From Beroe forskalii (Eukaryota; Ctenophora; Nuda; Beroida; Beroidae), in assembly GCA_011033025.1 (NCBI GenBank), contig WFMF01000081.1:372001-436000 (forward strand): a DNA stretch of 64,000 bases. The letters run 5' to 3'. The notes below the pieces were generated by a model, which was given only the letters and a program-made list of their open reading frames with translations, had not been told where the DNA came from and did not search any database. Both the position numbers and the translations under genes were made by a program. This document shows positions 1-64,000 of this stretch, in pieces; position 1 is the first letter of the stretch, and the number at the start of each line of letters is the position of its first letter.

Positions 1-1634
1 TGGTCTGATTTTTATCTCAAACAACTAGCAGTGGAGTTACCTTTTGTTCTGAAAGACTCTTCTCAGTTTCTTTATGAAATTCACAAATTTAACCTCTGCC
101 AAAATAATCAGATAGACAATATAATTTTGGTAAGTTGGGATGTTGTAGCAATGTTCCCCAGTATTGATAACGTAATGGGGCTTGATGCATGTCAAGAGTT
201 GCTTGATCAGAGAGATGTTAAGTTCCCCAGCACCACGAGTATCCTAGAAGCTACTAGGATTACTTTGGAGAATAACATTTCCTTCTTCAACAATGTTGCT
301 TACATTCAGAAAAATGGAACGGCTATGGGACCACATAATGCATGCTCATATGCGGACATAGCCATGCACCCTATTGATCAGATAATTAATAATAGCAATG
401 ATTTCACTATAGCCTTGTGGTGTAGGTTCAAAGACGATATCTTTTGTCCGTGGATCATGGGTTTAGAAAAACTTCATGAGTTCAATGCCTGGATCAACAC
501 CCTTCATCCTAAAATTAAATTTACCATGAACTATGCAACTAATCAATTGGAAGGCATTGAATACTTAGACACAAGAGTGTATATAAAGGACTCTTTTATT
601 CATACTACTCTTTACACTAAGCCCTCAGACACGCATGCTTATCTCAACCCCAACTCTTGTCATCCTAAGCATGTGTGTGCAGTAACATACCACAGGGAGT
701 GGCGAAACGTATCAAACGTATTTGTTCAGAGGAGAATGAATACACCACTCATAAAGCTTCTCATGCTAATCATTTTGTTGACAGAGGTTATAATATGGAT
801 TTTATTTCTGCAGAATTTAGTAAATGTGATAATTTAGACAGACTTGATCTAATTGGTGACCCAGAAATAAGTTTTACCATTGAGAGTAAGGAGACTAGCA
901 GGAGAATTCCTCTAGTCTTGGACTTTCATCCAAGTTTTTCAGGTGCTACGAGAGCTGTTAATAAACATAAGCACCTGTTGGACTTGGATGAGTCTCTGAA
1001 GGATGTAGTCTCCAAAGACAAGATCTTTGTGACCTTCAGAAAGGCTAAGACTATCGGGGATTCTCTTGTTCATTCCCGTTATTCACGCAATAGCAAAGAC
1101 AATAGTATAGCCCTAGGTAACATCAATTGTGGTAAGTGTAATTTATGTAAATTCTTTTTATCTGACAATACAGTTAAAATTCAGTCTTTAACTACCAAAC
1201 AAATTCATAATATTTATCAGTCTATTTCGTGTGAAGATGAACATGTAATATATGTAATAACTGATTTAGTATGTAATAAACAGAATGTAGGTAGCACTGA
1301 TAGCACTATGAAACTTCGTTTCTCCAATCACAAAAGTCACATTAAGAAAAAGGTCAACAGTTGTAGAGTGGCTGTACATTATAACCAAAATAAGGCTCAT
1401 AAATTTAGGATAGATAGTCAGGCCCAGTTTAATGCCACTCTAGCACAAGAATTAAAGGTCACACTTGTAGATAAGGTTAAGCCTGAGCCATGGGATACCC
1501 CTGAAAGCATCACAAATAAGTTAAGTAAGAAAGAAGCTTATTGGCAACACCAACTGAAAACTTTTGAATCAGATGGAGGGCTGAACATCCGTAATGAGCG
1601 CATAATAGCCAATAAGCGAGCACAAGTCAATTAA
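1..1634 (+). pseudogene. Penelope-like retroelement, RT plus GIY-YIG-like end, frameshifted, 5' end outside window
   Basis: This is the C-terminal part of a Penelope-like element polyprotein (reverse transcriptase followed by an endonuclease). The open frame runs in from base 1. Visible RT motifs are SWDVVAMFPSID (motif A type), GTAMGPHNACSYADIAM and FKDDIF (the catalytic DD pair, near 430-445). After base about 680 the reading continues in another frame with VCSNIPQGVAKRIKRIC and RGYNMDF, typical of the RT thumb of this family. Near 1247-1345 comes a degenerate GIY-YIG-like segment (VIYVITDLVC, then VGSTDSTMKLRFSNH). The two frames meet in a GTGTGTG run at 673-679, and removing one GT dinucleotide would make the protein continuous. 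The frame ends with TAA at 1632-1634. It is a dead or recently broken copy unless the slip is a sequencing error. The family call is firm; activity is unlikely. Confidence 0.88.
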
Positions 1635-1651
1635 TCCCATGAATTTAAATA

Positions 1652-2763
1652 GGGTAGAGCGGGGTAACTTTGAACATGGGGTAACTTTGAACAGCTTGGG
1701 GTAACTTTGAATTTTCCTGGGGTAACTTTGAACAGCAAATAAATCAATTCGATTTGCTTCCATATCACTTCCATTATTTCCTACATTCAACAAACGGGTT
1801 TTTAGAACAATTCTGCCACATATAGAAGTCATTTGGTTTCTTTATTGCTTGTTCCGAACAATTTCATGGAACAGTCCTTGAAATCGATATTTTCGGCTAT
1901 ACGTTCAGATTTGGTAATATTAAGCCTACTGGTATGCTCAAATATCCGTAAACTTTTTGCCAGATTATATCAGATATCTTGCATCAGGAATGTGTTTTTG
2001 TTTGAGACTTTGTTTGAGTTTTGTTTCAGATATTTTCATGCAGGCAATTTCTTATTTATGCTTTTATGGATTTTATATTTAAAGGCCTTGATCCACCTCA
2101 AATTTGCCCAGACATCAATAATGGGGCTTTATTTTTGTAATAATTAAGTAGATACATGTTGAAAGTTGACCTTTGGCTAGCCAAATCATAATCTAGAGGA
2201 CCTCATGCAAAATTCTATCTGGAAAAAATCATTAGCGAATGGGGGTAACTTTGAACACTTTTCAAAAAGTGGTCAAATCTCATTGCCCAAAGGTATTTTT
2301 GTAAGAATGGCATATAAGAAGCATCATTAGCATATTTTAAATACAATTTAGCACAATTCGGAAGCAAAAACCACAAAAAATTATCTGGGGTAACTTTGAA
2401 CAACACTTTTGAATGGGCGTGGCCGTGGTTCCACAATCTGAATTGATGAAATGAATTATGTGGTAATGAACGTTTCATTGACCCAGAATTTGTCCTAAAC
2501 ATAAGAATATATATCCAGGAGGCTTCTGATTGGTTTAATTGGGTGTTCAAAGTTACCCCAGAGCCGGGTAACTTTGAACAAGCGGCTAAATTTGATCACG
2601 TGATCATGGCTCTGTTAGTACAAACTGACACATCTCATATACCAGGTTTATTAGCCAGTGCCCCTAATGGTTACAAGAACACACAAACTTTTTGGCATGT
2701 GTTCTATTCTCAGAGGGCAGTTAGAAAAACTCAAAAATCGTTCAAAGTTACCCCGCTCTACCC
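1652..2763. mobile_element. Non-autonomous TIR DNA element with TA target sites and internal echoes of its own end
   Basis: The two ends are perfect inverted repeats of at least 24 bp (GGGTAGAGCGGGGTAACTTT at the left, its complement at 2740-2763), and each is flanked by TA, as in Tc1/mariner-type insertions. The terminal motif GGGTAACTTTGAAC recurs inside in both orientations, near 1678, 1699, 1719, 2243, 2387, 2546 (inverted), 2567 and 2741 (inverted). The pair at 2546-2580 is itself a small palindrome. There is no transposase frame, so it would need a transposase from elsewhere. It starts 17 bp after the Penelope stop codon. Confidence 0.8.
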
Positions 2764-2765
2764 TA

Positions 2766-3207
2766 GGCACTAGAGCATTCCCAAATCCCTTCTATCAGTC
2801 AGTTCTATGTTTTATTTATTACCAGGAGTGTACTAGTCGGTGTATTGAATTATTTTGCATTGTTCAATCTTCTCCTTCATTTTACCCGAATTTTGTTTAT
2901 ACTTTTCAGATGTATTTCAGTTTGATGTTTTATGATGTATTATTATTGATATTGTATTCTTTCAGATGTATGTTACCCATTGATAATGTAAACTTTCTTT
3001 TAGATATTTATGATCCATTGAAATTGTAACAATTCAACCTTTTAACTGTGCTCTGACCGTACGTCACCACTTGACTTTTCAAATTTGATATTGTATTCTG
3101 TTATACTAATTCGTTTATGTATTTTTAGTATGATCCTTAGAAGATGTAATTTATCGAAGTTCCAGATCAGTTAAATGTCGTCTCATTTGAGTCCTGTTGA
3201 ATTTTGA
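2766..3207. other. AT-rich spacer, nothing recognised
   Basis: This stretch between the TIR element and the first Helitron holds T-rich, low-complexity sequence. I see no coding signature, RNA gene or repeat family shared with the rest of the window. Confidence 0.6.
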
Positions 3208-4005
3208 AATATATATATATATATATTTATTTATGATTCGTTTTCAAGTAGACAACGAAATTCTTTTTTCATCGTGTTGCAAAAACTTTATAATAAATCA
3301 GAAAAATAATATGAGATTTTTCGGCCACCCTGGTGGGCCACGCCCTTTTTTTCGCAAAATTAAAGTTTCGAATTTTTCCAAAATTCTTTCTCGCCATGGA
3401 GTTGCTTTTATGATGAATAAAAATTTTGAGAATTATGTCCGAATTATTGGGTCACCCTGAGGGGCGTGGGGGCCACGCCCTTTTTTCGCAAAAATTAAAC
3501 TTTCGAATTTTTTTCAAAATACCTTCGCCATTGAGTTGCTTATGACGAATAAAAATTTTGAGAATTTTGTCCGAATTATTAGGTCACTCTGAGGAGCGTG
3601 GGAGGCCACGCCCTTTTTTTCGCAAAAATTAAACTTTCGAATTTTTTCAAAATTCCTTTGCCATCAAGTTGCTTATGATGAATAAAAGTTTTGAGAATTT
3701 TTTCCGAATTATTGGGTCACCCTAAGGGGCGTGGGAGGCCACGCCCTTTTTTCGAAAAAAAAAAGATTTTCGATTTTTTTCAAAATTCCTTCGCTATGGA
3801 GTTGCTTATGATGAGTAAAGGTTTTTAGAATATTGTCGGCAATATTGGGTTACCGTTGGGGGCGTGGGAAGCTTTTTTTCCGTAGAAATTTAAGTTTCGA
3901 ATTTCCCCTCCAAACTCGCTCGGTCAAATAACTGTCAAAGGGACATGTGGCCGTTAGCTCATGCGGCTGCCATCATTCGCCGTCCGTAGGACGGGAACCG
4001 ACTAG
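3208..4005 (+). mobile_element. Helitron-like non-autonomous element, copy 1 (5' truncated)
   Basis: The 3' end matches two other copies in the window: a 15-base hairpin (CCGTCC, GTA, GGACGG), 11 bases, then CTAG followed by T. That is the classic Helitron terminus. Inside are about four tandem units of roughly 125 bp built around GTTGCTTATGATGAATAAAA and a GGCCACGCCC box. The 5' terminus seen in the other copies (TCTTACTATATATAATGCG) is missing here, and homology begins in an AT run. It encodes no helicase or Rep protein. Confidence 0.75.
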
Positions 4006-4095
4006 TTCTGATAATTTGCACACAATTCTGAAAATTTACCTAATATTCACTATCTCGGATCACATTTTTAGTCGTTCCCTAAAAAAAGGTCGCCA

Positions 4096-4205
4096 CTTTT
4101 GGGGGGATTGTAGCCCAAAAAAAACCAAGCCCTACCCCATTTTTCGATTCTTGGGCTAGGTTTTTTTTGGTTTTTTTTGGTTTTTTTAGGTTTTTTTTGG
4201 GTTAC
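4096..4205. repeat. Palindromic poly-purine/pyrimidine repeat (AAAAAAAACC / GGTTTTTTTT)
   Basis: An arm of AAAAAAAACCAAGCCCTACC faces GGGCTAGG followed by several GGTTTTTTTT units, giving a long hairpin. A longer relative lies at 9984-10112, with the same CCAAGCCCTACC / CTTGGGCTTGG centre. It belongs to an interspersed foldback-type repeat. Confidence 0.6.
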
Positions 4206-4249
4206 ATTTTGGTAATTTCTGGGGCTTTTTCCAATGAATTTTAAAGGGG

Positions 4250-4890
4250 TAGTATACTATAGAATCGACTTCCCATAACATTCAAATAATTATGATTTTA
4301 TCACTTCTCACCTTGCATGTTGTACAACAGTGAAATCCCCATGCCTCTATCTTAATTAGATCGCGAGTTATTGCGGTTTAAAGATTTTAGTACAATGACG
4401 TCACTCTCGCATCAACGTGTTGCTGTGCCGTGTTACAATACGTGTGAGCAATGGTATGTCGTGTGTAATAGGTGTTAATTCAGGTGAAATTGTTGAATTT
4501 TTATCATTTTGATCGAAAAATGCTTATCCGTAAAATTTGTAATAAATTTCATGGTGACATCTTAGCTTTGAATCCTTATTAACGTGATAATAATATCGTG
4601 AATCGTGATTGATTATAAGATAATCCTGTTACATTGAGTTGCTCTCACTATAACAGTATTGTCAGTATATGGAAATAAGGATAAGTCAAATCTAGAGTGG
4701 ATGTGTTACAGATTTAAAGGCATAGACTGAAAAGAATGGGACTTTCTTCCGACTGTGGGAGTATTCAGTATATTGACTGGACAATGGTGCACTTGTAACA
4801 TTCAGTTGATTGGTCGGTATTGATTGAGTGTAGCATGAGCATAGTTTTTTATTCTTTATGGGAGGAGTATTCAGATATTTTTGGAAAAGG
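4250..4890. other. Unique AT-rich sequence, nothing recognised
   Basis: No gene, RNA or repeat is supported here. Confidence 0.5.
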
Positions 4891-4894
4891 GTTA

Positions 4895-5880
4895 TTTAAC
4901 TTCCTGTTAAAATTGGGTGGAATTGAATTTGGGAGGTAAAAAATTAAAGCTAGTTTTTGCCTTAAATATTAAGAAGGGACAGGGAAATTTTTAAATTGAA
5001 CATAAAGAATGAAATTTGGGGGAAAACTTTTTGAGAATTTAAAGGGGAAAAAAAAAAGGGGGGGAAGGGAAAAAAAAAACTTTTTGGGGAGATTTGGGGG
5101 GGATTAAGGGGGCAAATGTTAAAACAGGAAACTAAAAATTTCCAAATGAAAATTTGGGGTCCGCCCCCCTTTTTTTAAATACCCATTTAAGGGAAGGGAA
5201 ACCTTGGGGAGTGGGGCATTTAAAAAAAACCTTTTTTAAAAATCATGTTAAAATTTAAACAAAAAAACCAAAGTCACCGTTTAATGGAAATTTAAATTGT
5301 TATTTCAAAAATTTTTTCCCAGAAAACATTTTGGATTTAACAAAGCTTTTAATTGGATTTGGGGGCCAAAACACCTTTTTTTTTCAAAAAATGATCATCT
5401 AAATTTCATTAATAAAACATAAATTTTTTTCATTTTCAAATTAAAAAAAGGGGGTTCCCTGGAACACTGTCCCTGGGTAAAAAAACCCCATTAATTTTAA
5501 AATTTGGGATTTCCCATAAAAAAAGTAATTAAACCCAATTTTTTAAATTTAATTTCAATAACTTAATGAAGGGTAAAATTTTAAAATTTTTCTAATCTCA
5601 TGCAAAAAAAAAAAAACAAAAAAATTTTAAGGGGTTTTTTTTAAATTTCTAAAAGGTTTTTGATGGGGAAAAAAGGGGAAATTTCGCAAAAATTAAAAAG
5701 CGGGGTTTTTCCCTTATAAAAGGAAAAAAATTGGGCCCAATAAAAAAAATTTTTTCCAATACCCCCAAAAAGAAACTTTTTTTACTTTTTCACATAGAAT
5801 TAAATTTATGAAAAAACATTTTTTCCCTTTAATTTAAAACTTTAAATTTACATTTAAAAATTTTTAAAATTTTCAACTGG
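4895..5880. other. Probable low-quality sequence with inflated homopolymers
   Basis: Nearly every run of A, T, G or C is three to ten bases long (for example GGGGGGGAAGGG and long A and G blocks near 5040-5100), unlike the sequence on either side. No reading frame or repeat structure survives. It resembles the end of a poor read or a mis-polished gap more than real DNA. Treat any similarity hit here with care. Confidence 0.6.
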
Positions 5881-7763
5881 TATGCTGGTGTCTTGCTGAC
5901 CTACTGGTGACTCTTGCCTCAGTGACTAGTGACCCATGCTGGGCCAGCTTTTTAACTCTTGCCCTAACTCACTGGTGACTCTAAACCTGACCAACTAGGG
6001 CCTCTTTTCTCCTAGCCTGGCTGAATAATGACTTTTTTTTTTTTTGCTGACCTATTGGCGTACTGGTGACCTTTACCCGTTCTAGGTGGCGATTCTAGCC
6101 TGACCAAATTGTGACTAAGTTAGGCCTTTTGCCCTGAATGCCTCACTGACTGACTCCCATGACCCAGCTGCCAAATCGGACCACAGGTAACTCTTTGCCA
6201 CAGTCTCCTGGCACTCCCTACTTGACCCTACTAGCGTCTCTCACCTACCCTACTGACAACCTTACCTGACCTACTAAAGAATCTTATCTGACTACTTTCG
6301 ACCATTGGCTGACCATAGGTGACAGCAGATACTTACCTGTTGACCCAGCTTCTGCTTCTTTGACCCACTAGTTACGCAAATTGAAAGCTCAAAATAGGTG
6401 GCTATTTTTAGCCATTGGCGTTTTCTTAATCCCCTGACTTTACTAACGTCTTCTGATCCTACCTGAGCTAATGGCATCTCCACAATTCTACCTGATTTTC
6501 TGGCGTCTCCCTGATCCTACCTGACCTATAACTGACGTCTCCTGATCCTACCTGACCCACTGGCGTCTCCTGATCCTACCTGATCTTCTGGTGTCTCCTG
6601 ATCCTTTCTGACCTATAACTTTGGCGTCTCCTACTGGCATCTGGACTGATCCTACCTGACCTACTGTGTAGTGTGTACTGGCGTCTCTTGATCCTACACT
6701 TGACCTACAGCTGGTGTCTCCTGATTCTACCTGACCTACTGGCGTCTCCTGATCCTACACCTGACCTACTGGCATCTGGACTGATTCTACCTGACCTACT
6801 GGCATCTGGACTGATTCCACCTGACCCATTGGAGACTGGTGTCTCCTAATCCTACCCGAGCCTCCTAATCCTACCTGACCTACTGGCATCTCCTGATCCT
6901 ACCTGACCTACTGGCGTCCCCTGATCCTACCTGACCTACTGGCGTCTCCTGATCCTACCTGACCTATTGGCGTCTCCTGATCCTACCTGACCTATTGGCG
7001 TCTCCTGCCTGATCCTACTTGTCCTACTGGCGTCCCCTGATCCTACCTGACCTACTGGCGTCTCCTGATCCTACCTGACCCTTTGGCGTCTCCTGATCCT
7101 ACCTGACCTATAACTGGCATCTCCTGATCCTACCTGACCTACTGGCGTCTCCGGTTCCTACCTGACCTATAACTGGCGTCTCCTGATCTCTGACCTACTG
7201 GTGTCTCCTGATCCTACCTGACTTACTGTGTATTGGTCAATTGGTGTCTCCTGATCCTACCTGATCTATAACTGGCATCTCCTGATCCTATCTGACCTAC
7301 TGGCGTCTCCTGATCCTACCTGACCTACTGGCATCTGGACTGATCCCTGACCTACTGTAATCTGTACTGATCCTACTGACCCATTGGAGACTGGCGTCTC
7401 CCTGATCCTACCCTGACCTACTGGTCTCCTGATCCTACCTGACCTACTGGCATCTGGACTGATCCTACTTGACCTACTGGAATCTGTGATCCTGACCCAT
7501 TGGAGACTGGCGTCTCCTGATCCTACCTGACCTACTGGCGTCCCCTGATCCTACCTGACCTACTGGCATCTGGACTGATCCTACCTGACCTATTGGCGTC
7601 TCCTGCCTGATCCTACTTGTCCTACTGGCGTCCCCGATTTAGCTGACCCATCACTGGCGTCTCCTGATCCTACCTGACCCTTTGGCGTCTCCTGATCCTA
7701 CCTGACCTATAACTGGCATCTCCTGATCCTACCTGACCTACTGGCGTCTCCGGTTCCTACCTG
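5881..7763 (+). repeat. 28-bp minisatellite, first block
   Basis: Divergent from 5881 to about 6480, then regular. The unit contains CTGATCCTACCTGACCTACT followed by GGCGTCTC (28 bp). Higher-order structure is visible: the stretch around 7000-7190 (with the variants CTTGTCCTACTGGCGTCCCC and CTCCGGTTCCTACCTG) is repeated around 7595-7763. The short frames that cross it are repeat artefacts. Confidence 0.85.
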
Positions 7764-8629
7764 CCCGGTGGTAAAAAGTAGCCTATCCTGGTATCCTAGT
7801 TGGGCAACAACTGTTGGTCAACAATGCAACAAATTCAAAAAAATCTCCACCAAAAGTTCCTATTTATCTATAGTTTATCTAGCTAATCTGCTCCGTATAT
7901 TCATTCATAACACTTGACATTTGAGCACTGGAGCTGGGAGCAGTGGCTCTCTCCAGCAGCCTTCCTCTCACCCCTTATATAAAAATACCATCACATAATA
8001 TCCTTCATAATTATTTATCATCCGTATCATTGCCCTCACTGGTACAGTGTACTCGATATTCGTGACTCAATCAACTTCCTTGCCACTACAGTCCCACTTC
8101 ACGTTGCATGGAATTTATTTGTTACTTTAACGTTAGGTTGCACAACCTCCTACTTCCACTCAGGATAGGTATCCTAGAGCAGGATAGCTATCCTGAGAAG
8201 TAAATTGAGTTATTGGCAACCACCTCGTACAACATCAAAGAAAGCTAGCATTACCCATGATTCGTGTTTCAAGGTGAGGATAGAGGGACTATGAAAATCG
8301 AATTAATGTGCGGATTACTGGATGGAAAGCAGTTACAAAATATAGAAGCGGGCAGACGTAAACTTTTAATCGTGACGTGATAATGTTTAACCACTGTCGT
8401 GTCCCGTGATTATTTGTTAAATAATTAGTTGGCAAAAAGTAAGAACCACACAAAATTTAATTGCCATCCACAAGTCCACACACTGCAAGTGTCATAGCCC
8501 ATAATATTGTGTGCTGTAGCAGCATTAAAATTCATATAATTAGGCTCACTTGGCCATCACAGCCCATGCAACCAAGTTGTTTTGCCCAAAACCAGGATTG
8601 GCAACCACCCAAGCAACTTTACCACCGGG
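7764..8629. mobile_element. Non-autonomous DNA transposon with 8-bp target duplication (hAT-like)
   Basis: Terminal inverted repeats CCCGGTGGTAAA (left) and its complement (right) bound 866 bp. Both sides carry the 8-bp direct repeat CCTACCTG (7756-7763 and 8630-8637). The unoccupied version of the same site exists in the paralogous satellite copy near 7141-7190, with a single CCTACCTG, which proves the boundaries. Subterminal sequence is also roughly inverted (TTGGGCAACAAC versus its mirror). There is no transposase frame. An 8-bp duplication fits hAT best; P or Merlin types are possible. Confidence 0.85.
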
Positions 8630-8960
8630 CCTACCTGACCTATAACTGGCGTCTCCTGATCCTACCTGACCTACTGGCGTCTCCTGATCCTACCTGACTT
8701 ACTGTGTATTGGTGTTTCCTGATCCTACCTGATCTATAACTGGCATCTCATGATCCTGCCTGACCTACTGGCGTCTCCTGATCCTACCTGACCTACTGGC
8801 ATCTGGACTGATCCTACTTGACCTACTGGAATCTGTACTGATCCTACCTGACCCATTGGAGACTTGGCGTCTCCTGATCCTACCTGACCTACTGGCGTCC
8901 CCAGTCCTACCTGACCTACTGGCGTCTCCTGATCTTGCCTAAAAGCCCCTAAACCACTGG
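8630..8960 (+). repeat. 28-bp minisatellite, second block
   Basis: Continuation of the CTGATCCTACCTGACC array interrupted by the 8-bp-TSD insertion. Order and variants match 7165-7520. Confidence 0.85.
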
Positions 8961-9840
8961 GTGACAACACTTATCTCATGACCCAGCTGGTACTTCTTGT
9001 CTGGCCCACTGTTAACTCTTAGTTGATCAAAGTAACCACTGGTGATTCTGACCTGATCGCTTCTGGCCGAATACCCTCCTACATGAACCAGAGTCTGACC
9101 AGACCCTTGGCGGCAGCCTTTTTGAGACTCACTTCTCCCAGTGTTAATTACTCAATCATGACTTCACACTTCACAGGACACGTTTCATCAACAAGTCGAC
9201 TCTCGCAAGAAGCTGGTGGCACTTGCCTGTCCCTTAGCCACACAGATGACCTTGTGACTTCGTGAAAGATATGCTGAGCTGTGAGCATCAATAATCAAGC
9301 TTGCTGACTGATAAAGCCTTTATCATTAGCGGTGACTAAGTGCCTACAAACTGGTCTTCTGGCGATCATTGTGGCTGACCTTTGTCAATCATAATTGAAG
9401 CAAGAATGCTAAATTCTTAAATTGCTTTCAACTGGCCGACCTTCATCTGGTGCCGTGTTGATCCTTTCCTGCCCCCTTGTGACTCCCAGTTGACTCCCTT
9501 GCAACACTTCTCTGACCCTCTGGTGACACTTGTCTGACCTCCTCCTCATGAAGCCTTCTCCTTGACTCTTATCTCGCCCTGAGATGCGATGTAACGCTTG
9601 GTGAATCCTTGGCCCTTCGTCATCGGCCCCTGGTGAACCAAGGGCGACCTTTGAAGGACCCTCGAGCATTGACTAACCCCTACGTGGTAATGAGTGGCCA
9701 GAGCACTCTTGTTTAGACCAGTATCGTCTGATTCGACACCTTTTGATCCTTTACTGTTCCTCTCTAATCACTGTTGGACCAAGGTCCCGTGCTATCTTAT
9801 GATTTTCCGTTGTACCTTATCAAAAAGCACTGAATGCTCT
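8961..9840. other. Decayed CTGACC-type repeat, no gene seen
   Basis: Scattered CTGACC/CTGGTGAC words suggest very old minisatellite sequence. Open frames here (for example 9409-9669) have repeat-like composition, no splice context and no recognisable protein. Confidence 0.45.
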
Positions 9841-9983
9841 TAAAATGCTCCTCGGATGCTAATAAAGTCCTTAAAATAGTGATTTAAGCCATCTGTAATG
9901 ATTGGAAACCATTGAGTATCAATAAGAACATGTAAATAACACAAATAACACATTGGTGTGAAATGTCCAAAAAGTTCAAAAAA

Positions 9984-10112
9984 TCCAACCCAAAAAAACC
10001 AAAAAAAACCGAAAAAAACCAAAAAAAACCAAAAAAAACCAAGCCCTACCCTAAATTTGGGATCTTGGGCTTGGTTTTTTTTGGTTTTTTTTGGTTTTTT
10101 TTGGGCTACAAT
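9984..10112. repeat. Foldback repeat of CCAAAAAAAA units
   Basis: About five CCAAAAAAAA units run into CCAAGCCCTACC, then GGGATCTTGGGCTTGG, then GGTTTTTTTT units. The arms are complementary over some 45 bp. Same family as 4096-4205. Confidence 0.7.
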
Positions 10113-10153
10113 CCCCCCACTTTTTGAAAATTTACCTACCAAGCACTACCTTA

Positions 10154-10564
10154 TTGGCCTTTATTTAACCGGCCCTTAAGGACAAAAACGACTTTCAAAT
10201 TTTTGTCCAAAGAGCCGGTTAAAAAAGGCCGGTTAAAATGGGGCCGGCCAAATTAAAGGCCAATTAATTTAGGTCAAATGAAACTTTTATGACTTGGCTT
10301 AAATTCACTTGAGCGTCATTACATAACACGTTAATGACCTAAAACATAATATTAGACCGGGATTTGTGTCTTTTGATGCAATTTATTGAATATAAGGGGG
10401 CTTTTAGTGGTCATTTCAGAGCATAAAATCCTTGATGTGGCAACCACCAGAAAAATTTTTGTCCAAGGGGCCGGTTAAAACGGTTCAAAATTGATCCAAT
10501 TTTTGTCCATAGGGCCGGTTAAAAAAAGGCCGGTTAAAAAAAAGGCCGGCTAAATAAAGGCCAA
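10154..10564. mobile_element. TA-flanked TIR element with internal GGCCGGTTAAAA echoes
   Basis: Inverted ends TTGGCCTTTATTTAACCGGCC (left, 20-odd bp, one mismatch to the right end) are each flanked by TA. Inside, GCCGGTTAAAA recurs at least five times, usually preceded by TTTTTGTCC. It has the same architecture as the element at 1652-2763 but no shared sequence. No coding capacity. Confidence 0.7.
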
Positions 10565-10730
10565 TAAAGTATCTCGGATCAATTTTGAAAATTTACCTAT
10601 CAAGCACTATCTTGAATCAATTTTGAAAATTTACCTAACATCCTTAAAATTTATTCACCGAAAAATCTAAAAATTTACCTAAAATTCTGAAAATTTACCT
10701 ACACTATCTCGGATTCAATATTTAGGCGAC
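10565..10730 (+). repeat. GAAAATTTACCT short repeats
   Basis: Four or five copies of GAAAATTTACCTA, some followed by CAAGCACTATC. The same word flanks the left side of the preceding element (10127) and occurs at 4028, so this is interspersed-repeat debris. Confidence 0.55.
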
Positions 10731-11680
10731 GTCCAAAAAAAAAAGTCGCCATATATTTTCTCAAATACACCCACGGAAATTGCCCTCCCTTCAACGCTAT
10801 TTGCCCTCCCAAATGGGGCAAAAAAGGTCCCCTCAAAGGATTTTCAAGAGTCGGCAGCTATGAGAATATTAGGGATATGTGTATATCAGGTCCTGATTTG
10901 CAATACAACTACTGTAATTTCTGGAAAGTTCCCGGATTGCTCCTTTATAATATCAGTCGCGAAAATGTCCCTCCCTCCGTCCGTCCGTCCCCTCATCACA
11001 AATCTTCAAAATCACGAATTTCATAATCATTGGCTGTCGGATGTCGGTTGTCAAAACTAAAGTCTGACTTGGTCCATCCGTGGAAAATGCTCAAATTCTC
11101 TAAAATTATGATAAATTCTAAATTGAAGGGCTGTTGAAGAATTCGTGACTTAAAATCTTAGGAGTGAGTAATTGGGTTATGGATTGAGGGATAAGATGAT
11201 AAGCTTCGGTTCTCAACTAGTTTTAGTACCAATCTGTATCACTATTCGACTGTATACTGAATTCGACTAAGTTCAAAAAATAAGGTGGGCCGATGTGATT
11301 TGTGAAAGACGAATGATTCTTTTCGGAACGAGAGACAGCATTGAAACAGAAAGCATGAAAATTGAATTTTGAATATCAGATGAAAAGTGACATCAACAGT
11401 CAAGAAAATACAGCGCGTGAACAAACGGTTACACGATCCATTGTGAAACGTAAACGAATTCAACGAAATGGCGCGAAATCTACAACGAACTGATTACAAC
11501 AACGTGGACGCGCGCGCAAGAATTTCAGAAGAAATGGCACGTGCCAATGCATGTTTTCGGTGGTCGCGCGCAGCATTAGCGCAATATTTATACTCCTTGC
11601 TAGGAGTACCTGTTGTATAATGATGCTAAGGTTCCATCAAGCACCGCCGGGGAGGGAAATTAAGCGCCTGCATACAGGTA
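10731..11680. other. No gene recognised
   Basis: Mostly unique sequence. A short CCCTCCGTCCGTCCGTCC run lies near 10970. Short frames have no convincing splice context or protein similarity. Confidence 0.5.
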
Positions 11681-11685
11681 CATCC

Positions 11686-11739
11686 CACAAACAAGAATTG
11701 AAGAATTAAGCCCGCTGCAGGCGCAATTCTTGTTTCATG
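11686..11739. repeat. Small hairpin (about 17-bp arms, about 20-base loop)
   Basis: AAACAAGAATTG faces CAATTCTTGTTT, with outer CCCA/TGGG pairs. It lies in the intron just upstream of the exon at 11811. It may be a tiny MITE. Confidence 0.5.
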
Positions 11740-11810
11740 GGTCAAAATCATCTTATGATTTCTATTTGATAAGTTTCTTGAATATCTCATTCGGGAAACT
11801 CTTCCCCCAG

Positions 11811-12096
11811 ACATAACACTGAGCGTGACACCTGAAGACCCTCTCCACGATACGCCCTCTCACTACACTGGCCAAGGTTCTCTCCCGGAAGAGACATGGA
11901 CCCTCCTCTCTCCTGACGCTCAGCTCGTAGTCCTGTCTGTGCAGACAGACAGGACCCGACACCTCGTGTTGAGGTATCACCCCCAAATCAACATCATCTC
12001 CTGTGACGATTCCTTCCCAGCTGAGCTGCTGGGGTCTCTCTGTCCTAGTGATGACGGTACTATTGCCCCTCACCCCTCCCTCTCCTTCACCTTCAC
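11811..12096 (+). CDS. Unrecognised gene, penultimate exon
   Basis: Supported by splice signals, not by family recognition. A pyrimidine-rich acceptor (CTCTTCCCCCAG) ends at 11810 and the donor GTGAGT begins at 12097. Between them one frame stays open, encoding about 95 residues beginning ITLSVTPEDPLHDTP and containing WTLLSPDAQLVVLSVQ and LVLRYHPQINIISC. The exon begins in phase 1 (two bases complete a codon) and ends with two bases of a codon completed by the next exon. The composition, mixed hydrophobic and charged without repeats, is that of a folded cytosolic domain. Upstream exons were not found; they may lie beyond the satellite region or before the window. Confidence 0.65.
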
Positions 12097-12269
12097 GTGA
12101 GTAATGTGGAACTGTTACTTCATACGTCGGCTGTATAGGAATCTAGAGTATCAGGCATTTGTTGTTGTTATCAAGTATCGTTTGGATTAACATTAATCTT
12201 GTGTCACGTGTCAGTTATAAGATAAATGGATTTAGTTTGGAATGATCCTCAATCACATTTTGTCCCCAG

Positions 12270-12423
12270 GGGTCCCACACTATCGGAGCTGGTGAGTGCT
12301 CGACACATCGGTAGAGTGTTCTGCTGGCTACAGGAACTAGCCGGACTGAGAGTCATCACTGAGAAACAGAGACATCCGTCTAATGTCACCATCCTCAAAT
12401 TCATACAGCAACTCCTCAAATAG
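12270..12423 (+). CDS. Unrecognised gene, last exon
   Basis: Acceptor TTTTGTCCCCAG ends at 12269. The first base completes the split codon (AC+G, Thr), and the frame then reads GPTLSELVSARHIGRVFCW, then LQELAGLRVITEKQ, and ends LKFIQQLLK followed by TAG. The phase match with the previous exon, the clean stop and the poly(A) signal 48 bp later make a real 3' end likely. The C-terminus looks like amphipathic helices. I do not recognise the protein and assign no function. Confidence 0.7.
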
Positions 12424-12470
12424 CGAGAGCAATGGAATATGGAGTATTTTGAATTTTCTATATATAAATC

Positions 12471-12476
12471 AATAAA
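12471..12476 (+). terminator. Poly(A) signal AATAAA of the unrecognised gene
   Basis: Canonical AATAAA lies 48 bases after the stop codon at 12421-12423 and is followed by a T-rich stretch. Confidence 0.6.
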
Positions 12477-12749
12477 TCTGGACTGTACTACTATAATATT
12501 CAAACTGCAGGCTGTTAACTCCGTCTAATCCAGCTTGATATTAATGAGTATTTATTGTTATCTATGTTATTGATTGTTCATTGTGAATCGAAAGAATCTT
12601 ATCTATCACTGAGTTTATTCTACCCGAGTTTCTGCTAGTTCAATAAGGATGTAGTTGGAATATATATGAAATTATTCATATTGTTCGTCACTAAAGTGTT
12701 GTATCATTGTGTATGAAATTATTCAAATATTTTACTGACTCGAGTATTA

Positions 12750-13222
12750 CCTTACAAGACAAAATAACATGGGACAATAATTCCGGGGATCGAAATTTTG
12801 GGGGTTTGAAAATATGGGATTTTTCAAAATCCCCCAAATTTCAATACCTAAATTAAATAGGTGATTTTCGCCTTTTTTTCAAATTCGAAAAATAAGGTGA
12901 CTTTTGGGAATAAATCAGAACTTCAATATTACTGAGGTGATCAAGTAGTAAATTTCCAGTACAAAATCCCTTTATCGAGTCGATTGTAGGAGGTTTTATT
13001 AGGAATTACTGCATTTAAAATATTCTTAACTCTTCTGCACTGATATACTTATTGAAATTTGTCTGGGAATTCCATATTTTATGCACTGTTAGTCAAATCA
13101 CAAACCCGCAATTAACTAATTTGGGGGAAATAATTTTGGGGATCGAAATTTTGGGGGAACGAAAATATGGGGATTTTTTCGTAAAATCCCCAAATTTCGT
13201 ACCTTTTAAATGTCTCGTAAGG
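12750..13222. mobile_element. Mariner-like MITE, copy A
   Basis: Ends CCTTACAAGAC and GTCTCGTAAGG are inverted and flanked by TA on both sides. The interior has paired blocks GGGGATCGAAATTTTGGGGG and AAATCCCC near each end. Copy B (16522-17091) is closely similar. There is no transposase frame. Confidence 0.8.
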
Positions 13223-13247
13223 TAATTTCTCTTTTCTTCACATCCGG

Positions 13248-13570
13248 TATGGTGGCCGAGGTGGCTAATGGCATTTTTTAAGCAATTTTTATTGTAATCA
13301 AAGTAAAATCAACCTAAAATAAAATAAAATAAAAATAAAACCAAAATGAAATGAAAATAGAATGAAAATGAAACAAAAATGAAATGAAAATTTTAAAAAA
13401 TCAAAATGAAAATCAAAATAAAATACAATCAAAGTAAAACAAAATTAAATCAAAATAAAATCAAAATAAAAACCAAGTAAAATAGAAATAAAACCATTTT
13501 AAAATGAAAATAAAATGAAAGCAAATGAAAACAGAAATGAAAACGAAATGAAAATGAAAGTAAAATCAAG
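13248..13570 (+). mobile_element. Fragment of one arm of the foldback element
   Basis: Begins TATGGTGGCCGAGGTGGC and continues into AAAATGAAA / AAAATAAAA low-complexity sequence, matching the terminus of the 4-kb foldback element at 17469. The opposite arm is absent, so this is a solo or truncated arm. It diverges after about 13570. Confidence 0.65.
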
Positions 13571-14020
13571 AGATTACCGCCTTGCCCAGGCGTGAACTCG
13601 TGCCAGCTGTGGACAAAGGCTTGTGCTATATTGTAAAAATACGCTGCAATTTGTTGATAAGAAAATTGCTTAATCAACACGCACAAAAAACTGATAGATA
13701 GCGAATGAATAAGAAATAAACGAAGATAAACCAAAATAAACCAAAAATAAACCTTATCATAGAAACACAAGGAAACCTTTACCCTTACAATTATATCCCC
13801 GTCCTGCTTCAGTCTGTAAATTGTGCCTTGCAAGGCAAATACTGTGGTTAATAACCCAGTTCTATTACTTTGTTAAAACCATGTGTACTCATACTGTATA
13901 CTCATGGTCGACGGAGGACTCACTATAGTCCAGTCGATTGTCCTAGGCGTCTAGACAGTAAGAAATAATTTAGTGATGAAATGGTTAATCAATTGGTTTA
14001 TTTATAGTTTCGAGGATACC
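13571..14020. other. No gene recognised
   Basis: AT-rich sequence without a supported feature. The open frame on the minus strand here is low-complexity. Confidence 0.45.
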
Positions 14021-14029
14021 AATCAGAAA

Positions 14030-14300
14030 CGTTTTTTTGAAAACGATTTATAAACCATAAATAAACGAAACCGCAGGAACTATTTTTCGAGTGATTTTCC
14101 GTTTAATAACCGTTTCTGTTTGACGTTTATTAAACGTTTCCCTAGAAACGTTTATGAAACGTAAATTTTAAACCGAATGTATGCTTTAAAATTAAAACGT
14201 TACGCGAAAAAACGTTTAATAAACGTTTATTAAACGTTATTTCGCTTCGTTAAGGTTTCCCAAAAAACGTTGAATAAACGTATTTTAAACGCTTTTTGGC
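14030..14300. repeat. AAACGTTT palindromic short repeats
   Basis: The self-complementary word AAACGTTT and the variants AAACGTTTATTAAACGTTT recur about ten times at irregular spacing. This resembles the interior of a small transposable element, but I could not find its ends. Confidence 0.6.
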
Positions 14301-14499
14301 CGGCTGGGTAACAGAAGTAGAATCAGCGCCGCTGATTCTCGAGTGGGTCTGTCAACGTCAGACAAAGTAAACGGAAACCTAACCATAGCCGGAGCCCTCG
14401 TAGGATGTTACCCTACCCTCGCGCGCGGCGCAACGTTCCACATTTGGACGTCACTTTGCAACCTCGCCATCCAGTCATGAGTCAGAAGAAATAGACGGG

Positions 14500-14690
14500 G
14501 CAACGTCAGTCGACCGGAGCCCTAACCTTAACCCTAACAAATCCTGACCCTAAAAGCGCTAGGTGGCAGGTGCGCTTAATTATAATTTTCTCATTCTGAG
14601 TGACGTCATTGTCATATTCATAGATTAAGATAATAGAGGCTCCCGTTTATATGCGAGACCGACCCGGTACGACTATTTGCCGGGCCCCTC
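14500..14690 (+). mobile_element. Fragment of the CCCTAA-containing MITE family
   Basis: Contains CCTAACCCTAACAAATCCTG, a GCGCTTAATTATA block, GAGTGACGTCATTGTCAT and a degraded TATGCGAGACCGACCC end. The same order occurs at 42332-42582 and 45665-45857, where both inverted ends are visible. Confidence 0.6.
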
Positions 14691-15400
14691 CGCGCGCCCA
14701 GACTCTGGGCTCGAAGTCGAACTCGAAGACAAAGTCTGGCAAGCACGTCCGCTGTCTGACGCCAACCGCTTCGCGCCTGGTGTCAGACAACGTGAACGAA
14801 GGGGTCAGACGTCTGACAAAAACGTCCAACACTGGGTCGGGTAAGCACTGCACACGCACTGACCCCTTCGTGCGTCGCGTCGGCACTGTTTCTAAAAGTA
14901 AATAGCCAATTTTGAGAAGGGTTAGAAATAGACTTATAGGTGAAGGTCCCCCAGACGGACTCTTTGATATATTGGTTCTTTCCCCAAACCATGAAATTGA
15001 GATCTCAGAGCGTGAGGTCCGAGCCACAGAGTTCTGGATCAAAGCTGCCATGATTATAATCAATGAGATTGAATTTAAAAGAGAATTGAGAACAAGCGTA
15101 TAAAATTAAAAAGAAAGAAATGAATTTTAAAAGTAGTTATCACACTTTCATAACAATAGATCATGTTTGAATATATTCTTAACTTATAACTTAACTTTTT
15201 TTGTAATACTTGATTCGCTGTGGTCGTACGAAAATCAAAATCAAATAGGTTTTGAGTAAAAATCGGCATTAATAAGCGTAATGTATAGTATTAGTAAAAG
15301 GCAACAGTCTTTGATAAAAGCGCTTATCACTGATGAATTATTTTATAATAGTTCATGGTATTGGTGTTTCATATACGCCAAGTTCTAATAAAAGAAAACT

Positions 15401-16067
15401 GGTGCTTGCCCCAGGAGACAGTCATTGCTGGTGCTTGCCCCGGTGCAAGCTGTATCCCAGGAGACAGTCATTGCTGGTTCTTGCCCCGGTGCAAGCTGTA
15501 TCCCAGGAGACAGTCATTGCTGGTGCTTGCCCCGGTGCAAGCTGTACCCCAGGAGACAGTCATTGCTGGTGCTTGCCCCCGGTGCAAGCTGTATCCCAGG
15601 AGACAGTCATTGCTGGTGCTTGCCCCGGTGCAAGCTGTATCCCAGGAGACAGTCATTGCTGGTGCTTGCCCCGGTGCAAGCTGTATCCCAGGAGACAGTC
15701 ATTGCTGGTGCTTGCCCCGGTGCAAGCTGTATCCCAGGAGACAGTCATTGCTGGTGGTTGCCCCGGTGCAAGCTGTATCCCAGGAGACAGTCATTGCTGG
15801 TGCTTGCCCCGGTGCAAGCTGTATCCCAGGAGACAGTCATTGCTGGTGGTTGCCCCGGTGCAAGCTGTATCCCAGGAGACAGTCATTGCTGGTGGTTGCC
15901 CTGGTGCAAGCTGTATCCCAGGAGACAGTCATTGCTGGTGGTTGCCCCGGTGCAAGCTGTATCCCAGGAGACAGTCATTGCTGGTGGTTGCCCCGGTGCA
16001 AGCTGTATCCCAGGAGACAGTCATTGCTGGTGCTTGCCCCGGTGCAAGCTGTATCCCAGGAGACAGG
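15401..16067 (-). repeat. 46-bp minisatellite grown from the end of the GPCR last exon (about 14 copies)
   Basis: Tandem 46-bp unit with an internal hairpin (GCTTGCCCCGGTGCAAGC). Read on the minus strand, the first unit contains the last codons and TGA stop of the receptor gene (LLGYSLHRGKHQQ-stop), so the array is an amplification of a coding 3' end. The unit has no stop in three frames of one strand and is not a multiple of three, which creates long spurious frames of 46-residue period. Confidence 0.9.
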
Positions 16068-16180
16068 GAACGAAGGCTGCGTTGGCAAAGGTAGCTTGGG
16101 GGTAGTGGTTCATGATGTTGTAGGCGAATGTGTTCCGCGAGTGGTACAGGAAGATCCAACTTTCTTGGTGGTCCGGTGAA
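16021..16180 (-). CDS. GPCR exon 8 (TM7 and stop)
   Basis: Acceptor CCCACAACAG. The first base T completes the codon AAT left by exon 7. It reads SPDHQESWIFLYHSRNTFAY, then NIMNHYPQATFANAAF, then VPCLLGYSLHRGKHQQ-stop. The stop lies inside the first 46-bp repeat unit. The proline in VPCLL aligns with Pro7.50, but Asn7.49 and Tyr7.53 are replaced by Val and Leu. Confidence 0.8.
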
Positions 16181-19100
16181 CTGTTGTGGGAAAATTTTAG
16201 AGATTTGGTAATTCTTAGGATATTAGAAAAGATGAAATTTGGCGATTTGCTGGGTACGATTTGAAATTTCCAAAATTTCATTTTGAAAAAGAATGTAAAT
16301 AGAATATGGCTGTTGATGGCGCAAAATCGATTTGCGATTACCTACCACCAACCAAGCCAATTTTTGAACTTAACCACAATATAAGCCTGAAAATATCAAA
16401 AACCGCATAGTTCCATGAATACCATACGACATGCATTTGTGAACGAAAATATGGTTTTTGACGCTGTTAGACCCCTATATGTCACCCGTACGGATTTGTC
16501 ACTCGAAGTGTAATCAATATACCTTACAAGACAAAATAACATGGGACAATAATTCCGGGGATCGAAATTTTGGGGGTTCGAAAATATGGGATTTTTTCAA
16601 AAATCCCCAAATTTCGTACCCCAAATTAAATCAGGTGATTTTCGCCTTTTTTCAAATTCGAAAAAAATAAGGTAACTTTTGGGAATAAATCAGAACTTCA
16701 ATATTACTGAGGTGATCGAAGTAGTAGAATTTCCAGTACAAAATCCCTTTTATCGAGTCGATTGCAGGAGGTTTTATTAGGAATTACTGCATTTAAGATA
16801 TTCTTAACTCTTCTGCACTGATATATTTATTGAAATTTGTCTGGGAATTCCATATTTTATGCACTGTTAGTCAAATCATTACCACATGTTACGTGTCCCT
16901 GTTTGTTCGCGCTTGCAAAATAAGGCTCCGCAAAATAAGGCTCCGTAACATGGAGTAATCAAATCACAAACCCGCAATTAACTAATTTGGGGGAAATAAT
17001 TTTGGGGATCGAAATTTTGGGGGAACGAAAATATGGGGATTTTTTTCATAAAATCCCCAAATTTCGTACCTTTTAAATATGTCTCGTAAGGTACCACGTG
17101 TTCTTACTTCATGTATCCTACAGACGACTAATTTGATTGACTAAGACTCAGGTGACAAATCGGTGCGGATTCCAAAACTCACACACCAGTTTGTTATCCT
17201 CGTACCGATATGTCACTAGAAGTTGAAGTGAACCTCATATAATAAAATGGTCGTATGAAAGTATACCAATGACCCCCAACTGACCCCCTGCTGACTCCCT
17301 ACTGACCCCCTCCTGACCCCCTGGTGAACCCCTACTGACCCCCTGGTGAACCCCTACTGACCACTTTCTGATCATTGTTTCAATTCTTTAACATCTAAAA
17401 GCACTTTAAATTTCACTTTGCCTTTTCGCACATTTTCCATAGAGTAAAAGTTGAAACTGCCATTTCTGTATGGTGGCCGAGATGGCTAATGGCATTTTTT
17501 AAGCAATTTTTATTGTAATCAAAGTAAAATCAACCTAAAATCAAAATAAAATAAAAATAAAACCAAAATGAAATGAAAATAGAATGAAAATGAAATAAAA
17601 ATGAAATGAAAATTTAAAAAAATCAAAATCAAAATCAAAATAAAATACAATCAAAGTAAAACCAAAATTAAATCAAAATAAAATCAAAATAAAACCAAAG
17701 TAAAATAGAAATAAAACCATTTTAAAATGAAAATAAAATGAAAACGAAATGAAAACGAAATGAAAATGAAAGTAAAATCAAAATAAAAGTAAAATCAAAA
17801 TAAAACCAGAATAAAACCAAAGTAAAACCAAAGTAAAATAAAACCATTTTAAAATGAAAATAAAATGAAAATAAAATGAAAACGAAATGAAAATGAAAGC
17901 AAAATCAAAATAAAACAAAATAAAAGTAAAACCAAAATTAAATCAAAATAAAATCAAAATAAAACTAAAGTAAAATAAAAAATAAAACCATTTAAAAATT
18001 TTTAGAGTTTAAAAAAAGAAAAAAAAATTTAAGAAAAAAAAAAAAAATGAAAAAAATTTCGAAAAAATTTTGAAAAAAATCGCTCATGGCCGAGGTGGCT
18101 AATCTAGAATCTACAGCGCGCAGTATGAAAATTCGTGCGCAACAAAAAGTTATGTTAAAGGAGTCTGCGCTCACTGACCCATATCTCAAGATCCACAAAT
18201 AGTAGAGACATGATCGAGGTCATGTTTTGTTCATCTAAGACAGGAGTAGGTAATTGGCTGTAAGAGAAGTTCTGATGACGTCATTATGATGTCATTATGA
18301 CGTCATCAACTTAGCGAAATTTTCTTGCTTGTTTAGCGAAAATAGGTCATCTTTGTGCGCATTTTTGACCAAGAAGGAATGGAGATAGCTCAGAAATGTT
18401 GAAAAATCGTTAGTTGGAAATTTAAAGAGCTTTCAGAAAATCGTACGGATCATTGGGCTATCTCGATTTTTCATCGAGATATACGCGATTTTCTAAGGCA
18501 CGGTGAAAAATCGATTTTGAAGTTTTAGAAGAAAATTTAAACGAGTGACATGTCAAAACTTACGACTTATCATGAGCTGAGACCGGCCAAAGTATGTTGG
18601 GCTAAGACGAAATTGTATAGTAGGCTATGTGGGAAATCGATTTGAGCCAATTTTGGTGCTGTGATGACGTCATCAAAATCGCGTAAAAACACTTAAACAA
18701 CGTATTTTGCGATAGATTGTTATTTTGGGTATTTTGCGCTACTTTGAACATCTCTCACTCAGAGAGTTTTCATTGTATTATGTTTTACTTCAATACATTG
18801 CTTGTAGACCTCGAGATTTAGCTATAAAACGAGTTCCGTGGTGAACGGCCGAAAAATGTTGCCATGGGAAGCCTCCAAAGATTGACCGCTAAATTATTGA
18901 GATTACATCTATGATGAAAATTTGTACTGTAGCCAGCTATTCTGTGATACGATGGTGAACTAATGTCTAATAATGGTTTTCATAATTCTCGCAGTGATTT
19001 GGGAGGGAAATTTTGTAGAAATTACGGTATTAAAGGAAACTGGTATTTACACGGGAATTTCGACTTGATTACATTGAAACAAGTTCAAATACGATAAAGG

Positions 19101-22100
19101 TATGTGAAATTGAAGCCAGTTGCTGTTTTTCAGCACGTGAGTTCACGTCAATGAGTTGTAGAAATAAATAATTATGTCAATTTTTATAATTTCAAGTAAG
19201 AATAACGTTGTTTCGGACTGCACGAGGCTTAGTAATGTTCGTCCGAACAGAAAAATCGATGTGACAAAATGGACTGGCCACACCTAATTAAGCATTTAAG
19301 CAGGTTGTTACCACGAAAACCGTCCAAAATGTCGGTTATGGAGGTCCTATATACATATCCCGGATCCGGGGATAATATCCCCGGAACGAAACTTGAAAAA
19401 GAGATAGAAAACGATGAAAGGAAATGGGGTGAAATAAGCGAATTTAAATTTGGTGAAACTCTTTTTGCACCATCTTACTATATATAATGCGTGTTGTTAA
19501 TATTTATATATATATATTTATTTATGGCTGGCGATTCGTTTTCACGTTAGCATCAAAATTATATTTTAATCGTGTTGCAAGATAGTTACAATGAATCAGA
19601 AAAATATAGAAAAATTTTTGAGGTAAACCTGAGGGTCGTGGGGGCCACGCCCTTTTTTTCCGCAAAAATTAAACTTTCGAATTTTTTCAAAATTCATTTG
19701 CCATCGAGTTGCTCATGATGAATAAAAATTTTGAGAATTTTGTCCGAATTTTTGGGTAACTCTGAGGAGCGTGGGAGGCCACGCCCTTTTTTCGCAAAAA
19801 TTAAACTTTCGAATTTTTTCAAAATTCCTTCGCCATCAAGTTGCTCATGATGAATAAAAGTTTTGAGAATTTTGTCCGAATTATTGGGTAACCCTAAGGG
19901 GCGTGGGAGGCCACGCCCTTTTTTCGCAAAAAATAGACCTTCGATTTTTTTCAAAATTCCTTCGCTATGTAGTTGCTTATGATGAGTAAAGGTTTTGAGA
20001 ATATTGTCGGCAATATTGGGTTACCGTTGGGGGCGTGGAAGCTTTTTTTTCGCAGAAATTAAGGTTTCGAATTTCCCCTCCAAACTAGCACGGTCAAATC
20101 ACTGTCAAAGGGACATGTGGCCGTTAGCTCATGCGGCTGCCATCATTCGCCGTCCGTAGGACGGGAACCGACTAGTTGAAGTAAAACATAATACAATGAA
20201 AACTCTCTGAGTAAGAGATGTTCAAAGTAGCGCAAAATAACAATCTATCGCAAAATACGTTGTTTTAGTGTTTTTACGCGATTTTGATGACGTCATCACA
20301 GCACCAAAATTGGCTCAAATCGATTTCCCACATAGCCTACTATACAATTTCGTCTTAGCCCAACATACTTTGGCCGGTCTCAGCTCATGATAAGTCGTAA
20401 GTTTTGATATGTCACTCGTTTAAGTTTTCTTCTAAAACTTCAAAATCGATTTTTCACCGTGCCTTAGAAAATCGCGTATATCTCGATGAAAAATCGAGAT
20501 AGCCCAATGATCCGTATGATTTTCTGAAAGCTCTTAAATTTCCAACTAAAGATTTTTCAACATTTCTGAGCTATCTCCATTCCTTCTTGGTCAAAAATGC
20601 GCACAAAGATGACCTATTTTCGCTAAACAAGCAAGAAAATTTCGCTAAGTTGATGACGTCATAATGACATCATAATGACGTCATCAGAACTTCTTATAGC
20701 CAATTACCTACTCCTGTCTTAGATGAACAAAACATGACCTCGATCATGTCTCTACTATTTGTGATCTTGAGATATGGGTCAGTGAGCGCAGACTCCTTTA
20801 ACATAACTTTTGTTGCGCACGAATTTTCATACTGCGCGCGCTGTAGATTCTAGATTAGCCACCTCGGCCATGAGCGATTTTTTTTCAAAATTTTTTCGAA
20901 ATTTTTTTCATTTTTTTTTTTTTTCTTAAATTTTTTTTTTCTTTTTTTTAAACTGTAAAAATTTTTAAATGGTTTTATTTTTTATTTTACTTTAGTTTTA
21001 TTTTGATTTTATTTTGATTTAATTTTGGTTTTACTTTTATTTTGTTTTATTTTGATTTTGCTTTCATTTTCATTTCGTTTTCATTTTATTTTCATTTTAT
21101 TTTCATTTTAAAATGGTTTTATTTTACTTTTGGTTTTACTTTTGGTTTTATTCTGGTTTTATTTTGATTTTACTTTTATTTTGATTTTACTTTCATTTTC
21201 ATTTCGTTTTTCATTTCGTTTTCATTTTATTTTCATTTTAAAATGGTTTTATTTCTATTTTACTTTGGTTTTATTTTTGATTTTATTTTGATTTAATTTT
21301 GGTTCTACTTTGATTGTATTTTATTTTGATTTTGATTTTTTTTTTAAATTTTCATTTCATTTTTATTTCATTTTCATTCTATTTTCATTTCATTTTGGTT
21401 TTATTTTTATTTTATTTTGATTTTAGGTTGATTTTACTTTGATTACAATAAAAATTGCTTAAAAAATGCCATTAGCCACCTCGGCCACCATACATTTCTG
21501 GGTCATATCCGTTTTGAGCTCATAGCACCCCCTTATGATTATTACAACCGGACGGAAAACAGGTCATTTGTTCTGGCTAGCATCCACGTGTGCTGCAACA
21601 ACTTCATAACTAACATAAATAACATGTCAAGCGTCATTATAAGGCAAAGTGAAATTTAAAGTGCCTTTAGATGTTCAAAATCACTCATGATATTGATAAG
21701 AATTGAAACAATGATCAGAAAGTGGTCAGTAGGGGTTCACCAGGGGGTCAGTAGGGGGTCAGCAGGGGGTCAGTAAGGGTTCACCAGGGGGTCAGCAGGG
21801 GGTCAGTAGGGGGTCATTGGTATACTTTCATATGACCGAAAGTACGGAATAAGGATTAATTAAGTACGGTTTAAAGTACGGATTAAAACCATACAGGTAG
21901 AACGTGGTGTAGGGTGGTTCAAAAATCCTTTTTCTCATCAAATCAATAGAGGAAAATGTGGATAAGTTGCTCCAGGACATCAAGAAACACCACAAAAAAT
22001 TTCAAGTCAAAATTCGATCGGGAAAAGCCGCCTCCTGGCCACGCACTTTTTTCGGGATTTCTTATACAGGTAAAAAACCGAAAAATGGCTTTTTCGGCGT

Positions 22101-25100
22101 TTTACTTCCATTTATTTGTGTTGGAACCATTTTCCTTTAATATAAACCGTAGGAAGGCATTTTGTTTACTTGGGGTTTCAAAAGTGTACGACCACGCCCA
22201 AACCGATTTTCTGACCACGCCCTATTTTAACAAGCGAAATCGCTAAAGTCGTCGTTTTTGGCATTTTACTTTCACTTTTTCATGCTGGAACCATTTTCCT
22301 TTAATATAAACCGTAGGAAGGCATTTCGTTTATTTGGGTTTTCAAAAGTGTACGACCACGCCCAAACCGATTTTCTGACCACGCCCTATTTTAACAGGCA
22401 AAATCGCGAAAATCGGCATTTTTGGCATTTTCATGAAACGGGTCCGCAGTTAATAAGGCTGGGGCCGTATATACCTTATCGGACATAATTATCACGGACA
22501 TTACATTCACGCTGAGCACTTCAGCGTGAATATTGATGTCCGTGAAAATTTTGTCCGTGATACAAATGTCCGTGATATTCAGGTCCGTGAAAATTATGTC
22601 CGGTATTTCCTCCTAAAATTTCTGGGGTTACAGAGACGCAAAATTTCTGACTTCATCTCTTAAAATGCACAAATGATAATATTTCTAAGGAAATTATACT
22701 TCTTTTTCATGCTTAGCACCTGCAATAAGCAAATTTATCATATTGATTAACGAAAAATATTGAAAAAATATTCAATTCAAGTATTCAAATCGTGAAAAAA
22801 TCGAACCGATAATTTTGAAGTTTTCTTGAAATTTGAAATGGCTGGATCGTGCGTGAATATTATAATGTCCGTGAAGTTTTAAGTCCGTGAAACTAAAGTC
22901 CGTGATAATTATGTCCGATAAGGTAGGGAGGTCTGAGTGCAAAATAAGCATCGGCAATCGATTCAACGGCCTCAGAAACCTAAATGTGGACTTGCTATCA
23001 TAAAATGTATGGTATTCATTGAACTATGGCTTTGCAAAAGATCGGCCATCTATCAACTACGTACTTTTTCCTAAAGTCCAAGAAACGCCGAATAGTAGCG
23101 ATCCACACCATTACCCAGGCGAAGTAGGTGATGATGTGGAAGAGGGAGAGAACTAACATGGTGAAGCTAGCCTTGTTCTCTATCACAGTTCCTTGCTTGA
23201 TCCATTCTAACATTCCTGTAGACAGAGGAGGGGGTCAATGACCACTGTGATAAAACACCACCTAACAAGATGAAATGACATGGGACAATGAGTCCGGGGA
23301 TCGAAATTTTAGGGGTTCGAAAATATGGGGATTATTTTTTTCAAAAATCCCCAAACTGCTCATAAAAATGTATTTTTTGAGCATTTCATCACAATCCCTA
23401 TAATACACATTCCCCTGATTTTGGCTGATAGTCTAGCTCTTAAGATGGCGGGACTGCTCCTAAAGTCTGAGGGACTGTCCTTGCCCTCACCGCGGTTGCT
23501 GACAGTACCGCACTTCTGTAAACTCAAGATGCTACCATGCGTTGTATTATTACCTCCGATGTGCATTCCTGTTTTGCAACATTTTAAAACAGCATTATTA
23601 TTACCAAATGAAAAGTAGCCCTAGCATGGACTATAAAAAGATATAGTGCTCATTGGACAGACTAAATATGTTGCCTACAAAATCCCGCTCGGGGAAGCTG
23701 GACCGTCAGCACGGGTAATCATTAATCAGTCTACCAGACAGAATTATGAAGTTTTGACTTGGGGTACCTCCTCATGCGGAACTAAGACCGCATTCAGATT
23801 AAGATACAGAGATACAGTTTGAAAAGGTAATAAAGAATATGCTCCAAGTACCGGGACAGGAGCCGCAGATGTCCCTCAGCTCGATGTTCTCTGTCAAGTC
23901 TGAGATCTGGGTATATCGGTGCTTGGGGCCCCCACCACGCCCATACCACCCACTAGCCTTCGTCATCTGACTCATTTTCCGCATGCGTAGCACCTGTAGT
24001 TAGTGTTGGAACTTGGAGAAGTAAAGATCAACCTTACTACATGGTACACACTACACACCGTCCCTTTTTCTTTTCTCCAAGCACACTACCATGCGCAAAA
24101 TACTATGAAAACGGCCACGGAGGCGGAAGAGAACATCAGTAAAAGTATATTCATTTGGGTACCAATAATTGGGAACAATTGTGGGTATGAATGTGGGTAT
24201 AATTGTGGGTATAAATGTGATGACAATGCAGATAACCTCGAAAAGGACTTTGAAGGACATGACCACGTTGGATGCTATGGGTAGGAGCAGGAAGATGACG
24301 ATGGCGAAGAGGTAGAATACCAGAGGTCCTGCAGAATAGGGCTCGGTGTTGAGGAGCTCATCAACGCTAAAGTCTAAGATGTAGGAGGACGGGTATCGGG
24401 GTTTGAAGGGCCGGTAGGGTTGAGGGCACTGCGACTCTGGGTGGTGGTAGAACTGAAGTGTGCATGGGTTAACACTACAGTACACAAGAAAGTCTAGAAG
24501 ATTACACCACAGCATGTGCTGGAAAACGGAGAACTGAATCAGTTGTATTTCTATCTCCAAACTACAGTACAGAAGTGCTGTACTCTGATAACACCACTTA
24601 ACCGTACAGTGTACTCTGATGACACCACCATGGACGGTGTACAGTCAGTTATTCAAGTTTATATCATAAATTGCATACATTTTGAGTAAACACCATAAAA
24701 CGCATACATTTTAAATATAGTTATACACCATAAAATGCATACACTTCAAGTTTACATCATAAAATGCATAATATATGCATTTTATGATGTATACATTCTA
24801 ACTTACCACAAAAGGACAAGTTGACAGCAGAACAACAAGCAAAGTAAAGAAAAGAATCCAAGCTACGTAGTGCTGCTTCTTCACCATGTAGATGCGATAC
24901 GGCTGGCAAATGAAGATGTACCTGAAGCAAGGTTGAATCTAAAATTTAACTTACATGAAAGATTTCGATCCAATCGTGACTTCGTAAAATACAGTCTCAG
25001 TTCAAAAATAAAAGTGATTTCACGAATTTCGGCTGAACCTACTGAAAAGTGTACAATTGCAATAGTTCAAAAGCTCATAACTTTTGTAAGTATGACACTT

Positions 25101-27025
25101 GACACAGTAATTGACACTTGAGTCTTGACATAGTAAAAACAGAATGATACAGATTTGGTCCGTGAATTATCTAGAAAAGTAGAAATATGATATCACGTGA
25201 TATATATATTGTATCCGAAACATGTATAACCTGTCTAGGCTTAGGAGGAGCATTATCCACACGAGTAGACGGGAGGTCATGTTGAACACAGCTCCGGTAA
25301 TGTTACAAATCACCAGCTCAACCAGCGACATACCCCTGCAAGGTATTCATCTTGCGTTACAACTAGCAGGAACTAGCCGAATCAAGCCGAAAAGGCGGAA
25401 CAACAGGCGAAACCACCCCGAATCAACCCAAAAACCTCCCCGAATCAAGTCGAAACAACCCGAATCAAATCAACCCGAAACAGACGAAACAACTGAATCA
25501 ACCCGGGTAAGGGTTGATTCGCTTCTTTCGGGTTGATTCACTTGTTTCGGATCGCATCGGCTTGATTCGGGGAGGTTTTTGGGTAATATTTCGGGGTGGT
25601 TTTGGTTTGTTCTGCTTGATTCGGCCTGATTCAACCAGTTCCTGTTTGTAGTTTCAACGGCTACAACTTACTGACATGGGAGGTTAATAAGAATATCACA
25701 ACTTCAAAAGTACCTTGTCGTACGATGTATGACACGTCGATGAGAATTAGCGCCGCGCGCGGCGCTGATTCTCGAGAGGGTCTGTCAACGTCAGACAACA
25801 AGTACCTAACTTGCGACTTACGAGTAAAAAGTAAGTTACAAATGGTCAATAACTCAGACAAACATAACTAACGAGTGACAAGTAACTAACGAGTGACACA
25901 AATAACAAGTGACTAACAAGTCACACATAACTAACAAATGACACATAACTAACAAGGGACTAACAACTTAAGAAGTGGTAAGAGACTAACGCATCTGAAC
26001 AGGGCTGTCCTGAGGATGTACTTGTAGTGACGTAGTAAGAAGTTGAGCTGGTATAAGAGGGGGCTTCGTCCGAGGGATCGTCTACATCTTGATCTAGGCG
26101 TTGGGTGTAGAAGACATACAGCATGTACGGCATGGACAACCCCGTGAGGAAACCGCAGACTGTCAGAGACAGATAGATAGGGGTCTGAAACAGACAGAGA
26201 TAGTTAAGGGTCTGAAACAGAGGGAGATAGATAGGGGTCTGAAACAGAGAGATAGATAGGGGTCTGAATCAGAGAGATAGATAGGGGTCTAAAACAGAGA
26301 GAGATAGATTAAGGGGTCTGAAACAGAGAGATATATAGGGGTCTGAAACAGAGAGAGATAGATAGGGGTCTGAAACAGAGATAGATAGGGGTCTGAAACA
26401 GAGAGAGATAGATAGGGGTCTGAAACAGAGAGAGATAAATAGGGGTCTGAAACAGACAGAGGTAGATAGGGGTCTGAAACAGAGATAGATAGGGGTCTGA
26501 AACAGAGAGAGATAGATAGGGGTCTGAAACAGAGATAGATAGGGGTCTGAAACAGAGGGAGAGATAGGGGTCTGAAACAGAGAGAGATAGATAGGGGTCT
26601 GAAACAGAGAGATAGATAGGGGTCTGAAAAAGATACTGTCAGCAAAATCTCAGGCAAAAAATCAGGTAAGAATATAAATTGCAAGGTGGAACAGGGTTGT
26701 ATGATTAATCTGAAAATCCAAATCTTTTCTGTTAGAGCACATGAAAAAATATAATTTTCAGGAAAACATAATTGATATGAGGGGCTATGAGGAATATGAG
26801 GGCAATATGAGGGGCTATTGCCGGAATGAAACGTTTCATGTCAATCAATAAACAAACCTGAATTGCCTTAGAAGCTCTTACAATTCTGACCAATCTGAAG
26901 GAAACGTAGGCGTTCCCAAATATTGAGATGACGCAGAAAAGAGCGCCGAGCAGAAAAAAGAACCATTCCGCGAGAACAGAAGCATTGTCAATTTTGTTGA
27001 ACTGTAACTCATAAACAACCGTCAT
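16021..27025 (-). CDS. Class A (rhodopsin-like) GPCR gene, eight exons, complete
   Basis: Predicted seven-pass plasma-membrane receptor of 438 residues; ligand unknown. Exons: 26858-27025, 25991-26184, 25231-25335, 24807-24921, 24237-24518, 23852-23993, 23065-23215 and 16021-16180. Every junction has GT and AG, all phases agree and the total is 1317 nt. Visible class A landmarks: glycosylation site N14 (NAS), TM1 with GN (N38), TM2 beginning TPIYLSL, Cys131 at position 3.25, D-R-Y at 155-157 split by an intron, Trp177 in TM4, Pro274 in TM5. Oddities: a Ser/Thr-rich, acidic first extracellular loop (about 87-120), no CWxP in TM6, and TM7 reads NAAFVPCLL where NPxxY is expected. The tail after TM7 is only about ten residues. 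The intron between exons 7 and 8 is 6.9 kb and full of mobile elements. Confidence 0.85.
16522..17091. mobile_element. Mariner-like MITE, copy B, with proven TA insertion
   Basis: Same family as 12750-13222: CCTTACAAGAC and GTCTCGTAAGG ends flanked by TA. The right arm of the inverted duplication (around 39420-39435) has the unoccupied site with one TA, so the insertion post-dates the duplication. It is longer than copy A mainly because of a nested 80-bp insertion. Confidence 0.88.
16879..16958. mobile_element. 80-bp MITE nested in mariner-like MITE copy B
   Basis: Ends TTACCACATGTTACG and CGTAACATGGAGTAA are near-perfect inverted repeats. It is flanked by the 8-bp direct repeat TCAAATCA (16871-16878 and 16959-16966). 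Copy A of the host element has the uninterrupted site (TCAAATCACAAACCC). Two GCAAAATAAGGCTCCG units sit inside. Confidence 0.82.
18801..19472. other. Central spacer of the foldback element
   Basis: Unique sequence between the two arms. A 72-codon frame at 19269-19487 runs into the Helitron start and shows no recognisable domain. Nothing else is supported. Confidence 0.45.
19473..20175 (+). mobile_element. Helitron-like element, copy 2, complete
   Basis: Starts TCTTACTATATATAATGCG directly after an A, and ends with the CCGTCC-GTA-GGACGG hairpin (20150-20164), 11 bases and CTAG directly before a T. These are the A|TC...CTRR|T rules of Helitrons. Both ends agree base for base with copy 3 and the flanks then diverge. 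It holds three internal ~125-bp units with GGCCACGCCC boxes. It has no Rep/helicase gene. Confidence 0.88.
22096..22425 (+). repeat. Two tandem ~160-bp units
   Basis: Two copies of a unit containing GGAACCATTTTCCTTTAATA, GTACGACCACGCCCAAACCG and GACCACGCCCTATTTTAAC. The stretch is replaced by different sequence in the other duplication arm (about 38460-38560). Confidence 0.75.
22474..22923. mobile_element. TA-flanked TIR element studded with GTCCGTGA, left-arm copy
   Basis: Ends CCTTATCGGACATAATTATC and its complement, flanked by TA. The word GTCCGTGA (or its complement) occurs about eight times inside, grouped near both ends. An allelic copy sits at 37970-38424 in the other duplication arm. 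No coding capacity. It lies within GPCR intron 7. Confidence 0.82.
23065..23215 (-). CDS. GPCR exon 7 (TM6)
   Basis: Acceptor CCTCTGTCTACAG, two bases completing Gly336, then MLEWIKQGTVIENKAS, FTMLVLSLFHIITYFAW and VMVWIATIRRFLDFRK. The donor GTACGT follows a run of five A, leaving AA for the next codon. Without splicing, translation would stop about 15 residues later at TAG 23016, an alternative short C-terminus. Confidence 0.82.
23852..23993 (-). CDS. GPCR exon 6 (third intracellular loop)
   Basis: Acceptor AACTACAG, phase 0. Reads VLRMRKMSQMTKASGW, then YGRGGGPKHRYTQISDL and TENIELRDICGSCP; the donor GTACTT leaves one G. Basic and Gly-rich, as expected of a G-protein-contact loop. Confidence 0.78.
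24237..24518 (-). CDS. GPCR exon 5 (second extracellular loop and TM5)
   Basis: 94 codons in phase 0. A cysteine-rich loop (HMLWCNLL, YCSVNPC, SQCPQPYRPF) leads to TM5 (GPLVFYLFAIVIFLLLPIAS) with the TM5 proline. Donor GTTATC. An alternative acceptor 36 bases upstream (GTTTGGAG) would add 12 residues in frame, so the exon start is the least certain of the eight. Confidence 0.75.
24661..24806. repeat. CATAAAATGCATACA repeats in GPCR intron 4
   Basis: Five or so copies of CATAAAATGCATACA, the last pair inverted (TATGCATTTTATGATG), lie directly against the donor of exon 4. Confidence 0.6.
24807..24921 (-). CDS. GPCR exon 4 (end of DRY, TM4)
   Basis: Acceptor CTTGCTTCAG. The first G completes the Arg of D-R-Y, then YIFICQPYRIYMVKKQHY and VAWILFFTLLVVLLSTCPFV with the TM4 Trp. 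Strong donor GTAAGT, phase 0. Confidence 0.85.
25231..25335 (-). CDS. GPCR exon 3 (TM3)
   Basis: Acceptor ATACCTTGCAG. Reads GMSLVELVICNITGAVFN then MTSRLLVWIMLLLSLD. The cysteine in VIC is exactly 25 positions before the DRY Arg, the conserved 3.25 site. Donor GTTATA, phase 2. Confidence 0.85.
25355..25650. repeat. ~295-bp imperfect palindrome in GPCR intron 2
   Basis: Two arms rich in CGAATCAA / TTGATTCG words face each other around 25502. The outer ends read CAGGAACT and AGTTCCTG. It could be a foldback MITE; no clear target duplication is seen. Confidence 0.65.
25742..25775. repeat. GC-rich 32-bp palindrome in GPCR intron 2
   Basis: GAGAATTAGCGCCGCG followed by its complement with one mismatch. 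The right half plus the following CTCGAG...GTCTGTCAACGTCAGACA is shared with 14325-14365, so it is part of a dispersed repeat. Confidence 0.65.
25862..25975. repeat. ACTAACAAGTGACACATA short tandem repeats
   Basis: About six irregular 17-19-bp units immediately downstream (minus strand) of the exon 2 donor. Confidence 0.6.
25991..26184 (-). CDS. GPCR exon 2 (TM2, first extracellular loop)
   Basis: Acceptor CTGTTTCAG, then TPIYLSLTVCGFLTGLSM, PYMLYVFYTQRLDQDVDD and a Ser/Thr-rich stretch ending GQPCSDA. Donor GTTAGT, phase 2. The acceptor and first codons are the template of the adjacent minisatellite. Confidence 0.8.
26185..26640 (-). repeat. Minisatellite made of copies of the exon 2 acceptor (about 17 units)
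   Basis: Units of about 22-30 bp read, on the minus strand, CTCTGTTTCAGACCCCTATC plus a few bases. This is the same sequence as the true intron 1/exon 2 junction, so each unit carries a potential CAG splice acceptor followed by codons TPIYL. The array starts exactly at the junction and extends into intron 1. Confidence 0.9.
26858..27025 (-). CDS. GPCR exon 1 (start codon, TM1)
   Basis: ATG at 27025 in a fair context (G at -3). Reads MTVVYELQFNKIDNASVL, AEWFFFLLGALFCVISIFGN and AYVSFRLVRIVRASKAIQ. Short extracellular N-terminus without a signal peptide, normal for class A. Donor GTTTGT, phase 0. An AG at 27045 (CTGACCAG) suggests a preceding 5'-UTR exon. An earlier in-frame GTAAGA could be an alternative donor. 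Confidence 0.78.
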
Positions 27026-27045
27026 TTCGTACAAATGCCCTGGTC

Positions 27046-28690
27046 AGATGAGAGTAGTTAGTAATTACGGCCGGGGCAGGGTTTGGGTAGGAGACATATT
27101 ATGGAGGATGGCTATTTTCGGAAGGGTAACAGCGCATGACCTTTATTAGTAGAGGGGGTTGGGCCCATGTAATTATGAACACCTGTCTACACGACAATTT
27201 GAAATCCCTCTCAGGGACCCAGTACGCGTCTTTCGGCCCCTCCCGGCCCCAGCTAATAAGGCACTGCATAGTTAATTTAAATCAAAACTGCAACCGTAAC
27301 TCAAAAGTTCAAACTTGAAACGTATTAGGTAAACAATGGCACCCAGGAGTAGCAATCATTTACTTCATTGGTAATTGCTGGTAAATAAACAGTGTTTTGG
27401 TAGCACGCTGCCTCAAGACACCTGTGCAGCATGTCGGAAGCAACTTAAATTTAATAACGAGTTAGGAGCTACATTGTCACTGTTAACTCTCATTTGAATA
27501 ATATAAAAGGGAACTATTTAACAATAGACGACCTACCATCACAATAACGTAATATTAATAACCATATAATTAGTCTCGAAGAGGTGTGCAATGGGAGGCC
27601 GCCTCGTTTGAGCATATCACCCCCACGTTCAAATCACTCTGCAATTACTGGTGGGGCTAGTTACAATTACACGGTCTCAGGGATGTATGACTTGTGCCCA
27701 AGAACCTTCTAGCTTTATATCTAACCCTCTGACGTTTTCATCGGTGTCTATATTATATTAAGCACTGCCTTACCGAATCCATATTGGTTTAGACCCTCGC
27801 CCTCCGGGCTGCATCCTCGGGAAGTCTCCCAAAATGGACCCGAAAGGCGCGTGTCTGTATTTTTATCCTTATTTGGGAGTTGGGTCATACAGCAGCGCTA
27901 AATTTATGAACACATTCATTAATGCATCTTTCCATCCTTTTTACAAATGCTATCGGAATCTATTCAAACTTGGTAATACAGGTTTAAGAAGATACCTAAA
28001 GGTTAATTGAAATGAGTGCAAAAGAAAAGGATTAAAAAGGTGTTGCCCAATCCCCAATCGTTATAGTAGGGACCATTTCATTGCATTAGGTACCATCAAT
28101 TCTATTAAATAGCTTGAAGCTATCTGCGGTGGGCTGAGCAGCTCATTCCATCATAAATAGTAATATGGGAAATTAGTTAGGAGTAGCTCATTAGCAACAC
28201 GAATATCGCATTACCATCGACATGGCCTTAAATTAAATGGAACTATTCAGATTAATGCCATATAGTGAGATTAAACATCAAATTACAGAAGTCGATGTAA
28301 TTATCTTCAGTCCCTCTGTGAAGAATATTCAATAATGTCGTAAAAAGGGGGGTTCAAATAAGAGGGAGAGGTGTCAATTTGAAGAGAATGGTTTGAAATA
28401 ATTTTGAACATTTTTCACTTTATGAAAAATATGAAAAATCTATGAACAAAATCGAACCTGAAATTATGTTTAAAGTTGAATCGAGTTATCTAATGAATGT
28501 CCATCTGAATAGAAAGATATGCAATTGAAAATTGCATATCTCAAGGTATCTCAAGCCTGTGCAGCCACACGGTTCACTCAGCCGAGCGTACAGGAAACTG
28601 TGCGGGAGGGGTCAATGAGGAGCTGCCCATTGCAGCGAAGTCTCAGGCGAATTAAAGTATGGATTACACTTCCTTAACCGTCACTTGCTT
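27046..28690. other. GPCR upstream region, nothing defined
   Basis: Probably holds the 5'-UTR exon and promoter, but I see no TATA box or other site I can defend. No other gene is supported. Confidence 0.4.
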
Positions 28691-28694
28691 GATC

Positions 28695-28755
28695 ACTTGG
28701 ATCCTTCGATTCCTGTCATTGGCCGAACGGTAGTTGGAATAGAAGTAAAACCTTC
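28695..28755 (+). repeat. SINE tail fragment
   Basis: ATCCTTCGATTCCTGTCATT followed by GGAATAGAAGTAAAACCT matches the body of the SINE at 32085-32253. The tRNA-like head is missing. Confidence 0.7.
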
Positions 28756-28759
28756 ACAA

Positions 28760-31700
28760 TGAAATGGTAGCAGCAACTCCCAATTATCAGGAAAAAAAGA
28801 AAAATGGGAACTTCAAATTCATACTTCATCATAATAAAGACCTTCACATGAAAATATTTGCTGAGGCAATTATGCTCTATTTGGCAATTTGTTCTTCTTC
28901 TAAAAACTATTTTATTTAAACTATTAGATCAACAAAAATTAGACTTTTGTCTTTTATTTTAATAATTCTATTTTGCATTCTATTACACCCAAAGAGAAGA
29001 TAGAGTTTGGCAAATAAATCATGCAAGGTCAAGCAGCAGTAACATAAATGATGAATCAGAGACGAGCATTAAGGAAATGCTTCATGATAAGCAAGAGTTG
29101 GCTACCGATATCCTGAAATAGGCATCATGGCACACATTAACAAAAAGGCCCAGATTGATTATAATGTGCGCATCTTAATCTATTATTATAATCGAGAGAG
29201 GTAGTTATAAGTAGGAGCTTTCGCTCTCCCAGAAAATCTGACACACTAGGAGTTGAAAACCCGCGATTTTTTGCAGGATGGTAGAAAAAAGGTGTCTCCG
29301 TATTGCTACATTCTTCTTTTTTGCGTAAAGGCTTTAGATTTTTTGTAGTTATCGCTCAAAGTGGGAAAAAGGGTCGCTAAAAACTAGATCGAGTTATAGA
29401 TTTGATTCAACTGTTGCGCGTTGCTATGGCTACATGGGCTAGCGCGCAAAACTGCACGTGCATTTTAACCAAGAATCTGCCATTTCGCTATTGTGTATTT
29501 TGGAAACGTTTCAGCCGTTGAAATTGATAGTTTACATTCTTAATGGAATTTTCGAGAACGGAAAATTCGAGTATGGCTTAAGACTATCAACTCTAGCAGC
29601 ATTATCGAAGAAAAGGTAAGAGTTGAGCATTTTTGTTCCACAGTGAAAATCAGCGATAATTCATTCATGTGAAGATATTCATTGTAGTTTCGATGGTTTG
29701 CTGCGATAATTCGACGGAATGAAGAATTCGTATTTACTGGAGCTAGAAGTGGGTTATGAACGGGCAGAAATGCGAACACTTTTGATTTCAATGAGCTTGG
29801 ATTCCAAATTCTCTAATCTGAACTTTAGATTAAAAACATTGTTCTTGAGTTCTTCTTAATAACCAAATGTTTGCTCGAGTTAATATAATCGTAATTTTTT
29901 CAAATTTGCTTTCAAAGCCTACGTGAATATTTCGCAATTTCGTTACGTTGCACCCCACCCCATTAACAAAAAATTGCATCAATGACTTACTTACAAATAA
30001 ATGTTAGATATCACATTTTACACTTCCAAACTTTTAAAAAACGCAATTTTACCAACATTTGTTTTTTTTGTCGTTAATTTCTACAATTCAACATTTGTAA
30101 AATCTGTATTGTGATCCATGAAATTTTGAAATACTGCGTATGTCCATATTTGAAGAAACCAGTGTCTTGGCTAGGGCAATTATATGTTACCATTGGGGTA
30201 CTCTGTAGTCAGCATTGGATTGGTCGGGTGTCCTGTGACCTAGAAGGCCCAACGGGCCTTCTAGTAAGATATAAATTGGAGATAACACTCTAATAAAAAA
30301 GGATTCCACGCATGAAGCGAACTTAAAGAAGTGAGTCTGAGAGTGTGCAATGAATCGATAATATTAGGAAATGAGAACAGCAAAACCTACATAAACAATT
30401 AGGTTGTACATAATTACGTCATGTCTATTTGGGTATTTACATGAATATTTACTTATTTACAAGGAATAACCTTTTGAGGAAAACAGGCGCCCGGCAGCTA
30501 TTTTGTATAAGGGGCAAAGGCTACCATTATAATATGTACAATAATGTTAATGAAAGTTAGGTAGCTATTGTGTCAACTGTTGGTATACTGAAAATGTGTT
30601 TCTCAACACAGCCCAACATTAAAAACTATGCAGTTCAATGTTTATGCCATACATCCGCCAAACTGAGTCATCCAGGTGAGGCCTTACTTCCATCGATCCA
30701 CTGGTTGCTGGCATCCTAAAGAACGAGCTTTTTTCTGGACTTTAATTTCGAAAAGTCGAAACAAGAGAAGTTTTTTGGAAAATAGGGGGCCGTAAAATCT
30801 TGGGCCTGCAATGCAAGACTGGCCAGTGAAGTCTCCAATGGACCTGTTTTGTTTCAAACGGGTCTGTGTGGTAACATGGTCCTGTGATGTCTCAATTAAT
30901 GGGCATGAATTGGCCAGTGCTGTCTCAAATGGGCTTGTATAATCTCAGATGGGCTGTAATGTCTCAAATAGACCTGTGTTTCCGGTCAAAAATTGACAGA
31001 AAAAAGTGGGCCCGAACGTCGAAAAAAACAGCATCCTAGGGTAGGCCTGTGGCTACCTGAAAAGAAAACCTTACTTCCAGTATAGGGTTACAAAAGAGGA
31101 AATTTTCAAATGTCGCTTCCACTTCCAGAGCATATGGTAAATTAAATATTTTGATTGTTTTATCGTCTCGTCAAATGGCTCCCACAGAAAGTTGCATTGA
31201 ATTTGATCCATAGCCACAATTAGGTCAATTTCAGGACATCTTGGGGTTCCTAACTCCTAAGGACAAGATAATACGACGTCGATAATACCAATATATACGA
31301 AATTAAAGCTTGCTAAAATTTGGGATCGGTTTTCGGACATTTTTACCGAGTAGAGCAGACTGGTTGGAGTTAGAGTAAACGTCTCACAAAACAAAGCGTT
31401 TGACGAACATTACTGATTACGAGTTGTAAAAACAGTTTCCTGTCAACAATGACGTGTTTGCAGTAAGCGATGGTGACAATCATGGGAGGGCTATCAGTTA
31501 GCTAGTACGTCAATCCTAACCGCCGTGAGATTAAGCCATTAGTCATGTGTGTCATGAGACGCTAATGCTGTGCGAGTACTATGTAATGGTTGTAATTATA
31601 GTGTAACCTGCGGAAATTTGGTTATAATCGAAAAACGAGTTACGACACCAGTGTCACGGCACTTGCGTGTCACTGCCACAACTAAGAGTAAGAGAATATC

Positions 31701-31890
31701 TTTGAGATTTTAAGAACATATTTTATTCCGTTTACTAAAAGTCAAACTATTCAAAAAAAAGCGTATAAGAGAAAATACAAGCGATAGGAGACAGTGACAC
31801 TTGGCCTTCAGATAATTCCCCCCTTTTAATATAGCTGGGCTACGAAAATCGTCATATATCAAAAATTCAGAACGCAAATGAAATTCCCTT
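28760..31890. other. 3.1 kb without a recognised gene
   Basis: Mostly unique AT-rich sequence. Near 30820-30980 a loose repeat (TGATGTCTCAAATGGGC) occurs about six times. Short frames lack splice context or recognisable protein. Confidence 0.5.
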
Positions 31891-32084
31891 TAGTGCAGGG
31901 AACTTAAAACTTTAGCTTGGTTCTCCATGTCTCTATCTAAGCAAAAGTTAAGTGAGTATTTGATGTATTTGCACACTTCACAGGGACGGCACTGAGTTTC
32001 TCGAATTGGGTTTATAAGTAATAAACGTAGCAGAAGGTATTTTAATAAACAAAAAACGAACAAAAGTTTCCTAGCAAGAAAATT

Positions 32085-32253
32085 ATTCCTTTTTAAATTT
32101 TGAATAGGTTTTACTTCTATTCCAACAGCTGTAAATGCTATTACAGCCAATGACAGGAATCGAAGGATGCCTGTCATTGGCACGGCCGGGAATCGTACCA
32201 CCAACCTCTCGATTGAAAGAACGACGCCCTAACCACTGCGCTACCTGGACACT
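32085..32253 (-). mobile_element. tRNA-Glu-like SINE
   Basis: The head on the minus strand (32250-32179) looks like a tRNA: A-box GTAGCGCAGTGG, loop CTTTCAA with a TTC anticodon, B-box GGTACGATTCC. The acceptor stem does not pair well, so it is not a working tRNA gene. The body follows with an 11-bp perfect hairpin (CCAATGACAGG / CCTGTCATTGG) and GGAATAGAAGTAAAACCT. A second copy of the body at 28695 supports a dispersed family. Confidence 0.75.
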
Positions 32254-32605
32254 GATAGGTAGAGATGGTAAAAATATAGCATTATAGCGATCAAAATTAT
32301 GCTTTTATTGCTGGATCGGCTGGATCTTAAAAGAAAATTACGAATCTATAGCAAGGAATAAATTGAGCATCACAAGAGAAAAATAGTTCCTGGAGAGGTT
32401 AGTAAAAGAGAAAAAGAAGTATGGCTTCCTCTATGACTAATTTATGACAGTTTTGCGACAGGTTCAACGTTTAGCAAGGCACGATTTTACGTGGAACCGC
32501 CAATCAAAAGTAGTAATAATTATGAATTAGCATGACCCATGTCCCATGTGCACATAACATGGGAACTGTTAAACCAAAACAAAGAAAATTAGAAGCTTAT
32601 GCAAG
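32254..32605. other. No feature recognised
   Basis: Unique AT-rich sequence between the SINE and the 63-bp array. Confidence 0.5.
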
Positions 32606-33358
32606 CGTATAGGAGGGACGGGCTTCACAATGAGGTATAGCCGTAAAGTCTGTCTAACACACAGCTAACTTCGTAGGAGGGAGGGGCTGCACAATGAGGT
32701 ACTGCCAAGTCTGTCTAACACACAGCTAACTTCGTAGGGAGGAGGGGCTGCAATGAGGTACTGCCGTAAGTCTGTCTAACACACACCTAACTTCGTAGGA
32801 GGGAGGGGCTTCACAATGAGGTACTGCCGTAAGTCTGTCTAAGACACAGCTAACCTCGTAGGAGGGAGGGGCTGCACAATGAGGTACTGCCGTAAGTCTG
32901 TCTAACACATACCTAACTTCGTAGGAGGGAGGGGCTGCACAATGAGGTACTGCCGTAAGTCTGTCTAACACACACCTAACTTCGTAAGAGGGAGGGGCTT
33001 CACAATGAGGTACTGCCGTAAGTCTGTCTAAGACATGTGCTAAATAGGAGGGAGGGGCTGCACAATGAGGTTCTGCCGTAAGTCTGTCTAACACACACCT
33101 AACTTCGTAGGAGGGAGGGGCTGCACAATGAGGTACTGCCGTAAGTCTGTCTAACACACAGCTAACTTCGTAGGAGGGAGGGGCTGCACAATGAGGTTCT
33201 GCCGTAAGTCTGTCTAACACACAGCTAACTTCGTAGGAGGGAGGGGCTGCACAATGAGGTACTGCCGTAAGTCTGTCTAACACACAGCTAACCTCGTAGG
33301 AGGGAGGGGCTGCACAATGAGGTACTGCCGTAAGTCTGTCTAACACACAGCTATCTTC
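32606..33358 (-). repeat. 63-bp minisatellite (about 12 copies)
   Basis: Unit contains GGAGGGAGGGGCTGCACAAT, GAGGTACTGCCGTAAGTC and TGTCTAACACACAGCTAAC. The 63-bp period is a multiple of three, which leaves a 206-codon frame on the minus strand with a 21-residue period. There is no evidence that it is a gene. Confidence 0.9.
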
Positions 33359-33466
33359 GTATAATATAAAGTTACGTCCCTACCATGTCTTAAAGAGTGG
33401 GATTCACGAATTCGTGAGATTATAGCGCCGAATGGACCGCGTCAATGTAGCCTGGAGCTCTGTTAA

Positions 33467-34287
33467 TCTTACTATATATAATGCGTGTTGTTAATATATA
33501 TATATTTATTTATTTATGGCGATTCGTTTTCAAGTAGGCGACGAAATTCTTTTTTTCATCGTGTTGCAAAAACTTTATAATAAATCAGAAAAATAATATG
33601 AGATTTTCTCGGCCCTGAGGGGGCGTGGTGGGCCACGCCCTTTTTTCGCAAAAAATTAAAGTTTCTAATTTTTCCAAAATTCTCTCGCCATCGAGTTGCT
33701 TATGATGAATAAAAATTTTGAGAATTTTGTCCGAATTATTGTCATTCTGAGGGGCGTGGTGGGCCACGCCCTTTTTGTCGCAAAAATTAAACTTTCGAGT
33801 TTTTTCAAAATTCCTTCGCCATTGAGTTGCTTATGATGAATAAAAATTTTGAAAATTTTTGTCCGAATTATTGGGTCGCTCTGAGGAGCGTGAGAGGCCA
33901 CGCCCTTTTTTCGCAAAATTAAACTTTCGAATTTTTTCAAAATTCCTTCGCCATCAAGTTGCTTATGATGAATAAAAGTTTTGAGAATTTTGTCCGAATT
34001 ATTGTCACCCTAAGGGGCGTGGAGGCCACGCCCTTTTTTCGGAAAAAAAGGATTTTTCGAATTTTTTTCAAAAATTCCTTCGCTATGGAGTTGCTTATGA
34101 TGAGTAAAGGTTTTGAGAATATTGTCGGCAATATTGTTACCGTTGGGGCGGGAAGCTTTTTTTCCGTAGAAATTTAAGTTTCGAATTTCCCTCCAAACTC
34201 GTCGGTCAAATCACTGTCAAAGGGACATGTGGCCGTTAGCTCATGCGGCTGCCATCATTCGCCGTCCGTAGGACGGGAACCGACTAG
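33467..34287 (+). mobile_element. Helitron-like element, copy 3, complete
   Basis: Starts TCTTACTATATATAATGCG after an A, and ends with the hairpin at 34262-34276 and CTAG before a T. It holds four to five internal ~125-bp units (GTTGCTTATGATGAATAAAA, GGCCACGCCC). Longer than copy 2 by one unit. Non-autonomous. Confidence 0.88.
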
Positions 34288-35056
34288 TATTGATAATATA
34301 CACAGCCATCTTCGAAATGGTAACGTGAGGAGAATGTGCCCGGTTATCAAGAGTCGCATTGCGAGACGTTGTACAAGGGGGCCAGGCATCGTCTGGAAAG
34401 AGTCGTACAAGATACAATATAAGGAAATGCTAGGATAGGAACGCAATCACAATACCAGAAACGCAAGCTCAAGCTAAATTCAGATGATTTACCCAATTTG
34501 TATTTATGAATATGTTCAGTGCCGATATAGTATACAGTAAGGAGATGATTATAATTCATAGTTCTAACAGCTAGAGGCGTATTTTCAGAGGGCGGCAAGA
34601 AATGACACCAAATATCAGCGTCCTGAACCTTGATGATGACAACATCACCCAACAGCTACACCGATTATATACTCATCACCGTCCCCAAATGGTATGTATA
34701 GATGCATGAAGCAGCAAAGGCGTGCATAACGCCTCATAGTCTCTTGTGTAGGGATTTCATAGATCATTATCACCTAATCACCTATATCACCATGATAACA
34801 ATAATAAAAGTAACAGACAATATACGTATCAAATACGATATCACATGTCTAAGAGTGAGCAACAATAGTTGCAACCTAACAATTTCAGAGATTATAGGCT
34901 GCTGGAGCTATGCATGCTAACAAAGTAACAACACAGTGTAGCTGGTACAGTTAATTGTGACACAGAATCAAAGGATTTTGTGAGCCATTATCTAGCTGCT
35001 TCACATGATATTAACCATAAACAGCGCAGGAAGTTACGGTGACAGTTCGAACTGCA
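34288..35056. other. No gene recognised
   Basis: Unique sequence between the Helitron and the next TIR element. Short frames without support. Confidence 0.5.
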
Positions 35057-35064
35057 GATTTGTG

Positions 35065-36781
35065 GGTCGTATGAAAGTATACCAATGACCCCTGCTGACC
35101 CCCCCTTACCCCCCTACTGACCCCCTGCTGACCCCCCTACTGACCCCCTGGTGAACCCCTACTGACCCCCCTGGTGACCCCCTACCGAACTCTGTGGAAT
35201 AATTTTAAAAAGTGGCTGGGAATCTGTAAATAAAAAGTAAAAGTGGCTTTTTCAGCTTGAGGTAAAGACCAGCTGGTTTTGACATGTTTTCACTAATATG
35301 ACCGAAATTTTAAAAAATAAGTTCGATTGCTAGCCAGAGAAACAATAACAACGTGCAACAATGTTTTTCATTGAATATGGTAATTATTTTAAAATGTTTA
35401 TGATGGCTTATTTAGATAGTTTTCATTAAAAAAGTTTGACCAAAGTCAAACACAAAGGAAATATCGCGGCTGGTTTAGGAATGCGGTGGCTGGTTTTGGG
35501 AATGCGGTGGCTGGTTTAGGAATATGATGGCTGGTTTGGGAATGCGGTGGGAAATGCAGCTGCTGGATTCGGATTAGGCACCGGAAAAGTCGATTATGGT
35601 ATTTAGCTCTATGAATTTTATGGATTTTGAGTTCATCAATTACAGAATGTGTCCAGAAAGGCTCATTTCGTTCGAATTTAAGCTTTCGATTTTCTTATTT
35701 GAAATTTGACTGGGAATTTAATTCCTAAATTTATATTATTCCACTGGGCTGACCCTTGCTGACCCCTGCTGACCCCCTACTGACCCCTGGTGAACCCCCT
35801 GGTGACCCTGGTGAACCCCTACTGACCCCTACTGACCACTTCCGATCATAATTCTAACATATATCATGAATGTTTTAAAAGCATTTAAAACCCCAAATGT
35901 CAGTCATGTCAGTCATGTCAGTCATGTCAGTCATGTCAGTCATGTCAGTCATGTCAGTCATGTCAGTCATGTCAGTCATGTCAGTCATGTCAGTCATGTC
36001 AGTCATGTCAGTCATGTCAGTCATGTCAGTCATGTCAGTCATGTCAGTCATGTCAGTCATGTCAGTCATGTCAGTCATGTCGTCATGACAGTCATGTTAG
36101 TCATGTCAGTCATGTCAGTCATGTCAGTCCTTAGTCCAGTCATGTCAGTCATGTCAGACATGTCAGACATGACTGACATGACTGGACATGACTTATGACT
36201 GACATGACATGACTTGATCAAAGTAATTTGACTTGGAGGGTTTGACTAATTTGGCTTGACTAACTTGACTAACTTGACCGACCTGACTGACAGAACTGAC
36301 TTGAATGACTTTGAATAACTTGACTAACGTGACTGTCTGACTTATTTGACTGACTTGAATAACAGAATAACATAACGAACATGAAAAATATAACTGACTC
36401 GTTTATGTTTTTGAGCGTGCGTTTGAGATGCCTTTGATCGAGTGGCAATTGACCAATAAAAGCGTCATTATAAGGCTGAGTGCTATTTTAAATGCTTTTT
36501 TAAACATTCATGATATATGTCAGAATTATGATCAGAAGTGGTCAGTAGGGGGTAAATAGGGTTCACCAGGGGTCACCTAGGTTCACCAGGGGGTCAGTAG
36601 GGGTCAGCAGGGGGTCAATAGGGGTCAGTAAGGGTCAATGCAGGGGTTCACCAGGGGTCACCAGGGGTCAGTAAGGGGTTCACCAGGGGGTCAGTAGGGC
36701 TGTCAGTAGGGGTCAGCAGGGGGTCAGTAGGGGGTCAGCAGGGGGTCAGCAGGGGGGTCATTGGTATACTTTCATACGACC
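35065..36781. mobile_element. GGTCGTATGAAAG-type TIR element with near-perfect 8-bp target duplication
   Basis: Ends GGTCGTATGAAAGTATACC and its complement. The flanks are GATTTGTG (35057-35064) and GATTTGTA (36782-36789), a 7/8 match. Inside each end are CTGACCCC-type tandem repeats, then related inner blocks (GACCACTTCCGATCATAATT versus its complement). The middle holds a 9-bp microsatellite. No transposase frame. Same family as 38632-39261 and 17249-21837. Confidence 0.78.
35898..36200. repeat. 9-bp GTCATGTCA microsatellite
   Basis: About 20 perfect units, then variants, then a short inverted stretch (GACATGACTGACATGACT). It gives open frames on both strands that are only repeat (VSHVSH..., MTDMTD...). 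Confidence 0.9.
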
Positions 36782-36804
36782 GATTTGTATTAAGTTGAGT
36801 ATTT

Positions 36805-37000
36805 TGTAAGGGCAGGGGTCTGGGGGCGCAGCCCCCATAAGCCAGAGGGTTCCAAACATTTAAAATTGCGTGGTTTGATATTTCTACAATTAATGAAAAA
36901 TTTCATTGCTTAGTTAAGATTTAAAAAAACTATATTGATAGTGAATAAATGCTTAAATGGGGTGGGGGTCTGGGAGCGCAGCCCCAGGATCCAGAGGTTC
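36805..37000. repeat. Two copies of a GC-rich GGGGGCGCAGCCCCC-type hairpin
   Basis: GGGGTCTGGGGGCGCAGCCC at 36813 and GGGGTCTGGGAGCGCAGCCC about 150 bp later, each followed by CCAGAGG-type sequence. Each can form a strong hairpin. Confidence 0.6.
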
Positions 37001-37678
37001 CGGAACATATATAAAATTATTGGAACCATTACAAAACCAAAGACACTGTCCAACGTGTTGCTTTACAATAAAGGGCACACATTTCCACAGAACGTGTCAA
37101 GACAGTTAGATTTAGTGGAAGCTGCTAATGACCTTTAAGTTCAGAGATAGCATACATTACGATACTTAAGTGCAATGAGTTTTATTTTTTAAATTCGTTC
37201 CAAATGAAGACAATATTGAAGAGCCCGGGGCACGCCCAGTGCTAGGTCAGCTGGAGTCGCTGCGCAAGCATTAAATTTTAATCCAGCATTTCCTGACAAT
37301 ACAACGCATGGTAATAATAATGCTGTTTAAAACAGGAATCGTAGGTAATAATACAACGCATGGTAGCATCTTGAGTTTACAGAAGTGCGGTACGGTCAGC
37401 AACCACGGTGAGGGAAAGGACAGTCCCTCAGACTTTAGGAGCAGCCCCGCCATCTTAAGAGCTAGACTATCAGCCAAAATTAGGGGTAAGTGTATTATAG
37501 GGATTGTGATGAAATGCTCAAAAAATACATTTTATGAGCAGTTTGGGGATTTTGAAAAAATAATCCCCATATTTTCGAACCCTAAAATTTCGATCCCCGG
37601 ACTCATTGTCCCATGTCATTTCATCTTGTTAGGTGGTGTTTTATCACAGTGGTCATTGACCCCCTCCTCTGTCTACAG

Positions 37679-37828
37679 GAATGTTAGAATGGATCAGGCA
37701 AGGAACTGTGATAGAGAACAAGGCTAGCTTCACCATGTTAGTTCTCTCCCTCTTCCACATCATCACCTACTTCGCCTGGGTAATGGTGTGGATCGCTACT
37801 ATTCGGCGTTTCTTGGACTTCAGGAAAA
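37679..37828 (+). pseudogene. Duplicated GPCR exon 7, one base deleted
   Basis: Nearly identical to 23065-23215 in the opposite orientation, with the same acceptor CTGTCTACAG and donor GTACGT. One codon differs (AAG to AGG, Lys to Arg), and the A run before the donor has four A instead of five. Splicing to exon 8' would therefore shift the frame. There are no copies of exons 1-6 nearby, so this is a partial, broken duplicate. Confidence 0.8.
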
Positions 37829-37969
37829 GTACGTAGTTGATAGATGGCCGATCTTTTGCAAAGCCATAGTTCAATGAATACCATACATTTTATGATAGCA
37901 AGTCCACATTTAGGTTTCTGAGGCCGTTGAATCGATTGCCGATGCTTATTTTGCACTCAGACCTCCCTA

Positions 37970-38424
37970 CCTTATCGGACATAATTATCACGGACTTTAG
38001 TTTCACGGACTTGAAAACTTCAGTGACATTAATATTCACGCACGATCCAGCCATTTCAAATTTCAAGAAAACTTCAAAATTATTGGTTCGATTTTTCCAC
38101 GATTTGAATACTTGAATTGAATATTTTTTCAATATTTTTATTTTTCGTTAATCAATATGATAAATTTGCTTATTGCAGGTGCTAAGCATGAAAAAGAAGT
38201 ATAATTTCCTTAGAAATATTATCATTTGTGCATTTTAAGAGATGAAGTCAGAAATTTTGCGTCTCTGTAACCCCAGATATTTTAGGAGGAAATACCGGAC
38301 ATAATTTTCACGGACCTGAATATCACGGACATTTGTATCACGGACAAAATTTTCACGGACATCAATATTCACGCTGAAGTGCTCAGCGTGAATGTAATGT
38401 CCGTGATAATTATGTCCAATAAGG
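37970..38424. mobile_element. TA-flanked TIR element studded with GTCCGTGA, right-arm copy
   Basis: Mirror copy of 22474-22923 with the same ends and TA flanks. It was present before the duplication. Confidence 0.82.
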
Positions 38425-38631
38425 TATATACGGCCCCAGCCTTAACTGCGGACCCGTTCCATGAAAATGTGCGTTTTAGCGTCGACTTTGGACTTGCTGC
38501 CCTCGGCCAGTCCAATAATGCGACACGATTATCAATCGTCTGTTGAGACATATATGAACCACCACGTTCTACCTGTATGGTTTAAATCCGTACTTTAAAC
38601 CGTACTTAATTAATCCTTATTCCGTACTTTC

Positions 38632-39261
38632 GGTCATATGAAAGTATACCAATGACCCCCTACTGAACCCCTACTGACCCCCTGCTGACCCCCTGCTGAC
38701 CCCCTGGTGAACCCTTACTGACCCCCTGCTGACCCCTACTGACCCCCTTGGCAGGAACCCCTACTGACCCCCTTATGAGCTCTTGACCCCTGGTGAGCCC
38801 CTACTGACCCCCTGGTGAGCCCCTACTGACCACTTTCTGATCATTGTTTCAATTCTTATCAATATCATGAGTGATTTTGAACATCTTAAGGCACTTTAAA
38901 TTTCACTTTGCCTTATAATGACGCTTGACATGTTATTTATGTTAGTTATGAAGTTGTTGCAGCACACGTGGATGCTAGCCAGAACAAATGACCTGTTTAC
39001 CGTCCGGTTGTAATAATCATAAGGGGGTGCTAAGAGCTCAAAACGGATATGACCCAGAAATGGCAGTTTCAACTTTTACTCTGGAAAATGTGCGAAAAGG
39101 CAAAGTGAAATTTAAAGTGCTTTTAGATGTTAAAGAATTGAAACAGTGATCAGAAAGTGGTCAGTAGGGGTTCACCAGGGGGTCAGTAGGGGTTCACCAG
39201 GGGGTCAGTAGGGAGTCAGCAGGGGGTCAGTTGGGGGTCATTGGTATACGTTCATACGACC
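38632..39261. mobile_element. GGTCATATGAAAG-type TIR element, uninterrupted copy
   Basis: Ends GGTCATATGAAAGTATACC and GGTATACGTTCATACGACC (inverted), with CTGACCCC tandem repeats inside each end. It is the counterpart of 17249-21837 without the 4-kb foldback insertion. Confidence 0.78.
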
Positions 39262-39765
39262 ATTTTATTATATGAGGTTCACTTCAACTTCTAGTGACAT
39301 ATCGGTACGAGGATAACAAACTGGTGTGTGAGTTTTGGAATCCGCACCGATTTGTCACCTGAAGTAGAGTCTGTAGTCAATCAAATTAGTCGTCTGTAGG
39401 ATACATGAAGTAAGAACACGTGGTATATTGATTACACTTCGAGTGACAAATCCGTACGGGTGACATATAGGGGTCTAACAGCGTCAAAAAACCATATTTT
39501 CGTTCACAAATGCATGTCGTATGGTATTCATTGAACTATGCGGTTTTTGATATTTTCAGGCTTATATTGTGGTTAAGTTCAAAAATTGGCTTGGTTGGTG
39601 GTAGGTAATCGCAAATCGATTTTGCGCCATCAACAGCCATATTCTATTTACATTCTTTTTCAAAATGAAATTTTGGAAATTTCAAATCGTACCCAGCAAA
39701 TCGCCAAATTTCATCTTTTCTAATATCCTAAGAATTACCAAATCTCTAAAATTTTCCCACAACAG

Positions 39766-39925
39766 TTCACCGGACCACCAAGAAAGTTGGATCTTCCTGT
39801 ACCACTCGCGGAACACATTCGCCTACAACATCATGAACCACTACCCCCAAGCTACCTTTGCCAACGCAGCCTTCGTTCCCTGTCTCCTGGGATACAGCTT
39901 GCACCGGGGCAAGCACCAGCAATGA
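39766..39925 (+). pseudogene. Duplicated GPCR exon 8
   Basis: Same length and reading as 16021-16180, with intact acceptor CCCACAACAG and TGA. By itself it is intact, but it belongs to the broken right-arm copy. The stop lies in the first unit of the expanded 46-bp array. Confidence 0.8.
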
Positions 39926-41610
39926 CTGTCTCCTGGGATACAGCTTGCACCGGGGCAAGCACCAGCAATGACTGTCTCCTGGGATACAGCTTGCACTGGG
40001 GCAAGCACCAGCAATGACTTGTCTCCTGGGATACAGCTTGCACCGGGGCAAGCACCAGCAATGACTGTCTCCTGGGATACAGCTTGCACCGGGGGCAAGC
40101 ACCAGCAATGATTGTCTCCTGGGATACAGCTTGCACCGGGGCAAGCACCAGCAATGACTGTCTCCTGGGATACAGCTTGCACCGGGGCAAGCACCAGCAA
40201 TGATTGTCTCCTGGGATACAGCTTGCACCGGGGCAAGCACCAGCAATGACTGTCTCCTGGGATACAGCTTGCACCGGGGCAAGCACCAGCAATGACTGTC
40301 TCCTGGGATACAGCTTGCACCGGGGCAAGCACCAGCAATGACTGTCTCCTGGGATACAGCTTGCACCGGGGCAAGCACCAGCAATGACTGTCTCCTGGGA
40401 TACAGCTTGCACCGGGGCAAGCACCAGCAATGACTGTCTCCTGGGATACAGCTTGCACCGGGGCAAGCACCAGCAATGACTGTCTCCTGGGATACAGCTT
40501 GCACCGGGGCAAGCACCAGCAATGACTGTCTCCTGGGATACAGCTTGCACCGGGGCAAGCACCAGCAATGACTGTCTCCTGGGATACAGCTTGCACCGCG
40601 GCAAGCACCAGCAATGACTGTCTCCTGGGATACAGCTTGCACCGGGGCAAGCACTACTCACCAGCAATGACTGTCTCCTGGGATACAGCTTGCACCGGGG
40701 CAACCACCAGCAATGACTGTCTCCTGGGATACAGCTTGCACCGGGGCAACCACCAGCAATGACTGTCTCCTGGGATACAGCTTGCACCGGGCAAGCACCA
40801 GCAATGATTGTCTCCTGGGATACAGCTTGCACCGGGGCAAGCACCAGCAATGATTGTCTCCTGGGATACAGCTTGCACCGGGGGCAAGCACCAGCAATGA
40901 CTGTCTCCTGGGATACAGCTTGCACCGGGGCAAGCACCAGCAATGACTGTCTCCTGGGATACAGCTTGCACCGGGGCAAGCACCAGCAATGATTGTCTCC
41001 TGGGATACAGCTTGCACCGGGGCAAGCACCAGCAATGATTGTCTCCTGGGATACAGCTTGCACCGGGGCAAGCACCAGCAATGACTGTCTCCTGGGATAC
41101 AGCTTGCACCGGGGCAAGCACCAGCAATGACTGTCTCCTGGGATACAGCTTGCACCGGGGCAAGCACCAGCAATGACTGTCTCCTGGGATACAGCTTGCA
41201 CCGGGGCAAGCACCAGCAATGACTGTCTCCTGGGATACAGCTTGCACCGGGGCAAGCACCAGCAATGACTGTCTCCTGGGATACAGCTTGCACCGGGGCA
41301 AGCACCAGCAATGACTGTCTCCTGGGATACAGCTTGCACCGGGGCAAGCACCAGCAATGACTGTCTCCTGGGATACAGCTTGCACCGGGGCAAGCACCAG
41401 CAATGACTGTCTCCTGGGATACAGCTTGCACCGGGGCACCAGCAAAGACTTGTCTCCCTGGGATACAGCTTGCACCGGGGCAAGCACCAGCAATGACTGT
41501 CTCCCTGGTTGGCTTGCACCGGGGCAAGCACCAGCAATGACTGTCTCCTGGGATACAGCTTGCACCGGGGCAAGCACCAGCAATGACTGTCTCCTGGGGC
41601 AAGCACCAGT
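39885..41610 (+). repeat. 46-bp minisatellite, right arm (about 37 copies)
   Basis: Same unit as 15401-16067 in opposite orientation. It is more than twice as long, with its own variants (ATTGTCTCC, truncated units near 40660 and 41430-41520). All three frames of the minus strand stay open, the longest for 605 codons, with a 46-residue period that is simply three units of 46 bp. I do not regard these as genes. Confidence 0.9.
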
Positions 41611-42331
41611 TTTCTTTTATTAGAACTTGGCGTATATGAAACACCATACCATGAACTATTATAATTCATCAGTGATAAGCGCTTTTATCAAAGACTGTTG
41701 CCTTTTACTAATACTATACATTACGCTTATTAATGCCGATTTTTACTCAAAACCTATTTGATTTTGATTTTCGTACGACCACAGCGAATCAAGTATTACA
41801 AAAAAAAGTTAAGTTATAAGTTAAGAATATATTCAAACATGATCTATTGTTATGAAAGTGTGATAACTACTTTTAAAATTCATTTCTTTCTTTTTAATTT
41901 TATACGCTTGTTCTCAATTCCCTTTTAAATTCAATCTCATTGATGATAATCATGGCAGCTTTGATCCAGAACTCTGTGGCTCGGACCTCACGCCCTGAGA
42001 TCTCAATTATTTTCATGGTTTGGGGAAAGAACCAATATATCAAAGAGTCCGTCTGGGGGACCTTCACCTATAAGTATAACCCTTCTCAAAATTGGCTATT
42101 TAGAAACAGTGCGACTCACGAAGGGGTCAGACAACGTCTGACTGCTATGTGTGCTCATCAGTAAATAACAGAGGTAGTAAATAAGGTTGTAGATAGGGTT
42201 TTTAAAACCCCAAAATAATCCTTTCAAGGGATTTCCTTGGATTTATTGTGGTCCCAGCACTCAAAATAGATATAAAACAGGTTTTTCCTGAAAAGGAGAC
42301 TTTCTTAACTTGGGCTTCAGGTCCTTTTTTA

Positions 42332-42582
42332 CGGTATGTCTCCCATATAAACGGCTCTGAGTGACGTCACTGATCTAAACATCAATTTTTCTGTATCCTA
42401 AATCTAACCAACGCCCTAACCAAAACCCTAACCTTGATCCTAACCCTAACCCCAACAAATCCTGACCCTAATCAGGAACCTAACCCTTGTTCTTAAAGTG
42501 CCAGGTGCGCTTAATTATATTTTTCTGAGTAACGTCATTGTCATAGATAATGAAGGGTCCCTTTTACATGGGAGACTGACCC
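42332..42582. mobile_element. CCCTAA-containing MITE
   Basis: Ends GGTATGTCTCCCATATAAA and TTTACATGGGAGACTGACC are imperfect inverted repeats next to T-rich flanks. The interior contains telomere-like CCCTAACCC words and CAGGTGCGCTTAATTATA. Relatives at 14500-14690 and 45665-45857. Confidence 0.65.
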
Positions 42583-43130
42583 TTTTTAATTTTACTACCC
42601 TTATTAACTACCCTATTGACGAGGTAGGGTGGTAAATAGGGAGTTTATAAGGGAATAAACCCCGGAATAATGATTATAGACTCCTTTATTAGACTTGCAG
42701 TAGTCTAAATTAGACTTGCAGTAGTCGAAATAGATAACAAACAGATTTCCTGATGTAAAAAAACTGTCTAAGGTTTGCATCACAACCCTGTTTACTACCC
42801 TATTGACGAGGTCCTATTGACTGATGAGCACACATACGTGTGACAAAAACGTCCGACACTGGGTAGGGTAACCGGTAAGCACTGCACACTCACTCGACGG
42901 ACGTTGCCGCGCCCGTCTATTTCTTCTGACATTGACTGGATGGCGAGAGCGCAAAGTGACCCCCTTCGCGCGCGCCCAGAAGCGGCTCGTAGAAAATAGT
43001 CAGGGATGAATTGGTCCAATATCTAAATCCGTTGGCTTTGAATGTTAAAAGCGATTTAGCAACTGGATATGTTATTTAAGACCCTAAGGAAGCTAACGTG
43101 ACTTGTCGACAATTTTGTATCAGCCGACCA
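42583..43130. other. No gene; short duplicated segments
   Basis: The stretch 42835-42990 (AAAACGTCCGACACTGGGT, GTAAGCACTGCACAC, GCGCGCGCCCAGA) resembles 14690-14850 in shuffled form. Nothing codes convincingly. Confidence 0.5.
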
Positions 43131-43470
43131 CACCCTTTTTTGACCACGCCCATCTTGCGCGTAGGAAAATACCCATAACTTCGGTTCCTTTTGGAGTTAA
43201 GAACAAAGGTTCCACCTTAAAATGACCGCAATGGCCACATTATGCCAGGCGGATGATAGTTCCAAAGCCCTAGGACCTTCCGTTTTCGAGTTACAGTCCA
43301 AAAACTGATTTTACGTCACTCGCGAGGAAGCACCTTGTGAAAAATGTAACTTTCGTTCCTTTTGGAGTTGAGAGCAAACCAACCACCTTAAAATGATCGC
43401 AATCAACACATTATAGGGGTAGGTAACAGTACTGAAGCCCTGGGATTTTTTGTTTTGGAGTAATAACTCA
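43130..43470 (+). repeat. Two units of a dispersed repeat (AAAATGACCGCAATGG type)
   Basis: Two related ~170-bp units containing TTCCTTTTGGAGTT and AAAATGACCGCAATGG. A third, more distant relative lies at 62820-63000 (AAAATGACCGCAATGGTC, GGGCGGATGA). Confidence 0.6.
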
Positions 43471-43479
43471 ATAGAAAAA

Positions 43480-45070
43480 GAATTTTATTAGCTTCAAGGC
43501 ATAATACACATCTTTCAACTCGAAGCATACCCATATCAGCTCTTAGCATACCCCTCTCATTCTCGTAGCATACCCCTATTAACTCATAACAAACCCCAAT
43601 CAACTCTCCACACACCCTATCAACTCATAACACGCCTCTATCAACTCATTACACACCGCTATCAACTCATAACACACCCCTATCAACTCACAACATTCCC
43701 CTCTCAACTCATAAAACACTCCTATCAACTCACAACATACCTCTCTCAACTCATAACACACCCCTATCAACTCATTACACACCGCTACCAACTCAAAACA
43801 TACCTCAATCAACGCATTACATACCCCAATCAACTCATAACACACCCCCACCAAGCCATCGACTCTTAGCTATTACTACTAAACGGGGGGTGGATCCACA
43901 AGAGATCCAAACAGAGTCCCCAGCACGGAACCTCCCCTAGGAGGTCCCTGTTGCCAGGGCTACTGCGGATGGCACAAGTCCCGAACCCCCCCCAGGAGGA
44001 CCAATATGCCGGGAGCACTTTGGTTTCTATTTCTTTCATGGTTTCAGGAAGAGACTTTGCCCAGTGTTGGTATTCCGGGGTACCTATCAACCCCAATCCA
44101 CTCAAAAGCCACCCCTGTCTCCTATCTACTCATAAGTGATGCTAGGAATGGATAGGGGTATGTTATGGGTTGATTGGGGTATGTTATGAGTTAACTTTAA
44201 GAGGGGCATGTTACGAGTTGATAGGGGTGTGCTAGGAGTTGATAGGTGTATGTTATGAGTCATAACATACACCTATCAACACATAGCACACCCCTATCAA
44301 CTCGTAACATACACCTCTTAACTCATAACATACCCCAATCAATCCATAACACTATCCACTCTTAGCATACCTGTCTCAGCTCATAACATACCCCATCACC
44401 CCAATGAACTCATAACATACCCTAATCAACTCATAAGAAACCCCTGTCGACTCATAACACACCTCTATATCAACTCATAACACTATAACATATCATGATC
44501 ATTGATCAACTCATAACATACCCCTATCAACTCGTAGCATATCCCTCTCAACTTGTAGCATACACTCTCAACTCAGAACATACCTCTTTCGACGGTTAAC
44601 ATACCCCAATAAACACACAACACATCCCTGTCAACTCATAACATACCCAATCCACTCATTACCCAACCCTATCACTCTATCAGTAATACTGTTATGAGTT
44701 GAGTTATGAGTTGAGAGGGGTATGCTATGAGTTGACTGGAGTATTTCATGTGATGATATAAGGGGTATGCTACGAGTTGAGAGGGGTGTGTTACGAGTTG
44801 AGAGAGGTGTGTTAGGAGTTGAGAGAGGTGTGTTAGGAGTTGAGATGGGTGTGTTACAAGTTGAAAAGGGTGACTCATGAGTGGAGAGGGGTTGGTTATG
44901 AGAAGATTGGGATAAGGTATAAGTTGATAGGGGACAGGGGTATGTTAGAAGTTGATAGGGTGTGTATGAGATTGGGGGCATGGTTTGCGTTGAAAGGGGT
45001 ATGCTACGAGTTGATTAAAGTAATGACTTGATAGGGTGTTATGACGTGACAGGGGGTGTTTTATGATTAA
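43480..45070. repeat. CAACTCATAACACACCCCTAT satellite, with orientation switches
   Basis: Irregular 22-24-bp units on one strand to about 44130, inverted from 44150 to 44260, forward again to about 44680, and inverted from 44690 to 45070. The switch points are palindromic. The array is interrupted by unique sequence at 43866-44105. The short frames are repeat artefacts. Confidence 0.85.
43866..44105 (-). other. Unique insert in the satellite, possible coding fragment
   Basis: Non-repetitive sequence with an open minus-strand frame containing GTPEYQHWAKSLPETMKE then IETKVLPAYWSSWGG. The composition is protein-like, but I recognise no family and see no convincing splice sites. It could be a retroelement fragment. 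Confidence 0.3.
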
Positions 45071-45228
45071 ATAGGGGCATGTTAAGAGTTGACACTTAAA
45101 CACCATTGGTGCCATTGACACCAATGGTAGCAATGGTGCCATTTTAATGGTACCATTGGCACCATTAGTAAATAGAACATTTGGCACCATTGGAATTATT
45201 GGTACCAATGGTGCCATTGGCGCCTCTG

Positions 45229-45292
45229 TTCCTAAGCCCGCATAGGTGTGTGTACGCCGCGCGACGATAACAGGGATATACGCGTTTAGCAA
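45229..45292. mobile_element. 64-bp insertion flanked by a 9-bp direct repeat
   Basis: Unique sequence between two copies of GCGCCTCTG (45220-45228 and 45293-45301), absent at the mirror position of the satellite palindrome (near 46165). Ends TTCCTAA and TTAGCAA are weakly inverted. Confidence 0.5.
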
Positions 45293-45664
45293 GCGCCTCT
45301 GGCACCATTTAAATTGCATAAATGGTGCCATTGGCTCTATTGCTACCATTGGTGCCACTGGCACCATTTAAATGGCACCAATGGTGCCATTGGCGCCAAT
45401 GGTAAAATAATTGCGATGAGAATAGCAATGATTCCAATGGCACCATTGGTGCCATTTGGATGGTGCCATTGGTGCCATTTAGATGGCACCATTAGTGGGA
45501 CATTGACCATTGACAATTTGAATTATTGGTGTCAATGGCACCAATGGTGCCATTTGCGATAATGGTGCCAATGGTGTCATTGGCACCAATGGAACATTTG
45601 AAAACATTGGAAGTATTGGTTGCAATGGGGAAAAGGCCTTATCAATATCACTGTTGTACTTTTT

Positions 45665-45857
45665 GGGTCGGTCTCCCTTGTGGACAGGAGGCGGGAGCTT
45701 TCATTATCCTTATCCTAACCCTAACAAATCCTGGCCCTAATCCTGACCCTAACTCTAGCCCTTAAAGCGCTAGGTGCGCTTAAATGTATTTTTCTGAGTG
45801 ACGTCATTATCATAGATAATGAAAGCTCCGCCTCCCGTTCACATGGGAGACCGGCCC
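45665..45857. mobile_element. CCCTAA-containing MITE at the centre of the satellite palindrome
   Basis: Inverted ends GGGTCGGTCTCCC / GGGAGACCGGCCC extend with mismatches over about 45 bp (GAGCTTTCATTATC both sides). T/A runs flank both ends. The interior has CCTAACCCTAACAAATCCTG and GCGCTAGGTGCGCTTAAA. Confidence 0.75.
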
Positions 45858-46629
45858 AAAAAACACATGATAAGGCCATTTGCCATTGCAACCAATACGC
45901 AATACTTCCAATGTTGTCAAATGTTCCGTTGGTGCCAATGGCACCATTATCGCAAATGGCACCATTGTTACCATTGACGCCAATAATTCAAATTGTCAAT
46001 GGTCGATGCCCCACTAATGGTGCCATCTAAATGGCACCATTGGTGCCATTGGAATGGCACCATTGGAATCATTGCTATCGTCATCGCAATTATTTTACCA
46101 TTGGCGCCATTGGTGCCATTTAAATGGTGCCAGTGGCACCAATGGTAGCAATAGAGCCAATGGCGCCATTTATGCAATTTAAATGGTGCCAGTGGCGTCA
46201 ATGGCACCAATAATTCCAATGGTGCCAAATGTTCCATTGGTGCCAATGGTACCATTAAAATGGCACCATTGCTACCATTGGTGTCAATGGCACCATTGGT
46301 GCCATTTTAATGGTACCATTGGCACCAATGGCATTATTGTCGCCAATGGCACCATTGGTGCTTCTACCCTGTAATGGTGATCTCGACTTTAGTATCGCTT
46401 CTTAATGGCGCCATTGGCACCATTTAAATGGTACCATTGGCACCATTTAAATGGTACCATTGGCATCCAATGGCGATCGCCAATGGGCAATGGTGATCGC
46501 CAATGGGACCAATCGAGATAGGGTGCACCATTGGTGCCATTTCAGCAATCACCATTGGTACCAATGGAGATCCATTGGTACCATTTAGTGGCACCATTGG
46601 CACCAATGGCCCCATTGGTGATATGTGCT

Positions 46630-47540
46630 ACTCTGTATGACACTTTCGCCTATTTATCATAGATAATGAAGAGCCCAGAGTTAAGTCTATGCAGACGCCT
46701 GATTTTTAAACTACGGTTCACCTGGCTCACGAAAGTTCAACTCATTGGACCAAAATTAAAACAATGTAGTAGTTATAAAAATGGATCAAATATTTTAAAA
46801 ATTATAAATTTTCTGTATATTCGTCGTTTAAAAGGAAACTGAACTTTCATTATTACAGTAAATAGATATCCCCAATTTGACGTTATGCTCCCAAATAAAA
46901 ATTCCGATCAATTACCATTCTAATTGACAGTCGTAATTCCCCTTGGAAGGTTCAAAAGGACTTAGATTCATGATTACATGTAATAACTACGCATAATAAA
47001 TTATACAATAAAATTTTTTTATTAAAAGATTGGCATTTTGAACTAAAATATTGTTAAAATCAGTGTATTGGAAAGCAGACATTGAAATAAATATTTTGAT
47101 CGGTGTAATGGTGTATTTTCGTTTTGGAGGCACAAAATCAAAGGTGCTTATTATAATAAAGAGTTAATAATTATTATTGATCACATAAATTTTGAACGTT
47201 CAATTTGAAATTAGTTTGATACACAATCATTATAGTTCTGAGGTACAGACTTAAACTATACAGCAATATTCTCAAAATCCAATTTAAAAAAACAATCAAC
47301 AAAAATCCTGTTAATTCAACTGTTTATTATGGGCATTGGGCACACGAACAAGAAATGAATTTATTTCATTTAATCAAGTCCGCATCCCAGTTTAAGGTAA
47401 GGTAAGTTTCTGTGTGATGCCTGAAGTAGTTAGCCGCTGAACTGCACTGAATCTTTAGACTAGATAACGACCTGGGACAGACAGTGTTTCACTTGATGAA
47501 ATATTGCAATCCAGTTGAATTTCTCGAGACAAATGAGTAT
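46630..47540. other. AT-rich sequence downstream of MED13, nothing recognised
   Basis: Likely 3' flank of the MED13-like gene. TTTATT words at 47323-47328 and 47360-47365 could be AATAAA poly(A) signals on the minus strand, but this is weak. Confidence 0.4.
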
Positions 47541-47550
47541 AATAACAATT

Positions 47551-47624
47551 TTAAGTGGTCAGTTGGTATCTACTAGTCTGACTCATTATCGAAAGGTCCG
47601 GGGTTCGATTCCTTGCCATTCCCA
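47551..47624 (+). pseudogene. tRNA-like sequence (CAT anticodon type) or SINE head
   Basis: D-arm-like GGTCAGTTGGTATC, anticodon-loop-like CTCATTA, and a clear B-box GGTTCGATTCC at 47602-47612 in correct order and spacing. The acceptor stem and parts of the anticodon stem do not pair, so a functional tRNA is unlikely. Confidence 0.45.
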
Positions 47625-47654
47625 CTGGATAAGAGGAATTACAAACCTGTCACT

Positions 47655-47900
47655 TCACGGAGGCACGAAGGTCATTTCTTGCAGCGCAAAGTAGATGTTG
47701 GCGACTGTGACCATGTGACAGGGCAGTGGGGAGGCGCGGCCTGGGGAAGAGGCGCGACCCGAGGAAGAGGCGGGGGAAGAGGCGGGGGCTGGGCTCTGAA
47801 GCCACGACAGGGCGTCCAGGAGTTGGAAAATGTAACGCAGTATCAGCGGGTGGTTATCACTCAGCAACACGTGCTTCTTGGTTGTCATTACAACCATGTG
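47655..47900 (-). CDS. MED13: MED13-like exon, C-terminal
   Basis: Acceptor AACTTGCACCAG, phase 0. Reads HMVVMTTKKHVLLSDN, HPLILRYIFQLLDALSWL, then a Pro/Ala/Ser/Arg-rich insert of about 27 residues (PAPASSPASSSGRASSPGRA), then LPCHMVTVANIYFALQEM and a stop seven residues on. The low-complexity insert sits where relatives have a short loop and looks like in-frame repeat expansion. Confidence 0.75.
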   Translation of the reverse strand, partial: HMVVMTTKKHVLLSDNHPLILRYIFQLLDALSWLQSPAPASSPASSSGRASSPGRASPLPCHMVTVANIYFALQEMTFVPP

Positions 47901-50900
47901 CTGGTGCAAGTTACCCAGCAGAAAGTGGTAAATTTTAGTTCACTTTTTTAAATGTGGCAGGGCAGGGGTAGATTATTGGTGGACACTAGATATCCCCCTA
48001 ACTGCTTTTTACTCACCAGCAACACTGAAGAGCGTGAGGTGCCCATGTGGCAGGGCAGGCGGTGGTAGGGCGCTGAGCTGGCCAGGTAGGCGGAGGAGAG
48101 CACTTTCCTCCTCTTGTCCCTGCTCTCAGGGCCCGAGTAGAAGGTGAAACTGTCGTCATGCACCTTCTTGAACTTGTCCACAGGTTCTATGAAGGGCTGC
48201 TCTCCAGAGAGGAGTAGAATCTGAGAAGAGGTCTTCATGTCCAGAGACTTGGGGCGGTTGAGGAGTGGGAGCAGGGTGAGGTGGGGTGCGCTCACCACAC
48301 TCACTAGACTCAAGGAAGCCACGCCAAAGGCGTGCACTTTGTGAGAAAGCAGGCAGTCTGGACAGCGGTCCTGCAGCTGGGCGTTCCACGACACCGCGCA
48401 CTTAAACTTGTCCGTCCAGACTGAAACAGGGATCAGATAAAGCAGTTATTACACGACACAGGGGAAACAGCGCTCTAAAACTTGTCCGTCCAGACTGAAA
48501 CAGGGATCACACACGAAAACATAAATACAAGTCAGGGCGAATGCATTCTGTTCACCAGGAGGTACTCACAGCTGTCCTCCGCCTCGGTGAGGGTTCCCAT
48601 CTTGGTGATGACCAAGGACCACATGGCCCGGTAACTCTCCACCACCGACACGCAGAACGTCCACACCTTAGAGAGCACCACGGAGGAGGAGCACGGCCTG
48701 GGGGAACAGAATTAGAGTGGGAGCAGAGTTAGAGTGGGAGCAGAGTTAGAGAAGGAGCAGAGTTAGAGTGGGGGCAGAGTTAGAGTCGGAGTAGAGTTAG
48801 AGGAGGAGCAGAGTTAGAGGGGCAGAGTTGGGGGCAGAGTTAGGGGGCAGAGTTGGGAGCAGAGTTAGAGTGGGAGCAGAGTTAGAGGGGGATCAGAGTT
48901 AGAGTGGGAGCAGAGTTAGAGTGGGAGCAGAGTTAGAGTGGGAACAGAGTTAGAGGGGAGCAGAGTTAGAGTGGGAGCAGAGTTAGAGGGGGCAGAGTTA
49001 GAGTGGGAACAGAGTTAGAGTGGGAGCAGAGTTAGAGGGGGAGCAGAGTTAGAGTGGGAGCAGAGTTAGAGTGGGAGCAGAGTTAGAGTGGGAGCAGAGT
49101 TAGAGGGGAGCAGAGTTAGAGTGGGAGCAGAGTTAGAGTGGGAGCAGAGTTAGAGTGGGAGCAGAGTTAGAGTGGGAACAGAGTTAGAGTGGGAGCAGAG
49201 TGGGAGCAGAGTTAGAGTGGGAGCAGAGTTAGAGTGGGAGCAGAGTTAGAGTGGGAGCAGAGTTAGAGTGGGAGCAGAGTTAGAGTGGGAGCAGAGTTAG
49301 AGTGGGAGCAGAGTTAGAGGGGAGCAGAGTTAGAGTGGGAGCAAAGTTAGAGTGGGAGCAGAGTTTGAGTGGGAGCAGAGTTTGAGTGGGAGCAGAGTTA
49401 GAGGGGAGCAGAGTTAGGGGGGGGAGAGTTAGAGTGGGGGCAGAGTTAAGAGTGGGAGCAGAGTTAGAGTGGGAGCAGAGTTAGAGGGGAGCAGAGTTAG
49501 AGTGGGGGCAGAGTTAGAGTGGGAGCAGAGTTGGGAGTGGGGAACAGAGTTAGAGTGGGAGCAGAGTTAGGGGGGAGTGGGGTTAGGGGGCAGAGTTAGA
49601 GTGGGAACAGAGTTAGAGTGGGAGCAGAGTTAGAGTGGGAGCAGAGTTAGAGTGGGAGCAGAGTTAGAGGGGGGCAGAGTTAGAGTGGGAGCAGAGTTAG
49701 AGTGGGAGCAGAGTTAGAGTGGGAGCAGAGTTAGAGTGGGAGCAGAGTTAGAGTGGGAGCAGAGTTAGAGGGGGAGCAGAGTTAGAGGGAGCAGAGTTAG
49801 AGTGGGAGCAGAGTTAGAGGGGAGCAGAGTTGGGGGAGCAGGGTTAGAAAAAGCAAAAAGTTAAATCCTCAGGGAGGGGAGCAGAGTTAGAGTGGGAGCG
49901 TCAGAAAAATCGATAAATCGTTAGGCCTTGAGAAATAAGCCTAGCATACTCAGGACTTACCTAGACGGTTCGTCCACCGCGAAGACAGCACTGTCTAGGA
50001 GGTGCCCTGTGGAGTCAGTCAGGGCGGCTATAACCCAGTTGTTGTCGTGAGAGAAGGAGTAGGCGCAGGAGAGGGTGTCCAGCTTGGAGTTTAGTGTCTC
50101 CAGGAGCGGCTTGCTCTTCAGGACGCACATCGGACTGTAGGTGTAGTAATCAGGCGGGGCGGGAGCCGAGGGGGTCGCCTGCTCCTGCACAGAATTTGAG
50201 AATTAGAGAAACTAATTATCCCACTTTTCTCCAGGAAAAGCTCACAGGCAACAAAGAAACTAAAGGTGTCAGTAGCTATTCATCTCAGATGCATCCAAAT
50301 AGCTATGACGACTCCGCCAGGTCAAAATGATGCATCTGAATTTTGACAAATCCAATTCATGGACAAAGAGAGCCATGCAAGAGAGCCTTCAACAGTATTT
50401 TCTATTCTCAATGAAGGTTCATCCTTAAATCTCAGATTCCATGCCGCCTTCAATCATATATCTCTTCCTCACTGCTACGAGTGCTCATCAGTAAAAACGA
50501 AGGTAGTAAAAGGGTTGTAAATAGGGTTGTTAAACCCTGAAATAACGAGAAAAGTAAAACTACTGAGACTTACCCCTCCCTCCAGGTTTGCGTCTGTAGA
50601 GACAGGTCCGAAGCCCGTGAGGCAAGTAGAGAGGGGCTTGCTCTGCTTGTGCCGCAGCATCTGGTTGTAGACGGAGAAACAGAGCGACTTCAGGGCAGAG
50701 GACTGGAAGGAGCAGTTCCTGTGGTTGTCCGACATGAACTCTGCGGGGATGCTCTGAAACAGGGACCCGTTAGGAATACCATGACAATCAAATCGCGAAC
50801 TAAGTAGGTTTCTTCTTTAGAGAGGATTACACAAGGCTTGCAGGATCGGTATCCTGTAGAAAACGAGTCTCACCTGCATTATGAAGTGGATGTTCTTTAT

Positions 50901-53347
50901 CTTGCTGAGTTCCTCCTGCATTGAGTTGAAGCACCGCGCCACCAGCTGGGTTTTCCGCTGCAAGTCCCGCGTCTTGAAGGGGTCGATGAAGTAGATGACA
51001 ATGTTCCTGTGCTCTGAATTACCTGGAACATGGGGATCGCTTAGTACCCTTAGAAAGTTAACTACACAGCCCTCAGTTACTGGAGTAAAGAACCTTTTAC
51101 CTCTCTGGCATGTTTGCCACTTAAAATAACTTCAAGTTCATATCTACTAAAATAACTTCAAGTTCATATCTATCAGGAATCTACAAGAATAGGAAATTGT
51201 AACACTGACCCCACACTTACCTTGCCCCTCCAGGAATTTGGTGAGGTATCTGGCCAGGAGGTGGTGACAGGTCTTGGCGTACACCTGAGGAATTTAAATG
51301 TGAAAATGCGTCATTATGAAAATGCAGTTTCTTAAGTTTTTAGAATCATATTTTGCTAATAACTATCCACGAGAAGCTAACGTGCACCTAAACGTGCGTC
51401 GTGCACCCTAGCCACTCGGTTATGATATTCTAAATTTCTCCATTAGTTTCACAAGTTAAATTCTGAACTTCTCGTTTAATTACACAAGTTAAATCCTCAA
51501 ACCTGCCAGGTGGTGCTCTCAGGGTCGTCCTTCTCCGTGAACCAGGGGTCGATGGGTTCCAGCTCCACCTTCTCCCACGACTTCTTACTGACCCGCATCA
51601 CCCCCTCCCGTATCTTAGTAGCCAGCTGCCGGTGGCGCCCCAGGTGGCAAAGCTGAAAGGGGTCAGAGTTAAGGGTGTTCAACTCTTACGAAAATTGGGA
51701 GCACAATTTCAATCTTCAAATGGTTCTCAATTACATCTGAAAGCCAACTAAAATTTGCGATGATAAGCGTCACATAATATATTACTAGTTCTGTTGGCTG
51801 AATCTTTAATGACAAATATATTGATAAATGGCTTAGTTCAGAATAAGCAACATTTTGCCCCAAAATAATTTGACCATTCAATAATTACTGCCGACCATAA
51901 TCATGATAATTTCATTCGTCATACAGACGCATCATCATTTCTTCCACTCAGGAAGTTATGGGTCACGTACCGCGGCATGTACCAAAGAATCGCACTCTTT
52001 TCAGTATGTAGCTTGATCCGGAATGAAACGCAGTGATGATGTAAATAAATTTGCTCCTGTTATTTCTACAAAACAAAGCTAAGAACGTTTGTGCGCGCTG
52101 ATATACTAAATGCTGAAATTTACGTTTTTCGAAACAAGAAGGCCTCTACAATGCTCAAAATATTTGCTTTAATTGAGTCGCGCAGTTTCACAGCCAAAAT
52201 TTGACTTCAATCTCTTCTGGCACGGGACATAGCTGCAACCACTAAGTTAATTTAATCAGCTAGTCAATGGAACGCATCTGCTGGTCACGAACCAGCTAGT
52301 CAATGTAACTCATCTGCTGGTCACGAACCAGGTAGTCAATGGAACGCATCTTCTAGTCACGAACCAGCTAGTCAATGGAACGCATCTTCTAGTCACGAAC
52401 CAGCTAGTCAATGGAATGCATCTGCTGGTCACGAACCAGCTAGTCAATGGAATGCATCTGCTAGTCACGAACCAGCTAGTCAATGGAATGCATCTGCTGG
52501 TCACGAACCAGCTAGTCAATGGAACGCATCTGCTGGTAACGAACCAGCTAGTCAATGTAACTCATCTGCTGGTCACGAACCAGCTAGTCGATGGAACGCA
52601 TCTGCTGGTCACGAACCAGCTAGTCACTGGAATGCATCTGCTGGTCACGAACCAGCTAGTCAATGGAACGTATCTGCTGGTCACGAACCAGCTAGTCAAT
52701 GTAACTCATCTGCTGGTCACGAACCAGCTAGTCGATGGAACTCATCTGCTGGTCACGAACCAGCTAGTCAATGGAACGCATCTGCTGGTCACGAACCAGC
52801 TAGTCAATGGAACGTATCTGCTGGTCACGAACCAGCTAGTCAATGGAACGCATCTGCTGGTCAAGAAGGAGGTAGTCAATGGCACGCATGGTTAAATAAA
52901 GACCAATAAGGTTTTGTCTGCCCACCCTATTTCTTCGTTCCGATGGTAGCTAATATAATGTTCCTCTATCATTTCCAGCTAAAAGTAACAACTCCATTTC
53001 GGTCACACCCCGAGTAATCTGTGCCCCCTAAGAAACCTGTGCCCCCACCCCCTCGAGGAACCTGTGCCCCCTTAGTAACCTGTGCCCCTCGAGGAACCTG
53101 TGCCCCCTAACCCCTCTCAGCTCGTAGACTGTGGAGAGGTCGATGAAGAAAGTGTGGATGTTGTTGATGATGTGAGGGTTATCAGGGGTCACCACCAAGT
53201 AGAACACATCCTGTTTCCCAGAGTAGGGCTCCATGCCCTTAGGGATCCACACAGGGAGACTGAGGGGACTCACTGACACCCAGCTCTGATCGTTACCCAG
53301 CAACACGGCTGGCAGGGGCTGCTCCCCACTACCAGTGTTATACTTTT
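47655..53347 (-). CDS. MED13: MED13-like Mediator kinase-module subunit, nine 3' exons (5' part missing)
   Basis: MED13 links the CDK8 kinase module to core Mediator in the nucleus. Exons: 53112-53347, 51503-51652, 51221-51284, 50874-51022, 50574-50753, 49961-50184, 48570-48697, 48017-48420 and 47655-47900. All phases agree, giving 593 codons including stop. Family hallmarks in order: SWVSVSPLSLPVW, EPYSGKQDVFYLVVTPDN, FFIDLSTVYEL, LGRHRQLATKIREGVMRVSK, IVIYFIDPF, ALKSLCFSVYNQ, LTGFGPVS, and HPLILRYIFQLLDALSWL near the end. This is the MID/PIWI-like C-terminal third; the protein family is usually near 2000 residues. The first exon listed starts in phase 1, so more exons must lie upstream, beyond the transposons at 53.4-57.5 kb or outside the window. 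Its introns carry four tandem-repeat blocks. Confidence 0.85.
48017..48420 (-). CDS. MED13: MED13-like exon
   Basis: Acceptor CCCTGTTTCAG, then WTDKFKCAVSWNAQLQDRCP, LSHKVHAFGVASLSLVSVV and TSSQILLLSGEQPFIEP. Donor GTGAGT. Reading through the donor gives QLGGYLVSTNNLPLP before a stop; this resembles the conserved G-Y-x-V-S-T segment of the family, so an alternative or retained splice form is possible. Confidence 0.78.
48405..48512 (-). repeat. Duplicated exon acceptor (about 31 bp, two copies)
   Basis: The acceptor region AAACTTGTCCGTCCAGACTG / AAACAGGGATCA at 48405-48435 is repeated at 48479-48510 in the intron, producing a second CTGTTTCAG acceptor with the first codons of the exon. Confidence 0.8.
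48570..48697 (-). CDS. MED13: MED13-like exon
   Basis: Acceptor CTGTTCCCCCAG. Reads PCSSSVVLSKVWTFCVSV, VESYRAMWSLVITKMGTL and TEAEDS. Donor GTGAGT, phase 1. Matches the segment of the family with the W-x-L-V-I-x-x-x-G core. Confidence 0.8.
48711..49897 (-). repeat. 17-bp AGAGTGGGAGCAGAGTT minisatellite (about 65 units) in a MED13 intron
   Basis: The array abuts the acceptor of the exon at 48697. On the minus strand each unit reads CTCTAACTCTGCTCCCAC, close to the exon's own tract CTCTAATTCTGTTCCCCCAG. It therefore looks like an expansion of the polypyrimidine tract. Variants with 15-19 bp and extra G occur throughout. Confidence 0.9.
49961..50184 (-). CDS. MED13: MED13-like exon
   Basis: Acceptor AAATTCTGTGCAG. 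Reads EQATPSAPAPPDYYTYSP, MCVLKSKPLLETLNSKLD, TLSCAYSFSHDNNWVIAALT and DSTGHLLDSAVFAVDEPS. Donor GTAAGT, phase 2. The W-V-I-A-A-x-T-D core is a PIWI-like strand typical of MED13. Confidence 0.82.
50574..50753 (-). CDS. MED13: MED13-like exon
   Basis: 60 codons, phase 0 at both ends: SIPAEFMSDNHRNCSFQS, SALKSLCFSVYNQMLRH, then LTGFGPVSTDANLEGG. Donor GTAAGT. Confidence 0.84.
50874..51022 (-). CDS. MED13: MED13-like exon
   Basis: Acceptor CATGTTCCAG. Reads NSEHRNIVIYFIDPFKTRD, LQRKTQLVARCFNSMQEE, LSKIKNIHFIMQ. The I-V-I-Y-x-x-D-P-F core is a strong family marker. Donor GTGAGA, phase 0. Confidence 0.85.
51221..51284 (-). CDS. MED13: MED13-like exon (short)
   Basis: Acceptor ATTCCTCAG, then VYAKTCHHLLARYLTKFL EGQ and one base of Gly. 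Strong donor GTAAGTG. Too short to be seen as an open frame, but the phases fit both neighbours. Confidence 0.8.
51503..51652 (-). CDS. MED13: MED13-like exon
   Basis: 50 codons, phase 0: LCHLGRHRQLATKIREGVM, RVSKKSWEKVELEPIDPW, FTEKDDPESTTWQ. The L-G-R-H-R followed by G-V-M-R-V is diagnostic of MED13. Acceptor CCCCTTTCAG, donor GTTTGA. Confidence 0.85.
52258..52900 (+). repeat. 36-bp minisatellite (about 17 copies) in a MED13 intron
   Basis: Unit CTGCTGGTCACGAACCAG plus CTAGTCAATGGAACGCAT, with an internal hairpin (GCTGGT / ACCAGC). The period is a multiple of three, so long frames appear on both strands; none is a gene. Confidence 0.9.
53015..53111 (-). repeat. Short tandem repeat at the donor of the first MED13 exon seen
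   Basis: On the plus strand GAACCTGTGCCCCCTTAG and GAGGAACCTGTGCCCC alternate about five times, ending exactly at the exon's GGGGTTAGG donor. The unit contains CTAAGGGGGC-type sequence resembling that donor. Confidence 0.7.
53112..53347 (-). CDS. MED13: MED13-like exon, most 5' one found
   Basis: Acceptor CCCCTTTCAG after a C/G run, entering in phase 1. Reads KYNTGSGEQPLPAVLLGN, DQSWVSVSPLSLPVWIP, KGMEPYSGKQDVFYLVVTP, DNPHIINNIHTFFIDLSTVY. S-V-S-P-x-x-L-P-x-W followed by E-P-Y-x-G is the clearest MED13 signature in the window. The donor (GTTAGG) is weak and lies inside a repeat. Confidence 0.83.
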
Positions 53348-53436
53348 CTGAAAGGGGGGGGGGGTTACACATACATTACATTAATTTTGATACATTACAT
53401 TTTGACACACTGCAGGGTGAAATAGAAAACTTCTTA

Positions 53437-56400
53437 TATATGGTCAAAGAGAAGTTCGACTTGCCCTTTTTTGAGAATTTTATAGGGTTAACTAAACAAG
53501 CTACTGCTTGCCCCTGTAACAACTCACACATTTCATACATATCAAGACTGGGTAGTATAAAGTTTGGTAACATATTGTCAAAATAACGGAGTCAAACCCT
53601 GTAACATGTGCTGAGATATTCAAGTTTGAAAAAGCATTCAATGTTACAGGTGCACGAGTTACAGGTTCGATTTCAGCAGCCCATATCTCTTTTCCTGAGG
53701 TCGTTAGGATTATGCAACTTTTTTAGACTGGGTAGTATAGGAATTATCTTTTTAAAAGCTGATTTGTGATACATGTGGCAAATTATTATCTCTGTTACAG
53801 GTGGATTAAAAAGGCCATGTTGAAAATCAGATGCTAAAAATATGATATTTTGCCGCACCCAACATATAACTAATTGAGCTAGAAGGTTGAAATTTGCCAA
53901 ATTGTTGATTTTGTTACGTTTGAAGTGTCAATTCGAAAACTTTGTTCCTAACACCACTGTTACAGGTGCAGAAACCTTTCAAAATGCCAATTATTTCAAT
54001 CCTTAAATATTGGCTAAATAAGCTTGTAAATTGCCCAGTGTCATCCATTTATAGCAGATTTCCAACCAAAAACATGTAATTGCATGAAAAACCGACTGTT
54101 GCAGGTTAATAACCTTGTTACAGGTGTTGAGGCTTCTTCATAGTTCCTCTTAGAATGCCTTTATTTCTGCCCCTGTAACAAATGTGAACAAAGCCAAAAT
54201 TATCACACACTGTGCAGAAGGCTTTGTCTAATTGTCTTAAGCAATATTTTCGATTATAAACTTCGTTACAGGTGTAAATCATTTTGTTTAAAGTTCGTGC
54301 AAATAATCCATTTAAGATTTTGCTTTCTTAATTGGAAATTGGCAATCAGGGTCAATTATAACAAAACTATCATGCAATTCACATGCCTATTATGTCGTTC
54401 TGATGTTACAGATGGTTAATGAATCAAAAACCGTGTTACAGGTGCCAAAAACATCGCTAATATGAGGAATTTGGGTGTCACCCTGTAACACTGTTCAAAT
54501 ATCTAAGAGCTAACTAGGCTGATTGAGTCATTATCTATCTAGGTCAATTTAACCACAATTTTAGCCACCCCTAACCTCTGTTACAGGTGCAAATGGCAAA
54601 GTTTCCATCGCAGGTGACGTTGATGATTTTTTATTACAAATACTAGTGTTCTATTCTTCCCATGACCTTGAGTAATATGTTTGTTAGGTCAGTAGAACAC
54701 CTGTAACATGGGGTTTTCAACAATATACAGCATGATTAACACGATATCTAATGATAAGGATGGGTTTTTAATTATAAAAACATAGATATGTAGAAACAAT
54801 GTCTTAACATCACTGGTCAAAATGAATGTCTAATGATTTTTGCCAAATTTCGCACCTGTAACAAGGTTTTTTTACTCAGAATGTTTTTTGCAATAATGAG
54901 TTGTCAAAACTAAGTTAATTATCAGCTTTTGACATTGTTTCAGCCACTTTAAAGAGGTGTTTTACTTACTCTAAATATGTTAAAGGACCTGTTACGTTTG
55001 GAATTCATTTTCTAGAAATGTCACAAAATTCAAGAAATTAATACATTACTTTATTTGAAATCTAATTACGAAATCCGCAAGTCTCTACGACCTACACAAG
55101 CCTAATTAGATGATGATTACGCAAACAGGCTGTGACGTCACAGAATCTATCGCAAGGATACGCTATCATAACAAACACTGTAATTCTAGCCATTTTCACC
55201 CCCTCTTTCAGTTAGATTCCGTTGTTTATCACTTGCAATTGTCCTGTTCCTTGTAATAAATCTTCGCTGACATTAATGAGTTATTAGATGAATATCGGTA
55301 ACGAGCCTTAAGTTTAAATTTGAATCAAAATTCTTTCAATGAATTGAACTGATCGAGTCCATGAAATCCAGCATAGTGTCCATTAGGACTAGGATACAAG
55401 TCGCTTCTCTACACAAGACGAAAGCTGATATCTCTTTCCTGTTCCTAGGCCTCTGAAATTAAGAATAAGTAAAAATATTCTGTATGCAGTGTGCCGTATA
55501 AAAGCTTGTTATACTTTTCATCTTCACCTTTATCAGGAAACAACTTTCCCTTGTTACATGCATATGCCGATACTCGATAGTTCTAATGAATGGACTGGAC
55601 ATTTTCTATGCAGTTGATAAATTGTTGCATTTCAATGACACAGTTTATGCCGTCCCTCATATCTTCTGCAACTAAGATATCATTGCAGCAGTAATCGTCA
55701 CTTTCAGTAGACTTATCTGGACATTTGAAACATCTGCAATTATTCTGCAACTAGCGTTTGCCCGCGAAAATTCGCGGAAACAATTAGCCTGATATACCTG
55801 TGGTTCATCTTGTAGGTATCCAGTAGCTATCAGCTACTTGCTTCATGACGTCATCTTTGATTAGATCACCGCTACCGAGGATTAAAGATATTCGCGGAAA
55901 TGCAACTCACATTACCGTATACTGTGTAATTTGAGATCACCTATATATACAGACAGCATATATTAACATTAGTAAACACATGATATTTATTATGCGAATA
56001 ACTAACGAACGGATGGTCCAATTCAAATTTCCCTTTCATAGTAACCTCCCCCTTAATTGGCTGAAGAAATTGGTTGAAAAAATCAATGAAAAACATCAAA
56101 TGTACTGCTTATATATTCATTACACACACACAGACACAGAGACGCACGAACACTTTGAAATTATTAATATAGATTGTCTGGTCTCTATGTCGGATTCCTC
56201 CGAGTCGAGCGTGCACTAAGCAGAATTGAAGTGGGTAACTGAACATGCCAATATTATCAATATCTATAATTTCAACTCATTGAAACCAATCAGAAGTGTA
56301 TGACTAAGAAACAATCTTTAAGCAATACCAAATTGTGTGTCTAGCAATCGTGAAACATGTGCCGATACTGATCAAGTCAGTGTATGATATAGGTAATATT

Positions 56401-57466
56401 CAATGTATTTTATAATATCTAATGAACTAGATGATATTCAGTATTCTTTAATGAGATTGTAATTAGGAAATTTGATGTCAAGCTGTCATGTGTCCTATAT
56501 CCAGTTATCCGATCAATAGCTAATTATATTTGAAACATTCATCCCGTCTCATTCAGTCATTGTACCACACACTATAGCAGTAATACTGTGTACAGGTCGT
56601 GTAGCGCGGCTCAGAGTAGATTCCGTGACGTCACGTAATAAATATTGAATCGGCTCTAATTAGCGTTAGGAAGCAAATTGAATCATCGGACCTTCACAGA
56701 AGGTCTTTATATCTAATTTGTTATAATATATCAAAAAATTAGCATACATTTTTCCAAACGTAACAGGTCCTTTAAAGAAATTTCACACAGCACCTGTAAC
56801 AGGGGTTGGGAATGGTTCTTGATACTGTTACTCACTTCATAGCTGTACAGAGTGCACATCTACCAAGTGGTTTCATCAAAATAACCTGTCAAGCTATCTT
56901 AAATGGTAGGGGAATTTAAGGGGGTTATCAGGCACCTGTAACAAGGGTTTTGGGCATCGCCTTTACTTTAAGTAACAAATACTATATATATGACAGTAAA
57001 TCAAATGTTTTTGAGTAGAGAAAGTCTTCATGTATGTTACTATATTAAATTTAAGTCAATTTATTGGTAAATTACGAAATTTATTGCCAAATTAAGGAAT
57101 TTTACATAAATTGCTGCACCCAAGTTACAGGAGTGTGACTAAAATCAATTATCTCATCCTAATTATTCAATCCAATGACTTTACAAGACTCAAAACCATA
57201 ATTTATAACATAAAATTAAATATCGTAAGTGTTACAGGTGATTCTAATGCACTATCTGGAGTGAGCTGTTCCACCTGTAACAGAGGGTTTCATATCACCA
57301 CACTGACCATAGACCATCCATCAAGTAATAAACTACATATTGGTTTAATTCCGTATGTTTCAGTACACTAGTGACCCTGTAACATTGAATTTATAGTGAT
57401 ATGGTGTGAAAAAACAGGACTCATTTGCAGAGATAGGGGCAAGTCGAACTTCTCTTTGACCATATA
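53437..57466. mobile_element. TA-flanked TIR element studded with CCTGTAACA, containing a second element
   Basis: Ends TATATGGTCAAAGAGAAG (left) and its complement (right) match over about 30 bp and are flanked by TA. About 20 copies of CACCTGTAACA or its complement are scattered through it, on both strands, except in the nested insert at 54984-56771. Without the insert it is about 2.2 kb. No transposase frame. It lies upstream of the first MED13 exon found, probably in an intron. Confidence 0.8.
54984..56771. mobile_element. TTAA-flanked TIR element nested in the CCTGTAACA element
   Basis: Ends AGGACCTGTTACGTTTGG and CCAAACGTAACAGGTCCT are perfect inverted repeats, each flanked by TTAA (54980-54983, 56772-56775), the target of piggyBac and Kolobok elements. 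The interior lacks the CCTGTAACA word of its host. A 79-codon frame at 55980-56219 shows nothing recognisable, so it is probably non-autonomous. Confidence 0.82.
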
Positions 57467-58315
57467 TAGGAATCTGATATCCTCAAAATCTTATTCATCT
57501 TCAGAATTCGTAAATTACAAAACAAATCATGATTCATGAGTGTGCTAGCAACGTTAATTGATGTGTGTTCAAAGATCTTTGGGGAAAATATTAGGATTTT
57601 TTCCCAAAATTTCGTACTTCAACTTAAATAATTAATCAGGGTTTTTCTCCTTTTTCAAAATTCGAATGAATAAGGAACACCACTGCAAATGCGGTGACTG
57701 GAGGTACTGACGGGAACAGTGAAACCAAACTGCAAGAAATTTCTCAAGAACTGCAAAAATATTATCTGCACCTATGATAGGAAAAATTTTGGAAGAAATC
57801 AAAAAGGCCAAATAATTCTCAAGTAATAATGAATATAAAACGGGAGAACAGCAAACATTAACAAGATAAATTATGATAACTGTCGAATAGCTGTATATTT
57901 GCAGCTATTTGGCCAAATAGTGGCATAATATGACACTTTTTGCCAGATACTTATCATTTAGTCTGAAGAAACTAAAAAAGTAAATCTGAAAAGTAAATCT
58001 ATATTGCTGAGTTCATAGAGGAGCAAATTCTTTATTATTGTTTTGGAAGTCTCAAGAAGGGTGCCTCGTTTGATTTTCCGATGTCTTTGGAAAATTAGAC
58101 TGGATTTCACATAAACTTCCGGGCTTTACAAAAATGAGACCACAGAAATTGTCAAAAAGTTTTCGAGAGAATTACCAAAAAAGAGGTCACAAAATTCCCA
58201 CAATTTATCGCAAAAAATTTGCAATGTAGCAAATTAAACTACCTGAATAGATATGAAACAACCAGATTGTAAATATCAAAACTGCACAATAGATATTCAA
58301 TAACTGCACATCTAT
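57467..58315. other. No gene; a decayed MITE relic near 57560-57680
   Basis: GGATTTTTTCCCAAAATTTCGTAC resembles the inner part of the mariner-like MITE at 12750. The rest is unique AT-rich sequence. Confidence 0.4.
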
Positions 58316-58318
58316 AGT

Positions 58319-58566
58319 TCGTCACCTTAATGTAGAAAGGGCCTAAGTGAAAAAATCAAGTTTCGAGAAAAACGCGTTTAAAGTTTTTTATCGCAATGTA
58401 ATTGTATGTAAATTCGAATCTTTGAAAATTCATAACTTCGCACAGGAATGATATTTTTTGATGAAATAAAAACCAGGAGAAAGATCTCGATGAGATCTTT
58501 CAAATAAAGCAAAAATATTAAAAAGGGCCTATGTGAACTTAAGCCCTTTCTATGTTTAGGTGACGA
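58319..58566. mobile_element. Small TIR element (CGTCACCTTAATG ends)
   Basis: Ends CGTCACCTTAATGTAGAAAG and its approximate complement CTTTCTATGTTTAGGTGACG, plus GGGCCTAAGTG / TAAGCCC. AGTT occurs on both outer sides. It abuts, and probably truncates, the retroelement fragment at 58567-58742. Confidence 0.5.
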
Positions 58567-58742
58567 GTTGTGAATGGTAGATCAAACACTATCTTACATT
58601 TCATAAAGTTCGTAACACACGAATAGTCTAGTCTTGTTTTGTCTGTAATCCGGCTGCAGAGGACTTTTAGAAAGATCTTAGCCTCCATGCCAGAGCCTCC
58701 CGTTACCGAAATTACTAAGGGACAGAACGCTCCTTGTTCCAC
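58539..58742 (-). pseudogene. Retroelement-like protein fragment (TGGxG motif)
   Basis: A 67-codon frame reads QGAFCPLVISVTGGSGMEA, KIFLKVLCSRITDKTRLDY and FMKCKIVFDLPFTTRHL. From memory, a similar G-G-M-G ... F ... L-A-x-x-x-A-x-K ... R-x-x-x-x-F pattern ends many invertebrate retroelement proteins. The last residues come from the neighbouring TIR element. I could not check the family. Confidence 0.35.
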
Positions 58743-59205
58743 AGTTAGGTTGCGGGGTCGTTAGAACACCTCCTCTATCAACCCAGCAATATATAGAGTA
58801 ACTTTAATTAGACACGAGACTCAAAACACCATGTATACTTGCTTATTGTACAATACTAGACACATTTAGTAGTGACATGCGCTCAGAGCTTGCAATGCGG
58901 TATAACACACTTCTACGTATATTACTTGCTGTGCAGACTAAGATTGTATGATTGTATGTACATTGTACTTATGAAGCGGGCACTCAACAGCTATCAGGTG
59001 TTAATGGGATTACTACAGCTGTGACTCCTCCGAAATTGCGTATTACCATTTATCAATAAATTATATCGTTCGATAAACTAATCAAAGTAGTACTACAATT
59101 TGAAGAGGTATACAATTTACAAATTACGCGAATGCCTTAATTGAAGTGTACAGTACGCTTTAATCCGCTGAATTGAAGTATTGGTGGCTTGCATTGTTTT
59201 ACAAA
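58743..59205. other. No feature recognised
   Basis: Unique AT-rich sequence. Confidence 0.5.
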
Positions 59206-59209
59206 TAGA

Positions 59210-59535
59210 GTGTGATCAGGACCTGTGTATTGTGTACAAAAAGTAAGCACAGTATGTACAATTTTCAAAGTGTACATTCGAATTCGATGCGGTGTTAAGT
59301 GCAAATGTGTACAATGTATACAGTATAGGGTACAGTGTGTATTGTGTACAGTGTGTACTGTTGTTAGTGTACACTGCACACTGTACAGTGTATAGTGTAC
59401 AGTGCATACTGCACGGATTACAGTGTGCATAGTGTACAGTGTACACTATGCACACTGTAATCCGTGCAGTATGCACTGTAAACAGTATACTGTACAGTAT
59501 GCAGTGTATAGTGTATAGTGAACAGTGCGAAACGT
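59210..59535. repeat. GTGTACAGTGTGTAC-type repeats
   Basis: Dense GTGTAC, CAGTGTAC and TATAGTG words in both orientations, leading into the 188-bp array. Confidence 0.75.
59398..59480. repeat. Perfect 40-bp hairpin with 3-base loop
   Basis: The arm from 59398 (TACAGTGCATACTGCACGG onward) is exactly complementary to 59441-59480, with AGT between. It lies within the GTGTAC repeat region. Confidence 0.9.
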
Positions 59536-59539
59536 ACAG

Positions 59540-60296
59540 TGAATACTGTACAGTGTACATGTACAATGTATGATGCACAGGTAAACTTCTGTCAGATTCT
59601 GGCAATATGCCATATCATGAAAACGGGGCTGCCTAGCATCCTGAGACATCAGGTGCTGTGCTGAAAGATGAGGGCTCCCACCTTTCTGATGTGGAGACTA
59701 CTATACACTATACACTATACAAGGTACACTTCACACTGAACAGTGTACATGTACAACGTACAATGCACAAGTAAACTTCTGTCAGAATCTGGCAATATGC
59801 CATATCATGAGAACGGGGCTGCCTAGCATCCTGAGATATCAGGTGCAGTGCTGAAAGATGAGGGCTCCCACCTTTCTGATGTGGAGACTACTATACACTA
59901 TATAATACAAGGTACACTCCACACTGAACAGTGTACATGTACAATGTATAATGCACAAGTAAACTTCTGTCAGAATCTGGCAATATGCCATATCATGAGA
60001 ACGGGGCTGCCTAGCATCCTGAGATATCAGGTGCAGTGCTGAAAGATGAGGGCTCCCACCTTTCTGATGTGGAGACTACAATACACTATACAATACAAGG
60101 TACACTCCACACTGTACAGTGTACATGTACAATGTATAATGCACAGGTAAACTTCTGCCAGAATCTGGCAATATGCCATATCATGAGAACGGGGCTGCCT
60201 AGCATCCTGAGACATCAGGTGCAGTGCTGAAAGATGAGGGCTCCCACCTTTCTGATGTGGAGACTACTATACACTATACACTATACAAGGTACACT
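59540..60296. repeat. 188-bp tandem repeat (four copies)
   Basis: GGTACACT recurs at 59723, 59911, 60099 and 60289. The unit contains CAATATGCCATATCATGAGA, GGGCTGCCTAGCATCCTGAG and GCTCCCACCTTTCTGATG. The copies are almost identical, so the array is young. Confidence 0.92.
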
Positions 60297-60299
60297 TCT

Positions 60300-61095
60300 A
60301 TCTCACAATAATTACCTTTCTGTGCTAAGGAAGAAGGGTACACTCACATGAACGCGAACTTCACGAGGATTACCCATATACGTCAATTAGTGTCCATGCT
60401 ACGTACCGTGTATGTTGATAGAAATATGTAGTATCGTGTTACAACAAATCAGAATTTTATTTACATACACACACAAAACACTGCTATTTTAGAAGTTTAT
60501 CAGATAAAATACTCAAATAGCAGTGTTCTGTTACTGTTACAGAGAACTACGTGATCCTATACACGTTCCAAACCTCTAACTGATTACTGGAACTGAAGTT
60601 CCGTATAGATTACTGAACCTGCCCCTTCTATAAACTGAGAGAGTGTTGCAATGTGCCTGTCTTGATTAAATAACCACTGAGTGTTTATTACATCAAGAGG
60701 TGTATTGCAACATTAGACATCCTTAAAGTGCGTGTTGGATAAAGGATGTAGTTCTGCGTCATAATCAATGTGATTGTGTTTTAATCACTGCAAGGGGCTA
60801 CTTTCCACAAGGAAATAATTTCTAAATCTTGGACGGTGGCGTGAGGGAGAGACTGTACGTGACTGGCTAATGCTGTGTAAGACCTGATGTTAAACAAGGT
60901 ACTCCCCTGTCTGATTGTTGCAAAGCAGCGCTCCTACTAACATACTTACATACTTACATACGCACAGCAAATTACACATGTACATAGAGCACATTTTGTG
61001 TACGCTTTGCGGTGTATAACATTATACACACACAACACTGTAAAGTGTTCATTAGCATTAGACGCCGGGGTAGATTACGCTGCTCAGGCAGTGTT
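60300..61095. other. No feature recognised
   Basis: Unique sequence. A short CATACTTACATACTTACATA run lies near 60940. Confidence 0.5.
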
Positions 61096-61099
61096 GCGA

Positions 61100-61305
61100 G
61101 AGGACTGTCACTAATCCCTAATTAGTGCGACACTTAATTAGTAAGTGCGGCACTTAGTAAGTGTAACACTTAATTAGTGCGACAATTCAGTAGTGCGACA
61201 CTTAATGAATGCGACACTTACGAAGTGCGATACTTCAGATGTGCGCAACTTCAGTTGTGCAACACTAAAGTAGTGTGACACTTAAGTTGTGCGACACTTA
61301 ATAAG
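61100..61305. repeat. AGTGCGACACTTAATT short tandem repeats
   Basis: About eleven irregular 16-19-bp units with the self-complementary core AAGTGTCGCACTT in places. Confidence 0.8.
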
Positions 61306-62035
61306 GGGGGTTCACCCCTCATATTTTGAAAACAAAAGTTTGGAACGAAGCCGACAAGTGAATTTAGTTAAATCAGGGCCAATAAGGTAGCTTATACAAA
61401 TATTATAATATGAAGACTATGTAATGGCATAAGGTCATTGATTGTTCTTCATAACACTGGTTGATACAGTTAGTTTTAATATTACTTAGTTACAATTCTA
61501 CAAAAGAGTAATGTTCTAGAGTTACACAGAGCAAGAAATGTGGCAAGGAATTTTCTGGATAATACTATGTAATATTGTGATAATATTATGTTGTTCAGAG
61601 GCATATTATGTTCAGTGGTGATAGATCAGTAATTATGAAATTCTTCACTTTGCTGAAAAACTGTCACTTCTTGAATATATTAGACCTAACAAATATTTAG
61701 GTAACATTGCAGTAGCACTGTAGCAATAAGATACGAAGATATCATGTAAAAGTGACTGTGAGGGTTGAGTAAAATCATAAAACACAGAGACTGTCGAATC
61801 AGTGCAACTCTGTATTTTGTGGATTATAGTAGTCCTATTTTAGTGGAAATAAATGACCCACAAGATAATAAGATTTGTTTGAAAACCAACAATATGCAAC
61901 AATAACATAATTACTAAAAAGGTAAACTGTTATCGAATCGAGACGAAAGGAATGGTGTGTGCGCCACAATACCATAGGTAGTACCATAGAAGTTAGAACA
62001 TTACGTTCATTAGAGTCGCGAGTTTTTGTTTTACA
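61306..62035. other. No feature recognised
   Basis: Unique AT-rich sequence without a supported gene. Confidence 0.5.
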
Positions 62036-62038
62036 TAT

Positions 62039-62235
62039 TGCAAAGCACACCTCCAAGAGCTTCTTTTGAAAACACAAGGAAATATTGCAAAGAAAACCTG
62101 CAAGAGCTTCTATTCGAAACACAAGCAAACACCTGCAAGAGCTTCTTTTCGAAACACAAGGAAATATTATTAAGCACACCTGCAAGAGCTTCTTTTCGAA
62201 ACACAAGCAAACATTTCAAAGCACACCTGCAAGAG
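62039..62235. repeat. ~40-55-bp tandem repeat (four copies)
   Basis: Units contain CACACCTGCAAGAGCTTCTT and TTCGAAACACAAGGAAATAT. Frames across them on both strands are repeat artefacts. Confidence 0.85.
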
Positions 62236-63740
62236 AAGAGAAGGATTTCCAGGAGAGGATGCAGGTGCGCGGCTTCTGAAGGACCAGGTCACCAGGCAAC
62301 GTGCTCTCCAACAGTTTACCCACCTGGGATAACGATAAATTCAATAACATACATACTTACAAATACACGTGAGATAAGTTTGACAGTTGGCAGGATAAGT
62401 TTTTCCTCAATCATAGGAAAACTAGGTTTGTACTCAAGGAGCTTTGTAAAGTCTCTAACTAAGTTTAGGGGGGGTTCAAGCCAAATTTTTGGGAAAACAC
62501 GTTTCTGAGATAACGGTTGACCCAAAAGGTATACCCGTGGGCCAACTTTTTGGCCAGGTTTGGTACTCCCAGACCCACTGGCGCCATAAATGGCGCCGTG
62601 CCCAAATATGGGCATAAAATGGGCATATTTTTTCAAAAGCAACTTGGGCGGGATCTGAGGTGTTAGTCCAACGCATTTTTGCATAAAAATGGGCTGACCC
62701 CCGAAATCGAAAATAACAAGCTGATTTCACATGAATCAGTTCATATTGAGTCTCATGAGGTCACAGAAAAAAGTTTACCAAAATCTGAGTGGGGCAAATA
62801 TGATTTTTTTCGATTTTCCCTCAGGCTCGTAGGCGCGTATGTTCAAAATAGGATATCTCAGCTTCTGAATGAGATACAGAGCTCCATGAATACCTCAAAA
62901 TGACCGCAATGGTCGAATTATGTTGGGCGGATGAGGTTTCCAAGGCTTTAAGACCCTTACTTTTCGAGATATTATCGAAAAACCTACATGCGAGAAGCTT
63001 ATTTGAGCATACGCGGGTAATATGTGTATAATTCCAACAAATTTCGGCATTAGCCACCAAAAATTGAAAATATTAAGCTGATTATGCATGGATGAGATGT
63101 AAGTGGATCAGTTGATGTCACAAAATAGTCTTAATCTAAGTTCTGAGAGGATTGAATCCTGATTTTATGCCATTTCCCTCAAACTAAAAGTCCACATTAT
63201 CAGAAATTATGATTATGTTTGTAGGTTTTGGAATTAGTATTGACTTCATTGTGAGCATTCTGCTTATTAAATGAGTTTGAATCATTCCAATGGCTATTCC
63301 TGCCAGGTTTGAATTGTTAGTGAAGATATGCTCTTAACTCTCAGGAAATAATTGACGGGCTAAGGATCTACAACTGCTTGAGTATGCCAGTGCTAATTAT
63401 ATGATTGGTATCTGAGGTAAGCTTCTAAAATACCAGCAAAGGCTGTATTGAATTGAATTTTGGCTCACGTTCGACCAGTGGCGACAAATTGATGCAATTC
63501 AAGAGGCAGATGTAACAGAACTGCCCATAAAACCCATGATGCAACAACACATGGTTACTTGTGAAGCCCCCTTGGTAGTTAGATTTTGGAATTAGGTTCA
63601 AGGGATATACCTATCCTAAAACCCAACTTTCTTACCATCTTGGAGTGCTTCCAAGACCATTACTTAAACTATTAGACATCCTTTTGGAACCTGAATGATG
63701 ACAATGGAAAGATTCAAAGTGAAATTCTTGAGTTGAGGTT
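62236..63740. other. No gene; diverged dispersed repeat at 62820-63000
   Basis: 62820-63000 is a distant copy of the AAAATGACCGCAATGG repeat at 43130-43470. The rest is unique sequence without a convincing frame. Confidence 0.45.
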
Positions 63741-63744
63741 AACA

Positions 63745-63921
63745 ATGATACATATTCAATCAATCTGCAATATTGTGTTCCAGTCGTCACCATTCTATCG
63801 CTAAATCAGAGAGTCCTCCTCAAGCATGTTAACTTAACATGCTTGAGGAGGACTCTCTGATTTAGCGATAGAATGGTGACGATTGGAACACAATATTGCA
63901 GATTGATTGAATATGTATCAT
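63745..63921. repeat. 177-bp palindrome with 88-bp arms
   Basis: Arms 63745-63832 and 63834-63921 are complementary with a single mismatch (CAGTCG versus CGATTG) around one unpaired base at 63833. Weaker complementarity continues outwards (TTCTTGAGTT against AGCTCAAGAA), which argues for an old inverted duplication with a well-kept centre. Confidence 0.88.
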
Positions 63922-64000
63922 GTATGATTCTTCAATTTTGAGCTCAAGAAATTAGACATTCTATGGAAAATTTCAATCCCTATCTCTGCTTGAGCTTTGT

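Follow-up and report, generated by a model that had tools for sequence, protein, structure and literature searches.

Tandem repeats at exon edges in this genome, which is rich in repeats and has short introns, are best explained as ordinary minisatellites, of which a smaller part are “mirages,” and exon edges would act as a stopping or tolerance line for such repeats, not as a special birthplace. We put the probability of this reading at roughly three in four. The original prediction, that exon edges are birthplaces of tandem repeats, is not supported: the excess of array ends vanishes under a null permitting 30 bp of exon overlap, repeat coverage 10 bp into introns is low, and near-copies show no peak at the edge.

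That prediction drew on five repeats in two genes of the window (the whole 64,000-nucleotide stretch of DNA analysed), each said to start at a splice site or stop codon. All five repeats are real, four as arrays reported by TRF and one as a two-copy duplication seen by self-comparison. Two of them copy an acceptor edge and one copies a stop codon, while the remaining two only abut a splice site. Exon edges in the window were computed, by homology with MED13, consensus splice signals, and phase, and were not taken from RNA. The first gene and its repeats are as follows.

16021..27043, minus strand: multi-exon rhodopsin-like GPCR gene, assigned by Pfam 7tm_1 and rhodopsin matches; several exon ends are provisional
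26164..26633, minus strand: tandem array of about 18 units of 23 to 27 bp at an acceptor of the GPCR-like gene (TRF and self-comparison)
15410..16066, minus strand: array of 14.3 units of 46 bp containing the last codons and stop of the GPCR-like gene (TRF and translation)
39880..41598, plus strand: 37.3 units of the same 46-bp repeat in opposite orientation (the twin array), located where the gene end is present as a duplicate (TRF and self-hits)

The GPCR-like gene matches Pfam 7tm_1 slightly below the cut-off (6e-07; 29.6 bits against 30.5) and rhodopsin with an E value of 0.0002. Its acceptor lies at 26185/26184, where the repeat at 26185-26640 had been predicted to start. The array extends 21 bp inside the exon, and 23 of 24 positions across the acceptor are identical at a shift of 54. 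A typical unit consists of the 5' edge of the exon (ACCCCTATCTATC.., coding TPIYLSL) and the acceptor CTGTTTCAG. The repeat assigned to the stop codon (15401-16067) was likewise placed correctly, as its first unit consists of the last coding stretch and the TGA at 16023-16021. The twin is the only other genomic place found for the 46-bp array (two candidates, both scored), and inverted self-hits link the two at 96 to 98.6% identity. The paralogous places thus differ in copy number (14.3 versus 37.3 units) for an array that spans a stop codon, not a splice site, and the twin is no independent evidence.

The second gene is MED13, identified by PDB 8t1l chain 9 (E value of 4.5e-45) and by Pfam MID_MedPIWI and Med13_C; its exon chain was built from homology, splice signals, and an exon-chain program.

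48017..53347, minus strand: MED13 C-terminal exons 53347-53112, 51652-51503, 51284-51221, and 51022-50874, continued by 50753-50574, 50184-49961, 48697-48570, and 48420-48017
48405..48512, minus strand: two-copy duplication, shift of 74 bp, covering the last MED13 acceptor identified here together with the exon start
48702..49848, minus strand: 17-bp array with 69 units (TRF); its RNA-strand unit is ACTCTAACTCTGCTCCC
53004..53108, minus strand: imperfect repeats on a MED13 donor side, periods 43 and 18 (TRF)
51427..51502, minus strand: array of 2.3 units of 33 bp in exact contact with the MED13 donor at 51503 (TRF), absent from the original prediction

The duplication at 48405-48512 sits at the acceptor of exon 48420 as predicted; it is not a TRF array, and self-comparison shows 24 of 24 positions identical across the acceptor. 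No second MED13 allele was found, the stretch 48021-48700 having one place in the assembly. The repeat predicted to start in a polypyrimidine tract (48711-49897) is a real array that stops 4 bp short of the acceptor of the exon at 48697, but its unit lacks exon sequence and copies no exon edge; a few stray units beyond the array reach 49897. The one predicted to start at a donor (53015-53111) does abut it, ending 3 bp from 53112, but is weak: its units are few and imperfect, and no near-copy spanning the donor matches at more than 16 of 24 positions.

The 48702-49897 stretch (1,196 bp) contains 62 copies of CTAAC and a single AG where 12 are expected from composition, as would fit selection keeping arrays that provide additional branch points, pyrimidine tracts, or splice sites. 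We regard such selection as very unlikely, since this evidence comes from a single array. The unit of 48702-49848 has no AG, nor is there one within the array bounds, so that the lack of AG is passed on as units are copied. In the GPCR array AG occurs 18 times in 449 bp, and AG avoidance was rejected as a general rule because AG occurs at 0.88 of expectation over 29 intronic arrays, counted after collapsing related units.

Because tandem repeats make up 25% of the window (74 merged arrays), some contacts between arrays and splice sites are expected. In MED13, 3/5 intronic arrays lie within 10 bp of a splice site against 0.53 expected (P = 0.007); in the GPCR-like gene, where several exon ends are provisional and acceptor 26184 was entered as 26163, it is 1/19 against 0.47 (P = 0.39). 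These two comparisons are post hoc.

The question was therefore put to 21 gene loci outside the window, with 170 introns and 90 arrays. The loci were chosen, blind to repeats, as multi-exon places from lists for myosin (78 rows), kinesin (120 rows), and TCP1 (45 rows), the kinase rows (135) being left out; loci L051 to L054 joined the sample after the first result. L001 to L033 were excluded, L001 to L008 having come from an arbitrary opening pattern and L009 to L033 overlapping the 46-bp arrays. Final counts come from strict gene models, with phase or gene breaks in 1/171 cases against 17/171 in the loose first models, and the conclusions are the same with either. The first models underlie the contact tests in the window genes, position bias, strand bias, the list of spanned sites, and end density. 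Repeat periods below 6 bp and low-complexity windows were omitted, as were introns shorter than 60 bp (3/170) from the rotation test. Repeats occupy 12.1% of intron bases at these loci, where introns have a median length of 273 bp, so contacts should be common by chance.

Of the 90 arrays, 21 cross a splice site or have an end no more than 10 bp from one. The choice of null decides whether this is an excess. With arrays confined strictly to their own intron, 9.8 are expected (P printed as 0.0000 in 20,000 draws), and homology-supported introns agree (10/36 versus 4.0; P = 0.0018). If shuffled arrays may reach up to 30 bp into the exon, as any unit that copies an edge necessarily does, the expectation rises to 18.3 (P = 0.22), or to 8.9 for the homology-supported introns (P = 0.38). 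The predicted enrichment at 0 to 10 bp over shuffled positions thus appears under the first null and not under the second.

The twofold excess under the inside-intron null is what true hotspots would produce, at which a splicing- or transcription-coupled process (pyrimidine-tract stalling, R-loops, or co-transcriptional breaks) makes tandem duplications. Three results speak against hotspots, which we consider improbable. First, there is no excess under the overlap null. Second, repeat coverage 10 bp into introns is below the intron mean on both the donor side (10/167 versus 16.2) and the acceptor side (12/167 versus 16.2). Third, local near-copies at 340 splice sites become commoner from exon into intron and do not peak at the edge: they span 1/309 positions 30 bp inside exons, 13/340 edges, and, in introns, 22/317 positions at +60 bp and 21/213 at +100 bp. 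Duplications are thus not more frequent over the edge than within introns (13/340 versus 22/317 at +60 bp). Taken together, these results require no hotspot and are consistent with a stopping or tolerance line. Near-copies cross 4/170 donors and 9/170 acceptors (3/106 and 4/105 for homology-supported exons), and in the first models the bias of arrays toward the acceptor half of introns is not significant (44 nearer the acceptor and 35 nearer the donor; n = 82).

Under the tolerance reading, short tandem duplications would arise all over transcribed DNA. Selection would presumably remove those inside exons, where near-copies are nearly absent. Duplications across an edge, a structure that is observed, may survive because one exon edge with its splice site stays functional, the spare copies putatively being spliced out with the intron. 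Slippage or unequal exchange could afterward enlarge the surviving copies; compare the differing lengths of the two 46-bp arrays. Among the three processes originally proposed, selection-free growth within introns comes closest to the data.

Repeats that contain an exon edge also occur in unrelated genes outside the window, which supports the prediction in part. At kinesin locus L041 (7044-7358), the exon end SKLTRLLQ and its donor are copied into the intron, and at myosin locus L035 (3074-3361), the exon start FNSFEQLC and its acceptor are; the conserved proteins read through when the arrays are taken as intron. A named system of this kind does exist, contrary to the original claim. Lancelet mirages, described for Adh3, globin BflGb6/BflGb9, troponin C, and PGBD5, have units of about 10 to 160 bp that span exon-intron edges on acceptor and donor sides and copy the splice signals; copy number differs, and normal splicing and length differences between haplotypes are reported (PMC3087553, PMC3902484). 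Among the literature matches listed, the term is used for lancelets only, and reports elsewhere are possible. The edge repeats found here are of the mirage kind, a tandem unit spanning an exon-intron edge. As in lancelets, the unit repeats part of the exon (GPCR acceptor, MED13 acceptor 48420, kinesin donor, and myosin acceptor), and both donor and acceptor edges are affected. Unlike mirages, 48702-49848, 53004-53108, and 51427-51502 only abut splice sites. The length differences reported for lancelets are between haplotypes, and the copy numbers compared here are those of paralogues. Our counts quantify mirages over a gene set, with at most about 4% of splice sites having a local near-copy, and mirages look like the border of a repeat landscape that is general to introns, not like a separate system. 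Spare exon edges may also serve as a source of alternative splice sites and of new introns. The intronic Caenorhabditis elegans minisatellite CeRep25B, over-represented near regions of alternative splicing (PMC4039745), is a named repeat family, whereas units at exon edges here are copies of local exon or intron sequence.

Arrays might instead be signs of recent intron gain through tandem duplication of exon sequence that carries AGGT, a mechanism known as the Rogers model (PMC2891723, PMC4974935). As in that model, the duplications include splice-site-like stretches and the units contain splice sites; at locus L049 (1507-1621), repeats hold CAGGTAA-like sites right up to the exon. The upstream exon there is a 21-bp prediction within the repeats that lacks homology support, so this locus proves nothing about intron gain. 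In the GPCR, MED13, kinesin L041, and myosin L035 cases, units copy a single intron edge and existing introns are enlarged, with no new intron bounded by copies. A second kinesin gene, L042, has an exon ending at the identical LLQ position but carries no array of this kind, and the kinesin intron is thus probably older than the array. Recent intron gain is the least likely of the explanations weighed here.

Composition bears again on the hotspot idea. Large intronic arrays tend to be pyrimidine rich on the RNA strand (23/29 after collapsing related units; P = 0.0023; first models), but the bias extends to arrays near donors, far from acceptors, and to a nonsignificant degree to arrays outside gene spans (8/12), and it is unclear in the window genes (5/8). 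R-loops favor G-rich RNA. The sample does not favor their proposed role, as C outnumbers G on the RNA strand in 19 of the 29 arrays (the reverse in 9), but G exceeds C in 6/8 arrays of the window's own genes, which weakens the case against R-loops. The possibility that some process coupled to transcription or splicing seeds arrays at edges or steers them there seems to us unlikely; if true, splicing would shape where and how minisatellites grow. It would fit the pyrimidine-rich RNA strand and the crowding of ends into the first 10 to 20 bp, and both features are testable in repeat-rich genomes with RNA-based gene models. In the loose models, outward array ends number 2.9/kb at 0 to 20 bp (19 ends) and 1.1/kb at 21 to 130 bp (36 ends).

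Tandem repeats occupy a quarter of the window (74 merged arrays), which is part of contig C925 of a 216-Mb genome and carries the following genes:

MED13 C-terminal exons, minus strand (PDB 8t1l chain 9, E = 4.5e-45; Pfam MID_MedPIWI and Med13_C)
Rhodopsin-like receptor gene, multi-exon (7tm_1, E = 6e-07, a little short of the curated cut-off)

Mutually related 132- to 133-bp tandem repeats at 3336-3869, 19613-20038, and 33615-34137 (about 83 to 93% identity) are a dispersed repeat family. The window also contains a 321-codon open frame at 669-1634 without a Pfam match at E values up to 1, densely packed palindromic repeats resembling AATGGTACCATT, oriented both ways, at 45100-46600, and 30 copies of the 9-bp repeat ATGTCAGTC at 35897-36171, in which a Val-Ser-His frame is open.

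The original prediction, that five tandem repeats start at a splice site or stop codon, holds in part: all five are real, two span a splice site, one spans the stop codon, and two abut an exon boundary. In the receptor gene, the typical unit at 26164-26633 combines an exon start (TPIYLSL codons) with the acceptor CTGTTTCAG, and 23 of 24 positions across the acceptor are identical at a shift of 54 bp. The last receptor codons and the stop lie inside the first 46-bp unit at 15410-16066 (14.3 units). The sole other genomic place found for this array is an inverted twin at 39880-41598 (37.3 units), within a second copy of the gene end in which some stretches are 96 to 98.6% identical; this inverted duplication takes in the 3' portion of the receptor gene together with the 46-bp array (14899-16523 and 22426-23560 versus 39422-42102 and 37338-38469). 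A 6.9-kb receptor intron holds another inverted pair (17467-18793 and 20176-21494; 97.3% identical) with A/T-rich 11-bp repeats.

In MED13, an acceptor and exon start are duplicated at 48405-48512 (24/24 identical; shift, 74 bp); a search of the assembly with the MED13 stretch 48021-48700 found no second allele. The 17-bp array at 48702-49848 stops 4 bp short of an acceptor, and its unit, CTAAC plus pyrimidines on the RNA strand, is free of exon sequence; AG occurs once in the 1,196 bp of 48702-49897, versus 12 expected. Imperfect repeats at 53004-53108 end 3 bp from a donor. A sixth place, absent from the original list, is a 33-bp array of 2.3 copies (51427-51502) in exact contact with a MED13 donor. 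In a post hoc comparison with arrays shuffled within their own introns, 3 of 5 observed MED13 arrays lay within 10 bp of a splice site (0.53 expected; P = 0.007), as did 1 of 19 receptor gene arrays, for which some exon ends are provisional (0.47 expected; P = 0.39).

An independent sample of 21 loci (184,600 bases in total; 17 loci were 10 kb long and four were 3.0 to 4.6 kb) was picked via domain hits to myosin, kinesin, and chaperonin. The training set of a small exon-chain program consisted of MED13 and the hits in the first 17 loci. With site places withheld, the program, whose training included the MED13 codons, recovered all MED13 splice sites but one donor; this donor was put at 53049, 21 codons further on, within repeats (53049-53111) that are open in frame. 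Under strict phase rules it took in 110/110 domain hits, and conserved proteins were unbroken in the five loci printed, apart from a single in-frame stop where locus L051 has a break. In the final set there are 340 splice sites from 170 introns with a median length of 273 bp.

Exon-edge copies exist in these genes as well. The unit in a kinesin locus (L041, 7044-7358) contains SKLTRLLQ and the donor, that in a myosin locus (L035, 3074-3361) the start of FNSFEQLC and the acceptor, and further copies were found in loci L036, L043, L047, L049, and L050.

For the main test (TRF score of at least 40, period of at least 6), we counted intronic arrays with an end within 10 bp of a splice site or crossing it. 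The enrichment at 0 to 10 bp that had been anticipated appears against one null only: 21 of 90 arrays qualified, versus (i) 9.8 expected when arrays are confined to their own intron (P printed as 0.0000; 20,000 draws) and (ii) 18.3 when up to 30 bp of exon overlap is allowed, because an edge-copied unit must overlap the exon (P = 0.22). Where both exons are homology supported, the count is 10/36, versus 4.0 (P = 0.0018) and 8.9 (P = 0.38), respectively. Score thresholds of 50 (20/66 versus 8.6 and 16.1) and 80 (14/37 versus 6.5 and 11.5; P = 0.15 for the latter) give the same picture.

Repeat coverage 10 bp inside introns is under the intron mean (donors, 10/167 versus 16.2; acceptors, 12/167 versus 16.2). 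As a measure free of repeat finders, we scored 24-bp windows for a near-copy (at least 20/24) within 150 bp. Near-copies number 1/309 at 30 bp inside exons, 13/340 at the edge, and 22/317 and 21/213 at 60 and 100 bp inside introns, a step without a peak. The 13 are an upper count, since three are weak (20/24; L049 557, L049 1649, and L051 666), L049 1649 is tied to a 21-bp predicted exon within repeats, and six are at exons without homology support; homology-supported exons alone give 7/211.

Array ends thus crowd the edge relative to the inside-intron null, but neither coverage nor edge-spanning duplications exceed the intron level. Under the simplest reading, exons would keep arrays out, so that arrays halt at the edges, and edge-crossing duplications may be tolerated because splicing can remove a superfluous exon edge; that exon edges are birthplaces of repeats, as originally proposed, is unproven. 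The best evidence for more than arrays stopping at exons is the density of outward array ends, which in the first, looser gene models is 2.9 per kb over the initial 20 bp of an intron versus 1.1 per kb at 21 to 130 bp.

The repeats belong to a known kind, contrary to the view that no named system produces them. Lancelet mirages are described as duplications that resemble minisatellites and copy exon-intron edges, whether at the donor or the acceptor, with intact splicing and varying length (PMC3087553; PMC3902484). The Beroe repeats share the structural features that can be judged from sequence; intact splicing and length variation are reported for the lancelet repeats. Intron gain by tandem duplication, as reported in PMC2891723, is related, but the repeats here appear to enlarge existing introns.

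Besides the crowding of array ends, strand orientation is worth following. Large intronic arrays (score of at least 80) tend to be pyrimidine rich on the RNA strand (23/29, from 33 before related units were collapsed; P = 0.0023), a lead only, since the first gene models were used and the pattern was spotted after looking. Pyrimidine-rich arrays number 8/12 outside gene spans and 5/8 in the window genes, neither significant; G exceeds C on the RNA strand in 6/8 of the latter. Kinesin loci from two contigs (L038, 8314-8498 and 9293-9392; L048, 5690-5836) have related 31-bp repeats in their introns, 15 to 22 bp from donors; these repeats are pyrimidine rich (0.78 to 0.79) on the RNA strand.
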